DNA of 64,000 nucleotides. Source: Zygaena filipendulae (lineage: Eukaryota; Arthropoda; Insecta; Lepidoptera; Zygaenidae). Of the stretch, positions 1 to 64,000 are shown in pieces. Numbering within the stretch: the first letter of the stretch is position 1; each line of letters opens with the position of its first letter. Location: assembly GCA_907165275.2 (NCBI GenBank), contig OU015661.1:4967501-5031500 (forward strand). Direction: 5' to 3'. The translations under genes were made by a program, and so were the position numbers. The notes beneath the pieces are model-generated. The model made no database searches and was not told the origin of the DNA. It saw only the letters and a list, made by a program, of their open reading frames with translations.

Positions 1-280
1 CGTCCGGTGCGTCACTGGAATTCACAAGTCATATAAGGGAAGGAATTTTATGAAATGAAATGAATTAAATGAATTAACGTTATTCTTAAGGCCCGACGTC
101 CACTGGCGGAACTGCACGCCTGGGGATTTTTAGATGACGAATAGTAGACAATATGTAGGTAAGTACATTATGACATGTGCCACGTGCTAAAAAAGAACGT
201 GTGCCAGAAAACGGTACCGAAACAGCTGTGATGGACAAGCTGAACCATACTGCATCTTTATTGCACCGACAGATAAAGAG

Positions 281-595
281 CCAACCCACACGGTGCGGTG
301 CGCCGCCGCACCGCAAGCCATTTCGCCGCACTGGCGAACACACGGGCAGTGCGGCGCCGCAGCGACAAAAAGAGAAGGCTTGCCTATCGCTACGTACGAC
401 GGAGCAGTACAAACAACAGCGAGCTGGTTACTCCCTTCCCCGCCTCGTCTCGACTCCGATGCGAACGCGGCGCGGGACCGCAGCACACCGCACGGCGCGC
501 GGCGCCGTGTGGCTACAATGCATTTTTGTATATAATAGACCGTAGCGGCGCCGCCCAGACGCTGCACCTGAGCCGCACCGCACGGTGTGGGTTGG
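281..595. mobile_element. GC-rich MITE with CCAACCCACAC ends
   Basis: Left end CCAACCCACACGGTGCGGTG and right end CACCGCACGGTGTGGGTTGG are inverted repeats matching at 20 of 21 bases. The inside is GC-rich and full of GTGCGGCG/CGCCGCAC pieces, unlike the AT-rich surroundings. Several overlapping open frames here are compositional, with no recognisable protein. The rest of 1-1282 shows no HEATR6 exon. Confidence 0.8.
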
Positions 596-1282
596 CCATA
601 AGGGAACTATAATCGAGTTCATGGCCTAAACTGAGCGTGGGTCGTGGGTCCATAAATTTTTGTATAGGTAAACTACCCAACGTTTTTTATCCCGGAATAA
701 TGAGTTCCCGAGAGAACACCCCGGTTTTTTAATTTAACACGTGTAGGTAGGTATAAATAGATATAAAAGCGAAAGATTACTAATTCTCTAACTACATAAA
801 CACGAAATCACACAAACTAATCAGTTTTCGAAGCTGAATAAGGGCAGGTTTATAAGTACCTGTTTAACTACAGGGAACAGAATTGTGTACCTAATGTATG
901 TGTTATACAATGTGTATGTTTTATACAAGCCACTGATAAGGTTTTTTTTGGAAGGAAGTTCTTTATCACACGGTATGGATGGGAGTACAACTTCTTTTTC
1001 GTCACGTCGTCATACGGCTGCTGTACGGAAAAACAAAGCAACTGTAATTTTTTTGCCGAAATTAGTTTTTTTGTAGTTTTGCATCTTTTCACGCATAACA
1101 GACAGACCGGACTCAGTTTAAAATGGAAAAAAAATTGTTCTAACCAAGTGTTCCACGACACTCGCATTTTTTTTTAAATAACACTTGGTATAATATTAGT
1201 ATTAAGTACCTACATGTATTTGTATGTGTTATACAGTGTGTAATGTGTCATACAGTGTGTATGAATTATACATGCCACTGAC

Positions 1283-4200
1283 ATATTGAGCACTAGTGCG
1301 TCGCTGAGCGTGCCCAGCGCCCACGCCGCCTTTGCCCTCACCACCGGGGCGGGCTCGGCCAGCGCGCGCAGCACGCTCTCCCCGCAGTCGCTCACGAAAC
1401 CTATGTCCTACAGCGAAAACATCACCATTCAAAAATTGTAGCACTCGCAGATGCGAATAAGTCCGTCAGTTAGATAATAAAAAAATAAGAGACGTGATTT
1501 TGCTTTTTAAAATTAATGAAAATACTTAGATAAAGCGCATTAAAGTTTAGGAGGGCTCGGGACGTGGTAGCTGTAGCAAGGCATAATGTCATGCGAGATT
1601 TCGACAGTATCGCAGATATTTTTTTTTTGTGAAATGAATGAATGAATGAATGAAGAATACTTTATTGAATGCTAAAATCAGTACAGTGACTAAAAAATTT
1701 ATAAAACAAAAAGTATTAAGTGTGATAACGCACAAAAAAGAAAAAAGTGTCCAAAAATTTATATTTATCTACATGACGTATATAATACTAAAATTTAGTT
1801 TACAAGCCTATTAATATTGAAGAACAGGGGCGGGGAAAGAGGTTTTCGTCTCGTAGTCAATATCGTCTTGGGAAATCTTGCGCTTTTTAAACTTACAGGC
1901 GGTAATACTAATTATGAGCCAATTTTTTCAAATATTATAAGTTTCGATAAAAATAGTTAAAACCATATTTATGAACTACTAGCTGTTCCCCGCGGTTGCA
2001 CGCACGGTAATTTCAGAATTCCCGCGGGGATTCCGGGATAAAAGTATCCTATATTCTTCTCTGTACCCTTGACAACGTGCATGCGAAGTTCCACGATGAT
2101 CGGTTGAGCCGTTAAGGCGTGAAAGCGTAACAAACAAATAAACAAACTCGCTTTCGCATTTGTAATATTGGTAAGGATTACGTGAAAACTAGAGGTGGGG
2201 GGAGTGGGTCTGCTGGGCATATACTACTGAGCATATACGTCTGGTTACCGAGGGGGGAAGAGGGGCAAAAATGTAAAAAAAATGGGTCACGTAGTATGGG
2301 TACTGGGTACATTCCCATACCTCTCTGAGCGTGCGGCACATGACGAGCATCGCGAGCGCGCGCACGGCGGCCGCGCGCACCGCCGCCGCCTCGTCGCTGC
2401 ACGTGCCCACCAGCAGGGCGCAGCACAACACTTGCGACCGTCTCTGTCGTAACCACAGGACAGATAGGACGATAGAAGGGACACATCAGCTCAGTTTAGA
2501 ATGGAAACAAATTATTAAAACCAGAGTTGTCGGGTGATTTTCACACAAAAAACTATTCATCACGCACAGAAACATTCATTAACGTAAAGAAACATATGTA
2601 TACATTGTGAAAAATATACTAAAGTTTTTTTTAATGTCATAAAGAGCAAACGGGCAAGTGATACACCTGATGATAAGTGATTACCGCCGCCCATAGACAT
2701 CTGCAACACCAGAAGGCATGCAGGTGCGTTGCCGACCTGGCATGGGGATGGGAACTGGCTTTCAAGTGGGGCTGCCGGAACACACCGTTAGGTGCTTGGC
2801 GACAGATTTGCAACTTGAAGGTGGTAGCTAGCCAGCCGGGCACTAGGGAGCGCCCTACCACCATGCTTTGGTTTCCTCACGATGTTTTCCTTCACCGGTA
2901 GCCAGTATAGCCAGTAGTTAGAAAGTTAGAGCATTTGCTTTGAAACCATAGCGCGCCCATTCCATGTACATGTCCTCTCTAATTTACAATATTTTCTTTG
3001 TGTCGGTGACAATATAATAATATATTAATATTATAAATGTACAGTTAACGTCAGACTTATTTAATCAGTTTTGACATATTCTGTTGAATCTTATTACAAA
3101 CAGTAACAAAGCTCAAAGATTGACAAAAGTGTTTACATATTTTTGATGCTGCCTACATATTATCCATACATCTATACATATACCTAAATATATGCATGCA
3201 TGCTAGTTTGTTAACATTTATTACCGGTAATTCCTTGAAGACTTTTTCGCCGATGTTCGCAATGCAGTCGCAAGCCACCGCCTTAACGGGCGCATTATCA
3301 TGGCTTTGCAATAACGTGGACAGCGGTGGTAGAAGGGTCTCCCACATGTAAACACACTGATTCAACGGTGGCGACTCGTTTGTTTGTTCTGAAAATCATA
3401 ATTCAGCTTTTTAAATTGAACTTTTAAAAACGTTTAAAATCTTAATAGGTGGGCAAAAATTTGTGGGAAAAGTTGTGTCACACGAAATCAAAGTATTTTG
3501 TTTTCCTTTATTGTTATGCCTTTAAATCCTACGCTCAAAATTCTACCTAAGAATCCAGTAATACAATCTTTCGCTTTCTCGGGATTCAAACTCAGCACGC
3601 GCAACGAGAACGAAATCGAGCAACTAAGCTATTGCAGTATTTTGGTATCTATACACATAAAAAAAAATTTTAGTACCTACTTATCTGTTTGTAATTCCAA
3701 ATTACCAGCTTTTCTCTAAAAACCACTACAATGTGCTGAGACCGAAACAAAATACAAAGTAAACTAAACAGTATTACTTGTGTACTTATGTATAGAATAA
3801 ATAATAATATAATGTAAGTATAGATAGGTATATACTTACCTAGTTTCAATATGGCGTCCCCGATAATACTGACAGTCCTCGCCGCCTGCAGTGTGACGTC
3901 CTGGTGCTCGTGCTGCAGCATCTCGCGCAACACATCCGACAGCAGAGTCAGGTGAGGGTGCAGTATTTGCGGCAAGTGATGGAACGCGACCGCCGACAGC
4001 ACTTGCAGGGATTCCAATATTATCGGAATTGCCGACGGTTTGCATTTCTATGAGGGAAATCGAAATTACACAATATTACCGGCGTGTGTCAGTCTTTTAC
4101 GAAGCAATACTAGCTGTTGACCCTAGCCAACGAATAAATAGGATTGATCAAATGATTACAATTTTTACATAATATGCGAGAAAATGTAACGTGAAAATTA

Positions 4201-7200
4201 CTACTTTGCCTACAAGCAAGGAAAAAAATTACTTTATGTTAAGGCCTGTGTATGGGGATATACAATCAATTTTCTACTGCATGAAGATCTGATTGGACTA
4301 TCAAACTAATAAGCATCTGTTTCTGTCAGTTAAAAAACAGCCTATAGTAAATATACACCTAAGTAAACTACAATAGCACCATGTAGCACCGTACTTCTAC
4401 ATGAACGCAGTAGTTTCAGTAGTTTACCTTAACCTCTTGTCCCTTAGTCAGCCAGCCCATATTTTTGAAACAAATATCCAAGATCCAACTCTTAAAATAA
4501 TGTCCGTCTTGGGCTTCGTCTTTAAAATTGTCGCTATTGGACATTTGACCATCACTAGTCGTGAACATTTCGTCATCGGAATAGCCCTCCTCGAAGTCAT
4601 CACAATCCTCATTATTTGTTACATTTATGTCACGTCTGGCTAGTCTAGGAGCCGTATCCTTTTCCACCGCTTTGAGAACTTCTTCAACTGTAGGTTCTAT
4701 CGATAAAACGCAACCCATAGTTATGAGCGCTCCAACTTGTAGAGTTATATCTGAAATGTTTTAATTGTAATACAAAGTTTATTTATAAATTCTGATGCCA
4801 TCAAGGGCATTAGCGTAGATGCTGTCTGAGATAGACATAAATAGCTCCTATTTTACATACACAGTTATAGGATGATAAAAGAAAACAATCATCCATCTCT
4901 TTCACAGAAACGGTTTATGGTATTATAATGGTGAAGAAATTAAGGTTCAACCTCGCCTAAATGTCAAAAAACCGGCCAAGTGCAAGTCGGACTCGTGCAC
5001 GCAGGGTTCCGTACCATTATAAAAGCGGCAAAAAAAAATCACGTCTGTTGTATGGGAGCCCGCTTAAATTTATTTTATTAATTTTTTTAGATTTGTTGTT
5101 ATAGCGGCAATAGAAATACATTACCTGTGAAAATACGGACAGCGTAGTCTTAGTAATAGGGTCCCGTTTTACCTTTTAGTTACGGAAGTCTAAAAAGGAT
5201 TTTAATTGTCACATTACGATACAAACCTCTATGCATAAGAAACTTCCTAGTGGAGCTGACCAGCTCGCTCACGAGGCCGCTGCTCATCTTGTGGTAGGGC
5301 GTGGCCTGCACGAGCGCCGCGCACGACTTCAGCGCGACCAACACCACCGCGTGGCTTCTCTCGCTGTCTAATATACCGACCAACACTTGGTGCATGCATG
5401 TGATAATGTAGCCGAGCGTCACGGAGAAAGGTATGAACGATGCAGTGTCTTTTTTGCTAGAACATAAGAGTTGGGAAAGCTGAATGGGCATGTTGACTAA
5501 GTTTTTTTAGCCCGTCTTGTAGATTAATAAAAAATATTGGACACGATTTTTTTCTTTTTTTACGTTTTTTCGTTTTATATCTAAAAATAACGGCGATACA
5601 TTAAGTTGATATTTCGCGTGACGTCACTATTCGGACAGTTTGTATGGCGGTTTTAGCGGTTAGTGAAGTCACGACCCCCTCACCCTAAACTTGAAATAAA
5701 ATTAAACTTTAATGCGCATGTTTTTTTGTGCATGTGTATGCGCTTTAATGCACTGTATATTTACTTTACTTTATTTGAAAAAGCAAAAAATACGTGTCTA
5801 TTGTTTTCTTATTTTCTGACGGACTAATTAGAATATTGATTTTCAAGTAAAGTAGTCAACATTTCCATTGTGTGTGAACGGAACGATGATACATGTCATC
5901 GAACAGGACTGAACCCATGCACGGTTGTGACTCCTGAGGCTTTACTTTTTGCGAATCCCCGGGGTAATTTATAGTCTCGCAGTTCTTTTTTCACTATCCT
6001 GCTTTTTAGAGTGAGTGAGAGTTTTAAAGCCAATTTTATGCTTTACAGGGTTTATTAGCTGGGTTGATAAACGTGGTAGGTATTTACTTGTGATACCACC
6101 GAGTATTAAGCTGCTTTCAAACTATCTCATACTAGCTGTTCCCCGCGGTTTCACACGCGGAAATTTCGGAGATCCTGCAGTAAGTACCCTATGTCCTTCT
6201 CTGTACCTTTGACAAAGTGTGTACAAAATTCATGATGATCGGTTGAGCCGTTAAGGCGTGAGATCGTAACAGACAGACAGAGTTACTTTCGCATTTATAA
6301 TATTATGGTTACCTGGTTTCTGCTTGAGACAAATACATCTTAGAGCCCGACAGCAGCGCCAAAATAACGCTGAGCACAGCAGCGCGGCTGCTGGCTATCG
6401 GGTCAGTGACCGCGCAATACGCAAGGGTCTTTTTAGCGGTTTCATCCGCCATCCAGTTGTGGGCGTCGGGCGAGTCGGGCAGCAACGCCCACCAATAGCC
6501 AAACATGTCCTTTTTCTCAGTCACCTGCAAAATTATTATGATATACATTTAAGATTCCTGTAATCATAATTGGAAGCCAACACAGGACGATTCTAAGGCG
6601 AGGTTCAGTGAAAAGTTGTAAGTATTGACCATCGGAAACTAAAATAAGATTACAACAAACTGTCCCTATATAACATTTGACTATCTGAAACATCATGTGC
6701 ATGGGTGTGTTTTTGTTATAATTGCCTAGAAAATCTCATTTTTAACTAAACATAAAATGTAATTTAAATCGCGTACCTTAACTATAACGAGAAGTAAATT
6801 AGAAGCACTCTGCCTCACTCTTGATTTCAAAGCGACCAATTTAGCATCTCTGCTACTTTCAACATCCGACATATCGGAATCGCTGGTCAAGACCCAATTG
6901 TTCTTAACCCTTTGTAAATCCAGGTAATCCTGACTGGCCGGCTTGTAACTTGGGTTATTGTCAAAACTGTCGATATCCTTCATTAGGCTGTGGTCTGAGA
7001 CAGGTATTTCTTTCTTTATACTTTCAATAGCATTGTTTCTTTGCTTCCTTAATTTTTGTTTCTAGAAAAAAAATTATTATTATCCCTTAAACCACTTAAA
7101 CAACCACTTACACAATATTGTGTATTAAGGAACCTAGAGAAGTGGTTTAAGGGATTTTTTATCAGTCCTTTATGTAGTCTCCATATTGACTAGTTCGAAT

Positions 7201-9157
7201 CAAGTGGTTAGGACTTAGGTTACGAAGTCAATGAGTTGTTGCTAAAATCGCATCGATGATGAAAATTAAATTACTAATGCTGATCAGTCGAGACAAGATT
7301 TTTTTTCTAACATAAGATCTATAATTGCTTGGAAATATCTGCTTCATAAATTTGCTAGGAAAATTTGAACGTATCTAAGAAGCGAGTTTAAAATCTCACC
7401 ACAAGTGCGCTCTAAGTCTCTAAGTGATATCTCAATAACCAAAATTTATAACAACCTAACCAAAAGCCGCTTGGATGTCGAGTGTCTAGAGTGGTATCTG
7501 AGGAGGCTGGGTCTGAGGAAAGAGGACGCTCATCAACGGCAAAATGGCGCCGAATGATTGGGAAAACCGACACTGTGTAATGGGACAGTGCGAGGAAAAA
7601 GAAGAATAACAACTAATTTATAACAAAGTTTAAATACCTTCCCTCCTTTAGAATTATGTATGATGGGAACAGCAGCAATAGTTTGTTGTGATGGCAGAAT
7701 ACGTTCCGGTTTAGTTCCCATGTTAGTCAGTCCATATAGCACAAAATGTCGACTTATACCCATTACTTCAGGCAGTGTAACTATGCTGTGGTCATTGAGG
7801 TAAAGCTGAGATAATACTCTTAATGCTGATATAACTATCTAAAAAAATAATCAAGCACAGAAAAAAAATTAAAGTTTATATCTGAACTTTAGTTGTTTGT
7901 ATTTAAAGTTTAAATAACTAAACACATCAAATATAGTATGAAATAGTTTTATTAAATGACAAAGAAAAGAAAGATGAATGTACTTTATTTTTAAAAGTCT
8001 GTATCTATTCTGTGTAATTTGCATTAATTATGATTTAATATAAAATAAAATTTTACAGTGTTTACATACTTTACAATACATAAATTCATCTTGGACTTTT
8101 GCAGAATACTCCATCAGCAAATTAACAATTACTTTGGCGACATATTTGCATGTGTCTGGCGACACTTGTTCTGTCGCTTCATCATCCAACTGGCATGTGA
8201 GGAAGCAAATACACTTGAGAGCAACAAGGCAAAGTTGCTGGGTGTCTTGTGTACTCAATATACTGCTTTTGCTTTGAATGAGGTTAATAATTATTCCATT
8301 ATTGCCAATCAACTCTTCTACAAACTGAAAATAAAAAACTAAATAAAACTTATTGCACATATGGTTTATATGAAAATGTATATTTAAGAATTTTAAAAAT
8401 CTTTATTTTTGCATTTGTGGTTTAAACTAAGTTATCGAGGCTATCAAGTACAACTAAGAGCTTTCTTAATTACAACAAAAGTGTCACCACTGTTAAACAG
8501 TATTAGAAAGCGAGTCCAAACTTCATACAAAAATGTTCATAAACAATAAAACTAAATTAGAGATAGCAAAATCAATATATTACTTTAATTGATACAAACC
8601 TTCTTACCAGCTTGAGGATTGTGCTGTAAAACACATTGCATATTATGAAGAATATCTGATAAAATAATACTATTACATATCTTCAAACATTGAATATACC
8701 ATGATATGACTTTCCACAAGTAATCAGCACTGAACTGCAGATTTTGTCTAGTCAGGATACTGTTTATTAGGTGTGATGATTTTGTTGCTAAGAACTCATC
8801 CATAGGTTTGACATTGAGGCAAAGAGCAGTCACTAATGACGCTGCATCCTGAAATATTAGCAAACAAGTAAACCGATAGTGAGAATTTTTTGAGTGAAAT
8901 ATAATTTCTTAGAATGGATACAGTTTCAGTATCATGAAAATGAAAATCTATACAAGATTTGCATTTTCTATATAATATTTTGTAACTCTACTTACATTTT
9001 TCCGCACGAATAAGTCGGTCTTGTATGGTTTAGCATTCAATTCATCTAGAAGACAGTTCACTTTTTCTTTATTGTATTCTTTAACATACAAGAGATTGCA
9101 AAGATCACCGCATAATGTCGAAAAGTGTTGAGAATGAGAGGAAGCGATATCCATCAT
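1283..9157 (-). CDS. HEATR6: HEAT repeat-containing protein 6 (3' part beyond window)
   Basis: Twelve coding exons on the minus strand, in transcript order: 9157-8996, 8848-8600, 8324-8070, 7838-7638, 7061-6777, 6524-6313, 5456-5227, 4750-4428, 4047-3840, 3388-3225, 2443-2321, 1407-1283. All have GT/AG borders and the phases agree across every junction, giving about 846 codons. The call rests on remembered similarity to vertebrate HEATR6: FGYWWALLPDSPD matches human YGYWSAFIPDTPE, the segment around ETSKKDTASFIPFS matches EDTSDHRRAFTPFS, and VRAKAAWALGTLSDALVLN matches VRAKAAWSLGNLTDTLIVN. Human HEATR6 has about 1,180 residues, so roughly the last 300 should lie left of base 1; I found no matching exon in 1-1282. 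The family consists of helical HEAT repeats with a lysine-rich and acidic linker (here exons 5-6, starting KQKLRKQRNN). Molecular function is poorly known. The start is the first of two ATGs (MMDIASS). The gene diverges from the PPIL6-like gene. Confidence 0.93.
1628..1652. repeat. (GAAT)n microsatellite
   Basis: About five uninterrupted GAAT units, followed by GAATACTTTATTGAATGC. HEATR6 intron; no exon between 1408 and 2320. Confidence 0.85.
1977..2175 (+). repeat. CCGCGG-type dispersed lepidopteran repeat
   Basis: Begins ACTAGCTGTTCCCCGCGGTT, has the TTCCCGCGGGGATTCCGGG core and GATGATCGGTTGAGCCGTTA, and ends near CGCATTTGTAATATTGGTAA. This family is the most frequent repeat of the window. 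Its class (Helitron-like or LINE/SINE tail) cannot be settled by eye. It lies in a HEATR6 intron. Confidence 0.8.
2634..2867 (+). mobile_element. Lepidopteran SINE, copy 1
   Basis: Carries the text CACCTGATGATAAGTGATTA, CCGCCGCCCATAGACATCTG and CAGGTGCGTTGCCGACCTGG, familiar from very common moth and butterfly SINEs. A closely similar copy is at 31993-32226. It lies in a HEATR6 intron. The open frames across it are not genes. Confidence 0.8.
4967..5185 (+). repeat. Widespread lepidopteran repeat (ACCGGCCAAGTGCAAGTCGG)
   Basis: Text AACCGGCCAAGTGCAAGTCG, GACTCGTGCACGCAGGGTTC and GGGTCCCGTTTTACCTTTTAG is familiar from many moth and butterfly introns. Class not resolvable by eye. HEATR6 intron. 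Confidence 0.7.
5489..5862. mobile_element. MITE with ATGTTGACTA ends, copy 1
   Basis: Ends ATGTTGACTA and TAGTCAACAT are inverted. The inside shares AGCCCGTCTTGTAGATTAAT, AATATTGGACACG, a TTTCGCGTGACGTCA block and GACGTCACGACCCCCTCACC-like text with 29406-29700 and partly 21640-21850. It sits in the HEATR6 intron, only about 30 bases from the splice acceptor of the 5227-5456 exon. Confidence 0.82.
6131..6306 (+). repeat. CCGCGG-type dispersed repeat
   Basis: ACTAGCTGTTCCCCGCGGTT start, GATGATCGGTTGAGCCGTTA middle and CGCATTTATAATATTATGG end. It stops six bases before the splice donor side of the HEATR6 exon 6313-6524, so its tail lies directly in the donor's intron flank. Confidence 0.8.
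7082..7155. repeat. Hairpin, 16-bp perfect arms
   Basis: ATCCCTTAAACCACTT and its exact reverse complement AAGTGGTTTAAGGGAT flank a 42-base loop. Intronic in HEATR6, 20 bases upstream of the 6777-7061 exon acceptor. Possibly a very small MITE. Confidence 0.75.
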
Positions 9158-9531
9158 TTAACGATAACTCATAAAATATGGGCAGGAGTTTCTTATAATT
9201 TCAAATATTATTGTAAAATAATAAACAGATAGGTACATAGAGAATTAGTAATTCACTTTTTGATTTTTGAGGTAAAATTGTATTGTTTACTCGAAGACGT
9301 CAAAACAGCTGAGTTTGACAGTGACAAGTAATCAATAATGTTTGATGTTTGACTTTTTATTGTTTTAATTTTGTACGTTTTTTTTTCTTGCATACTTCCA
9401 TGATTTTACTTTGAAATATTTTGTGTTTGACACAGTGATTACAATATTTTGCCTTAGATGAAATAAAAAGTTTCGTCTGAGTGTCTTGCGTGTTTTGTCA
9501 GATTGGGAACCAGGAATTCACAACACGATAA

Positions 9532-10622
9532 TGTACGACACTGGAATGTACAGCACTGGAATGCGCGACACTGGATTGTACGACACCGGAATGTACAGCA
9601 CCGGAATTGGTGACACCGCTCCTATTGGTCGATGAAATCACGCCTTATTTCTTTGTGCTCGTTTAAGTTACTTACCTAAATACTGGGTCAAGTTATTGTC
9701 AAATACGGCACATATATTTTATGTTAGATTTTTTGGTGATGATTATTAGGTTTTATGTTAGTGTTTATGCCCATTACGTTATTATGTTACAGTCTATAGG
9801 CAGGATAATCAAACAACGGACCACTCTATATATTTTACTGTATAGACTTAGAGTACAATACACTTAATCTGGTCCCTTAGTTTACACCTTATAATTATTA
9901 TTTCCACGAGCTATGTGCCCTATACAGATTGTACAGATTATAAAGGTTATGAAAAGAAAGGAAAAGAAAGGAACCAAAACTGTATTAACTGGCGAACGGG
10001 AAGCGACTGGCGAGCGGATAGCTTCGCCTGATTTACGTCACCTTTCCTACACCTATCCTATAGTAGGTACTAGTTTGGTGATGATGTTACTATAAGCTAT
10101 TTATTGAAATAAGTAACAAGTAATGAGAACATTACTATCGGGGCCACATCATGAACAGATTTCAAAGTAGTATACCCGACATTCTTTATTAGGTTAGGTT
10201 CTTACTGATGACCAGGTCTCGCGAGCCGAGCGAGCGTAGCGAGCGTGCCGCGGTAGCGGCCGGCGATGCGCTAAAGACAAAATAAGGTGACATTTATTTG
10301 ATTAATCTTAGGTGTGACCACGAAGTTTCGATATATTATGCCAAAAAGAATAATATAATAAGTTGTAACAATTCATTAAAGTGAAAAATAATAATTACGT
10401 TACAAAATATTACACTTGGACTTGTTATTTGAATTTCCATCAGATTTTGAGACAGTAACTACTAACTACCTACTACCTGCATTGTATTGAATACTACTAA
10501 ACGAAGCACGAAGTCGGCTAGGCCATGAAATCCGGTGTCGCCAATTCCGGTGCTGTACATTCCGGTGCCGTACAATCTCGCGTCGTGCATTCCGGTGTCG
10601 CCTTTTCCGGTGCTGTACAATA
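9532..10622. mobile_element. Foldback-like element with minisatellite inverted arms
   Basis: Two arms of about 85-90 bp (9532-9617 and 10531-10622) are inverted copies of each other. Each is built from about six tandem 15-bp units of the type ATTCCGGTGCTGTAC. The core of about 900 bp has no convincing gene and includes a GC-rich stretch near 10200-10270. Long inverted arms made of tandem subrepeats are the hallmark of foldback/Galileo elements. It fills most of the space between the divergent HEATR6 and PPIL6-like genes. Confidence 0.75.
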
Positions 10623-10734
10623 TAGGGACTCGTCAGATTTTATAGATTCAATAAATTCCAAGAAGTTCTTTTTAACATCATATTTTAGTTTATACAATAT
10701 ATTAATATCAATACCTACTGTTAGAGGACTTGCT

Positions 10735-13700
10735 ATGTCCACTTTGTTTAATTTGAGAGTTCCCGTCAAAGAAAAACCAGTTACTCATCATCCTTGGGAA
10801 GCCACTATAAACGATGTTTATACTCCCTTCATTAAAACTGCCCATAATTCTGCTAAAAATCTCCAATATCCCAAGAAAAGGGAAAAGATGCCAAATAAGG
10901 AGCGCGTAAAATTCACTATAATCGGTAACAGAGTGACTAAAGAATTTATATATTGCGTAAACCTTGTGAAAGGAATGCACAAATACAGATGGAAGGAATT
11001 CGAATCTCCTGTTATAAGAGGTAGGTAAGTTTTTCAGGAAAAATTTCAAACGCCTGACAACAAAAATTGCAAAAATTTTTCACACCTACTACTCCGGTTC
11101 ACAATCGTTCTGTTATAGAATTCGGTCTTTATATGGTCCGACATTCAATGTTTGACCATGGTCTATCACTAATTACTCTTATAAAAAGTAGGTAGGTAAA
11201 TTCAATCGCTTGCTTGAAAGCAAACCAATGTAGATGAAGTTTTAATAAGCACCGACAGGCGTTTTTAAATTAGAACGATGTGAAGCTGAGGTTCCACGAT
11301 CCGTTTTTTTACCGACCCGCACCAAACCGAAACATTCATGCTTTCCTACCATATCCCGCACCAATCTACATATTTCCACACCGATTGATACGTGCCTTTG
11401 AATTTACCGACTTGGTGAAGGCGGATGACAGCAAACCACAATAGACGTTGCTGTTCTCAGGGTTCAGCCCCGCTCGTGATTACATTCGTCGTGGGACTGT
11501 TTATTAATAATGTTAAAAAATTACAGGCGTAACTAGCCTTGAATGGCCTCTAGTTTGGAATGAACTGAAAATAGAACATGGAGAGTTAGCCTACTGCTTA
11601 AAAAGTCAGGTCGCCGTTTTGATGAACAATAAAATTATTGGCGGAGAACCGGAACTGCGAGAACTAATCGAATCTAAATACGTTTATCACTTGTGTTTAG
11701 ATTATTATAAAGAGAGTGTTGATCAGTTCGTTGGATTCGTCAAATCGTCTGGAGTATGTGACCTTTATTTGGTACTTTTTGGAGGAGGTTCATATCACCG
11801 GATTTAACTTTTGACAAAACATTTCAGAGACCATGTGCGTACATGCATATTTCAATAGACTCTCAACATATCGGTACAATGATTTTTATGGTGGGTAAGC
11901 ACTAGCTGCCAATAGTTTGGATAATGATATAAATATAGTATGTATTTAGCTAGGGCAGTAACTAGGTACTTACGTATTGTCAAGTCTCTCCATCACATAT
12001 TATACTGATGAGTGTTCCCGTACCTATAACAGTTGTACGCGGACATAGTGCCGCATACGTCCGAAAATTTCCTCCGGCTATGCAAAACTAGACGTGGCGG
12101 TTACTCGGGCACCACCGTTCACCGCATTGTGAAAGACGGGTGGATCCAGTGCGGAGGTTACGGATTGAAAAGCGCTAACTTGTCCTGCGAGAACTTCGTA
12201 ATACCGCATGACAAGCGAGGAGTGCTCTGCATGGCTAACAACGGCAGGTGAATACCTAGATCAGGTTGTGTCCAAAATCCTCAGTGGTAGGGTGGCTAAG
12301 ATGTCCTAACTCCTAACCATGCAAAAAATTTTGAGAAAGAAGGTGCTTAATATATGAATGGAAAGAGTTATAAAAATGTGTTTCTTAAAGCCTGACTTAC
12401 GATTAGAATCGTACAGGTAACGTTAGATATCAAAATTCTGGCGTGTGACCTTCCAACAGGTACCCTAACTTGCCTATTGGTAACTTGCATACTCAACTAC
12501 CTATAAATACTTAATATTCTAGACACATCGATTGTTCTACGCAATTTTTCGTGTTATTGCAACCAGCGCCGTGGATGGCGTACAAATACGTGGCTTTCGG
12601 TCAGCTGATTGACGGTGATGCGACCCTGAAGCAAATCGAAAATGTGCCTACATGGTACGAGTCTCCAACTGTGGATATAGTTATTCATAAAGCCGGCATC
12701 CTTAACTTGGATTGTCATGATATAGTAATAAACAAAGGAACGAACGAATACATACAAGGCCACATTGACGATCTCGTTGCATTAGGGGAATTGTTCATCG
12801 AGGTTAGTTAATTTCTTTTGGTCTTTTTTTTTTAATTATTATTTTTGGTCCTTCGAGCCAAATTTGTGATATAAAGAACTGTTTCTGTTGTACATAGGCG
12901 CTTATGGAGAAAGTTTTTCTGGAGATAGAGTTCAGGCGAGTGGCCCGTTTTCGGCAGCTGGGAGAGTGCGTCGAAGAAGAAATGAAGGGTCTTCATGAGA
13001 CCAAGAGGTTTTTTTTAAATAATCTAACATCAATGTAGTTAAAAAGCAGACCGCCCTGAGTGCGGAGGTCGTTGGGTCCCCCCTCCTCCCCTTACCACAC
13101 GACTGCTTTTGCTTAGTCTCCTCACTCTGTGATTCTTCTATTGTATGTGAAATAACCTTTATATTCATAATTTATTCGTGTTTAAACTCAAAATAAATCT
13201 TAGGTTTATGCGCAACAAAGAAGACATACAGAAACAGATTGAGAAGAGTCAAGTGGGCAACGAGTACGAAAACAACGAGTTCGACGTAGAAGTATACGAG
13301 TACGAGCCCGAGGAATATTCGTACAAGCGCGCCTCCCCGCTCCGCTCGCCGAGCTTCGTGAGGCCCGAGATACCGTATTACTTGCCTATGACGGACGTAC
13401 CTTACCCGGGCGAGGTTGAGTCTACATATGATTTGAAAAAGTACACCGGTTTTCACTCTTAACGTGTTATTATAACCCTACATGAAAAAGTCATTGAAAT
13501 ATCGACTTTACGCACAGTGTGTAGGATCTAAATTTCAATGGACGAATTTTGAATGTAAGGTTATAAGCCTGTCAAAGAAATGGTACCTACCCAGTGATCT
13601 CAGCACAGTAGATTATAAACACTATCTCTATAGGTTTCTACGCGGCGATTACTGTTTGGAAACCGACATAGATAAGGACGCACCGAAGCGGCCCGTCCTG

Positions 13701-16700
13701 CGTCCCAGGGTATCGTTCCCGTCGTCACTTTTCAATGTGCAAGATGAGGAATCCGAGGAAGCATCTGGTAAACGACGAGCAAAGCTAGTCTTGCACACTG
13801 TAGCTATTTTAAATTTCTCTTTTATGAAGAAGGTACACAATTTCGCTGAAATTTAACACACCGACGACCGACCCGATTGGCGCAGTAGGTCACCATGCCT
13901 ACCCGCTAATCAAAAGGCTCCGGGTCCGATTTCCGGTGGGATGGACTTCCACTTTCCAGTCTGGGCGTGTATACAATATACATATATTCCTATATCTAGA
14001 CTAAAATATATATTATGTAATTATATTGTAGTATGTATAGTAGGTATACAGTATAAACCACATTTGCTATATTTCCACGACACAAGCTTATTTATAGCTA
14101 AGTGTGGGACCAAGTGAATCTGTGTGTTGTATAGTGGATTATTATTATACCTACCTAATCATAGTCTATACCCAATATCTTCCATGATTATGTTTATCTG
14201 TTGTTCACAAAAAATAAGGTTATGAAGTAAAATAATTATTACCTACCAACTTACTTACCTAGGTCTAGGTATGCTTCCGACAGTTCCGACTGTTTGAGCA
14301 TGTAGGGTAATAAGGTTATTAGCTGTTCCCCGCGATTTTACCTTCCTCGAGAACTTAACCAGCAACTACTTCCTTGTAGATACTTAGATCAAATTCAAGT
14401 ACCTTAAGCAGGTGCTGTGTATTTCCATTTATATAAATCACAGAGGATTCGTATGGACGATGATGACTACCTCGGTCGGATCGATTTTGAGAATTTTATT
14501 ATTATTTTCAGAACAATCTCTGGATTCCGATGATGAGAAAGAAATAAGAAGATATTTAAAGTACTTCTGGGATAATGATTATACTTTAATTTACCTACTT
14601 GTTTCAATTCTATATTAATGTCAGTCTTAATTTTTAGACTCCACGCAGATCGCGTAAGTTTTGCCGGCGGACTCATTAAAACTATAGCCAGAGGCAACTG
14701 TAAGGTGAACTTATTTGAGAGCGCCAGAAAGTAAGTTTCAGAATAAAAAAATCTTTTATCAACTAAAAATGTACAATTTATAATACATACAAATTATCGC
14801 ATAATTCCCTTCTATAAACTTACAGATCAGAATTAATCACCGATGACGAATTAAGGAGATTAAGGTTATATTTTTCTCTATTCATGTACCTATAGATAGT
14901 GGATGGATGTGCCAGAATTACTATGAGTATTAATATTATTGCCGTATACGTAAAGTCGTTGAGAAAACTTTAACCATATTTCATTATAGTGAGCATAATT
15001 GAGAATTTCTCAAAATTTTTATCTATGAAGTTCCACCTTGCTGCAGGTTAGCATCTGCCGAGCGACGTCAAAGTACAGCACCCGCAACAGTCGCAACACC
15101 TACTGAAACAGCTAACAGGTAATTTTATATTTTACCTTTGATTCATCAGAATTAACAGAAAAAGCGGGCTTGTTTTAACAGATCTATTGCTGTCGCCTTC
15201 GCTCCAATCTCCCCAAATAAAGAGCAAGAGGGACAACTGCAGCTCTGATTATACCGAGCGGCGATCTGTTTAAAATTGATGAAATCATAATCTCGTATTC
15301 CTCTGTTTCTTCCTTCAAAACTGGACCGATTTTATTAATGACTAGCTGTCCCGCGCGGTTTCACCCGCGATAACTTTGAAGTTTCCGCGGAATTGTTCCA
15401 TACAAACTTTGCAATCCCTTTTCATCCCCTTCGGGGTTGAATTTTCAAAAGTCCTTTCTTATCGGATGCCTACGTCATACAAAGAACACACCCTCCAAGT
15501 TTCAGGTCTCTACAATCAGCGGTTTAGGCTGTGCGTTGATCCATCAGTCACTCAGGACAAAGCATTTTATATATAAAGATATAGATATATCTATATAAAG
15601 ATATATATATATAGGCTTTGGCAATGCCAGTATTTTTATTTGTCATGGTTGTTGCAACTTTAGGTTTTTTTGCACATGGTAAGTCAAGCTAAATAAAACC
15701 GTTTAGAAACAGAGGAATTGAGTACTAGGTACTTATATCATTATGTATGGAATCAGCGCAGCTCGTGTTTCCTCCTTTCTGACACAAACCACTTCATTAT
15801 GATATGTTCCAACATCCTAGAACCCTTTAACATGATAATTAAATTGATTTAGGAAAGTTTTAATAAGCGCCCCTGATAATGAGAAGGAATCGTTGATTAA
15901 GATCAAACGACGGCAGACTGGCTTTGTTAGGCCAATTAAACTAGAGAAGATTCAAGCAATAGCAAAATCTAGTTCTCATCTAATCGAGGAGGAATCAAAT
16001 CTATCTAGGTAACTTCTAAACTATTGGTAATCATTTTGTGTTCAAACGTCATTTCTGCAAATATAAAATGGCTTCCTTGATCGTTCAAGGAAAGTGCGCA
16101 TCGACCCGGCGGCGGTGCCGTCCGGCGTCGCGCAGGGCCGCACCCGCCGCCAGACGGGGTTCGTGCGCGCCGCCGAGCCGGAGGACTCGGACGCCGAGGT
16201 GCACAGGCAGTCGGTGCTGGTGCGCTTGTACGACGACGTCTCCAAGGACGAGGCAGGGCCCACGCTCAAGGACTACAGGTTGGGTCACGTCACGTACCAC
16301 TCATCACGAGAGGATCTCGTCAAATCCATGTATTAATTTTTAATCAATTAGTTGGCGGGTCAGTTTAATTACTATGTGGCCCTGGCCCTCCCTGGCCAAA
16401 CAGGGAGTTTTTAATAAGTCAGTTCGATATCGATAAGTTTATGGGAGAATGGGAAATGGTAAAAACGAAAAAGGCACTATTTGTAGTATTTTTTTTTTGT
16501 TTTGCATAAGCACTTTACAGATTCGCAATGTACGTGTATATACCTTCTGTAAGATCTGCTGCTATAAACCGGAATTAGTAGTTCAATTTTCATATTTACA
16601 TACTACCCCAAGCTTCATTCGTGATTTCCGACATGCACTCGATTGCTTTTCTTACCATTTCTATAACAATTCTTTTCTATAATAATATTCACCTCTGTAT

Positions 16701-17672
16701 ATTATTATAGAATTTTTTTTCAATATGTTCTTCGCCTCACATTAAATTTTTAAGAAGATATTATGGTGTGTCATTACTATAATATTTTACAGCTATACCT
16801 TTCTCTTTTTTCATTTAAGACCAATGTCCGAAACGCATAAGAACAATTTCCTGCTTCTAACTTATTCGCCCAACACTAACATCAGGAGCGAAGAGAGCAA
16901 CAAAGAGAAATACTACCGCCACTCTATAACAGTGGAGAACGATTCGTTCGACAACTTGATGAGCATGCAGCACGGCAAGAAATGTGCACGCAAAATATCC
17001 TCAGACTACGTCAACACTATAGACCAAGCCGAACGGAGAGGCGAGAACTCGATACGGAGCATCGAATTCGCCAAAACTCGACCCTCCATGTCGGTTTTGG
17101 AGTATCAAAAGAAAAATCAGAAGTATCAAGAGGAGATGCTCCGATCGAAAATTCACACGGTCATGATGCCAGTTAAAGACTTTGGTATGCAGTGAATAAA
17201 GTTTTCGAATAACAAAATTTTCGTAAGGTTTTAGTTGTATCGGAGTTGTAAAGGACGATTGTCAATTGTTTGTCAGTCACAACTCACAACAAATTATTAT
17301 GTATACGTATTTTTTTATATAAGCAGTCTCACACGGGTAAGTTTCTAAATGCCCGAGATCAAAATAAGGCTATGTTATAGTCTTCCAAAAGTCCCGAGGC
17401 CACCTGTATATGGCTACATAGTTTACATATGGCTTTGCTATTAGAAATATGAACTTTTCTTTTTAAAAACTAATTAGTGTCTTAAATTTTCATGATGATC
17501 TGATCATTATAAGTTACAGCACAGATAATATAATACTATGTTACAGACTGTAACTTACAGTAATATTAATATTGGTTATTTTTTTCTGGTTTTAGATGAG
17601 AAGTCTTCTTTAGGCGGAGGAATACGACTGCCCGGCGATACTCCGCTTTATTCTTTATCGGAATGTGAGTAA
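10735..17672 (+). CDS. PPIL6: PPIL6-type inactive cyclophilin with a long C-terminal extension
   Basis: Sixteen exons: 10735-11020, 11527-11753, 11828-11890, 12033-12247, 12523-12802, 12898-13007, 13204-13440, 13634-13767, 14512-14560, 14638-14730, 14826-14864, 15047-15118, 15853-16008, 16090-16278, 16820-17184, 17596-17672. They total 2,592 nt (863 aa plus stop) with all phases consistent. Residues about 50-170 resemble the N-terminal region of human PPIL6, and about 172-315 form a cyclophilin domain (HRIVKDGWIQCGG, NKRG-like DKRGVLCMANNGR, QFFVLLQPAPW, YVAFGQL). Compared with cyclophilin A, Arg55, Gln111, Phe113 and Trp121 are kept, but Phe60, Met61, Gln63 and His126 are replaced by Trp, Ile, Cys and Tyr, so prolyl isomerase activity is doubtful, as in the family. 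The rest (about 540 aa) is charged and low in complexity, including an acidic stretch EYEPEEYSY and RRQTGFVR twice. The start at 10735 is a choice: an in-frame ATG at 10525 lies in a repeat arm, and ATG 10888 is a shorter option. Confidence 0.88.
13857..14165 (+). mobile_element. tRNA-derived SINE
   Basis: The head reads CCGATTGGCGCAGTAGG (pol III A-box type) and, about 40 bp on, CCGGGTCCGATTTCC (B-box type), matching the common lepidopteran SINE that opens CCGACCCGATTGGCGCAG. The tail is AT-rich; its exact 3' edge is not defined. It is not a functional tRNA gene because no cloverleaf acceptor stem closes. It lies in the eighth intron of the PPIL6-like gene. Confidence 0.75.
15341..15575 (+). 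repeat. CCGCGG-type dispersed repeat, second subfamily
   Basis: ACTAGCTGTCCCGCGCGGTT start, then GTTTCCGCGGAATTGTTCC, ACACCCTCCAAGTTTCAGG and a GATATAGATATATC-type simple tail. The same subfamily recurs at 45372-45640. It is in the PPIL6-like gene's intron 12. Confidence 0.78.
17195..17200 (+). promoter_or_regulatory. Possible early poly-A signal of the PPIL6-like gene
   Basis: If the last intron is not spliced, the frame of exon 15 runs on as GMQ and stops with TGA at 17193-17195; AATAAA overlaps that stop. This could give a transcript with an alternative C-terminus. Inference only. Confidence 0.4.
17513..17546. repeat. 20-bp core insertion flanked by GTTACAG duplication
   Basis: The core CACAGATAATATAATACTAT (17520-17539) sits exactly between two copies of GTTACAG (17513-17519 and 17540-17546). 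The identical core occurs at 21865 and 63904. It lies 74 bp before the last exon of the PPIL6-like gene, in the intron. Confidence 0.7.
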
Positions 17673-17940
17673 ATTAAATTATCTTTATAATGGCCTTAAA
17701 ACATTGGCTTTTTAAACTGAGAAGAATTTTTTAATCCTGGTACCATTCAAATAATATCACATTGACATCTTAATTACAGCCTAAATGAGAAGGTGGACAA
17801 TTTGGAGCTAAACAAATTACTAGTGTCATAACCATTATTTCAGAAAGATGAGACGAGGTGTTTTCAAATTAAAAACTACTAAATTGTATCATAATTTTTT
17901 TGTAATCAGTTTTATTGTAGAAATTAAAATTGTAACTTCA

Positions 17941-17950
17941 AATAAATAAA
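17941..17950 (+). promoter_or_regulatory. Poly-A signal for the full-length PPIL6-like transcript
   Basis: AATAAATAAA holds two overlapping AATAAA hexamers about 270 bases after the stop codon at 17670-17672. It is the first such signal after the final exon. Confidence 0.55.
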
Positions 17951-18449
17951 AAAACCTTTGATTATCACTGTAATTGAACTAGAAATTTCCCATCACATTA
18001 AAATATATCTATAATGTAAATACTACGCGTTTATTTTGTTTTGTTTTTTTCATTTTCACTACTATATTATCATAAATAATAATCCATCACAATTGTTTTA
18101 ATGTGTTTAACACATACCTATGCAATGAAATTTTTTTGGGAATAATCATTCTATATGCACTCATTATTATATTCAAACATACTAAAGCGTTCTGGGCTGT
18201 TATCGTTTTACTGTTTGTCTTTTCTACAGGATAGCAAAAAATCATATCCTATACCGTCATAGTTTGCAAACTCCGAGATTCTAAACATTATTTTACTGCG
18301 TTGGTTTATGTAACGCACCTATTAATTCACCAGAAAAGAAAAATCAAAAAGTTTTATTTCAAACGTAAAAATACCAAAATACTAGAAAGTAGCAAACCAG
18401 ACCATAGTTATGCTTATATCAATTTACTTTATCGTAAACAATTACATGT

Positions 18450-18492
18450 ATCTACTGCGGCTTATCTTAACCGCGGGTAAGCCGCAGTAGAT
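18450..18492. repeat. Hairpin, 15-bp perfect arms, in convergent intergenic space
   Basis: ATCTACTGCGGCTTA and TAAGCCGCAGTAGAT pair perfectly around a 13-base loop. It lies between the converging ends of the PPIL6-like gene and ABCB6. A small MITE remnant or an RNA stem near transcript ends are both possible. Confidence 0.75.
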
Positions 18493-18540
18493 ATTAAGTA
18501 GTATTAATAATAAGTCTCACAAAACTTTAAATTATTCAAC

Positions 18541-18546
18541 TTTATT
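18541..18546 (-). promoter_or_regulatory. Poly-A signal for ABCB6
   Basis: TTTATT on the plus strand is AATAAA for ABCB6, about 100 bases after its stop codon (18650-18648). The converging transcripts thus end about 600 bases apart. Confidence 0.55.
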
Positions 18547-18647
18547 ATAATTTACGTCACACGAATACATAATATACCCATAGACTAGCACCCTCCTCAG
18601 TCGACCGCTATTTTGTTCCGATTATTCCAGTTGTTTCCCTTCCTCTC

Positions 18648-21600
18648 TCAATGTCCGTGGCCGTGGGATATGGCGCCGTTGAGCTCGCTGCTGGGCGGCG
18701 GCCGGGGCTGGGCGTTGTTGTTGCCTTCGCCTATAACGTTGTTATTGTTGCCGTTACCGTTCCTATTCTCCAGCTGCTGCTGCCACATGGACGCGTAGAA
18801 ACCGTTCCGTGAGAGCAGTTCCTCGTGACTGGAATGATAAGTTTTTTTTTTCTAATAGTAAATTCTTATCTCACATCTGTCTATCTCATAAAAAGAAGTC
18901 AAAGTTATAATTTATTCAAATTTGGCCCTTAATGTGGCTCTTTTTAACGTCAATAAAATTACAGTTATTATGACAGCACCCATAAAATATCCACCTTTCA
19001 CAACTTTCTAGTGCTATGGCTGAAGAGAAGAAGCCGCGCAACAAACTCTCCAGTAGCACGCTGTCAGTTTAAAGTGAACAATGAGCCGAGAACACACTAT
19101 AGATACAATAACAACGACGCTCAGGGCTCATACTCTGACTGGGCAAATATGTGAACCAAGATAATGTAAAAGTCTTTAGTGTGCTTGGCACTCTGTTTAT
19201 ATGACATCGTGACTTCGAGACCAGCTCGTATGGTAGACAAATGGTAGACAACAAAAGAAGTAGGCCACAGCTATCAGCAGCGCGCGCGTTTTCGCCGTTG
19301 CAGCCGTGGCTGTGACCGAGGGGTAAGGCGCTAAAATGTACTCACTTTCCCCTCTCAATGATCTCCCCGTCTCTGAGCACGAGGATTTCGTCAGCGTGGA
19401 TGATCGTCGACAGTCTGTGGGCGATCATTATCGTCGTTCTGTTCGCGCACACCCGAGCTAGGGCAGCCTGAAACACGACAAATACATAATATGAAAAAAA
19501 AAAACATCAATGATCATAAATTGTTGACCGGTGGAGGTCGCAGCGAGTGGACGTCTGTCGCGTTTTTTATTCATTAATTCCATATTTTCACCACCGTTCA
19601 ACAGCCATTTTGTTTTCCAAGAAAGAAGCTGGTTTTCGAGAGAGAACCGTGTTTTATCTTGAGGAACAATCTAACATTGTCATTGGCGTTTAGCCATAAT
19701 TACTTTAATTGCTAAATATACGTACATTTCCAGAATTATATGCAATAAATCGCCATACATTGCCATTATTGAAGAAGAAAATCAGCGTCGTGGGACTATT
19801 TTCACGTCATAATATGCTGAGTGGTAGTCATAACATATATTCTTCGTTAGTTCAAGCCACACATTTATATTTTTTTTGTATCAAATAAACATTATTCTAT
19901 TCAAATATCCGCATGTCTGCTCGGCTTCATCTAACAGTATGCACTAGCCTCACCTGAATATTTCTCTCAGTGTTCGTGTCGAGAGCTGATGTAGCTTCGT
20001 CTAGTAAGACGATAGCCGGGTCCTTCAATATTGTTCGTGCGATAGCTATCCTTTGCTTTTCGCCTCCACTGAGTTTGAGTCCTCTTTCTCCGACCTGCAT
20101 ATATTTTGTTTTATGTAATTTAGGTAACTAAAATACACTGGCTTATTTTTTAATTAATTAACAGATATGCATGACTTTTGCTTATTCTTCTGATAGGTCA
20201 TATAAAATTTGTTGCAATTTCTTTTTTAAATATTAAATGTACCTGCGTGTCATAAGCATCAGGGAATGTAAGTATTTTATCATGTATATCAGCATTCTTG
20301 GCAGCCGATATAATGTCTGAAGTTGGTGCGCCCAAGCGCCCATATTGAATGTTGTATCTGTAAAGAAAACAATTATTAAATACTATATTTTGTTTCTTGG
20401 TTACAACTGCGTCTGTATCGGAAATCGGAATTACTCCGGGAACTCTTTATATCGTAATAAAAATATGTTACTCGGAGATTCTGTTGCTTTCTATCAGTGA
20501 CATAAATTTAAAAAAGGTTCGGTAGTTTTAGGAATTGAATTTCCCTTTATAATATTGGTATAGTTTTGTAGAACACCACGCGATGTCGTACGGCACCACA
20601 CCCCACCCGGCCATAGAGTAAGGTCACGATAAATATAGAAGTTAAAGCAGACGCCCACATCGACGAGACCCCAAAGCGGACGTCGCATACTGCAGCATTG
20701 CAACGTGGGCTTTGGAGTCTCGACGATGCGCGCATCTGTGTGAGTGTGCTGTGATCTGAGGGATGACTAGTGCTCTCTGGTGTGATATCTTTCCGAACGA
20801 CTATTTCGTCAGGTGGTTTGGTGGCACACCAGCGTGTTTCCGAACAGCTCATTTGAGGGCACACAAAGCACCCACGAGAATTTCGGAATGGCTAATGTGA
20901 GTCCGTGTGCTGTTTCAGAACGCACTTTTAGGCCGCGTTTCCCCAGAAATGTGCGAGAATGGGTAGCGAGGGTTGTTTTTGTTAAGAACCAATAGAATCA
21001 CTTAATAAAACCTGCGCTGAGCGAGACTAGGTAAACTAAGAGATTCTATTGGTTCTTACTTCCTCGATACCCATCCTCGCACACCCAGGCACGGTCTGAG
21101 GGTGGGGGGTGGTCACGGGGGACATGACCCCCTAAACGGTCTGAGGGTGGGGGGGGGGGTCACGGGGGACATGACCCCCCCCTAAAATCCATTCATTTTA
21201 TAACGTGTGCAATAAAATTGTGTATTGTTCAATTTACTCGACATAATATTATATTATTATCAGTGCCACCCCCCCCCCCAATTTCAGCCTGCGACCGCGC
21301 CTGCGCACACCTCTGGCGGAAACGCAGCCTCACTGTGGTAAGGTGGCGCGTACCTGACGGTGTTGTTGAACAGCACGGTGTCCTGCGGCACCACGCCCAG
21401 GCTGGCGCGCAGCGACGCCTGCGTCACGGTGCGCACGTCCTGCCCGTCCACCAGCACCGCGCCCTCGTTCACGTCGTAGAAGCGGAACAGCAGGCGCATT
21501 ATCGTCGACTTGCCCGCGCCGCTCGGACCGACCTGTCGCGTGCGGTTCGCATCGGGTTCAAATTAAACGAACAGCGCGAACCGTGATGACGTAAACACGC

Positions 21601-24600
21601 GGCGAGACGCCGAAGGGGACTGACGCCCAAAAAAATGGGCATGCTGACTAAATATTTTTTAGTCCGTCTTGTAGATTAATAAAAAAATATTGGACACGTC
21701 ATTCCTTTTCTTACGTAATCAAAAAATAATGATGATACATGCGTTTTATCTAAGTATTTTTTCAATAATCCGAAAAAGCAAAAAATACCTGTCTATTATT
21801 TTTTACTAACTGACGGACTAAATAGAATTTTGATTTTCGACCTTGTCATGCCCATTGCCGCTACCACAGATAATATAATACTATACTAGTACCGCTACCG
21901 ACGTGATCAATCCCGGTCTACATGTCACGCCTCGCACACTCGTTAATCCTAATTTTCTAAATGTAAAAGTGAGTTTGTTTGTTTGTTACGCTTTCACGCC
22001 GTAACGGCTCAACCGATCATCATGAAATTTTGCATGCACGTTGTCAGGGGTGCAGAGGTACTTTTTATCCCGGAATTCCCGCGGGAACTCCGAAATTACT
22101 TCGGGTGAAACCGAGGGGCACACAGCTAGTATTTAATAATAATTCTGTTGAATAAAAAAATAATAACTACTGAAACCGTTCTGACACCAGTAGGGGGAGT
22201 ACGAATTTTTTCGCTCCATCTGTCGATATCGTCATAATGTCAAAGAGTTTTTTCTGTATGGAAAACTGGATAGATGGCGTTGTTCACTTTCCATACAAAA
22301 AAAACGCTCAATATCGAAAGGACGAGAGCGAAAAAATTCGTGCTCCGGGTACTGTATAGAGACTAGAGTTAATATAAGTCCGAAATGCAAATGTTGTCAT
22401 GATCTCATGTAAATATCAAAAAAGCATTCTCATAACCTGGTGAAGACCACGGAAACGTAATGAGATTCTCTAGTGCAACCGCTGTCTAGCAATAAGGGAG
22501 TGCGCAGTCTTTCGGCTGGCACTCGCATGACGTATAAGTTGGATGGCATTATGCATAAGGCGGCGGCCGCTCACCAAGGCGACGGTGGCGCCGGGCGCGA
22601 CCTTGAAGCTGACGTCCTTGAGCACGAGCCGCTCGGGCCCGTAGCCGAAGCTGACTTGCTTGAACTCGACGCCGCCGCGCCGCACCAGCAGGTCGGGCGC
22701 GCCCGCCGCGTCGCGCACGTCCGAGTCGACGCGCATCAGATCGAACATGTTCTCCATGTCCACGAAGTTCCTCTGTATCGCCCTGCGAATGCGCGTGCGC
22801 ATGTGCATAATAAAAGTCAAATCTGATTTTACTTTACATATTATGCCAATTAATCTTATCTTAAAAATTATATTTACTTATGTATAAAAACCGTAACGTA
22901 TTTATTCAGCGGCTTCAATGCGTGTAATATTTGCACTAGCGGGAGCGGGATGAATGATATGGCTCGACAGCCACCAAAGGGGAAGCTTCCCGCCGGGCGA
23001 GGTGGAATGCCCGGGGAACCGCGGCTCCGACTGAACATCGTCGGAGGTCGTATAATATGCAGCGCAGTGTGAAACTTCGCTAGCGCGATTCAGGGCTTAC
23101 ATACATATAGCCAGTACTCGTCGCTTCGTTGTAGTTCCGAGTTCGTGACTTGTGGCGTAGGGGTCGCCACAGAACTCTCGTTTGTGTGCGTTTGTATGTT
23201 CAGTATTAAGTATTCTAAATATCATGTCCCTAGCATCAGTGGGCAAGACGATTTTCTTTGCAGTTGAAAAAAGTACAAAACTGCGAACTTGAAATACGCC
23301 TTTCGCCAAGTTTTCGTTTGCTTTCATTTACTTCATCTGTGTTTACTGTCCAGTAGGTGTGATCAAAGTGAAGGTGAATTAAAATCTTAAATTCTCGCAA
23401 CCTATGTCGATTATTACTCAAGGGTCGAGGGTACATGAAGTCCTAAATAGAAAGGATGCATTGCGATAACAAGTTTTTACAAACATACCTGTAGTAAGTG
23501 CCGAACCAATTCAGGGGTACGTATAGCTGAACTATATAAGACGCGAACAGTACGTAGTCACCCACTGTTAGCGTGTTTTGAACCACTAGAGAAACGCACA
23601 GTAGAGATCCCGCTAACAGACCTGTAAAAACATAGAGAAATATTTTTTAGTCTTGGCCACAGATCGAAATAAATGAACATTTTTTTTCAAATTCAACCTC
23701 GATAAAAACCTCCTCATTTCCTAACACTAAATGAAATACAATAAAATATTCAGTCACGCAGGAACAACTAAACTCGAAAGCTTTACTCAAAGTCAAAGTC
23801 AAATAATTTTATTCAAAGTTGGCCCATGTTGTAGCTCTTTTTGCCATCAATAAAATTAAAACTTTTACGACAGCACCCAATGATAGAATGTCATTGACAG
23901 CACCCATAAAATTTCCACCCTTACTAGTATTATAAAATCAATTATAACTTAAAAAGATGGAACTGTGTGACTGGCGCGCTCTTGTAAAGAATAGTCACTA
24001 ACAGAATTTCAACTACAAATCTATCTTTATCGAAATATACATATGACTTTTCAAGTACTTTCTATAGCAAGTAGAGGAAGTTTGGAAAAGCATAAAAGCG
24101 TTAGGTACTTCAATAAGTTATCTTCACACCAAAGATAAACCAACAAAACCGCTATAAAGGGTATATAAATATTACTTATCTTAAACCATTAAACTACACA
24201 TTACATTAAATCATACACTTACCACCACATATTATAATATTCTGCACTGTATTGAGCATATTCAATGTGACCAGAGATTTGAATTCTTCTGTCTGGAAAA
24301 GCAATAACCAAAATTAATTATCCAAAATTATAAACTGTACCTTATGGAATATAATATTAGGTTCAAAATCAACTGCACCTGATAGTTGACAATTGCATTT
24401 TTGTACGTGACCACTTCGTAGGATTCGGCGCAGTAGTATTTAACGGTTTCGTAGTTGAGCAGCGAATCCACGGACTTGGCTTTTTGCTCGTTGTCGGCGA
24501 GGTTCATGCGCCGCTGGAACTTCGTGCGCCACTCGGTCACCGCTATTGTTGCAACTGTAAATTCGGAATGAATGTATGAATTGTTATAATAATACTATTC

Positions 24601-27600
24601 TAGCTATCTCAAGTTCTTGTTTCATGCTAGGGGTAAGCAGACTACTAATTAGTTTTTATGCTTTTATTTTGGTTTTTGTTTTTCATGTAAAAGTCTTCAT
24701 TTGTTGTAAGTAGATTTGTAGTTTGTAGCACAAAAACGAACCGACCAAATCAGTGTATCAAGTCCAAGGGACAAAAATTATTACAGAGCCTTGTGGTCGA
24801 AACTGCATAAAAATGGGATTACTATTTTTGTAACGAAATACCACTCACTTATATATAGTATCATGGTAGAGAAGACGATCAAGCCGAACCAGCCGTTGAA
24901 TGTGAGCACGAAATACACGACGGCCACGACGATATCCACCAGAGTTGGCGTAATAGAGAACAGTATGTACGAGAGGAGGTTGTCTATGGAGTCCGTGCCT
25001 CTATCCATGACCCGCAGAACTTCACCGGTCTTACGCGACAGATGCCAACGCAGTGGCAAGTCGTGCAGATGCCTGAATAACTCTAGCTAAAAATAAAAAG
25101 AAAAATCTTTAGCCTAGTTTGGAAAAATTTTTAGAATTAGTTCTAAAGACCGACAGTTTGCTTATACATAATGTGTAAAAAGTATTTTTATAAAGCGCAA
25201 CCTATTACCCTGAGTTTCGGTGTTTAGTATAATGCATGATTATTTATTATATTATACAACGTGTTAATGAATTCACCAAAAACCTGATAAACCCCATTTA
25301 AAAAAATAAACAATAATTTGAACTACGCGTTACGTAACATTGTTTTTTTATATATATTTTTTACATATATCACTTTACGACACATAATTTAGGTAAAAAT
25401 GGTCACTTTTGGGGGGTCAAAATCTCCAAAAATTGCGTTACGTAATACTTGAACATTCCCAATAACCTTTTATATAAAAATGAATTGGTGTTCGTTTGTC
25501 TCGCTAAAACACGAGAATTGCTGGACCGATTTGACTAATTTTGACCTTGAAATATTTGTAGAAGTTCAGGGAAGGTTTAAGAAGTAGGTTAATTAGGCTA
25601 CTTTGGAGTTCCCGCGAGAATTCCGAAACTCACGCGGGTGACACCGCGGGGCACGGCCAGTTATTTATATTTAGTGTTGTGGTGGTCCATTCAGTGTTGG
25701 TGATGTTGTATTATGATGTTCAAGGTTTATTAGTATTATTACTTGTAGTTCCCTGGAGGTGTATTGTTGCACTTTGATCCATAGGAACGAGCGCAGATTG
25801 TTCAGGAAGCCCATGCCGCCGGTGCCGCCGCCCTGCAGGAACTTGAAAAACACGTACACACAGATCAACTGCCAACAGTACGACAGCTGTTTCATTGTCA
25901 GGCTGTCCACTGCAAAGAGATACAAAAAAACGTGACGACCATACACTAACTAAAAAATAATAGATAACGTTACATCAATCTATACTTACTAATATTATAA
26001 AGAGGAAAGATTTGATTTATTTTTTGTTTGTTTGCTTGTTTGTTACGATTTAACTCAAAACTACGGGACCGATTTCAACCACCATTAGAAAGCTACATTA
26101 TCCCTGAGTGACAGGCTATATTGTAATCTGGAACTCCTGTGGGGACTCCGAAATTACTGCGGGAACCGCAAGGTACAGCAATTATATTATAACCCTAAAA
26201 GAAGTCATTCATGTAAAGGTTTGGGACGGAGCTCATATATTACGGCTCAATTTCCTTTTGCATACTACACGTTGTCAGGGATACAAAGGAGTACATAGGG
26301 TACTTTTTGTTCCGGAATTACCGCGGAAACTCCGAAATTAACTCGGGTGAAACCACGGGGAAGAAACTAGTGTATAACTTACCAATTTTCTTGGTGTAAA
26401 TGGGCACGTACAAGTTGACCGCGCGGCCGGCGACGAGCGCGAGCACGCACACAAGCACGTGCAGCTGCAGCCACAGGCTCTTGCGCGGCCACAGGAACGG
26501 CAGCAGCGTGCGCAGCTTGCTGAACACATTGCGGAACGTCGACCTGTTCTCGTCCTGCGTACACGATCATAACCCATCACAAATGGACCCCTGTTCACTA
26601 TGACCAACAACATTCCTTGCCCATAACGCGAGTCTCAAAAACAACATCACAAACGCTCCAGATGCCAAAATATTTTATTTAAACTAGCTGTCCGCCGCGG
26701 TTCGATCCGTGGTAATTTCAGTTTTCGAGGGAATTCTGGGTTACAATATAACCTGTAACACTCCCAAATAACGAGGCTTTCTATTGGTAAAAGAATATTC
26801 AAAATCAGTTGAGTAGATCCAGAGATTACCCCTACAACCTCACAAACTTTACATTTTTATAATATTAGTAAGATTAATATATTCTATCTATACTAATATT
26901 ATAAAGAGTAAAAGTTTGTGGGTTTGTGAGTTTGTGAGTTCGTGACGTTGTAGGGGGTAATCTCTGGATCTACTGAACCGATTTTGAAAATTCTTTCACT
27001 TATAGGAAGCTACAGTGATCCTGAGTGTCATAGGGTCCTTTTTATTCTGGGATCCCCGCGGGAACTTCGAAGATTGTGAGTTTGTGAGGTTGTAGGGGAA
27101 AATCTCTGGATCTACTGAACCGATATTGAACATTATTTCACTTATAGTATGCCATAAGACACGTTATCATATTATTATTATTATCTTAACGCGACGTGTT
27201 ATCGTAGTGAATAAGGGCCCTTCACTAAGGCCTGCCAAGCATCTATAAGACAGAATGCACCTTGTCAGTTTATCTAGTCTGTTATTTATAACAACACTAG
27301 CTGTCCCGCGCGGTTTTACCCGCTATAATTTCCCGCGCAGTTTCCGCGGGAATTACGGATTACAATATAGCCTATGTTACTCAGGGATAATGTAGGTTTC
27401 TAATAGTGAAAGAATTTTTGAAATAGGTTCAGTAGTTTTTAAGTTAAATCGTAACAAACAAACAAAAAATCAAATCTTTCCTCTTTATAATATTAGTAAA
27501 GATAATTAAATTCCTGAAAAATATATGCGTTGGCGCAACAATACAGGATAGTATGTTTTTTCTAGATGCAAGGATTCAATTTTCGGCTAAGAATTTTCTT

Positions 27601-30600
27601 TTTTCAAATCTGAGTAGGTACATAATATAGAGTCTTAGATTTTTTTATAATGGATCTTAAGACTCCATTCCAAACATCCACATTCATTTTTATTTAAAAA
27701 TCATATTTATAAATAAAAATGAATGTTTGTATGTCTGTCCTCTATGCGTTTCGAAACCATTAGTCCGATTGTAATGAAACTTTGGCGGGTTGTTCTGCCT
27801 GCGTCCGCAAAGGTTCCTGATCCCAAAACACACGCGGGTGAAACCGCGGGGCACAGCTAGTTCTGTATAATATAGAATCGACGCAAAGCGAGAGAGAGTG
27901 AACATAGATAAAATTATCACGGACAAAATTATAAAAATCCTAAAAAAAACTAAAGAGATGTAACAGTATAGTACCTACTGTATAGTATATAGTCATCATT
28001 TATTTTAATTAGAGTAGGTACGTAATACGTATACATACTGTATACACTATACATATAAATAAGCAAGCGCATGTCATTGATTAAAAAGATGTACCGAAAA
28101 TATATATATACGCAAAGGTTATCGTGGGCATCTCTCTAATTAAACTTAAAACGGACGTTTTCAAATATTTATTCATCATTCCATAATAATTAACCGCTGC
28201 TAAAACTAACAAACCTACAAGTCACAACTCAACACTACACAAGCGAACCGCTTTAACTCCTTACTACCACCACTACAGGCGGCCGGCTTGTGCGAACACT
28301 TGCAGTGTGTGTGCGCATGTCGTAGGTCTCACACCGCCGCGCGCCGGGACGGTGCCGACCAACACACACACAAAACAGTAAAGCCCGCTCCAACTCGAGA
28401 AAACCACGAAAAACGGCGGAGAACGTCGGCTCCACATTCACGTTCTCGTGGTTTTCTCGCGTTCTCGCAAGATTCTCGCGTGAATGTGGAGCGGGCTTAA
28501 CAGCCTAAACCGCTATCACCTCTGAGCTCGTCGCTACTTTGTGGCGGGGCGTGAGAAAGCACGTAGTTGACGACTTCTTCACGTAGTCAATAGTTAAAGT
28601 AGTATTCTTTAACACGAGTGCCAAGCACGGTGACGGTTCATACAAATTGATTCGAGTACTTTTCCACAAGTAAAGACGGCCGGCTTGGACGTACACGTGT
28701 TGTACGTGTGTGCGTATCGTAAGTAACAGCGACATATTTCTTTGATGAGGACGCATGAAATTGGCGGAGTGTCGCTTCTTTACGCAGTAATATTCTGTAT
28801 TCTTTACTAGTAGGTACGTCTAAATTTAACAAAGGGATCACTGTACCTATCCATACGTGGATATAGCTAATTTAAGCAGAGCATTAACTACTATATTTAT
28901 ATTAATACCGAATTCGAGTCTCACAGGCGTATAGTACAGCATGTATTCCATCTCATTTGAACTCTATTTTTTAAATAAACAGTCTGAAAAACATTTGATG
29001 ATATTAAAAATATGTAAAATCACAAGTAAAAAAACATTCACGTATTCAGACTGTTTATACGTACATAATAATAATATTCAAGCAATTGATAAAAATAAAA
29101 CGTATAATTTAGTCACCTTTATTTTATAATCTTTCTTTTCTGCAATTACATTAAAATGATTTTGATAAGGACATGACATGTTAACCTAAATACATAACCT
29201 ATATATACATAAATATTTTTTATGTCACTGTCAATTAGCCAAAAAATTTAATACTTTCTTAATAATTGAGTCTTTTATATGGACGTAAAATTTATCTTTG
29301 ACTCGTTACAAGAAAAGACACAGCTTTTAGGAGTACGAAGTACATTAAAAAAAAATTGTTTTTTTATTGTATGACCGTACTATATCCTAGAATCCGACAA
29401 TGCCCATGTTGACTAATTTTTATTTTAAGGCTAAAGCCCGTCTTGTTGATTAATGAAAAATATTGGACAAGTATTTTTTCTTTTTTTACGTAATCAAAAA
29501 ATAACGGCGATACATTGAGTTGAAATTTCGCGTGACGTCAGACAGTTTGTATGGGGGTTTTAGCGGTTAATGACGTCACGACCCCCTCACCCTAAACTTT
29601 ATTGCGCTTTATCTCTGTATATTTTAATTTATTTGAAAAACCAAAAATACGTGTCTATTGTTTTTTTATTTTCTAACTGACAGACTAAAGTAGTCAACAT
29701 CCCCATGGCGATGTTGACTACTTTTGTATTCATTTTGAGCTATAGTTGAAGAGCTGTGTATAAAAAATTGCAAAAAAAACTTGAGATACGAACCCTCGGC
29801 GGGATGGTTCTGCGTCCGTCCTCGTTGTCTAGGTACTCGAACTGATGCATGATGCCAGGAGCTTTCAGTCCTAGTATGAACATGATCATACACGACACGT
29901 AGCGGCCCACAAAAAGGGACATCTCCAAGCGATCTTGCAGGCTGAACGCAGGAAAACAGAGAGAAAATTAATATTTTACATTAAAAAATTAGTAACGCTA
30001 AACCAATATAATGTGGATAAAAGAGAATAAATTCAAATTGTTCGTGATATCTCATTAGTTTAGGTAAATACCTATTCATATACATATTATTGTTAAGAAG
30101 CGCATATTTCACCGATATTAATATTTTTTCTTAACAGCAACATTTTTTTTAACTCCAATGAAATTTTTGAATTGGAATCGACGATAGATAAAAAAGCTGG
30201 TTTGAGATTTATATCCTACTGATTAATCATAATATAGGTGATAATATTATTTTCATTTTACTTATCATTATAAACCCAACAACACTTAATTCTCACACAC
30301 GATCCATATCGCGTGTTGTGGTCACTGTTCCTAACCGCTTGGTTAGGTTACATTTGGAGCGCTCGCAAATCAGAATTCGGCACGAACATATCAGTTCTTT
30401 TTTGTGCAGTCAGTGTGTCCTTAAAATCGAATGCTGAGCAATATTGCTGTGACATCGAGCTAATAGTTATTATCGTAACACTTCTACAATGCTTTGCTAA
30501 CGTAACTATAGCTGTTTCCCGCGGTTTCATCCGCGGTAATTTCGGAGTTCCCGCGGGAATTCCGGGTCACAATATGGCCTATTTACTCAGGGATAATGTA

Positions 30601-33600
30601 GGATTCTAAATTTCTAATACTGATTTTTTTTTTAAATCGGTCCAGTAGTTTTTAAGTTAAATCATAAAAAAACAAACAAATAAAAAATCAAATCTTTCTC
30701 CTTTATAATATTATAGTTTAGAAATAATATTAGGTCAGGTACATCTTGACATTCAGTTCTATGCAAATTATTCCGAAGTGGTCAATCAATTTTAACTAAA
30801 CCATTTTCCAATTTTGCAGATACTTTGAATGCTGAAGTTGTTGAACAACAAAGTCTAATGAAACTGAAAAGTTGCAGTAGTACGAGCTGTAATTGAACGA
30901 CTGAGAATAGATCCACTTACACCTGATTATGAGACCCTGAACCGGAGATATCTTAGGTCACAGACCGAATAAATTTATAATTTAAATTACTCCGTTATTC
31001 CTTTTCTTTTAGATAAAAACGATAAATCGCGGTCTTCCCTGTGAAGTTAGTTCATAATGAATAAACAAAAACTGTATTATCTTCAGCGGCCTGAGCTTGA
31101 TAGGCCTGATAGTTATAAAAACGTACCTACACTTTTATTCATAAATCACAGATTGAACCTCAACCAACACAACTAAAAGATTTATTATTTTTTTTTATTT
31201 TGCGTTTTGTCTCAATCTTTTCCTACATAAAAATAACTCCGTGGTTTACGACTATAGTACATGAAAAAACATTAAAACCGCTACAGTAGCCGAAACGCTA
31301 TAAATAATAGTTATTTAATTAAAATATCTCCTGGTGCGGTGGTCACTGGTTGTGGTTGGTGACATCACCTAATAAGACAAATCTACACTAATATTATAGG
31401 TGAAAGACAAATCTACACTAATATTTTAGGTAAATCTGAAAGTTTGGATTGATGTTTGTTACAACATAATCACGCTCCGGCTGAACGGAATTGGATGAAA
31501 TTTGGCACAGAGATAGATTTATAGTCTGGAATAGGACATAGGGTACTTTTTATTCAGGAATTCCCACAGAAACTACTGCGGGTGAAACCGTGGGAACAGC
31601 TAATAAATAATATTTTGATATATACTCTACTCACTTCTTTAAATGCCACCACCACCCATCTTTGTTGAGGTTTAAGAAAGACAAATTTTCGGAGATGAAG
31701 ATCATTGCCCAAAACACCAGCAGGACAAACCCATGACCCCGCGGCAGCACGGAAGGTAGCAAGAACCGCCGCTCAAGTATCGATAAATAGGCCGATAGTG
31801 GGAACACTACCAGGTTCACCAACAGAGATAAAACCTAGAACAATAATCATATTTGTCATCCTTACTATATGATAAATGTGAATTTGAGTTTGTTTGTTGG
31901 TTAAGCCTTCACGAATGAACTACTCAACCGACCATCATAAAATTTTGAAGATACGTTTTCAGGGGTACAGAGAAGGTCTTAGGGACTTTTTTATGTCATG
32001 GGGGGCAAACGGGCAAGTGGTACACCTGATGGTAAGTGATTACCGCCGCCCATGGACATCTGCAACAAAAGAAGGCATGCAGGTGCGTTGCCGACCTAGA
32101 ATGGGGATGGCAACTGGCTTTCAAGTGGGGCTGCCGGAACACACCGTTAGGTCCTTGGCGACAGATTTGCAACTTGAAGGTGGTAGGTAGCCAGCCGGGC
32201 AATAGAAAGTGCCCTACCACCATGCTTTTATCCGGGAATTCCCGCGGGTACCTCGAAATTAACACGGCTGATACCACGGGCAACAGCTAGTATTCTTGAA
32301 ACTTTAAATGATTACCAGGGATGTACATACATACTTACGTACAATCAATGAATAATAATGATACTGCTTGGACATTCGATAAATAAAAACGTAATAAATT
32401 ATGAATGAAATGAAACGAACCTTATTCGTTACGACAACGGTACGGACAAAAATAAATAATCGATAAGTATACAGCAACAAAAAGAAGCACAACGGCGTGT
32501 CCATCAAAATGGCAGCATCAGCTCAGCATAAGCCGGGATCCTCTAGGGACCCGACGCAGGTCTTCCGCTGGTGCCGCATGTGGCGTCACTGGTGGGATTA
32601 TATCGATTGTCGAACCAGCCATCTTAGCTTAGTTGACAATCTATAATCGTGAAGGAACAGAATCGCTATGTTACGTGGTAACGCAAAACTGGACTTTGAG
32701 TGGACGATTTTTCGTGACCACGTGACACGACGATTTGCTCCTTAGCTTTTATGTGTTAAATGCTATACTTAGAATGTCCACTTACTACTCAGCTAAGGGG
32801 AAAGGCAATGAAACGGTCGTGCACCGGAGTAGCTTTTTTGCGATAAGTCGATTATTGTCGATTTTCCCTACAGTCGGCACCAAAAATATTTAAAAGCGGG
32901 TAGCTAAATTAATTTGTTCTTCAGGAGAATTCAGACCAACTAAAAAAAATTTGTCGATCTTTTCACTTTTTTGAACATCACGCTGTTATTCTCAATTAGT
33001 GGTTTACACTATAAACACCGCACGCAAGCGATCACTAATAAGAAAAAACAATAAGCTTTTAGTCATTAAATTCTTACCATATAACCGTACACATGTCCAC
33101 CTTTATATTCAAAAGCCTGTAGCAGGAACCTTATTACAGCCAATACAGGTACAAAAAGTGTGAAAAATAGCTGAATTTTGAACCACCGTGATGATCGTAC
33201 ATCCACCACTTCTGTGCCATATCTGCAAAATAAGATTATAATATGACAGTGCGCGCCAGTCATCAGGCCAAGTTATAGCTAATACACAATGTTTGTATGT
33301 TTGTTGTGTAAACTTTCAAACTGTTTTCATCACGTTCAGACCTTCCTGCTCTTGTTTATTATAACTACATAAAATGTGTTCAGAGAATGATCCAATGATG
33401 CTTAAAATTATATCCGAAATCTGTATAATTATTATTAAATGGAAACTTAGATATAGGGATTTAAATACTCACTCAATCAATAATCTAAATCACTACTTGT
33501 AGACTTGAAATTTAGCAGAATAATAGGTAAATTCATTTGTTTTTACATCAATGGTTCCTATTTATGGATTATACAACTAATAACTTTTAAATAAAAACCA

Positions 33601-35744
33601 ATACAAAATAAACATGATAAAAGAGAGTCTTATCACGGCAATTTTTTCAAGACAAACTTATCTTCTATACTATAATAAAAGAGTAGAATCTGCGATTCTG
33701 TACATTGAATATTTTTAAGAAAAATTGAGAGGGAGCGATAAAACTGATAAAGAGGTAACCACACACAAATAGAGTTTTTTAAATTTTTTTCTGTCTGTCT
33801 GTCAGTTCACGATAATCTCCAAATCTACTGAACGGATTGTCATGCGGTTTCCATAGGTAGATTAAACTTAGCCTGCGGAGCTAGGATGCGCAACATGATA
33901 TGTTTATCGAACGAAAGATAAAATTGTCGACACGACAAATATTTGTGGGCGTCCAAGCAAAAAAGTGCAGTAGTGGGGTATTGAGTTAAGACTAGATTCG
34001 GTTAAACATTTTTTACCACTGGCAGACAAAACGATATATTATGTCGACGAGAATCGATAAAATGGCTCGATAAAATTTTATCATGTTGCGCATCCTAGCT
34101 CCAATGGAGCTACATAATACGTCATCTATTATAGGCTTTGTTTCATTTAAATCGGATGTCGAGAAAACAGTTTTTATTTTGAAACATTTTATGTGGGAGA
34201 AACCATGAGGCACAGCTAGTAAAGAATAAATGAATAGGTATACAGGGTGTCCCGTAAATCGACGTCAAGCCAGAACCGGGCTACGGGCTTAGGCTAAGTC
34301 ATAAGTGAATAGAAAAACGTAAAAAAAATTATCAAAAAAAATTTACATTTATAAAAATTATAACAGTTTACACCCTGTGACGGTTCTATCACTCCTGTTG
34401 CTAAAAACTTTAACTTTTTTTAATTTTCTTCTTATTGTGTATTCCTGGTAGTGTTTCTGAAAAGTACTGCTTAAAATTTAAGTTTTTGCCAATGAACTTT
34501 TCAAAATTATTGCTTTCGACAATTTTTAATGACTGTCCTTTTTTTAAATAGGCATAGCAAAGATTTTTATATTTTTCTGTTAATAGCTGTTATGACTTAG
34601 CCTATCACCTGGTTCTGGATTGACGTCGCTTTACGGACACCCTGTATAAATATCATAAATCATGAATGTTCAAATAACAAGACTAATTTTATAAAATAAC
34701 TATAAATCTATCTAGGTTAGAATCGACAACCAGACATTAATAAAAAAAATATTAAAACAAAAATTCAATCACAAATACAATTGGTTCTAGAAAACACTAT
34801 TAAACCAAGTTTAATGAGGCAGAAAATAACTAAAAAAATAAATTAGTAAATGTTACTTTTTCATCAAATTATTTTAAAAATAACACTTATTGAATGATGT
34901 TTTAACAGTATCAATAGATATGAATAGATAATGAGTATGTGACTAGGTAAACAAGTTAAAGACAACAGTAGTCAGTCACAAACATACACACAATGGAACA
35001 TTATCAGCTATGTGTGTCCTATTTTAATAGATAAAAACTTAAAACATTACAACCTAGGCAATTATAAACAATAAGTCATGGGCAAAGCCAGGGAACAGCT
35101 AGTGAAAGTATACATGAAAATCTCTGTGTACAGAGAAATTTTGTTAAATAAAATATCCTAAAGTTTAGAAAGTGATCAATTAAAATATAGTATCTGGTTT
35201 GTTGACTCATGCAGTCATAGATTCAACAGCTTTATTTTATCTGGTATCCATGCATGCATAATACATGAAAGTATGTTTATCCAATTTAACTATCCAAAGC
35301 AATAGATGTGACTTGTACACATAAATAAGTTACAGTATTTAGTTCCAGAGGGAACCCAAAAATTCTTAAAATTTATTACATTTCTTACAAAGCATATTTA
35401 TTAGTTAATAAACAGCTTCTTATTAAAAAATGCTTGACAGATTCGAATAAGATCTTTTGCTAATAAATAAGAGTAGTTTATAGAATAGTGTATGTATCCT
35501 AATTTAACATTTATTTTTTCATTTAACCATTTATTATTTATAATTTTTTCACAGAAAGATAAATAAATGTTTTCAATTTATTAAAGTACATTACTTACCG
35601 ATTATACATAACAATTTGTATAGTACCAAAAATGAGAAGAAATCCTCCTATGATAATGGAAGATATCGTTTCCATGAAACATTGTGATATTCCATGATCT
35701 ATCCATACTTCTGCCAAAGTAATATTTGGTGGGCAGTACTCCAT
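18648..35744 (-). CDS. ABCB6: ATP-binding cassette half-transporter, subfamily B member 6
   Basis: Sixteen coding exons in transcript order: 35744-35599, 33222-33078, 31834-31635, 29941-29794, 26554-26383, 25909-25743, 25086-24849, 24554-24379, 24292-24223, 23621-23489, 22782-22575, 21532-21354, 20357-20243, 20094-19954, 19467-19346, 18828-18648. They total 2,541 nt, 846 aa plus stop (human about 842). The order is a hydrophobic N-terminal membrane region, the ABC transmembrane domain ([60 protein letters not shown]), then the nucleotide-binding domain. Walker [10 protein letters not shown] is at 603-611, Q-loop Gln651, signature LSGGEKQR 707-714, Walker B Asp731-Glu732 and H-loop His763, all intact. 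The tail is Asn/Pro-rich and ends HGHGH. The family works as a homodimer in mitochondrial, endosomal or plasma membranes and is linked to porphyrin and metal handling. The ATG has a good context (ACACAATGG). A splice-acceptor-like TTTTTTAG lies just upstream, suggesting a non-coding 5' exon. It converges on the PPIL6-like gene. Confidence 0.97.
18898..19078 (-). repeat. LINE-tail-like repeat, copy 1
   Basis: AAGTCAAAGTTATAATTTAT, GACAGCACCCATAAAATATC and GAAGAGAAGAAGCCGCGCAA are typical of a common lepidopteran LINE 3' region. A related piece is at 23787-23930. It occupies the last intron of ABCB6. Confidence 0.65.
19590..19880. repeat. Unclassified repeat sharing text with 36360-36600
   Basis: Both loci contain GAACAATCTAACATTGTCAT followed by TGGCGTTT(A/C)GCCAT and a GAGAGAACCGTG/GAGAGTTATG neighbourhood. 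No ends identified. ABCB6 intron 14. Confidence 0.6.
20948..21088. mobile_element. Short foldback MITE
   Basis: TGTGCGAGAATGGGTAGCGA on the left is mirrored by the right-arm text TCGATACCCATCCTCGCACA, and TAAGAACCAATAGAATC by GATTCTATTGGTTCTTA. About 140 bp in total in ABCB6 intron 12. Confidence 0.75.
21091..21186. repeat. Two-copy 45-bp G-rich tandem repeat
   Basis: ACGGTCTGAGGGTGGGG starts at 21091 and again at 21136, each followed by GTCACGGGGGACATGACCCC. The G and C runs of the second copy are longer. It abuts the foldback MITE at 20948-21088. Confidence 0.8.
21640..21850. mobile_element. MITE with ATGTTGACTA-type ends, copy 2 (internally deleted)
   Basis: Left end CATGCTGACTAAATA followed by TAGTCCGTCTTGTAGATTAA and AATATTGGACACG, right end near CTTGTCATG. 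The GTGACGTCA middle block of the other two copies is missing, so it is a shorter derivative of about 210 bp. It lies in ABCB6 intron 11. Confidence 0.75.
21858..21898. repeat. 20-bp core insertion flanked by CCGCTAC duplication
   Basis: Identical core at 21865-21884, followed by ACTAGTA and bracketed by CCGCTAC at 21858-21864 and 21892-21898. Located in ABCB6 intron 11, right beside the end of a MITE. Confidence 0.7.
21965..22130 (-). repeat. CCGCGG-type dispersed repeat
   Basis: Reverse orientation: starts AAAAGTGAGTTTGTTTG, passes AACCGATCATCATGAAATTT and CCCGCGGGAACTCCGAAAT, and ends GGGGCACACAGCTAGTA. ABCB6 intron 11. Confidence 0.78.
22195..22353. mobile_element. Short inverted-repeat element
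   Basis: GGAGTACGAATTTTTTCGCTC at the left and GAGCGAAAAAATTCGTGCTCC at the right are inverted with one mismatch; inside, TTCTGTATGGAAAA and TTCCATACAAAA form a second pair. About 159 bp in ABCB6 intron 11. Confidence 0.75.
23787..23930 (-). repeat. LINE-tail-like repeat, copy 2
   Basis: CAAAGTCAAAGTCAAATAAT start, then GCTCTTTTTGCCATCAATAA and GACAGCACCCATAAAATTTC, parallel to 18898-19078. ABCB6 intron 9. Confidence 0.65.
25480..25662 (-). repeat. CCGCGG-type dispersed repeat
   Basis: Reverse orientation, ending CACGCGGGTGACACCGCGGG and GCACGGCCAGT. The inner part (GAGAATTGCTGGACCGATTT) follows a divergent subfamily. It lies in ABCB6 intron 6, close to the splice donor of the 25743-25909 exon. 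Confidence 0.72.
25985..26372 (-). repeat. Two CCGCGG-type repeats in tandem
   Basis: A first unit, TACTAATATTATAAAGAGGA to about 26175, is followed by a second, shorter one ending AACTCGGGTGAAACCACGGG. Both are minus-oriented and fill most of ABCB6 intron 5, ending about 10 bp before exon 26383-26554. Confidence 0.72.
26683..27170. repeat. Cluster of CCGCGG-type repeats in both orientations
   Basis: A plus-oriented piece (AACTAGCTGTCCGCCGCGGT, 26683-26875) abuts a minus-oriented piece (TACTAATATTATAAAGAGTA, 26890 onward). In the latter the GTTGTAGGGGG(T)AATCTCTGGATC text occurs twice. The pair makes an imperfect inverted structure in ABCB6 intron 4. Confidence 0.7.
27296..27505 (+). repeat. 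CCGCGG-type dispersed repeat
   Basis: ACTAGCTGTCCCGCGCGGTT start, GTTTCCGCGGGAATTACGG core and CTTTATAATATTAGTAAAGA end. ABCB6 intron 4. Confidence 0.78.
27700..27861 (-). repeat. CCGCGG-type dispersed repeat, short subfamily
   Basis: Reverse orientation: AAATGAATGTTTGTATGTCT start, CACGCGGGTGAAACCGCGGG end, GCACAGCTAGT edge. It lacks the central GCGGGAATTCC block. ABCB6 intron 4. Confidence 0.7.
29406..29700. mobile_element. MITE with ATGTTGACTA ends, copy 3
   Basis: Ends ATGTTGACTAAT and GTAGTCAACAT, with the same internal blocks as copy 1 (GCCCGTCTTGTTGATTAAT, AATATTGGACA, TTCGCGTGACGTCA, GACGTCACGACCCCCTCACC). Immediately outside, GATGTTGACTAC recurs at 29711-29722, possibly a second abutting end. 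It is in ABCB6 intron 4, about 90 bp from the splice donor of the 29794-29941 exon. Confidence 0.8.
30507..30718 (+). repeat. CCGCGG-type dispersed repeat
   Basis: TAGCTGTTTCCCGCGGTTTC start, GAGTTCCCGCGGGAATTCCG core and CTTTATAATATTATAG end. ABCB6 intron 3. Confidence 0.78.
31430..31604 (-). repeat. CCGCGG-type dispersed repeat
   Basis: Reverse orientation, ending GCGGGTGAAACCGTGGG and AACAGCTAATAA. Just before it, the 28-bp text ACAAATCTACACTAATATTA is tandemly doubled at 31377-31430. It ends about 30 bp from the splice donor of the 31635-31834 exon. Confidence 0.72.
31865..32291 (-). repeat. CCGCGG-type repeat split by a SINE
   Basis: Host halves 31865-31992 and 32227-32291 together make one minus-oriented copy ending AACACGGCTGATACCACGGG and CAACAGCTAGTA. 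The SINE at 31993-32226 inserted later. Confidence 0.78.
31993..32226 (+). mobile_element. Lepidopteran SINE, copy 2 (nested)
   Basis: Same element as 2634-2867, estimated above 90% identical by eye. It interrupts a CCGCGG-type repeat (31865-32291): host text AGGGACTTTT breaks off before it and resumes as TTTATCCGGGAATTCCCGCG after it. Located in ABCB6 intron 2. Confidence 0.82.
33664..34218 (+). repeat. Dispersed repeat, AATCTGCGATTCTGTACATT family, copy 1
   Basis: Starts ATACTATAATAAAAGAGTAG, AATCTGCGATTCTGTACATT, then TTTCTGTCTGTCTGTCAGTT and ATCTACTGAACGGATTGTCA, ending GAGAAACCATGAGGCACAGC. Split by the MITE at 33877-34102. Similar copies: 39633-40168 and, reversed, 45965-46180. Confidence 0.75.
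33877..34102. mobile_element. 226-bp MITE with perfect 24-bp inverted ends
   Basis: The terminal inverted repeats begin GGAGCTAGGATGCGCAACAT and match over 24 of 24 bases (33877-33900 and 34079-34102). The element is nested in another dispersed repeat (33664-34218), splitting it before the text AGGCTTTGTTTCAT. A lone right end of the same family (TTTTATCGTGTTGCGCATCT) is near 54597-54616. It lies in ABCB6 intron 1. Confidence 0.85.
34241..34646. mobile_element. MITE with CAGGGTGTCC ends
   Basis: Left end TACAGGGTGTCCCGTAAATC, right end GCTTTACGGACACCCTGTA; the inverted repeats extend through the GACGTCA block and AGCCAGAACCGG/TGGTTCTGG. TA dinucleotides flank both ends, as in Tc1/mariner-type elements. 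No coding capacity. It lies in ABCB6 intron 1, directly beside another nested repeat. Confidence 0.82.
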
Positions 35745-38610
35745 TGTGTTAGCTAAAAAAGTAAAATCATTTATCAAGATACTTTTTAAATTCAAAATTA
35801 TAGTAAAAAAAGCCTATGAACAATTTAAACAATATAGCTTTTTTTAAATAATGAACTTTTTAAATAATTTTATTTCATTTTAAAATGGGTATTTTCTAAT
35901 TGGTTAAGTAAGTATTTTTTCAATTTTATTTCAAATTTAACCTACGGAGTTGCACTTGAAAAATTCATTAGCAAGACTAACCTATTAAATTCAGTAGGTT
36001 TTAAAAATATTTTCTACGTCTTTCAGTAAAGTATTTTGTAGAGAACTAGGTACCTACCTACCTACCTGCGTAGAGAAAATAGAAAATATTTTGACAAACG
36101 ACGAAGAAAACTTCAAAAATATATTACCTACCTATTTATTATTTTGCCGGAATTGTGAAAGCTTACTAGCTTGAGAAAATTACTACCTTATGAAAAATCC
36201 TTAATCATCACGAACTCGTCAACTAGTTCACTGGAACCGAAACAAAATAATTCGCCGTCACAAACTACTATGACATTTGTACTTTGACACGTGACAGTTT
36301 ACTGTTTTTTTTTTTTTTGTGAACTCGTGTCTCACGTTTGTCTTCGTTATTTCAGTCACTTTTCAGCATCTATTTTGGACCCTGAGCAGGGAAACTGGCT
36401 TTCAAGAGAGTTATGTTTTAACTTGGGGAACAATCTAACATTGTCATTGGCGTTTCGCCATTATTGAAGAAGTAGATAAAGAGATTTGAAACATTGTCAT
36501 TGGTAAAATATAATTATAGACGCCAGAAGAAGAGGAAGGCAGAAGGAAACTTAGTCCATATAGCCAATTCAGTGGTATATTTCTTCATCTGAAGTTATTT
36601 AAGTACATCGAAATGCATTGGTGAGATGCATTTCGAAGCTTTACCGGAACTTTTGGCAGCAAATCTTCACAGTTAAACCTTAATAGGACGCTCTGTGGGA
36701 AGTTGTATAGTAAAACGAAATCCTCCTAACGAACGCCCTATTTCATCTTATTTCACTGTTTTCGCACACTGTTCATCACTAATGGACCACTATTATGCAA
36801 AATCCACCATATTCACACAATATTAATCACGATAAACTAATTTGCAAAACAAAGAAATAAAACTAACGTCCACTCTGCTAAAAATCTCGCCAAAAGTCCA
36901 GTTTGACTAGTTTTCAGAAACCTCAGCCGCTGGCCGCTGCCCGCTAGTAGTCCTTGCAGAGAGAAGGTAATCACTACGTACATACACACATACACATACA
37001 ACAACCAAAATATGAAATCAAAACTCAAAAGTGTTTAACAATTTAAAAATTTACAAAAAAATCTGGGGGCTTAGCCTATTCCACATTAGGATAAACCCAA
37101 GTACGTTTTTTATATTTGTACCGGTTGATTCCTTTTATGCTACTGCTCCACCTGCGTTAACGTTAACGTTGATGTTAATGTCCAACTACGAGTTAATTAA
37201 GGCATTAAAATACGTGTTGGCTACATTTAGTTTGCAACGTGCCGTTAAGCGTTACTTTCTAGTAAATTAACGCGTGGTTCGAAGCTTCAAAGGTGTTTTT
37301 TTTTTTGCAATGGAGGTAGAAGCAGCTGTAATTTTAGACCATTCCACTGTCGTATTTTTATTGTTTCCACCAAAACAAAGTAAATTCGGTCTTGCTCCGC
37401 GCGTGCGCCACGCAGAATGAGAAGGCGTTAATGTAGCCAACACCGCTTAGTAAAATAACGTGCTAAACCCTTTGATGTGTCCAAAAAACCGACACCCGAG
37501 CTATCGCTTAACGTTTAACGTCATTAGTAATGCCGTTAGTAAGTTAACCCGTTAAAATGTTGACCACATCTACGTAATGCCTTATTAAGCGCACTAATTT
37601 ACGCGTTTACACGCAGGTGAAGTAGCATTACACTCACTGAACAAAAGTATTTCAGTTTTTTGTTTTTTTTTTTTGTTCCAAAGTGTAAATTCTTTGTATT
37701 ATCAACTGCAGCAAGTGTGCATTCCGTGAGTTTGGGCGCAGTTGTTCGGTTAAAATTTCACTCGTTTGAGTTTGCAACCAAGCCACAAAACGATCGAGTT
37801 GTTTTTATAACCTCAAAATATTTGAAATTTCAGGCGTCATTTGTTTTATCTCAACTCACATTGCGAATAAGACTATTTTACATCCAATTATAAACTTTTT
37901 GTGACTACGACACCTCCCCTTTGTTCGTAAGAACTCCTGATTTCTCTCTCGACGAATCCGGTTTTTGGCGCAAACTTTGACACTTCTTAAACAATACATA
38001 GCTGTCAGAGTGAAAATTAACCTTTGATTGCTGCACTCTGAGCCAGAATGGGTGAAACTACGCTCTGACAGCTGTCAGAGTAAAATTTCACCAAGCCACA
38101 GAACGGGTACAGAGCGCGCTTGAGCTCGTTCTAGTGCACTCGTGCAAATCCACGGAACGCGCCTCAACACTGATAGGAATCTCTAGTCTCTAGTAAACAT
38201 CTACTTTTTGGTTTAGTTATGAGCTGGTTATGAGTTTAGTTAGTCTATGTCTGAAATTGAATGTTCAGATCGGACGTGCGGTGACGGACTTTTTTGTGTT
38301 TTTGATTTAATAGAAAATCGAAGAGAAACGAGTTAATTTTTCATTAGGATTTGAAAAAAAATCTTTTGGTGCCCACAGTGATTAAATTTTCAGGTCATTT
38401 GCTTTACTTTAAATCGCCAATGGTTCATAAAAATGTAAATGTTCAGCATGTGTCATCGTTCGACAACAAATGGTTCAGTGAAATAGTGAGCAGTCATGTG
38501 AAGAAGGTTAGGACGGCTAAATGGAAATCTTAGGTCACAGTTGGTGTGGTGTTGTCAATAAGTGCTTTAGTTAGGTTTTGTTGGGTGAAGGTGATAAATT
38601 GAGACTCAAA
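35745..38610. other. Divergent intergenic region ABCB6-GRK
   Basis: No coding exon is visible. It contains the presumed ABCB6 5' exon region, an unclassified repeat near 36360-36600 (shared with 19590), an AACGTTAA-rich stretch (37140-37610) with GTGTTGGCTACATT paired to AATGTAGCCAACAC, and the MITE at 37717-38162. The 450 bases before the GRK start have no MITE and are the best place to look for its promoter. Confidence 0.6.
37717..38162. mobile_element. MITE with CGTTCCGTG-type ends, copy 1
   Basis: A 446-bp element whose edges read GCATTCCGTG and CACGGAACGC. A second copy lies in opposite orientation at 41528-41990. Internal hallmarks shared by both are GTTTGGGCGCAGTTGTT, TTTTTGGCGCAAACTTTGAC (reading either way) and a perfect 18-bp palindrome CTCTGACAGCTGTCAGAG at 38063-38080. 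There is no coding capacity. It lies between ABCB6 and GRK, ending about 450 bp before the GRK start codon, so it may overlap the promoter or 5' UTR. Confidence 0.82.
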
Positions 38611-41600
38611 ATGGCGGACCTCGAAGCAGTGCTGGCAGACGTCAGCTATCTGATGGCTATGGAAAAGTCAAAATGTACTCCGGCAGCCCGAGCTAGCAAA
38701 AAAATAGTTCTACCAGATCCAAGGTAATTGAAAGAGTTCTTGTCGTAACGCGGTCTAACTGTCAGAAAACCACCACTGTTTGTTTACAAATTTGATCTGT
38801 CCTAGATTTGTTTATAACTAGGTAGGTACATAGGTAGTTATCTATTTCCTGGTTATTAAAATTAAAGTGAGGCAAACAGTTTAAAATTCTTAGTGACTGC
38901 AGGAAATAAAAAGTATGTTTAAGAGTAACTCTAGGCAGGAGGAGCAATTTATATCAAGCGGCTTTTCTACACTTACAACAATACTTTTTTTTTAATCTTA
39001 TATTTCAACATCTCTTTTTAAGAGCAAAATTCACAGCTGATATAAAAGACATATTAAATAGTATCAACTTATTAAGGCTACAATGAAAAAGGTTAAGCTG
39101 AAAAACTATATTCAAATGGTTATACTTATAGTTTTATCAAATAAATTTGTTATTTATTGTTGCAGTAATTATTCCTAAAACTAAAAACTTCAAACTTCTC
39201 ACCATTTAAACCTTCCCTAAACTTCTATAATCTTTCAAGATCAAGATTAGCCAAATCGGTCCAGCCATTCCAGAGTTTTAGTTAGTCAAACAAACAGCAA
39301 TTCATTTTTATATGTAAAATTAGCTAATTATCAAAGTACTCAATAAGTGTTGATCAACAAAATTTTTTTGATAAAGAACCTAAAAATAAATTAGTTTGTG
39401 TTCCAACCTTTGAAAGAAAGCAAATAAAAAGGTTGAATTGTTTTTTTTTTTCAGTGTTCGGAGTGTTATGCATAAGTATATGGAAAAGAAAAATGAAGTT
39501 AACTTTGACAAAATATTTAATCAAGTCCTAGGTAAGTGCTAGTTGTAATGAAAGTTTATATTAAACTAACATTCTTTCATTCTTAAATATAATGAATGAA
39601 AGAATACACATGTAATATGATTATTTATCTATACTATAATAAAAGAGTAGAATCCGCGATTCTGTACATTGAATATTTTACCTAAAATTGAGAGGGGTGA
39701 TAAAAGAAGAGTAACCAAGCCCAAAAAAAGTTTTTAAAATTCTTTTCTGCCTGTCTGTCTGTCTGTTCGCCTTAATCTCTGCATCTACTGAACGGGTTGT
39801 CATGCAGTTTTCAGTAGTAGATTAAGCTAAGTCTGGAGCAACATCTAGGCTTTGTTTCATCAAAATAGGACATAGGGTAAAAAGTTATCATCGGTTAAAG
39901 ACTTCAGCGCAATGCAATGGTCGAAAACTTCGATACAGTGTTGCATAACAAACATGATAAAACCTTTTTAGTGATATGCATTTTTTTCTTTTGAATTATT
40001 TTTCGCGAAGTGACAGTTTTAAAGCTTGGAGAGACAGATGATGTGATTATATTTTCTTTGAGCCTAAAGAGTATGTAACCACTACTTTTTAAAAGAGTGA
40101 AATCTAACGTCATTACTGTCATTGCAAGGGTCAATTCATACGGATGAAACCGCGGGCACCAACTAGTATCATAATAATTATTATATTCTTTGACAATTGT
40201 AGGTAAGCACTCATTGTAAACACTGATAATTTGAAATAAATAAACTAATATTCATTAATCTAACTAACTAGGAATTGTAATATAAAGATAAATTAAAAAT
40301 CTAGTTACACTGCTTTTTATTTTTCCAAAACATTTTATGTATAGGTACCTATTTTTCTGTGTAAAATAATATTCCTATTAAGTTTTTAGTATTGCTTTTT
40401 TGACTATAGATAGTCAATGGTTTTCCAGACTGAATTTACTGTTTCAGTTCAGTGAACAAAAAAAAATCTACTGAAGTGCTAGCAAATTACAAAACCTTTT
40501 ACTAGTTAAAAAGAAAGTGTAACAATTGTCAAAATCATATTTTGAGAATTCTAGAAACTTTTTATGGACAATGAGTTCAAATTATGTTAAATAAAATTGA
40601 AATCAGCTCATCTACTTTTTTGGAATTAAAAAAAAAGTAAAAAAATACACAAATCAAAAAAATCTAAGAAACACATACTATTTCAAATTATTAATCAATT
40701 ATTATTATATCATTTCTTACCAAGTAGGTAATACCTATGTAAACTTTTTTGATCTAGAAGACATATTGGCTAGTTGTAAAAAAAAAATTGATTATCATTT
40801 GTTTTTTTTTTTCACAAATTCAAAAGCGAATGCATTTGATCGAATTTTATAGCGTTTTCTTTGCTTATTAAGATTTAGTATTCTGTATCTTTAGTATTCC
40901 GTATCAATTTTATGATTTAAACAATAATTTGAAAAAAGTTTTTTTTTTTTTGAGACATTTTTTACGTCATGGAGCGACGTCATTTGAACACAGATGAAAT
41001 GCAAAGAGCTGTAGAGATGTTGCAAGCGGGCAGAAGTCAATCTCAGGTATTTTGGTGTCAACAGAAGCTTTATTTGCCGTTCTCATCAGCGTTACAGTAA
41101 CACGGAAGATCCTGCTGAGCAGCACCCAGGTTGGGGAAGGTGTACAACCACACGGCAAGATCGATATATATAGAACTGACTGCAAGACGCCAGCCGATGT
41201 TAACCGCCCGAGAGATAGGTTTAAGGCTACAAAATTCAAGTGGTGTTGTTGTGTTAGCTGCCAAACTGCGAAATCGACTTCATGAGTATGGCCTACGAGC
41301 ACGACGGCCAATTAAGTGCCCACCGATTTTGTATTTGTTAGCGGACTGGTTTCCGCAACTCGACGTCTAAGCGCCTATTTTGCGTTTGGTGGGAATATTT
41401 CTATTCATGCCAACCCAGCTCCTGCACGAAGCCCAGCAACTACCTAATGTCACCGAAGGCTTCCGGGAGCGACCTTGGTGTCCGTAGGTACTTAGCCCTG
41501 TAATGCGCCACTCCGTCACATTCAGGGGCGCGTTCCGTGTATTCGCACGAATGCACGAACGCGCTCGAGCGCGCTATGTACCCGTTCTGTGGCTTGGTGA

Positions 41601-44600
41601 AATTTTACTCTGACAGCTGTCAGAGCGTAGTTTCACCCGTCCTGTGGCTCCGAGTGCAGCAACCAAACAACCATCTCCGAAGCAGGTTAATTTTGACTCT
41701 GACAGCTATGTATTGTTTAAGAAGTGTCAAAGTTTGCGCCAAAAACCGGATTCCTCAAAAGAGAAATCAGGAGTTCTTACGAACAAAGGGGAGGTGTCGT
41801 AGTCACAAAAAGTTTATAATTGGATGTAAAACAGTCTTATTCGCAATGTGAGTTGAGAGAAAACAAATGGCGCCTGAAATTTCAAATATTTTGAAGTTAT
41901 AAAAACAACTCGATCGTTCTGTGGCTTGGTTGCAACTCAAACGAGTGAAATTTTAACCAAACAACTGCGCCCAAACCCACGGAACGCACACTTGGCCTGC
42001 ACAATCGCCAGACCTCAACCCCATCGAGCATGCAAGGGACATGCGCCAGAGACGTGTTTTAAAGGATTTGGATGGAGTGACAACAACCCAATAACTGATG
42101 GACTTACTAAAATTTCATTGAAGCAATTGCCGCAGGATAACATTAACAGTCTCATCGATTCTATGAATAATCGGTGCTAGCAAGTTCTCAATAACAAAAG
42201 AGGCCACACTTTGTATTAATTTATGCAATTTTTCTACAACCATTTAATTTTAGTTGATTAGGCACCTTACTTTACTATGTACATAAAGTACTTACTCGTA
42301 ATTATTGTTAAGTAATTGAGATTATTAAAAAATAAATAAAAAACAAAATTGTTGTTTAATATCAAAAAAGCATTAAAAATAATATGAATAAGAAAATACT
42401 AAGGATTTAATGCGAAAACACATTGTAAAATTTAAATTTGTATTTGTTGCTTAGACTTTTTTGATGTGTGTGTATAACCGATTGAGTCACAAACATAATA
42501 ATTTCATCAAGTATAGGATTTGTAGAAAAACCTATGTGCGTTAGCCAGTTGGAAAAATAATATATTACGTAAAAAAGGAAAAACACGTTTCAATATTTTT
42601 TATTAATCTACAATACAGACTAAAAAATCAAATTTAGTCATCAAGCCAATTGTTTTCTATTTCACAATAAATTTTTGGGATGAAAATTTTTCTTTTGCAT
42701 TGTTTGAACATTTTTCCACCTTGTTGTTGGCCCACTCGTAAATTAGTGGGTAAACGCCCTGATTCACGACAATGGTCATGCGAGGCGTTTCGCGTTCCCC
42801 ACAAAGAGAGTGCGACATATTATTTCGATTTATTTCTCCAGAGTAGATCTCAACATGAACATGCATAGGTTGACACTACAGTAGAACAACATGGTACGTG
42901 ATCATGGGTATCTCTTCAATTATCGTGTGTTTAGTAGGTAAATTTACAAAGCAGTTCCCCATCTTTGTCGTTGAAGAAGTCGTTGAGGCTTAATCCTATC
43001 TGTAGAAAAAGTTAGTTAATTATATTTTATTATACACGAGGTTAATGTTAATTTGATAATAAAAAGATTTGAGACCTTGCCCTCCTAGCCAAGTTGACAA
43101 TCTACAATCGCTAACGCATAGAAAAATAAAGAACGGAGTCGTTATGTCATGTGGTCACGCTAAACTGATGGACTTTTGATTGGACAATTTTACGTCACCA
43201 AGTAGGGGATCTGAATTTCAGGAATCCCTTGGGAACTTGTTTTAAAAACAAATACAGTAGGTATACCTAGAAAAAAAGCTACAATACATACTTAAGTTTC
43301 ATTTAAATCCATCTATAAGTTTTCGTCTGATAACTTAAAACAGAACGATGTCTGACAACTAGGATCAACGATCGTTCTAGCCATCATCACGGTATTAATG
43401 TCCACTGGTTATATTTCCAAAAATGTTCCATGTATACACACCGGCAGAATTAGCGGAACATAGAAAGGCAGAGTATAGAAATAAACATATATGTATTAAA
43501 ACAAATTATTATCAGGCATGAAGTAATAAACTAATATACATCTTTTAACATCGACTTTAAGAAGTTTTTAGTTAAATTTTATTAAAAGTAATCAAAATTA
43601 AAAAAAAAATCTCTTGTTTGTGAGAACACAGACAATGTTGCAAATAAAAGTTGAGTTACGAAGGGGAAACACACGTTATTAATCGTTCATTTATTTAGTG
43701 TTAAAATCACAGTAATCTTTAATTTGCAACATTATTTGTGTGCCCACAAATTAAGGAAAAAGTGTTTTTTTTTATTATTATTTTAAATAAAATTTAATAA
43801 TTTAATTACAAACTTTTGAAGTGTTAAAAGATGTATATTAATTTATTACTTCACGTCTAATTATTATTTGTTTTAATATATATATACGTAATTATTTCTA
43901 TACTCTGCCTTTTTATGTTCCGCTAATTCTGCCGGTGTGTATATATTATAAGAAACGGCCCCACAGTACAGTTTGATTACATATTCGACATGATTGAGTT
44001 TAACTTTTAGGTTTTGATGATTGAAACAAATACACTATATCAATGTTCGGTCGGGGTTGTCTAATGGACCGTCCCAAGTAGCTTGCTGTCTAATGGACGC
44101 CACTCGAGCGGGGAGGAAGCTTCTAATGCTTTGAACGACATTTTGGTACTCAGTATTTCCAACATGCTTAAATAGGTACACCGAATTATCTAATGTAATC
44201 GTAGGTATTCATTATTTTCGCAAATATTTAAGCTCGATGTATTACGTATTTTTGTTAGCAACCTCTTTTTAGGTAGGTACGTATAGTTGATTTACTCTTT
44301 TTCTCTACTAGTTACATTAAAATAATGTTTTATCAGTCTTTATGTGGGGTGTGATTTTTAGTTTATTATTTACTAGCTCTTCCCCGTGAGTCTCGGAGTT
44401 TCCGAGGGAGCTATTTTTTTCTAAAATAAAAGTAGCCTAAGTTATTCCTTATAACATCAGCTATCCCGTTAAAATCGGTTCAGATGTTTCAGAGATTAGC
44501 CGGAACAAACAGTCAGACAGTTAGTTATTTAAAAAAAATTATAAGTACCGTAAATACTTTTATATGCATTTAGTGAAAAGCTGTTGATTTGAAATTACAG

Positions 44601-47600
44601 ACACTTCAAATTTATTTATATTTATGTATAGATGACTGTATCGTTTTCGCAGCTCTTAGCGGAAAGATGTATTTTAATGAACACAAAAAACGGTCGCCAA
44701 GGCGAAAACTTATAATACACTTTTTCGCAGCAGCAACAAAATGACGGAACCGACATCTTAGAGTCCTTACATTCCCACCACAAGTTCCCTGTTTATGTTT
44801 TTCAGATATACATAGAATTATTTTCCCCTTTTGAAAGAAAATCGTTGTGCACGAACAAACAATCGTTGCGCACGAACCCGAACCCGCGTGTGTTTCGGAA
44901 TTCCCGAAGGAAGTCCAAAGTAGTCTAATTTAATTCTTATAACATCAACTAATTAACAGTGAAATTCCCGTCAAAATAGGTCCAACCGTTTCGGAGATTC
45001 ACCCGCGTGAGTTTCGAAATTCCCGCAGGAACTCCAAAATCCTTTCATATTCTTAGAATAGAATAGAATAGAATAGAACATTTTTTATTGCACAACAGAC
45101 ACACACACACACACAGATTACACAGAGAGTTGACAAAATTAGTATACAATTTTTACAACTTTAAACCTAAATTAATAAATTAGTTTTGGTCGCGGTGTGT
45201 CTCTGTTGCTGCAAATGGCAGCTGACTCAGCATATGCTGAGGATGGGAACCCTCAGCGCTGGTTTTCTTCTTCTCCTTACAATAACAAATACAAAAAAAA
45301 AGAATGGTGAAATTGGTCCAGCCGTTCACGCTGCATGATGCCGTGACCAAGGGAAATAGGGATACATTTTGTCCCCCGCGGTTTCACCCGCGATAATTTC
45401 GAAGTTCCCGCGGAATTATTCCATACAAACTTTGCAACTCTTTTAGGAGTTGAATTCCTTCCCTCCCTTCCCTTAGGGGTTCAATTTTCAAAAATACTTT
45501 CTTATCGGATTCCTACGTCATACAAAGAACACACCCTCCAAGTTTCAGGTCTCTACGATCAGCGGTTTATAGGCTGTGCGTTGATCCATCAGTCAGTCAG
45601 GACAAAGCATTTTATATGTATAGATAGATATAGATATATGTATAGATTGCTTTATTAATCATCTAACAACAAACCAACTGAAAGAAAGAACTGTCTTTTG
45701 ATCATGGCGCATAGGAGTAACTAAGTAACTACTTAGCGGCGGCGCGATGTCCGTGTTTTTAACCGCGCGCGTGGTTTGCAACTCTTTGTTGCGAGATGAA
45801 GTCTATGTAACATATCCTATAGGTAGGTATGTTGACCTAAGACAAGCTATATACAAGTAAATGCCAAATTTAATTTAAATCCGTCCAATAGTTTCCGCGA
45901 CGACGGGCGCGAACGGATAAAAATTATGACCATAAAGAAGGAATGGAAACGAAATATGAATTAACTAGCGGTGCCCTGCGGTTTCACTCGCGTGAAACGT
46001 TTTTATATAAGTAACAACTTTTTCCCGATATCCGATTTCAATGAAACAAAGCGTATAAGTTGCTCCAGACTAAGTTTAACTTACCTGTGAAACCCGCATG
46101 TCAATCCGTTCTGTAGATTAGATTATCGTGAACAGACAAATTTTTTTTTTTTTGAGGTTGGTTACTCTTCTTTTATCGCCTCTCAATTTTTGGTAATAAT
46201 GTTCAAATACCTACATTTATTTTATTTGAAACTAAGTAAATGCTTTATATGCGAAAGTTCATAAGAAGAAAAAGACACAATGGTCGTTAGTGTTCTTACT
46301 ATCGTTACACTTTAAATAGATGATAGCCGATACGATTGAAACAAAAAATAAAAATCAATCTTTAGGCAATTGCGTTACAAGGCAGGTTCGCCCTGTAAAT
46401 GCCGGCGCTGCGTAAACACGATGCTCTTTTCATCTTGACAATATTTACTTCTGTCTGAGCGTTTACAACTTGTTTTCAAATGGTGCTAGCCCGTCCTCAC
46501 TCTATACAGGATGTATGGAGTATGAACAGACGTCATCACACCAATTGTTCATTAGATAGTTTTAAAAAGTTATAGTAAATAAATAAACACGAAATAACTT
46601 TTTATTTTTCTTGACACCTTGACACGAGGACAATTTCCCAATAAAAGTTTGACGGTACACGTGTCAAACATCCTGTATTTATATGCTAATTTTTTTTTTC
46701 AAACATCCATTTCTTGGTGTGGCTGACTGACTTCCGTTAAGGCTATTTTCCTTACATGGCATTCGGTGCTGAAAATCATATTCAGAAAATAAAACAACGT
46801 CGCGACCGTCTCCTTGTAACTAACTAGTACACGTCCTACACACACTGTCGTGCTTTCGAAAGTAACGTGTATAATTTGGAAAACAACTTTGATTCAAGTG
46901 TAGTAGCTACTATCTGCTATATTTTATTGAACAGAAGAAATTATTTTGAATATTTTCATACTAGAATGTTTTCAAACGCGGAAAATTTAGATTTTAAAAC
47001 ATAGGTAGGTACCTACTGTGAATGTTTATAAAAATGGATACCTTATTAAACTATTTATAAATGTAGTTTTTTTATCACAGTGTAAAACTAAACTAGCTTG
47101 GAATGTTTTTAGTACTAAACTGAATTTAATAAGGTTTTAATTATTGCAAAGACAGCAACAAAAAACGCTTCGTAATCAACTCTGGACGTTACGAACTTAG
47201 ATAGATATCTTTTCCATTTTTAAATTCACGTCGTGTTCCTACTTTCTCAACGTGATTTGTATTGTAAACAAGATTAGTCTCAAGCGGCGTGAAAGCTTGG
47301 ACCGTGTCGTTTGCGCACCCACCGCGCTGGATTATTACCTCCCTGCGTAGGTATACAATTGCTCTGCCACCAATCAATTTGGTTCGTGTCGCTTACAATC
47401 ATTTCCTTGTCGACCTCTGCACGCTGTTTTGTTTATGATGTCCACAACACGTTTGAATTTGAAGATAGAACATTAGATAGAATCACTGCTAGTTATAGGA
47501 TCTATGTTCGTCTCTTAATTATGTACCTCATTTATTACATCCCTCCTTACTGATAATAACTATCATAAATGCGAAAGCTTATTTGGACGCAGATAAGCAA

Positions 47601-50600
47601 TAATATGTTAACCCACAAAATTAAGTTATTGATTCAGAACGATTTATTGAGAGTTAAGGAACGTTTTTTAATTATGTGTTTACCTTACTACATTGCTTAA
47701 ATATGTAACTAAATATTGAACATAAAAATGTTGACACAAAATGGCACTTCTACTTTAAAACACGATTTACTCAAAATTTCTCCATGTCCATTCTCTATGT
47801 CTATGTCTATGTCCATTTGTTTGTTTATTCGATTTACCTACGTGATACTTTACATAGGGAAGGATCAGTCCTACGACAGTCTTTGAATGTGATCCAGGCG
47901 GGTGGGTAAAAACAGAGTAGATAATAGCTGTAGGTATTGTATTGAAAACTAAATAAAAAAATTTGATTATGTTCTTAAAATTGCCGGCTTTTGGAGTGAA
48001 AAATAAGTCAGTTAACTCCTACTCCTCCTGTTGTAGTCAAAAGTTTTTTTTGTTTGTTTATCCCAAGGTACGCTAATGTGAAATGTAAAATGTTAGTTTT
48101 AAGTCTATAGTTGCTTACTTTTTCGAGTAAGCTAATATTTTCGACAGATGGAATGACGGACGCCCATATAAAAAGCTCGATTTATAGCCGCACACAGATT
48201 CGTTTTAATATTTACTTAATTTTTAAAACGACTGCGCACTCTCAGAAACGTTCATTAAATTAATGCTAATTGCCATTCAACTAAATAATAATAATTATTA
48301 TTATTGTTATTCAACTAAATTTTATTAGTTAAATGCCAATTGACATTAATTTAATGAACGTCTCTGAGTGCGGCAGTTTTGTTTTTAAAATCATTACGTA
48401 TCATTAAAACACTCTGAGTGCGGCCGTTAGTTTGGAAGCAGGTTAGGTAAGCTGTGTGACAATGTAATTAATGCTTGTAGATTGTACAATTATTATAGAA
48501 AGGAAAAAGAACTTAGGTATAGACTATAGGCAAAAGGAAGTCATTCAGTGTAAGCTACTCCTCACCTATGTCCCAAGCAGCGCAGGTTTTCAATCACTCA
48601 TTTTGAATTTGAGAGGACTTAAGCTGTTTGTTATACAATGAGAATATACAAAAAATAACATGCGAGGTAATATTTTGATAGATAACCTCAACCCCTGATA
48701 TCGAATTTAGCATAGCTATTTAGTATGTTCTACTGTTGTAATTTCTACGCTTATCAATCAAAGACTTTCTATATTATAATATTGTTACGTAGCGTTAAGT
48801 TTACTTCTTACTTAAAAATCGTTTCAAGAAATTATAGTGTTCCGGAGAGCCGTCACGCGCCGCGTCGCGTTGTCGCAATGAAAGTTCAGATGGGAGAGTT
48901 ACAAATGCAATTTACGTTGACCCCACTTCGACTTGCAGTAAATAACTTTAACGGTTGCACTGGACATTGTGGGGGCTACTAAGTATGTATATAGGGCAAT
49001 GGCTAGTTAACTAACTCTATTTAATTTTATGTATGTACATATTTATTTCTGAAAATTATAATTAATTTTAGTTTGGCGCCTCTAGTAACTGACGTTCCGG
49101 GGTCATGGGAAATGTTAGCATTGGAAAGGCTTTTTAATTTTAATTTTTTTTAGCTCTCTTTGTACGCAGTGATACGCAGTTGATATTTTTTGGCTCTCAA
49201 CTTTATTAACAACTGAACAAAATCCCTCATTACATTCTTTTTACGTGACATCTAATTTAAATTAAAAAAATCTACTTTGTTTTAATATTTCCAACCAAGG
49301 TGGACATAGAGAATGACTCCACAAACGTTAAAATTTTGCAATGTCCATGTACTGAATGATTCAAAGTATTACATAATAATTGTGTAAGCAAATTAATATA
49401 CAAATATTGGATATTGTGTGAATATAATTGATAGAGATGGGCGCCGATAACGTTCTGGTAGTTTATATTGGTGGCGATAATTTTAATCCAGAACCTATGC
49501 TTACTTTTATGACGGAATTGGGTTTTAGGTAGTTAATATTTGGACGCAGATAAGCAATAACATGTTAATGCACAAAATTAAGTTATCGATTCAGAACGAT
49601 TTATTGAGAGTTAGGGAACGTTTTTTAATTATGTGTTTACCTTATTACATTGCTTAAATATGTAACTAAATATTGAACATAAAAAATGTTGATATAAAAT
49701 GGCACTACTACTTTTAAAACACGATTTACTTAAAATTTCTCCAGTGTGGGTTAACACACTATTGTTTATTTATTTATTTATTTATTTATATTGCTTATCT
49801 ATATCCATTTATTGTTGCATGAATTCTACAATAGAATAAGACACGAGTAAGACTAAGGCTGCTATCACCTAAAATTTACAAACCCCATACATTTGAATGG
49901 AATTGAGTTTCTTCGGACACCCCTGAAAAGAATATTTCATCGTTAAAATGTTTAGGCGTTCGGTCGAGTCGGCCGTCGTTCGTTGGCTATTCCGCATCAC
50001 TGGAGTAAGAGTTAGCTTACGATCACGAATGTTGTGCACGAAAAATGTGGACACTTCTTGGAAGCCACAAACTAGGACATTTCTGGGAAATCCCGGACGG
50101 ATGGCAGCCCTAAATAGAACTGATAAATATTATGAAAATATATAATATTTTACGTTTTCAATTGTCAAGACCATTTTCCCTTATTTTCCCTATTGCCCTT
50201 GGTCAAGGCATCTGGGCGCTTATTCACTACTAGCTGTGCCCCGCGGTTTCACCCGCGGTAATTTCGGAGTTCCCGCGGGAATTCTGGGATAAAAAGTACC
50301 CTATGTCCTTCTCTGTACCCCTGACAACGTGCATGCCAAATTTCATCCAAATCCGTTCAGCCGTTTTTGCGTGATTGAGTAAACGTATGCGAGGATAAGA
50401 GCTCGAAATCGCATTTTCATCTGACTTGCTTCAAATTTATCGTCACTGCTCAGCTCCTGTGTGCCTTAGCGTTATGTTATATAGCCTATAACCTGCCCAG
50501 GAGTGTGGACTACAATCGTACCAAGTTTGGTTAAAATCCCTTCAGTAGTTTTTGACCCATGCGTGAACATACAGACAGACAGACAAAAAAATTATTGATT

Positions 50601-53600
50601 ACATTTTTGGCATCAGTATCGATCACCATTCACCCTCCAATATTAATTTTGAATATATATTCAATGTACAGAATTGACCTCTCTACAGTTTTATTATAAG
50701 TATAGAAATAGATGACCATAACACGCCGCGCTAAGATAAGACGCTGCAAAAAACTGACTTTCCTTCGAAATCAGAGAAGTTTTACTGCAAAAAAATACAT
50801 TTACAACGTCTCTTATGGCATACAGAATAATAATTTCTAATATCTTGGCATCTAGATGTTCAGGACGAAACCACTGAAACTGAGATTGATGATATCCTTG
50901 GACAAGACTTTCAACTTGACTTTCCCATTAAACATGTGACACCTAAGGAAATACAAAGAAGTATTAAAAGTCTCGCCAACAACAAAACACCTGGATTTGA
51001 CTATATAGATAAAAGAGTACTGGGAGAACTCCCTAGGAAAGGCATCATCTATCTTACAATGCTATCCAATGGTATCATACGAACAGGCTGCTTTCCATCT
51101 TTGTGGAAGGTATCACAAATCATAATGATACATAAAGCTGGCAAGCCACAACACGATGTCACATCCTACAGACCCATTAGTTTACTGCCAACTGTCCCCA
51201 AGCTCTTTGAAAGGATTTTATTGCGTAGGCTATTGAAGGTCCTCAAGGAAAGATCAGTAATACCAGATCATCAGTTTGGGTTCAGAAAAGAACATGGAAC
51301 TGTAGAGCAAGTGCATAGAGTTTGTACAGTCATCAGAAGAGCTATGGAACGGAAACAGTATTGCTCTGCCGCTTTTCTTGATATACAGCAAGCATTCGAT
51401 CGAGTTTGGCACAAGGGCCTACTCTGCAAGATAAAATGCCTTCTACCACACTCATTCTACGGTGTTCTGAAATCTTACCTATCAGATAGAATATATCAAG
51501 TCAGGGAAAGCGACGCTACATCAAGCTTTCACTCCATAGAGGCAGGAGTACCGCAGGGCTCGGTCCTTGGGCCGGTCTTGTACACAATATATACTGCTGA
51601 TCTTCCGCAGAGCGACAACGTTGCTGTTGCAACCTATGCAGATGATACTGCAATATTGGCAAGCAGACAGTGTCCTATTGAGGCCTCAAGCGCCCTACAG
51701 AAGACCCTAAATGACATACAGAAATGGCTCTTGAAATGGAGAATAAATGCTAGTGCGTCCAAGTCAGTACATGTTACCTTCAGTCTACGAAGAGGAAATT
51801 GTCCACCCGTAACACTTGGCTCAAACGAACTTCCACATCGAGATTCTGTCAGGTACCTTGGAATGCATCTGGATCGTAGACTGACATGGAAAAATCATAT
51901 CCAATCCAAAAGAAATGAAATGAACATAAAATACAGGGATATGCACTGGCTCCTTGGAAGAAACTCTAAATTATCACTGGATAAAAAGTTATTAATTTAC
52001 AATACAGTAATAAAGCCTATTTGGAGCTATGGCATTCAGCTATGGGGCTTTGCCTGTAATACAAACATAATGATGGTTCAAAGAGCTCAAAACTATATTC
52101 TGAAGCAGCTATGTGATGCTCCTTGGTTTATAACTAACAACGAGGTTCACTCAAATTTGGGCGTGGCGACAGTGAGAGACGAAATAAAAGCTCACTGCAC
52201 CAAATACAACGCCAGAATGGCTGTACATCCTAACCAGCTGGCAATGCAACTCATAAAGCCTGAGAATGGGCAGCGCCTGAAACGTCGAAAAATTCAAGAT
52301 TATTAGAGCAGCTCTCACAGGAGAGTTGCTCTACAAGTCACTATTCTGTCAACAGATCTGCTTATAGTCACACTGACTGATTGCATGTTACAAGGAGAGA
52401 AAAAAAAAAAAAAAATATCTTGGCATCTAGAACGTTTGGAAATGCGTTTTTGGGACGCGCGTTATGGGCAAGGAATGTTGTTGGTCATTGTGAATATGGG
52501 CCCAGGCGTAAACGGGTGGAACAATTTCGCTTATTCTTTTTTTGTTGTGTTTGTTATTGTAAGGAGAAGAAGAATGAAAGAAGTTTAGAGTTCCTCCGGG
52601 AATTCCGAAACTCACGCGGGTGAATCTCCAAAATGGTTGGACTGATTTTAACAGGACTTTCACTGCTAATCAGCTGATATTATAAGAAGTAAATTAGGCT
52701 ACTTTGGAGTTCCTACGAGAGTTCCGAAACTCACGCGGATGAAACCGCGGGACACAGTTAGTGATTAATAATTTTAATATCGGATTTCTCTTAAGAACTT
52801 TGAATTGGTATTAAATTGGCATCTTATAGCACTTTTTGGTCCTCCAACTAGGAAATAGGTACTAGATACGCAAAAAAATCACGTCTATCTGTATGAAAAA
52901 CAAAACTCCACCGTAACACTTTCGCCTTGAGTTATTAATATAGGTTATAAGGATTTATAAAAAATCATTTATTGTATAAGATAATAATCGTATATATGAT
53001 ATATAATATCACGGTTGTTTTTAGTGTAGCTGCTGGCTAGGCAGAAACTTTATGTTTTACGGTCCCTGCAAACTCTTTCACAATAATCTTGTTTTCGCAC
53101 AAACACAGGGGTCGTATTTTTGAATCACTCGAATATCTTACGTGAAATCAATTCACATGTGAAATTAAATTCACTGAATCTCATTTTGTCATATTTTTGA
53201 ACCAGTCGAATACGGTGTTGCTGTTTTCTGAAACTCCTTTAGATTTGTTTCATTTTACACAGAATATTTAAAACCGGAAGTTAACTCTCATAGATTTTCA
53301 TAAACCGATACTTAATCGAACTTGAAACGAAACGTTTTTGAAGTTGTCAAACTATCAATCATGTCAAGTTATGAAAATGACCTTATGCCACTTAACGTCA
53401 AACTTTCGACCGATGAATTCAAATAAGAGTGGTCCGACCCACTCGTTGCAAAATTCACGTGAAAGGACATTTCAAAATACTATTTCACGCATTCGCATGC
53501 GAATCTTGCAATTCCGTGTGTGAAAAGTGATTCGAGCGATTAAAAAATACGTCTCCAGGTCGCATTGGTAATGAGTGCTTATTTATCCAGTATGATATCT

Positions 53601-56600
53601 GATTAACATTATTCTCTATTTTTATTAAACATGTTAATATTACTCGGTATGCTTTTGGTGGTAGTGGTATTTGTACTTACTAATGTTGGATATAGATAAA
53701 AGCAAATTCTTTTCTGTAATAAAAATAACGATGGAAGTAGTTATATGGAACATCGAAAACATATATCAAAGCAATGTAATTATAATATTTAAAATACAGT
53801 GTAACGTAATCATAAACACTGCAATTGAAATGCTTACGTCAGCAATAGGAGTCGTACGGTGTTAAAATTAGGCTTAATGTATAAACAACATTTTTCCAGA
53901 TTAGAAATTGAATTGTACCGGTACAAAATTCAATATTCCCAATAACATCGACATAATTCTGCTGAAAAAACACCTACCTTATACTATAAACGTGAAAATT
54001 AGGATTTTCGACATGCTTCCGAAAACCACGGAGAAAAGTTAGTAAAACGTCAAGGCTAAATACCTACTAAAACATAATATACCGACTACTTTATTCACCA
54101 CAATAGTCTCCTTTAAGAGCGAAATTTCGTTGGTTCCGTCTATAACTTCAGCATTTGAGGAAAATCTGGAGCATTTTTCATATCTGCTTACAGGGAGCAT
54201 GCGCTGGCGGCTAAATACGAAAAATTCGACATTAAAGTCGTACATTTTGCCATCGTGGTCAACAACTTGTAATACGGTGTCTGGAAAAACTCTTCAAAAT
54301 CACAGACGCGTGTTGGTTTTCATCATTACTATGATCAAGCGCGGCACCCACGAGCACATCTTCCTCATATTCCATTTCAAATGTTCATCCAAAATACTCA
54401 ATATACATATTCATATCTTTGAATATGTATATTGAGTATTATCTCGTGTTAGCCGGTATAAATATTTTTTTACTTTGCGGCATTACAAAGCGTTTTCAAT
54501 ATTCTTTTTGGAATAGAAGTCGAATTCGGGTCACCATCGCTTCTCGTCGACAAAACAATATAATATTTCGACGAGAATCGACAAAATGACTTGATAAAAT
54601 TTTATCGTGTTGCGCATCTTAGCCCCGCAGAACGTTCAGCATTGTCGATGTTTGTACTGCTACGTTTGTAAATTCAGTAATTCATTATTTCACGTTCGTC
54701 GGTTTATTTGGATGAAGAATCCATAACTCTTGTAATACTATTGCTTTTCCAGAACGGTACTTTTTCTCCCTCAAAAAATAAAAACTTCACATTTTCCTGT
54801 TTTGAGATAATAACTTGTCATGTATGTTCTTGGTTAACACATACAGAGTAGTTTTTATTCCGATAAAATAATTCTCTACGCTCATCCAATAAAAAAGTAG
54901 GCGGTAGTATAACGTTAGTAGCGTGATACTTAAGCCCTAAAAAAGTAAAAGCCATCGATATCGTTTCGCGTGCATTGGTAGGTATGTACTGTGTCGTAAA
55001 TCTATGCCGTAAACCATAAAAAAGAAGCCCAATTCTGGGTTTATTATCTTTCTCACATCAATTTATTGCATAATATTCAGAAACCCAAGTCTTTCCAGAG
55101 CGTGAAGGATATCATTATAACTGCATCGTCAATAGCTCATGTTGAAATTCTCATTACAGGAACTACTATCACCATCACCCGCTATTAAATAATAATATAA
55201 TTCATTTAGAAAGAAATCAACAGCAGAATATGCATACCTAATAGAGTAAATACAAATTTTTGATGATATCCCTGCAGCAATTACGTATTTTCCCTTTTTA
55301 CTTTCTCTCTCTTCGGATTCTTAATATGAAAGCACCTACGAGCTAGCATAACATTCTGTTAGGATAATCTAAAATATATTTTACGAACTATTATATTATT
55401 GTATTCGCATTTACGAATTATTTCCGCTTCAATATTTCTGCCATTTTTTTATCTATGCATACTTTTGCCTATAATGTAAAATTCAATTATCAGACTGACC
55501 TGATGATCATTGATCAATGCTTAGACCTAACCGCTGAATAAAGTTGAAATTACTCACCCATATTCTTTTTAAACAGACTAGAGTTGTAAATTAAGTTGTT
55601 TTTGGAAATTCAACTTCTAGGAACTGGCTAGGGTGACCTCCTTCCCCTGGAAAGACCTTTAAGCTCATACGGAAGTAGTTACCGTTAGTTTTGATACAGA
55701 CATGAAAATAGATATTTGGGGCCTTTTCAAATAAAAAACACGTATTCTGGCAATTTTGATTCCTCAAATTGTATGATTTCATACATGCCTATTAATCCGT
55801 ACTAATATTATAAATGCGAAAGTAACTCTGTCTGTCTATCTGTATGTTACGCATTCACGCCTGAACTGCTCAACTGATCATCATGAAATTTTGCAGACAC
55901 GTTGTCAAAAAAGGACATAGGGTACTTTTAATCCTGGAATTTTTGCGGGATCTCCGAAATTAACGCGGGTGAAACCGCTGGGAACAGCTAGTATTAAATA
56001 AATTGAAAAAATTACGTGGTTGAGTTTTATAGATTTTGTTGGGTGAATTTCGGTATTGATGAAAATATGTGTACAGCGATACTCATAAAGTAAAATACCA
56101 GTGTGCCAAATTACATACATATACATTGAGCCTTTTATGCGTGAATTGCATGATTTAAACACAAATATCCAAACATTCACTTTTATAATATTAACAGAAT
56201 AATATTATACATGATATCTCATATATTACATGTTGAGACTACATGATTTTATACGCTTGTTTTGTTTTTGTTGCAGGCTATTTATTATTTAAGGAATTTT
56301 GTGAACAGACGTCAGAAGAGCCGGTCCCACAATTAAAGTTTTATGAGGAGGTAACAATGAAGCTTCAAATAAAATAAAACCGACATGAAATATTATATTA
56401 TGGTTACTAATCGTTAATATTTTGTTTATTTCGCTTTAAACAGATAAAGTTATATGAAAAGCAAGAATGTCCTGAGGAAAGGCGGCGTATTGCGAGAGAC
56501 ATATATGACAATTTTATTATGAAGGAACTCCTAGCACATTCTCATGTAAGTATTTACTCTTTCCCGTTTATGAAGTCTTCGTGTGAGACTACTGTGAGGT

Positions 56601-58004
56601 ACAAACGATGTTATTTCATTTTCTATCCTTTAAATATTTGGTGGAAATCTCTCGGTGATATTCTACGTGATTGTAAAACCTTAATTTATTTTTCGTTGCA
56701 GGATTATTCCAAAGAATGCGTGGCACATGTACAAAAGTATTTATTGAAGCACGAAGTACCGCCGTCTTTATTTGAAGTAAGACTTTACTAAGTTTTCATA
56801 AAATACTATGAACTAAGTTGATATCAAACTTTTACTGTGCAATTTTATAATGTTGATTGATATTTTAGCCGTACATTGAGGAAATATTTCAACATCTACG
56901 GGGAGAGCCGTTCAAAAACTTCTTAGAAAGGTGAAGATAAATAAAATACATTACAAAATCATTTTGCACCGTCACACGTATGAATAAAGTTTGTTGATAA
57001 CATGTGTTTTTGTGTTTACAGTGACAAATACACGAGGTTTTGTCAATGGAAAAACTTAGAATTAAACATTCAATTAACGATGAACGACTTTAGCGTTCAC
57101 CGCATTATTGGTCGGGGGGGCTTCGGCGAGGTAAGAGACAGCTGAAGTTTACGTCCAGACCCTTACAGCGCGTCGGTGAAATTAAACCCACGCTGCACTA
57201 TATCTAATCTAAGATATTTTATTTAAAAAGAAATTTTTGATAATAATTCTGCAAGGTTTAATTGAAAGCCGCCAAGTTTAACAGTAACAGTTATTTTTTG
57301 AAATTAACTTTAATTGCTGCAGAATTATCGTAAAAAAATAGTATTCACCGTTTTTTAAATATTGTAAATATTAGGTAGGTATAGACGATAACATGATTTT
57401 TCAAAACGGGTGGCGCTAGTTTCATCCTTGTAAGGGTCTTGGCACTGTTATGCTGGTATTCCTTGCATCAGCTATTTAATTCCCAGATAGTTGGAGGCGT
57501 AATGCAAGCTTCCGAAAGTTGTAAGGCTAGACTTAAGCTTATTACATTTAATGGGTACCTAAGTGACCTTTATAACAGCTTTATGAACTGGTTAGACTAG
57601 TTATTTTTATCAATGTCGTTCGAAATTTGGATCAACAAAAAGTTTATAACTTCATATTTTGATGTTGATATTGCGATAGTGTCCAAACATTATAATTATT
57701 AAGTTAGTCATAAAAGTTTACATACCTACATTATAAGCTAAAGAAAAAGAGTTTCAACAATTTTAAATTTTCACCCGTACCTATTTCGTTAGTAGAGCTA
57801 GCAAAGCTACTAGGGCTTTATGAATGGGCTAGAAAATTCATGATGTCAAGTTGCGTTTCCCGCGCGCAGGTATACGGCTGCCGGAAGGCGGACACCGGCA
57901 AGATGTACGCGATGAAGTGCCTCGACAAGAAGCGAATCAAGATGAAACAGGGCGAGACGCTCGCGCTCAACGAGAGGATTATGCTCTCTTTAGTCAGCAC
58001 CGGG
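38611..58004 (+). CDS. Gprk1: G-protein-coupled receptor kinase, GRK2/3 type (5' part)
   Basis: Eight exons: 38611-38723, 39455-39531, 56277-56350, 56444-56545, 56702-56776, 56869-56930, 57022-57130, 57870-58004. They give 249 codons in one frame, and the remainder lies right of base 64000. The start [20 protein letters not shown] and motifs such as [31 protein letters not shown] and [20 protein letters not shown] identify the beta-adrenergic receptor kinase group (fly Gprk1, human GRK2/3). The sequence contains the RGS-homology domain (about 30-185) and the start of the kinase domain: glycine loop GRGGFGE at 198-204 and the ATP-binding lysine in YAMKCLDKK at residue 220, the same number as in human GRK2. 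The kinase phosphorylates active receptors at the plasma membrane, with recruitment by G-beta-gamma. The C-lobe and PH domain are not in the window. Intron 2 spans 16.7 kb and is loaded with mobile elements. The ATG context CTCAAAATGGCG is favourable. The gene diverges from ABCB6. Confidence 0.97.
39633..40168 (+). repeat. Dispersed repeat, AATCTGCGATTCTGTACATT family, copy 2
   Basis: ATACTATAATAAAAGAGTAG and AATCCGCGATTCTGTACATT start, CTGCCTGTCTGTCTGTCTGT, ATCTACTGAACGGGTTGTCA, ending GGATGAAACCGCGGGCACCA. It lacks the 226-bp MITE found in copy 1 at the corresponding place. It begins about 100 bp after GRK exon 2. Confidence 0.75.
40969..42219 (+). pseudogene. Decayed Tc1-like transposase with nested insertion
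   Basis: The left part begins [21 protein letters not shown], typical of the Tc1 N-terminal helix-turn-helix. A broken middle reads, across frames, [19 protein letters not shown] and [18 protein letters not shown]. The C-terminal part reads [17 protein letters not shown], the box carrying a catalytic acid in Tc1 transposases, and ends IDSMNNRC, stop, [12 protein letters not shown]. Stops and frameshifts are plentiful, most of the central catalytic region is missing, and a MITE occupies 41528-41990. Terminal inverted repeats could not be placed with confidence. It sits in GRK intron 2 and cannot make an active enzyme. Confidence 0.85.
41528..41990. mobile_element. MITE with CGTTCCGTG-type ends, copy 2 (nested in Tc1 remnant)
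   Basis: Reverse-orientation copy of the 37717-38162 element. The left edge GCGCGTTCCGTG and right edge CCCACGGAACGCAC form the inverted ends, and the same 18-bp palindrome is at 41608-41625. It interrupts the Tc1-like remnant just before its [13 protein letters not shown] segment, so it is younger than that element. Confidence 0.82.
43433..43943. mobile_element. Foldback MITE of about 510 bp
   Basis: Almost the whole element is an imperfect palindrome. The outer left arm reads TATACACACCGGCAGAATTA and is mirrored at the right end by TAATTCTGCCGGTGTGTATA. Pairing continues inward through the AGCGGAACAT and GGCAGAGTATAGAAATA segments and more loosely to a centre near 43690. It has no coding capacity and lies in GRK intron 2. 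Confidence 0.85.
44370..45050. repeat. Fragments of CCGCGG-type repeats
   Basis: Partial pieces such as TACTAGCTCTTCCCCGTGAG (about 44370), GCGTGTGTTTCGGAATTCCC (about 44884) and ACCCGCGTGAGTTTCGAAAT (about 45001), separated by unrelated AT-rich DNA. No gene is visible in this part of GRK intron 2. Confidence 0.55.
45057..45300. repeat. Microsatellites plus LINE-tail-like repeat
   Basis: A (TAGAA)n run at about 45057-45078 and an (AC)n run at about 45095-45112 precede a stretch containing GGCAGCTGACTCAGCATATG and ending in AAATACAAAAAAAAA. The poly-A end suggests an old retroelement tail. Confidence 0.6.
45372..45640 (+). repeat. CCGCGG-type dispersed repeat, second subfamily
   Basis: GTCCCCCGCGGTTTCACCCG start, GTTCCCGCGGAATTATTCC core, ACACCCTCCAAGTTTCAGG, ending in TATAGATAGATATAGATATA simple sequence. 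Closest to 15341-15575. Confidence 0.76.
45965..46180 (-). repeat. Dispersed repeat, AATCTGCGATTCTGTACATT family, copy 3 (partial)
   Basis: Reverse orientation: ACTAGCGGTGCCCTGCGGTT, then CATGTCAATCCGTTCTGTAG and CTCTTCTTTTATCGCCTCTC. The far end with the family name motif is missing. Confidence 0.65.
46507..46675. mobile_element. Short MITE with CAGGATGT ends
   Basis: A 169-bp element with ends CAGGATGT and ACATCCTG flanked by TA on both sides (CTATACAGG and CCTGTATTTA). It resembles the CAGGGTGTCC element at 34241 in end sequence and TA flanks but is otherwise unrelated. No coding capacity. Confidence 0.65.
47581..47784 (+). repeat. 204-bp dispersed/direct repeat, left copy
   Basis: Reads ATTTGGACGCAGATAAGCAA to CTCAAAATTTCTCCA and is repeated in the same orientation at 49538-49743 with about 15 differences, roughly 93% identity by eye. 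No coding sense. Element class unknown. Confidence 0.82.
48187..48425. mobile_element. MITE with GCCGCACTCTGAG-type ends, copy 1
   Basis: Outer ends GCCGCACACAG and CTCTGAGTGCGGC form inverted repeats. A second inner inverted pair (AACGTTCATTAAATTAATG with CATTAATTTAATGAACGT) makes a nested stem. The same organisation recurs at 63706-63964. It lies in GRK intron 2. Confidence 0.8.
49538..49743 (+). repeat. 206-bp dispersed/direct repeat, right copy
   Basis: Second copy of 47581-47784. The flanks of the two copies differ, so each is more likely an insertion of the same element than a product of local duplication. The (TTTA)n run at about 49766-49790 follows. Confidence 0.82.
50229..50400 (+). 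repeat. CCGCGG-type dispersed repeat
   Basis: ACTAGCTGTGCCCCGCGGTT start and a well-preserved core GAGTTCCCGCGGGAATTCTG; then TTCTCTGTACCCCTGACAAC and CATCCAAATCCGTTCAGCCG. The tail continues into related text up to about 50705. Confidence 0.8.
50839..50856. repeat. LINE target site duplication, left copy
   Basis: AATATCTTGGCATCTAGA occurs here and again directly after the poly-A tail at 52414-52431. The two 18-bp copies are identical, which marks the exact insertion edges of the LINE. Confidence 0.92.
50857..52413 (+). mobile_element. 5'-truncated jockey-type non-LTR retrotransposon
   Basis: A 1.56-kb insertion in GRK intron 2 that ends in a run of A residues and is bounded by an 18-bp direct duplication (50839-50856 and 52414-52431). 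It holds the reverse-transcriptase part of ORF2 and a short 3' untranslated stretch. The 5' part, including ORF1, the endonuclease and the promoter, is missing. This is the usual outcome of target-primed reverse transcription. The identical duplications and open frame suggest a fairly recent insertion. Confidence 0.94.
50858..52306 (+). CDS. Reverse transcriptase fragment of jockey-type LINE ORF2
   Basis: About 482 codons stay open from the truncated 5' edge to TAG at 52304-52306, with no native start codon. Reverse-transcriptase blocks appear in order: [60 protein letters not shown] and the catalytic ATYADDTAI with its two aspartates. A C-terminal thumb-like region follows ([25 protein letters not shown]). 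The YADD box and the APWF-type tail fit the jockey clade, known from family knowledge rather than a search. Without an endonuclease or ORF1 it cannot move by itself. It lies in the sense direction of the GRK host gene. Confidence 0.9.
   Translation, partial: VQDETTETEIDDILGQDFQLDFPIKHVTPKEIQRSIKSLANNKTPGFDYIDKRVLGELPRKGIIYLTMLSNGIIRTGCFPSLWKVSQIIMIHKAGKPQHDVTSYRPISLLPTVPKLFERILLRRLLKVLKERSVIPDHQFGFRKEHGTVEQVHRVCTVIRRAMERKQYCSAAFLDIQQAFDRVWHKGLLCKIKCLLPHSFYGVLKSYLSDRIYQVRESDATSSFHSIEAGVPQGSVLGPVLYTIYTADLPQSDNVAVATYADDTAILASRQCPIEASSALQKTLNDIQKWLLKWRINASASKSVHVTFSLRRGNCPPVTLGSNELPHRDSVRYLGMHLDRRLTWKNHIQSKRNEMNIKYRDMHWLLGRNSKLSLDKKLLIYNTVIKPIWSYGIQLWGFACNTNIMMVQRAQNYILKQLCDAPWFITNNEVHSNLGVATVRDEIKAHCTKYNARMAVHPNQLAMQLIKPENGQRLKRRKIQDY
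52414..52431. repeat. LINE target site duplication, right copy
   Basis: Second identical copy of the 18-bp duplication, immediately after the poly-A run. The DNA that follows (GTTATGGGCAAGGAATGTTG, from about 52463) resembles the reverse complement of DNA near 26590-26635 in ABCB6 intron 4. The LINE therefore landed beside an older unidentified repeat. Confidence 0.9.
52590..52762 (-). repeat. CCGCGG-type repeat pieces
   Basis: Two minus-oriented pieces in series, GAATTCCGAAACTCACGCGG and GAGTTCCGAAACTCACGCGG, the second ending GATGAAACCGCGGGACACAG. They follow directly after the LINE locus. Confidence 0.7.
54393..54440. repeat. Hairpin, 21-bp perfect arms
   Basis: Arm AATACTCAATATACATATTC(A) at 54393-54413 and its exact complement at 54420-54440 enclose only six bases. 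GRK intron 2. Likely a tiny palindromic element. Confidence 0.8.
55799..55993 (-). repeat. CCGCGG-type dispersed repeat
   Basis: TACTAATATTATAAATGCGA start, CATCATGAAATTTTGCAGAC middle, AACGCGGGTGAAACCGCTGG and AACAGCTAGTA end. It lies about 280 bp before GRK exon 3. Confidence 0.8.
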
Positions 58005-58952
58005 GTATGTATAAGTTAGGCCCGCCGCTCACTGGCGGGACGGTGCGGAATTTTATATAAACTGTGATGATGAGAATACTTAGTTAAGGAAATCTGTCAA
58101 AATCACAAATCAAATGAAATATAATATTTCCATATTAATAATAGTAGTACCATAGTAGCAAAATTTGAAGAACAGAACCTTAATTAATAGTCAATCAAGT
58201 CCTAAGTAAGGGTCGTGTAGATTATTTAGTGTATAATGGTTCGTAATAGTTGAAAAATTTTAACAAAAAAATTAAAACCAACTTCCAAAAACACAAAAAT
58301 GATTTTACTAAAAAGCTAAAAATATGCGTAATAACGCATATGTAAATGTCTATACGAAAAAGCAAACTAACAATTAGAAGCTTATATAATAAAATAACGA
58401 ACATTTCTTTCATCGGTCAATAGTTACAATTAAAATTCGGAAGAATATTAAATTTGGTGGTATCATTGAAATCGTTTAAAAAAACTTCTTCAGAATTTAT
58501 GTGACAAGCTGATGTTGACTTCATAGCGTCAAATACATCGTTTTCATTTGGTTTACCCGGAATACTATAATGAAAATAAAGCCATTTTACATTGATTTCA
58601 AAAGAATTGACGCGGATTTGTTAGTGTCCTCAAAGAGTCTTGCATTCTGCAAATTTTTCACTACTGATTTACCTATCCACAGTTAACATGCGTCAATGGA
58701 TGTTTCTCTTTATAAAAGCGCGCAAGGTGAACGCCTCGTTCTGTTCTCACGCTGCTAATGTTTATTGACCCGGTTTATTTCTGAACAATTGTTGAAACAT
58801 TTTATTTATAACGTGCTTCTTTAAACCTCCCTGCTCGTCATTTTTTTACCTTAAGTGGCGAGTCAAAGAAAACAAGTATAATACAATCTTATTTGAAAAA
58901 TAAATTATACATATACATAGACACTTCTCTTGCTTTCTTGTCTTCCATCCAG

Positions 58953-59065
58953 TTCTAGTGATAGTTCTACCACAGACAATATTATGTTAACTAAAGAGCT
59001 CATGTGGCCGGGGCAGGCGCGTCACGGTTACATGTTAGACCAAACTTTCTTTGCTGGCATCCCAA
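58953..59065 (+). other. Candidate exon of unknown gene in GRK intron 8
   Basis: A 113-base open segment follows a long pyrimidine tract ending CCATCCAG and precedes a GTATGT donor. Read with one leading base it encodes SSDSSTTDNIMLTKELMWPG and then QARHGYMLDQTFFAGIP. It does not match GRK, and GRK exon 8 ends in phase 0, which would put a stop at once in this segment. It may be an exon of another gene, a rare alternative exon, or chance. I do not recognise the protein. Confidence 0.3.
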
Positions 59066-59349
59066 GTATGTTCTCCACAATATTCCCAAAACTGAGAGTT
59101 TTGAAAATAGTGACTTGGTTAAAACGTTATTACATTTCGTTCGTGATCAATAGTTTGTGTACGAAAACCACCCGGCGACACTGGTTTTCATCTGTTATAC
59201 TAAAATTGAGTCGATGTTCCTCCTATGTGTTTGTGGTTCTACCTACTGGTAACTTACATAAGTAAGTGAAAAAATCCAATCTGTTTTACTGTGACGTAGT
59301 TGTAGACGTTGGATGTTTTTTTCCAAGCAGATCTACTGTTACAATCCTT

Positions 59350-59544
59350 ATTCATATTATTAATGTGAAAGTGAGTTTGTTTGTTACGCTTTTACGCCCT
59401 AACTAACGGCTTAACTGACCATCATGAAATTTTGCATGCACGTTGTCAGGGGTACCTACAGAGCATTTAGGGTACTTTTTATCCCAAAATTCCCGCGGGC
59501 ATTCCGAAACTCGCTCAGGTGAAACCGCGGGGCACAGCTAGTTA
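59350..59544 (-). repeat. CCGCGG-type dispersed repeat
   Basis: ATTCATATTATTAATGTGAA start, CATCATGAAATTTTGCATGC middle, CTCAGGTGAAACCGCGGGGC and ACAGCTAGTTA end. Intron 8 of GRK. Confidence 0.8.
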
Positions 59545-61811
59545 TTAATAGAGTTTGATGGAATGGGGTTTCTGAGGTGGGCAGAGGCTAGAGACCTCTA
59601 CTTGCCTCTACTACCTCTTTACACTAATCATTCTTTGCATGCATGGCTGTCGGTCTCTATTGCTTTTGATGTTTGCTCCTGTGGATGTCCTGTTGCCGAT
59701 CGATTAAATTTCCTCCTCGGCGACCGTTTCTGACATAATTATTATCCTCTCACATATTCTTCTTGGTCAGATGGAGCAGGTATGTTGTATTGACTTTTGG
59801 CTGCCAAAGTATTTTTCTACCTTGTGATCGTAGGCACATTTTTTGTATCAATATTTACTGTCTACAATCTACATTGCATATTATAATTATGCATGTAAGT
59901 AAATTTATTAAATCATATTTATTGTAATTGTAACGGATACAGTGTAACAGATAAACACAATATTATTCTAATTATTATCTATCAGCAGACCACCACATGT
60001 ACTTTTTTATCTATCATTGGTATTATTGGCGTGACGTGATTCTACTCGTATACATTACAATTCCTGGTTTTTCATTTGTTACCTACGCAGTTTGTAATGG
60101 AAGTAGTATAAACAACTAACTGTTTTATATACCCATGGTTTGATGTACGTGTTATGAGGAATCTTCATACATAGGTACGTATTTTTAACCGACTTCCAAA
60201 AAAGGAGGCGGTTTTCAATTCGACTGTATTGTTTTTTTTTCTACTTTAAACTGTCCACTCCTTGAGAATTAGAACTTTCAAACTCAAAAAGCTACGTTGT
60301 CCCTGAGTAACATAGGCTATAATATATCCAGATTACAATATAGCCGCTATATTGTAATCCGGAATTTCCGCGGGTACTCCGAAATTATCGCGGGTGAAAC
60401 CGCGTGGTGCAGCTATTATAAAACCTTAAAAGAAATCATCTACGAGGTTTGGGACGGAGACCATATATTACGGCTCAATCTCCTTTTGCATACTACACGC
60501 TGTCAGCGATACAGAGGAGGACATAGGTACTTTTTGTTTCTGAATTGCCACGGGCACTTCGAAATTAACGCAGATGAAACCGCGGGGAACACCTAGTGAT
60601 CTGTGATACTATATGTCTCAGAAAATATACATGATAAACTTCAATGTCACTTTCATTTTCTAGTTCTTTTAGCGTTTTCCTCTTTGGAACTTAAAGTTTA
60701 GAATTGGTGTAAGTTGATGTACCTTCAGATTTCATTTAGTTGTAGTATTTCTATAGGGTAGCAAGATAATTAACCTAAGTTATTACTGTTTATCAGGAAG
60801 CGGTTTTTTATAATACAGAAGTATGAACGTCACAATAATAATTTTATTATAAAAATACAAATTAACTTCAGTTATCAGTGTAAATCTATACCTGGTTCAG
60901 ATTGCTTATCGATTGCGAGCTTTGATTCGTCATTGACAATACACCTATCATTTTATGACTATGTATCAGGCGGAATAGCATTGGGAACATAAACGATATC
61001 CGACCAATTGGACTGAAACGAATTGGCTCGCCCTCAATTTGTAGTGTTCCAATCCGCTTTCGTCTCGTTTTACAATAATTATTATAACATTCGAATACAA
61101 TTTTTCAGATTTCCATCTTAATTCCTCTGTAATTGTTACTGTAGCCATTTTTAAAAGTCAAGTATAGTTTTTGAAAGGAGATTGACAGGGTATGGACCAA
61201 ATGCTGCCCAGGAGTGGGACTACCTTGACTGAGTTCCTTGCATTGCTTTATATTGGAAAAAATTTTTTTTTTCAAAATCGGTCCCGGAGAAAAAAAATTA
61301 ACGTCAGTTTTGTTTGTACGTTTTATATAGTATGTATGTTCCCCGATTATTCGAAGACGACTGGACCGATTTGAAAAATTCTTTTTTTGGTTGAAAGGGT
61401 ATACTTCCGAGGTGGTACCAATGTTATCAAGTAAGGATCTGATGATGGGATATTGGAGAAATGGAAGGAACTTATCAAATATTATAGGCACACCTACCAG
61501 TTTTGGGTATTCTTTGGAATATATCATGCATTTGCTTTCGGATAGCACCATTTAGTGAAGTGAAACTGATGATGAAGACAACAGATGACCAGCGGAACTA
61601 CTTAATAATAGGTATTTCACAGGTTGCGATTCGATTACTTTAAGGTGGTTGCTGAGCAGTTTATGCTCATCACAGTGCATGTGGTGAAGCTGGCTGATAG
61701 TGTGTATCAGTAGAACTCCTCAAAAATATACATCCCTCCATCGGGAAAAGCATTTATTTATTTTTATTGTAATTAAGTATTTATTTTTACCCAATAAATA
61801 ATACCTATTTT
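59545..61811. other. Gene-free intron stretch
   Basis: Apart from the composite repeat at 60297-60595, a fragment of the common ACCGACTTCCAAAAAAGGAG repeat at 60188, and a reversed 157-bp-unit fragment at 61194, I see no exon or RNA gene. The longest open frame (61105-61551, minus) has no recognisable content. Confidence 0.6.
60297..60595 (-). repeat. Composite of two CCGCGG-type repeats
   Basis: A first unit ends ATCGCGGGTGAAACCGCGTG near 60410, and a second ends AACGCAGATGAAACCGCGGG at about 60585. The arrangement and the AGGTTTGGGACGGAGACCAT text match the tandem pair at 25985-26372, so the composite itself seems to have spread as one unit. Confidence 0.7.
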
Positions 61812-61965
61812 TCCCATAACTCCTGGGATGGAATTAGACGCGCTTTATTTTACTGACTACTACTACTCTTAGGAACATATTGTACTATGTCTACATCCTG
61901 GGCAGCACTTGGTCTACCTTCCATGCAAGTTTATTGTTTCCCAATAAATTTATTTATTTTTATTG
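61812..61965 (+). repeat. Diverged outlying unit of the 157-bp repeat
   Basis: Starts ACTCCTGGGATGGAATTAGA, with ACTATGTCTACATCCTGGGC and CAGCACTTGGTCTACCTTCC, but no adjacent second unit. A reversed fragment (GGACCAAATGCTGCCCAGGA) is at 61194-61213. Confidence 0.78.
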
Positions 61966-62133
61966 CAGTTTGTGATCACAGGTATAATTATGTTTGGTAT
62001 TATTACAGAGTATGTCATCCCACTGTGACCTGTCCATTTAGACGTACAAAACATTAAAAAAAAAACAAATTTAAAAATCACAACAACCACAACCAATAAA
62101 ACATTTAAAAATCTCCACAAAAACTTTTTTTTT

Positions 62134-62760
62134 CACGACTCCTGGGATAGAATTAGGCGCCCTTTATTTTACAAACTACTACTATCCTAAGGAACATAAT
62201 GTACTATGTCTACATCCTGGGCATCACTTGGTCTACCTTCCATGAATGTTTATGGTTTCCCAATAAATCTCAACACAAACTTTTTTTTTTCACGACTCCT
62301 GGGATAGAATTAGGCGCCCTTTATTTTACAAACTACTACTACCCTAAGGAACATAATGTACTATGTCTACATCCTGGGCAGCACTTGGTCTATCTTCCAT
62401 GAATGTTTATGGTTTCACAATAAATCTCAACAAAAACTTTTTTTTTTCACGACTCCTGGGATAGAATTAGGCGCCCTTTATTTTACAAACTACTACTACT
62501 CCAAGGAACATAACGTACTATGTCTACATCCTGGGCAGCACTTGGTCTACATTCCATGCAAGTTTATTGTTTCCCAATAAATCTCAACAAAAACTTTTTT
62601 TTTTTCACGATTCCTGGGATAGAATTAGACGCGCTTTATTTTACAGACTACTACTATCCTAAGGAACATAATGTACTATGACTTTTTTCTGGGCAGCACT
62701 TGGTCCACTCTTCATACAAAGATTGGCATTGTCATTTCGCAATTATTCGGTTTGTAGGTA
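62134..62760 (+). repeat. 157-bp tandem repeat array, four units
   Basis: Units start at 62134, 62291, 62448 and 62606, each with CACGA(C/T)TCCTGGGATAG; the periods are 157, 157 and 158 bp. Every unit contains GAACATAATGTACTATG-like text, CCTGGGCAGCACTTGGTC and a poly-T tract before the next unit. The last unit diverges after about 100 bp. A single diverged unit is found upstream at 61812-61965. Open frames of 67-74 aa here are the repeat read through, not genes. Intron 8 of GRK. Confidence 0.9.
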
Positions 62761-63705
62761 CCTACCTAAGCGAATAAATCGATGAGTTGCATCAATTGAT
62801 TATTATTATCATCTAATAATAATCTCTGAATAAATGCTTTTTCTTTCTTGTGAATTTTGTTTTTGTGATTTGTAATTGATTCTTAGCGGTTTTTACCTTT
62901 TACCTGTTTGTGTTTTTTAATCAGCTTCTGTATCTGTCCCCGCGATTTAACATGTATTTCGAGAATCCCTTCGGGAATATTTGCACGTGAATATACCAAA
63001 TTTCATCCATCGCGGACAAACAACGTGACACGTGATTAAATATATTAAGATTAAGAAGATATGATAAGTAGCCAGCAAATGTCAAGGATAGCGAACGGTT
63101 AAATCAAGTAGGCGTCAAATTTGCCCTTTAGTAGTTATATTAAATGAAAATAGCTTACAAAAATTTATGCTTGCGAGAAAATAAACATTCTTTATTTCTT
63201 TTTCTTGCGAGTAATGTTGAGCAAATTCTTTATGGATTTTCTTTATTTCCCGAAGTACCTATATATCTATCAAAGAAAAAAACAAACCGGGGTGGCACAT
63301 ATAGCGAAATTTATAAAACGTAACAAACGGTTCGTTGTTTAGTTAAAGCTATTTATAGGTCCCTTCGTACAGTCAAGTTGCGGCGTGAATATTCTTTCAC
63401 TACGACCTTGTTTTAAAACTTTACGCTGTGTGGTTGTTGTGGTAATAATGGAAACGTTTCAGCATTGTGTAAACGCGTAGTCGGACTTACCATTACTCAA
63501 ACTCGTTTTTAGCGCCGAAGTTTGACCGATGTGACGTATGAAACCTGATAAGTTGTTTCAAATGTCAATTTACTAGTTTTAGTTTAATCAACCGTATGTT
63601 GCTACAACCCGTGATCCTAGAAGCTCTAAAAATATTTTTTCTGATATGATTATCATAGTTGTTTAAGAATGCTGCAACCCCTGTAAAGGGAAACTAAGTT
63701 TAACC
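62761..63705. other. Gene-free intron stretch
   Basis: AT-rich DNA with a short CCGCGATTTAAC fragment of the CCGCGG family near 62940. No exon of the GRK C-lobe (expected after STG at 58004) is present before the window ends. Confidence 0.6.
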
Positions 63706-63964
63706 GCCGCACTCTGAGTCGATTTTAATGATTACTTAGTTAAGTATACATTTTAAAGACAGAACTGCCGCAATCGGACAAGTTTAATAAATTAATGTTA
63801 ATCGGCATTTAACTAATTAAGTTACATCTCATTAAATTTCAATCAACATTAATTTACTGAACATCTCTGATTGCGGCAGTTTGTTTTAAAATCTATACTT
63901 GACCACAGATAATATAATACTATGACTTAACTAAGTAATCATTAAAGTCGACTCTGAGTGCGGC
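63706..63964. mobile_element. MITE with GCCGCACTCTGAG-type ends, copy 2
   Basis: Outer arms GCCGCACTCTGAGTCGA and TCGACTCTGAGTGCGGC are perfect inverted repeats (17 bp) and continue with GATTACTTAGTTAAGTATA. An inner palindrome around GAACTGCCGCAATC lies between them. The right arm is broken by a 28-bp extra segment at 63901-63928, described separately. It lies in the eighth intron of GRK. Confidence 0.83.
63897..63928. repeat. 20-bp core insertion inside a MITE arm
   Basis: Identical core at 63904-63923 with GAC before and G after, bracketed by ACTT at 63897-63900 and 63925-63928. The opposite arm of the host MITE predicts CTATACTTAACTAAG here without the extra bases, which supports a real insertion. 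Confidence 0.72.
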
Positions 63965-64000
63965 CGTAAGAGCACTGTATGAGTAATGATATTTAAGATC

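What the first reader, a model, noticed from the sequence alone, without database searches (positions are those of the whole stretch)
17513..63928. A 20-bp sequence inserted three times, each between short duplications
CACAGATAATATAATACTAT is identical at 17520, 21865 and 63904. The three sites are flanked by GTTACAG/GTTACAG, CCGCTAC/CCGCTAC and ACTT/ACTT. Beyond the core, only 0, 7 and 4 extra bases lie between the duplications. At 63904 the host MITE's other arm gives the pre-insertion sequence. Independent insertions of one tiny sequence with target duplication fit no standard transposon size. Candidates are a minimal element mobilised in trans, or filler DNA copied repeatedly from one source during break repair.
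Basis: seen in the sequence. Interest (0 to 1): 0.8.

Follow-up and report, generated by a model that had tools for sequence, protein, structure and literature searches.

The report
Thousands of one-ended transposon excision scars
The repeated 20-base insert is most likely a scar left where a jumping gene was cut out of the DNA, and this genome carries thousands of such scars, a record of where one transposon family has been.

Summary
The exact 20-mer occurs 1897 times in the window's own genome (reversed control 0). Copies start sharply at CACAG, end raggedly, and often sit between exact 7-bp duplications: 48 of 89 sampled short copies, 0.8% in a control. The third window site has ACTTGAC/ACTTAAC, not ACTT/ACTT, and an empty paralogue. 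The 20-mer is the left tip of a non-coding transposon of about 2 kb with some 60 copies. Short copies keep at most the first 27 nt: 27-mer 358 times, 30-mer 57. The right tip leaves nothing (13-mer 61, control 5). A P-element family in the same genome leaves two-ended scars with 7-bp duplications and up to 27 nt of either tip. Best reading: excision scars made by a P-superfamily transposase that cuts one strand 27 nt inside the left end (17 nt in Drosophila P), with a nearly flush right end. Not shown: which transposase acts, and excision rather than aborted insertion.

The parts
17513..17519 (+). left 7-bp target-site duplication GTTACAG
17520..17539 (+). scar 1: first 20 nt of the element's left end
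17540..17546 (+). right 7-bp target-site duplication GTTACAG
21858..21864 (+). left 7-bp target-site duplication CCGCTAC
21865..21891 (+). scar 2: full 27 nt of the left end, CACAGATAATATAATACTATACTAGTA
21892..21898 (+). right 7-bp target-site duplication CCGCTAC
63897..63903 (+). left target-site duplication ACTTGAC (one base different from ACTTAAC)
63904..63924 (+). scar 3: first 20 nt of the left end plus one extra G
63925..63931 (+). right target-site duplication ACTTAAC; the empty paralogue in L038:498-587 reads ACTTAAC

Best explanation
The micro-inserts are excision scars of a cut-and-paste DNA transposon mobilised by a P-superfamily (THAP9/Galileo-like) transposase. The non-coding element of about 2 kb inserts as TSD7-[CACAGATAATATAATACTATACTAGTA|CAGATGCCTCATCTC...GAGATGAGACCCCATG]-TSD7. 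On excision the transposase cuts one strand at the outer left boundary and the other 27 nt inside, so the donor keeps a 27-nt single-stranded piece of the left tip. At the right end both strands are cut at or very near the boundary. The 27-nt tail is trimmed and joined to the right-hand duplication, leaving TSD - up to 27 nt - TSD. Shown: the anatomy, counts, 7-bp duplications, 27-nt cap, one-sidedness, shared target motif, and two-ended scars with the same cap in a P family of the same genome. Inferred: which strand is cut where, that a P-type transposase acts on this family, and that the event was excision.
For: Left-tip counts fall stepwise: 12-mer 5204 (control 165), 15-mer 3756 (control 11), 20-mer 1897 (control 0), 27-mer 358 (control 0), 30-mer 57 (control 0). 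56 of the 57 30-mers are places of the 42-mer search; C21:7533978 is the exception. Exact 7-bp TSD in 48 of 89 short copies, 36 of them exactly 7; control 0.8%. Retained length in these 48 is 14-27 nt; 35 have no filler and 13 have 1-15 filler bases, several resembling the tail itself. Of 20 scars with all 27 nt, 12 have the TSD directly after base 27 (7 exact, 5 with one mismatch). Where one TSD base differs it is the junction base in 9 of 16, as nibbling predicts. Right-tip 13-mer 61, control 5, about the number of long copies. Six of eight long copies read have a clear 7-bp TSD. Target motif xYxxxRx in 76 of 87 scars, 24 of 30 long copies and 6 of 7 scars of the P family; window background 25%. 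A nested P element (PF12017, E 1.1e-7) with 7-bp TSD CTAGTAC lies in L089. Its family leaves 6 two-ended scars of 36-45 bp with exact 7-bp TSDs and one one-ended scar (L117), keeping up to 27 nt of a tip in L115 and L116.
Against: No autonomous partner was found: of 27 PF12017 places only the nested one lies within 10 kb of a long-copy left end; the next nearest is about 12.5 kb away (compared by eye). The two tips are not good inverted repeats of each other (the local alignment score is reached by 26 of 1000 shuffles). One-ended scars are unlike the mostly two-ended scars of the P family, so a flush right end is an extra assumption. 25 of 89 short copies have no 7-mer within one mismatch, and 6.6% would reach exactly one mismatch by chance. 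7 of 20 scars with 27 nt have no duplication within one mismatch. A presumed end of another P group shows no scar excess (6 copies). The nested protein's match to a solved P transposase is not significant (E 0.23). Aborted insertion would leave the same product.
Confidence: 0.78

Rival explanations
1. Aborted insertions: the left tip's 27-nt single-stranded extension is joined to a 7-bp staggered target, repair synthesis copies up to 27 nt of it, then the complex falls apart and the target is sealed. No full element was ever established there.
For: Gives the same product, cap, raggedness and target motif. Left-tip 15-mers outnumber long copies by about 60 to 1.
Against: The two-ended scars of the P family in the same genome are the expected excision product. 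It needs frequent reversal after both target strands are cut (inference).
Confidence: 0.13
2. A free-standing 20-27-bp mobile unit inserted directly in trans.
For: Short copies are far more frequent than long ones.
Against: The right end is ragged (14-27 nt retained) with filler in 13 of 48, so no defined unit exists. The short copies stop at or before the point, base 27, beyond which almost only long copies continue.
Confidence: 0.03
3. Interrupted gap repair: after excision the gap is partly refilled from another copy's left end and then joined.
For: Known for P elements as a source of internal deletions (recalled).
Against: Synthesis would not be expected to stop at 27 nt so sharply (358 27-mers, 57 30-mers), nor to start only from the left.
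Confidence: 0.03
4. 3' ends of a heavily truncated LINE or SINE.
For: One sharp and one ragged end, with duplications.
Against: Fixed 7-bp duplications (36 of 48 exactly 7); long copies end at a second defined terminus, CATG, and the two checked have no open frame of 120 codons inside the element.
Confidence: 0.01

Closest known systems
Drosophila P element (P superfamily)
   Same: Cut-and-paste; one strand cut at the element end and the other well inside, leaving long 3' extensions (PMC7776569, passages only). Termini CA...TG (recalled).
   Different: 17-nt stagger at each end and 8-bp TSD in Drosophila P; here 27 nt at the left only, and 7-bp TSD.
Galileo (P superfamily, Drosophila)
   Same: Mostly 7-bp TSD with consensus GTANTAC in six Drosophila genomes (PMC4168063, passages only), compatible with the xYxxxRx seen here.
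   Different: [quoted passage not shown] the tips of this family are not clear inverted repeats.
P family with 764-aa open frames in this genome (TIR CAAATACTATATAAACTCTACCGAGTTAATACGCACAGCT)
   Same: 7-bp TSD, similar target preference, scars keeping up to 27 nt of a tip.
   Different: Symmetrical TIRs and mostly two-ended scars (6 of the 7 scars with a duplication).
Zebrafish THAP9 / Pdre2
   Same: P-superfamily excision (PMC10983969, passages only).
   Different: 8-bp TSD (figure legend in PMC7776569); its stagger was not found in the passages seen.

Membership tests
P superfamily of DNA transposons | Transposase with THAP / P-element domains encoded by the element or its autonomous partner | tested here: inconclusive
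   Two long copies checked have no open frame of 120 codons inside the element. The genome has 27 PF12017 places, 18 in open frames of 600 codons or more, but none within 10 kb of a long-copy left end except as a nested element.
P superfamily of DNA transposons | 7- or 8-bp target-site duplication | tested here: met
   6 of 8 long copies; 48 of 89 short copies exact, control 0.8%
P superfamily of DNA transposons | Palindromic target preference | tested here: met
   xYxxxRx in 76 of 87 scars and 24 of 30 long copies against 25% background
P superfamily of DNA transposons | Terminal inverted repeats at both tips | tested here: inconclusive
   The tips share only CA/TG and a displaced CTCATCTC; an 82% inverted copy of the left 28 nt lies inside the element at 1653-1680.
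P superfamily of DNA transposons | Long staggered cleavage, element tips left behind at the donor | tested here: inconclusive
   Indirect only: 27-nt cap at the left, nothing at the right. No biochemistry.
Non-LTR retrotransposon (LINE/SINE) | Variable-length TSD and one open-ended 5' truncation | tested here: not met
   Fixed 7-bp TSD, 27-nt cap, defined second terminus

The most novel reading that the evidence does not exclude
P-type transposases of this lineage cut 27 nt, not 17 nt, inside the element, and one family has evolved an asymmetric pair of ends, one long-stagger and one flush. Each departure then leaves a one-ended, recognisable scar, and the genome holds a countable record of some 3700-5000 past transposition events of a family that now has about 60 long copies.
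Probability: 0.6. Interest if true: 0.75.

Novelty: new variant of a known kind. Interest (0 to 1): 0.62.

Why it matters
Excision scars of DNA transposons are usually too short to find genome-wide (recalled). Here they are mostly 15-27 nt of a defined sequence between 7-bp duplications, so departures can be counted and mapped. Their ratio to resident copies (about 60 to 1) gives a handle on how often a cut-and-paste family moves compared with how many copies persist. The 27-nt cap, seen in two families, predicts a P-type transposase with a cleavage geometry different from that of Drosophila P, which is testable biochemically. Repeat annotation would probably miss such insertions or leave them as unexplained indels.

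Tried and rejected
LINE/SINE 3' end: first idea, rejected on the fixed 7-bp TSD and the second terminus. Autonomous partner: the two long loci read whole (L089, 4.0 kb between tips; L110, 6.7 kb) are 2-kb elements carrying other insertions, not coding parents; the 3.8-kb copy at C7:4711040 was not read. Elements lacking the 27-nt tail: the inner-tip pattern has 67 places. 60 of these are places of the 42-mer search; the left flanks of the other 7 were read. Four keep a recognisable tail with small indels or substitutions (L090, L092, L094, L096) and three a shorter or more diverged one (L097, L098, L099), so no clean tail-less class was found. Another P group (838-aa frames): an 18-mer from its presumed end occurs 6 times, no scar excess. 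A third group (902-aa frames): its end was not settled. Empty sites: of 39 short copies with a duplication only two gave paralogues spanning the junction in the DNA held (window 63904 cleanly; L004 with a small gap); two further hits, from L073, match the tip itself and do not count.

Papers: exact 20-mer, 0 papers; P element + Lepidoptera + target site duplication + 7 bp + superfamily, 0 papers; P element + non-homologous end joining + excision + 17-nt + inverted repeat + Drosophila, 0 papers. Other searches. Three papers were seen by passages only (PMC7776569, PMC10983969, PMC4168063); the rest only as search listings. No listing or passage seen reports 27-nt P scars, but I did not read the papers whole and subscription papers are not held, so this is weak.

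Sampling limits: the 91 copies come from the first 9.6 Mb of contig C1 and the window. 15-mer-only places beyond C1:7.80 Mb were not fetched while 20-mer places run to C1:9.54 Mb, so long scars are slightly over-represented. Copies with identical flanks (such as L014/L015) were counted once, and copies too near the end of a fetched stretch were skipped. Two long copies were excluded from the TSD count. One search uses 87 scars, not 89, because it removes duplicates by a shorter key and needs more flank.
Full report
The observation. CACAGATAATATAATACTAT is exact at 17520, 21865 and 63904. Genome-wide it occurs 960 + 937 = 1897 times in the 366-Mb assembly that holds the window; the reversed control gives 0. 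The first 12, 15, 20, 27 and 30 bases of the left tip occur 5204 (control 165), 3756 (control 11), 1897 (0), 358 (0) and 57 (0) times.

The copies. Reading outwards from the sharp left edge, short copies follow the same sequence for up to 27 nt and then, in many, run into the right-hand duplication. Of 91 distinct 15-mer copies from contig C1 and the window, 2 are long and 89 short. In the 89, the best-matching 7-mer to the left flank has 0, 1, 2, 3 and 4 mismatches in 48, 16, 13, 10 and 2 copies. With left flanks dealt to other copies, 0.8% are exact and 6.6% have one mismatch. Of the 48 exact duplications 36 are exactly 7 bp and 12 extend further (8 to 15). Retained lengths in the 48 run from 14 to 27; 35 have no filler and 13 have 1-15 filler bases. 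Two of the short copies match the element for 28 bases; a duplication that begins with C does this, as at window 21865. In the 16 single-mismatch cases the differing base is the one at the junction in 9. Of 20 further scars carrying all 27 nt, 12 have the duplication directly after base 27 (7 exact, 5 with one mismatch), one has it 6 bases later, and 7 have none within one mismatch.

The parent element. With up to 3 mismatches, 61 places continue through base 42 (54 exact). 52 of the 61 have a right tip within 12 kb, 45 of them at 1985-2199 bp (two of the 52 share one right tip in a tandem pair on C10). Of 30 such places read for about 1.5 kb, 28 carry the same interior, and two (L039, L053) leave it after about 120 and 74 nt. 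The element ends ...GAGATGAGACCCCATG. Of eight long copies read to the right end, six have a clear 7-bp duplication, L063 is unclear, and for L065 the alignment stopped before the end. So the 20-mer is the left tip of an ordinary-sized transposon.

One-sidedness. The right-tip 13-mer occurs 61 times against a control of 5, about the number of long copies. The left tip has thousands. In the 48 clean scars no junction shows CATG, the last four bases of the right tip, before the duplication; one filler of six bases ends in ATG.

The internal control. One long copy (L089) carries a nested P-superfamily element: PF12017 at E 1.1e-7, 7-bp duplication CTAGTAC, inverted repeats of about 40 bp. The first 16 bases of that repeat occur 26 times in the genome (control 1). 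Twelve of these are six inward-facing pairs spanning 36-45 bp, each between exact 7-bp duplications: classical two-ended scars. They keep up to 27 nt of the left tip (L115) and of the right tip (L116). A seventh scar is one-ended with 25-27 nt retained (L117); an eighth place (L118) has no clear duplication. Thus two families in one genome share the 7-bp duplication and the 27-nt cap. Drosophila P leaves 17-nt extensions and 8-bp duplications (PMC7776569, passages); Galileo has mostly 7-bp duplications, GTANTAC (PMC4168063, passages).

Targets. The motif xYxxxRx is met by 76 of 87 scars, 24 of 30 long copies and 6 of 7 scars of the P family, against 25% of window 7-mers; the stricter SYNNNRS by 37 of 87, 12 of 30 and 3 of 7, against 3.8%. 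Frequency matrices of scars and long copies correlate at 0.73. Scars and full insertions therefore come from the same kind of targeting.

Repeated hits. L073 holds three scars in a row, separated by ACTATAG (the outermost left 7-mer is GCTATAG), retaining 20, 20 and 12 nt. Two 27-mers on C5 start 34 bases apart, which equals 27 + 7. This fits reuse of one target; slippage of a scar-plus-duplication unit is an alternative.

Why only the left tip. The tips share CTCATCTC, beginning at base 35 from the left end and base 9 from the right end. If the inner cut is set by distance from that motif, it falls at base 27 on the left and within about a base of the boundary on the right. This is an inference from weak similarity: the best local alignment of the tips is matched by 26 of 1000 shuffles and lies elsewhere. 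An 82% inverted copy of the left 28 nt lies inside the element at 1653-1680, which suggests that an older right end was replaced by one further out.

What is not shown. No transposase has been tied to this family. Excision and aborted insertion leave the same letters.

After the required check I corrected counts (35 filler-free scars, 60 shared inner-tip places, 6 of 8 long copies with a clear duplication), added results against the reading, and moved the cleavage row of the membership test to inconclusive; the odds did not need to change.

Noticed in passing
L089:2465-3465: A P-superfamily element (PF12017) with inverted repeats of about 40 bp is nested in a long copy of the 2-kb element; the same repeat tips bound 3.3-kb stretches holding 764-aa open frames on C20, C22 and C25.
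   Followed up: yes
G000, 27 PF12017 places: 18 of 27 P-element transposase matches lie in open frames of 600 codons or more, in several distinct groups, so P-type transposons look recently active in this genome.
   Followed up: partly
L073 (G000:C1:6282404-6282630): Three scars in tandem separated by the same 7-mer, with different retained lengths (20, 20, 12).
   Followed up: partly
L110:3240-4070: An inverted pair of open frames sharing the same 90 residues (Cys-containing) lies in the insert of a 6.7-kb copy; unidentified.
   Followed up: no
window 17520-17595: Scar 1 lies about 50 bases upstream of a possible splice acceptor (TTTCTGGTTTTAG), so perhaps in an intron; read by eye only.
   Followed up: no
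L104: A short derivative joins a left-tip-like sequence almost directly to the right-hand part of the element.
   Followed up: no
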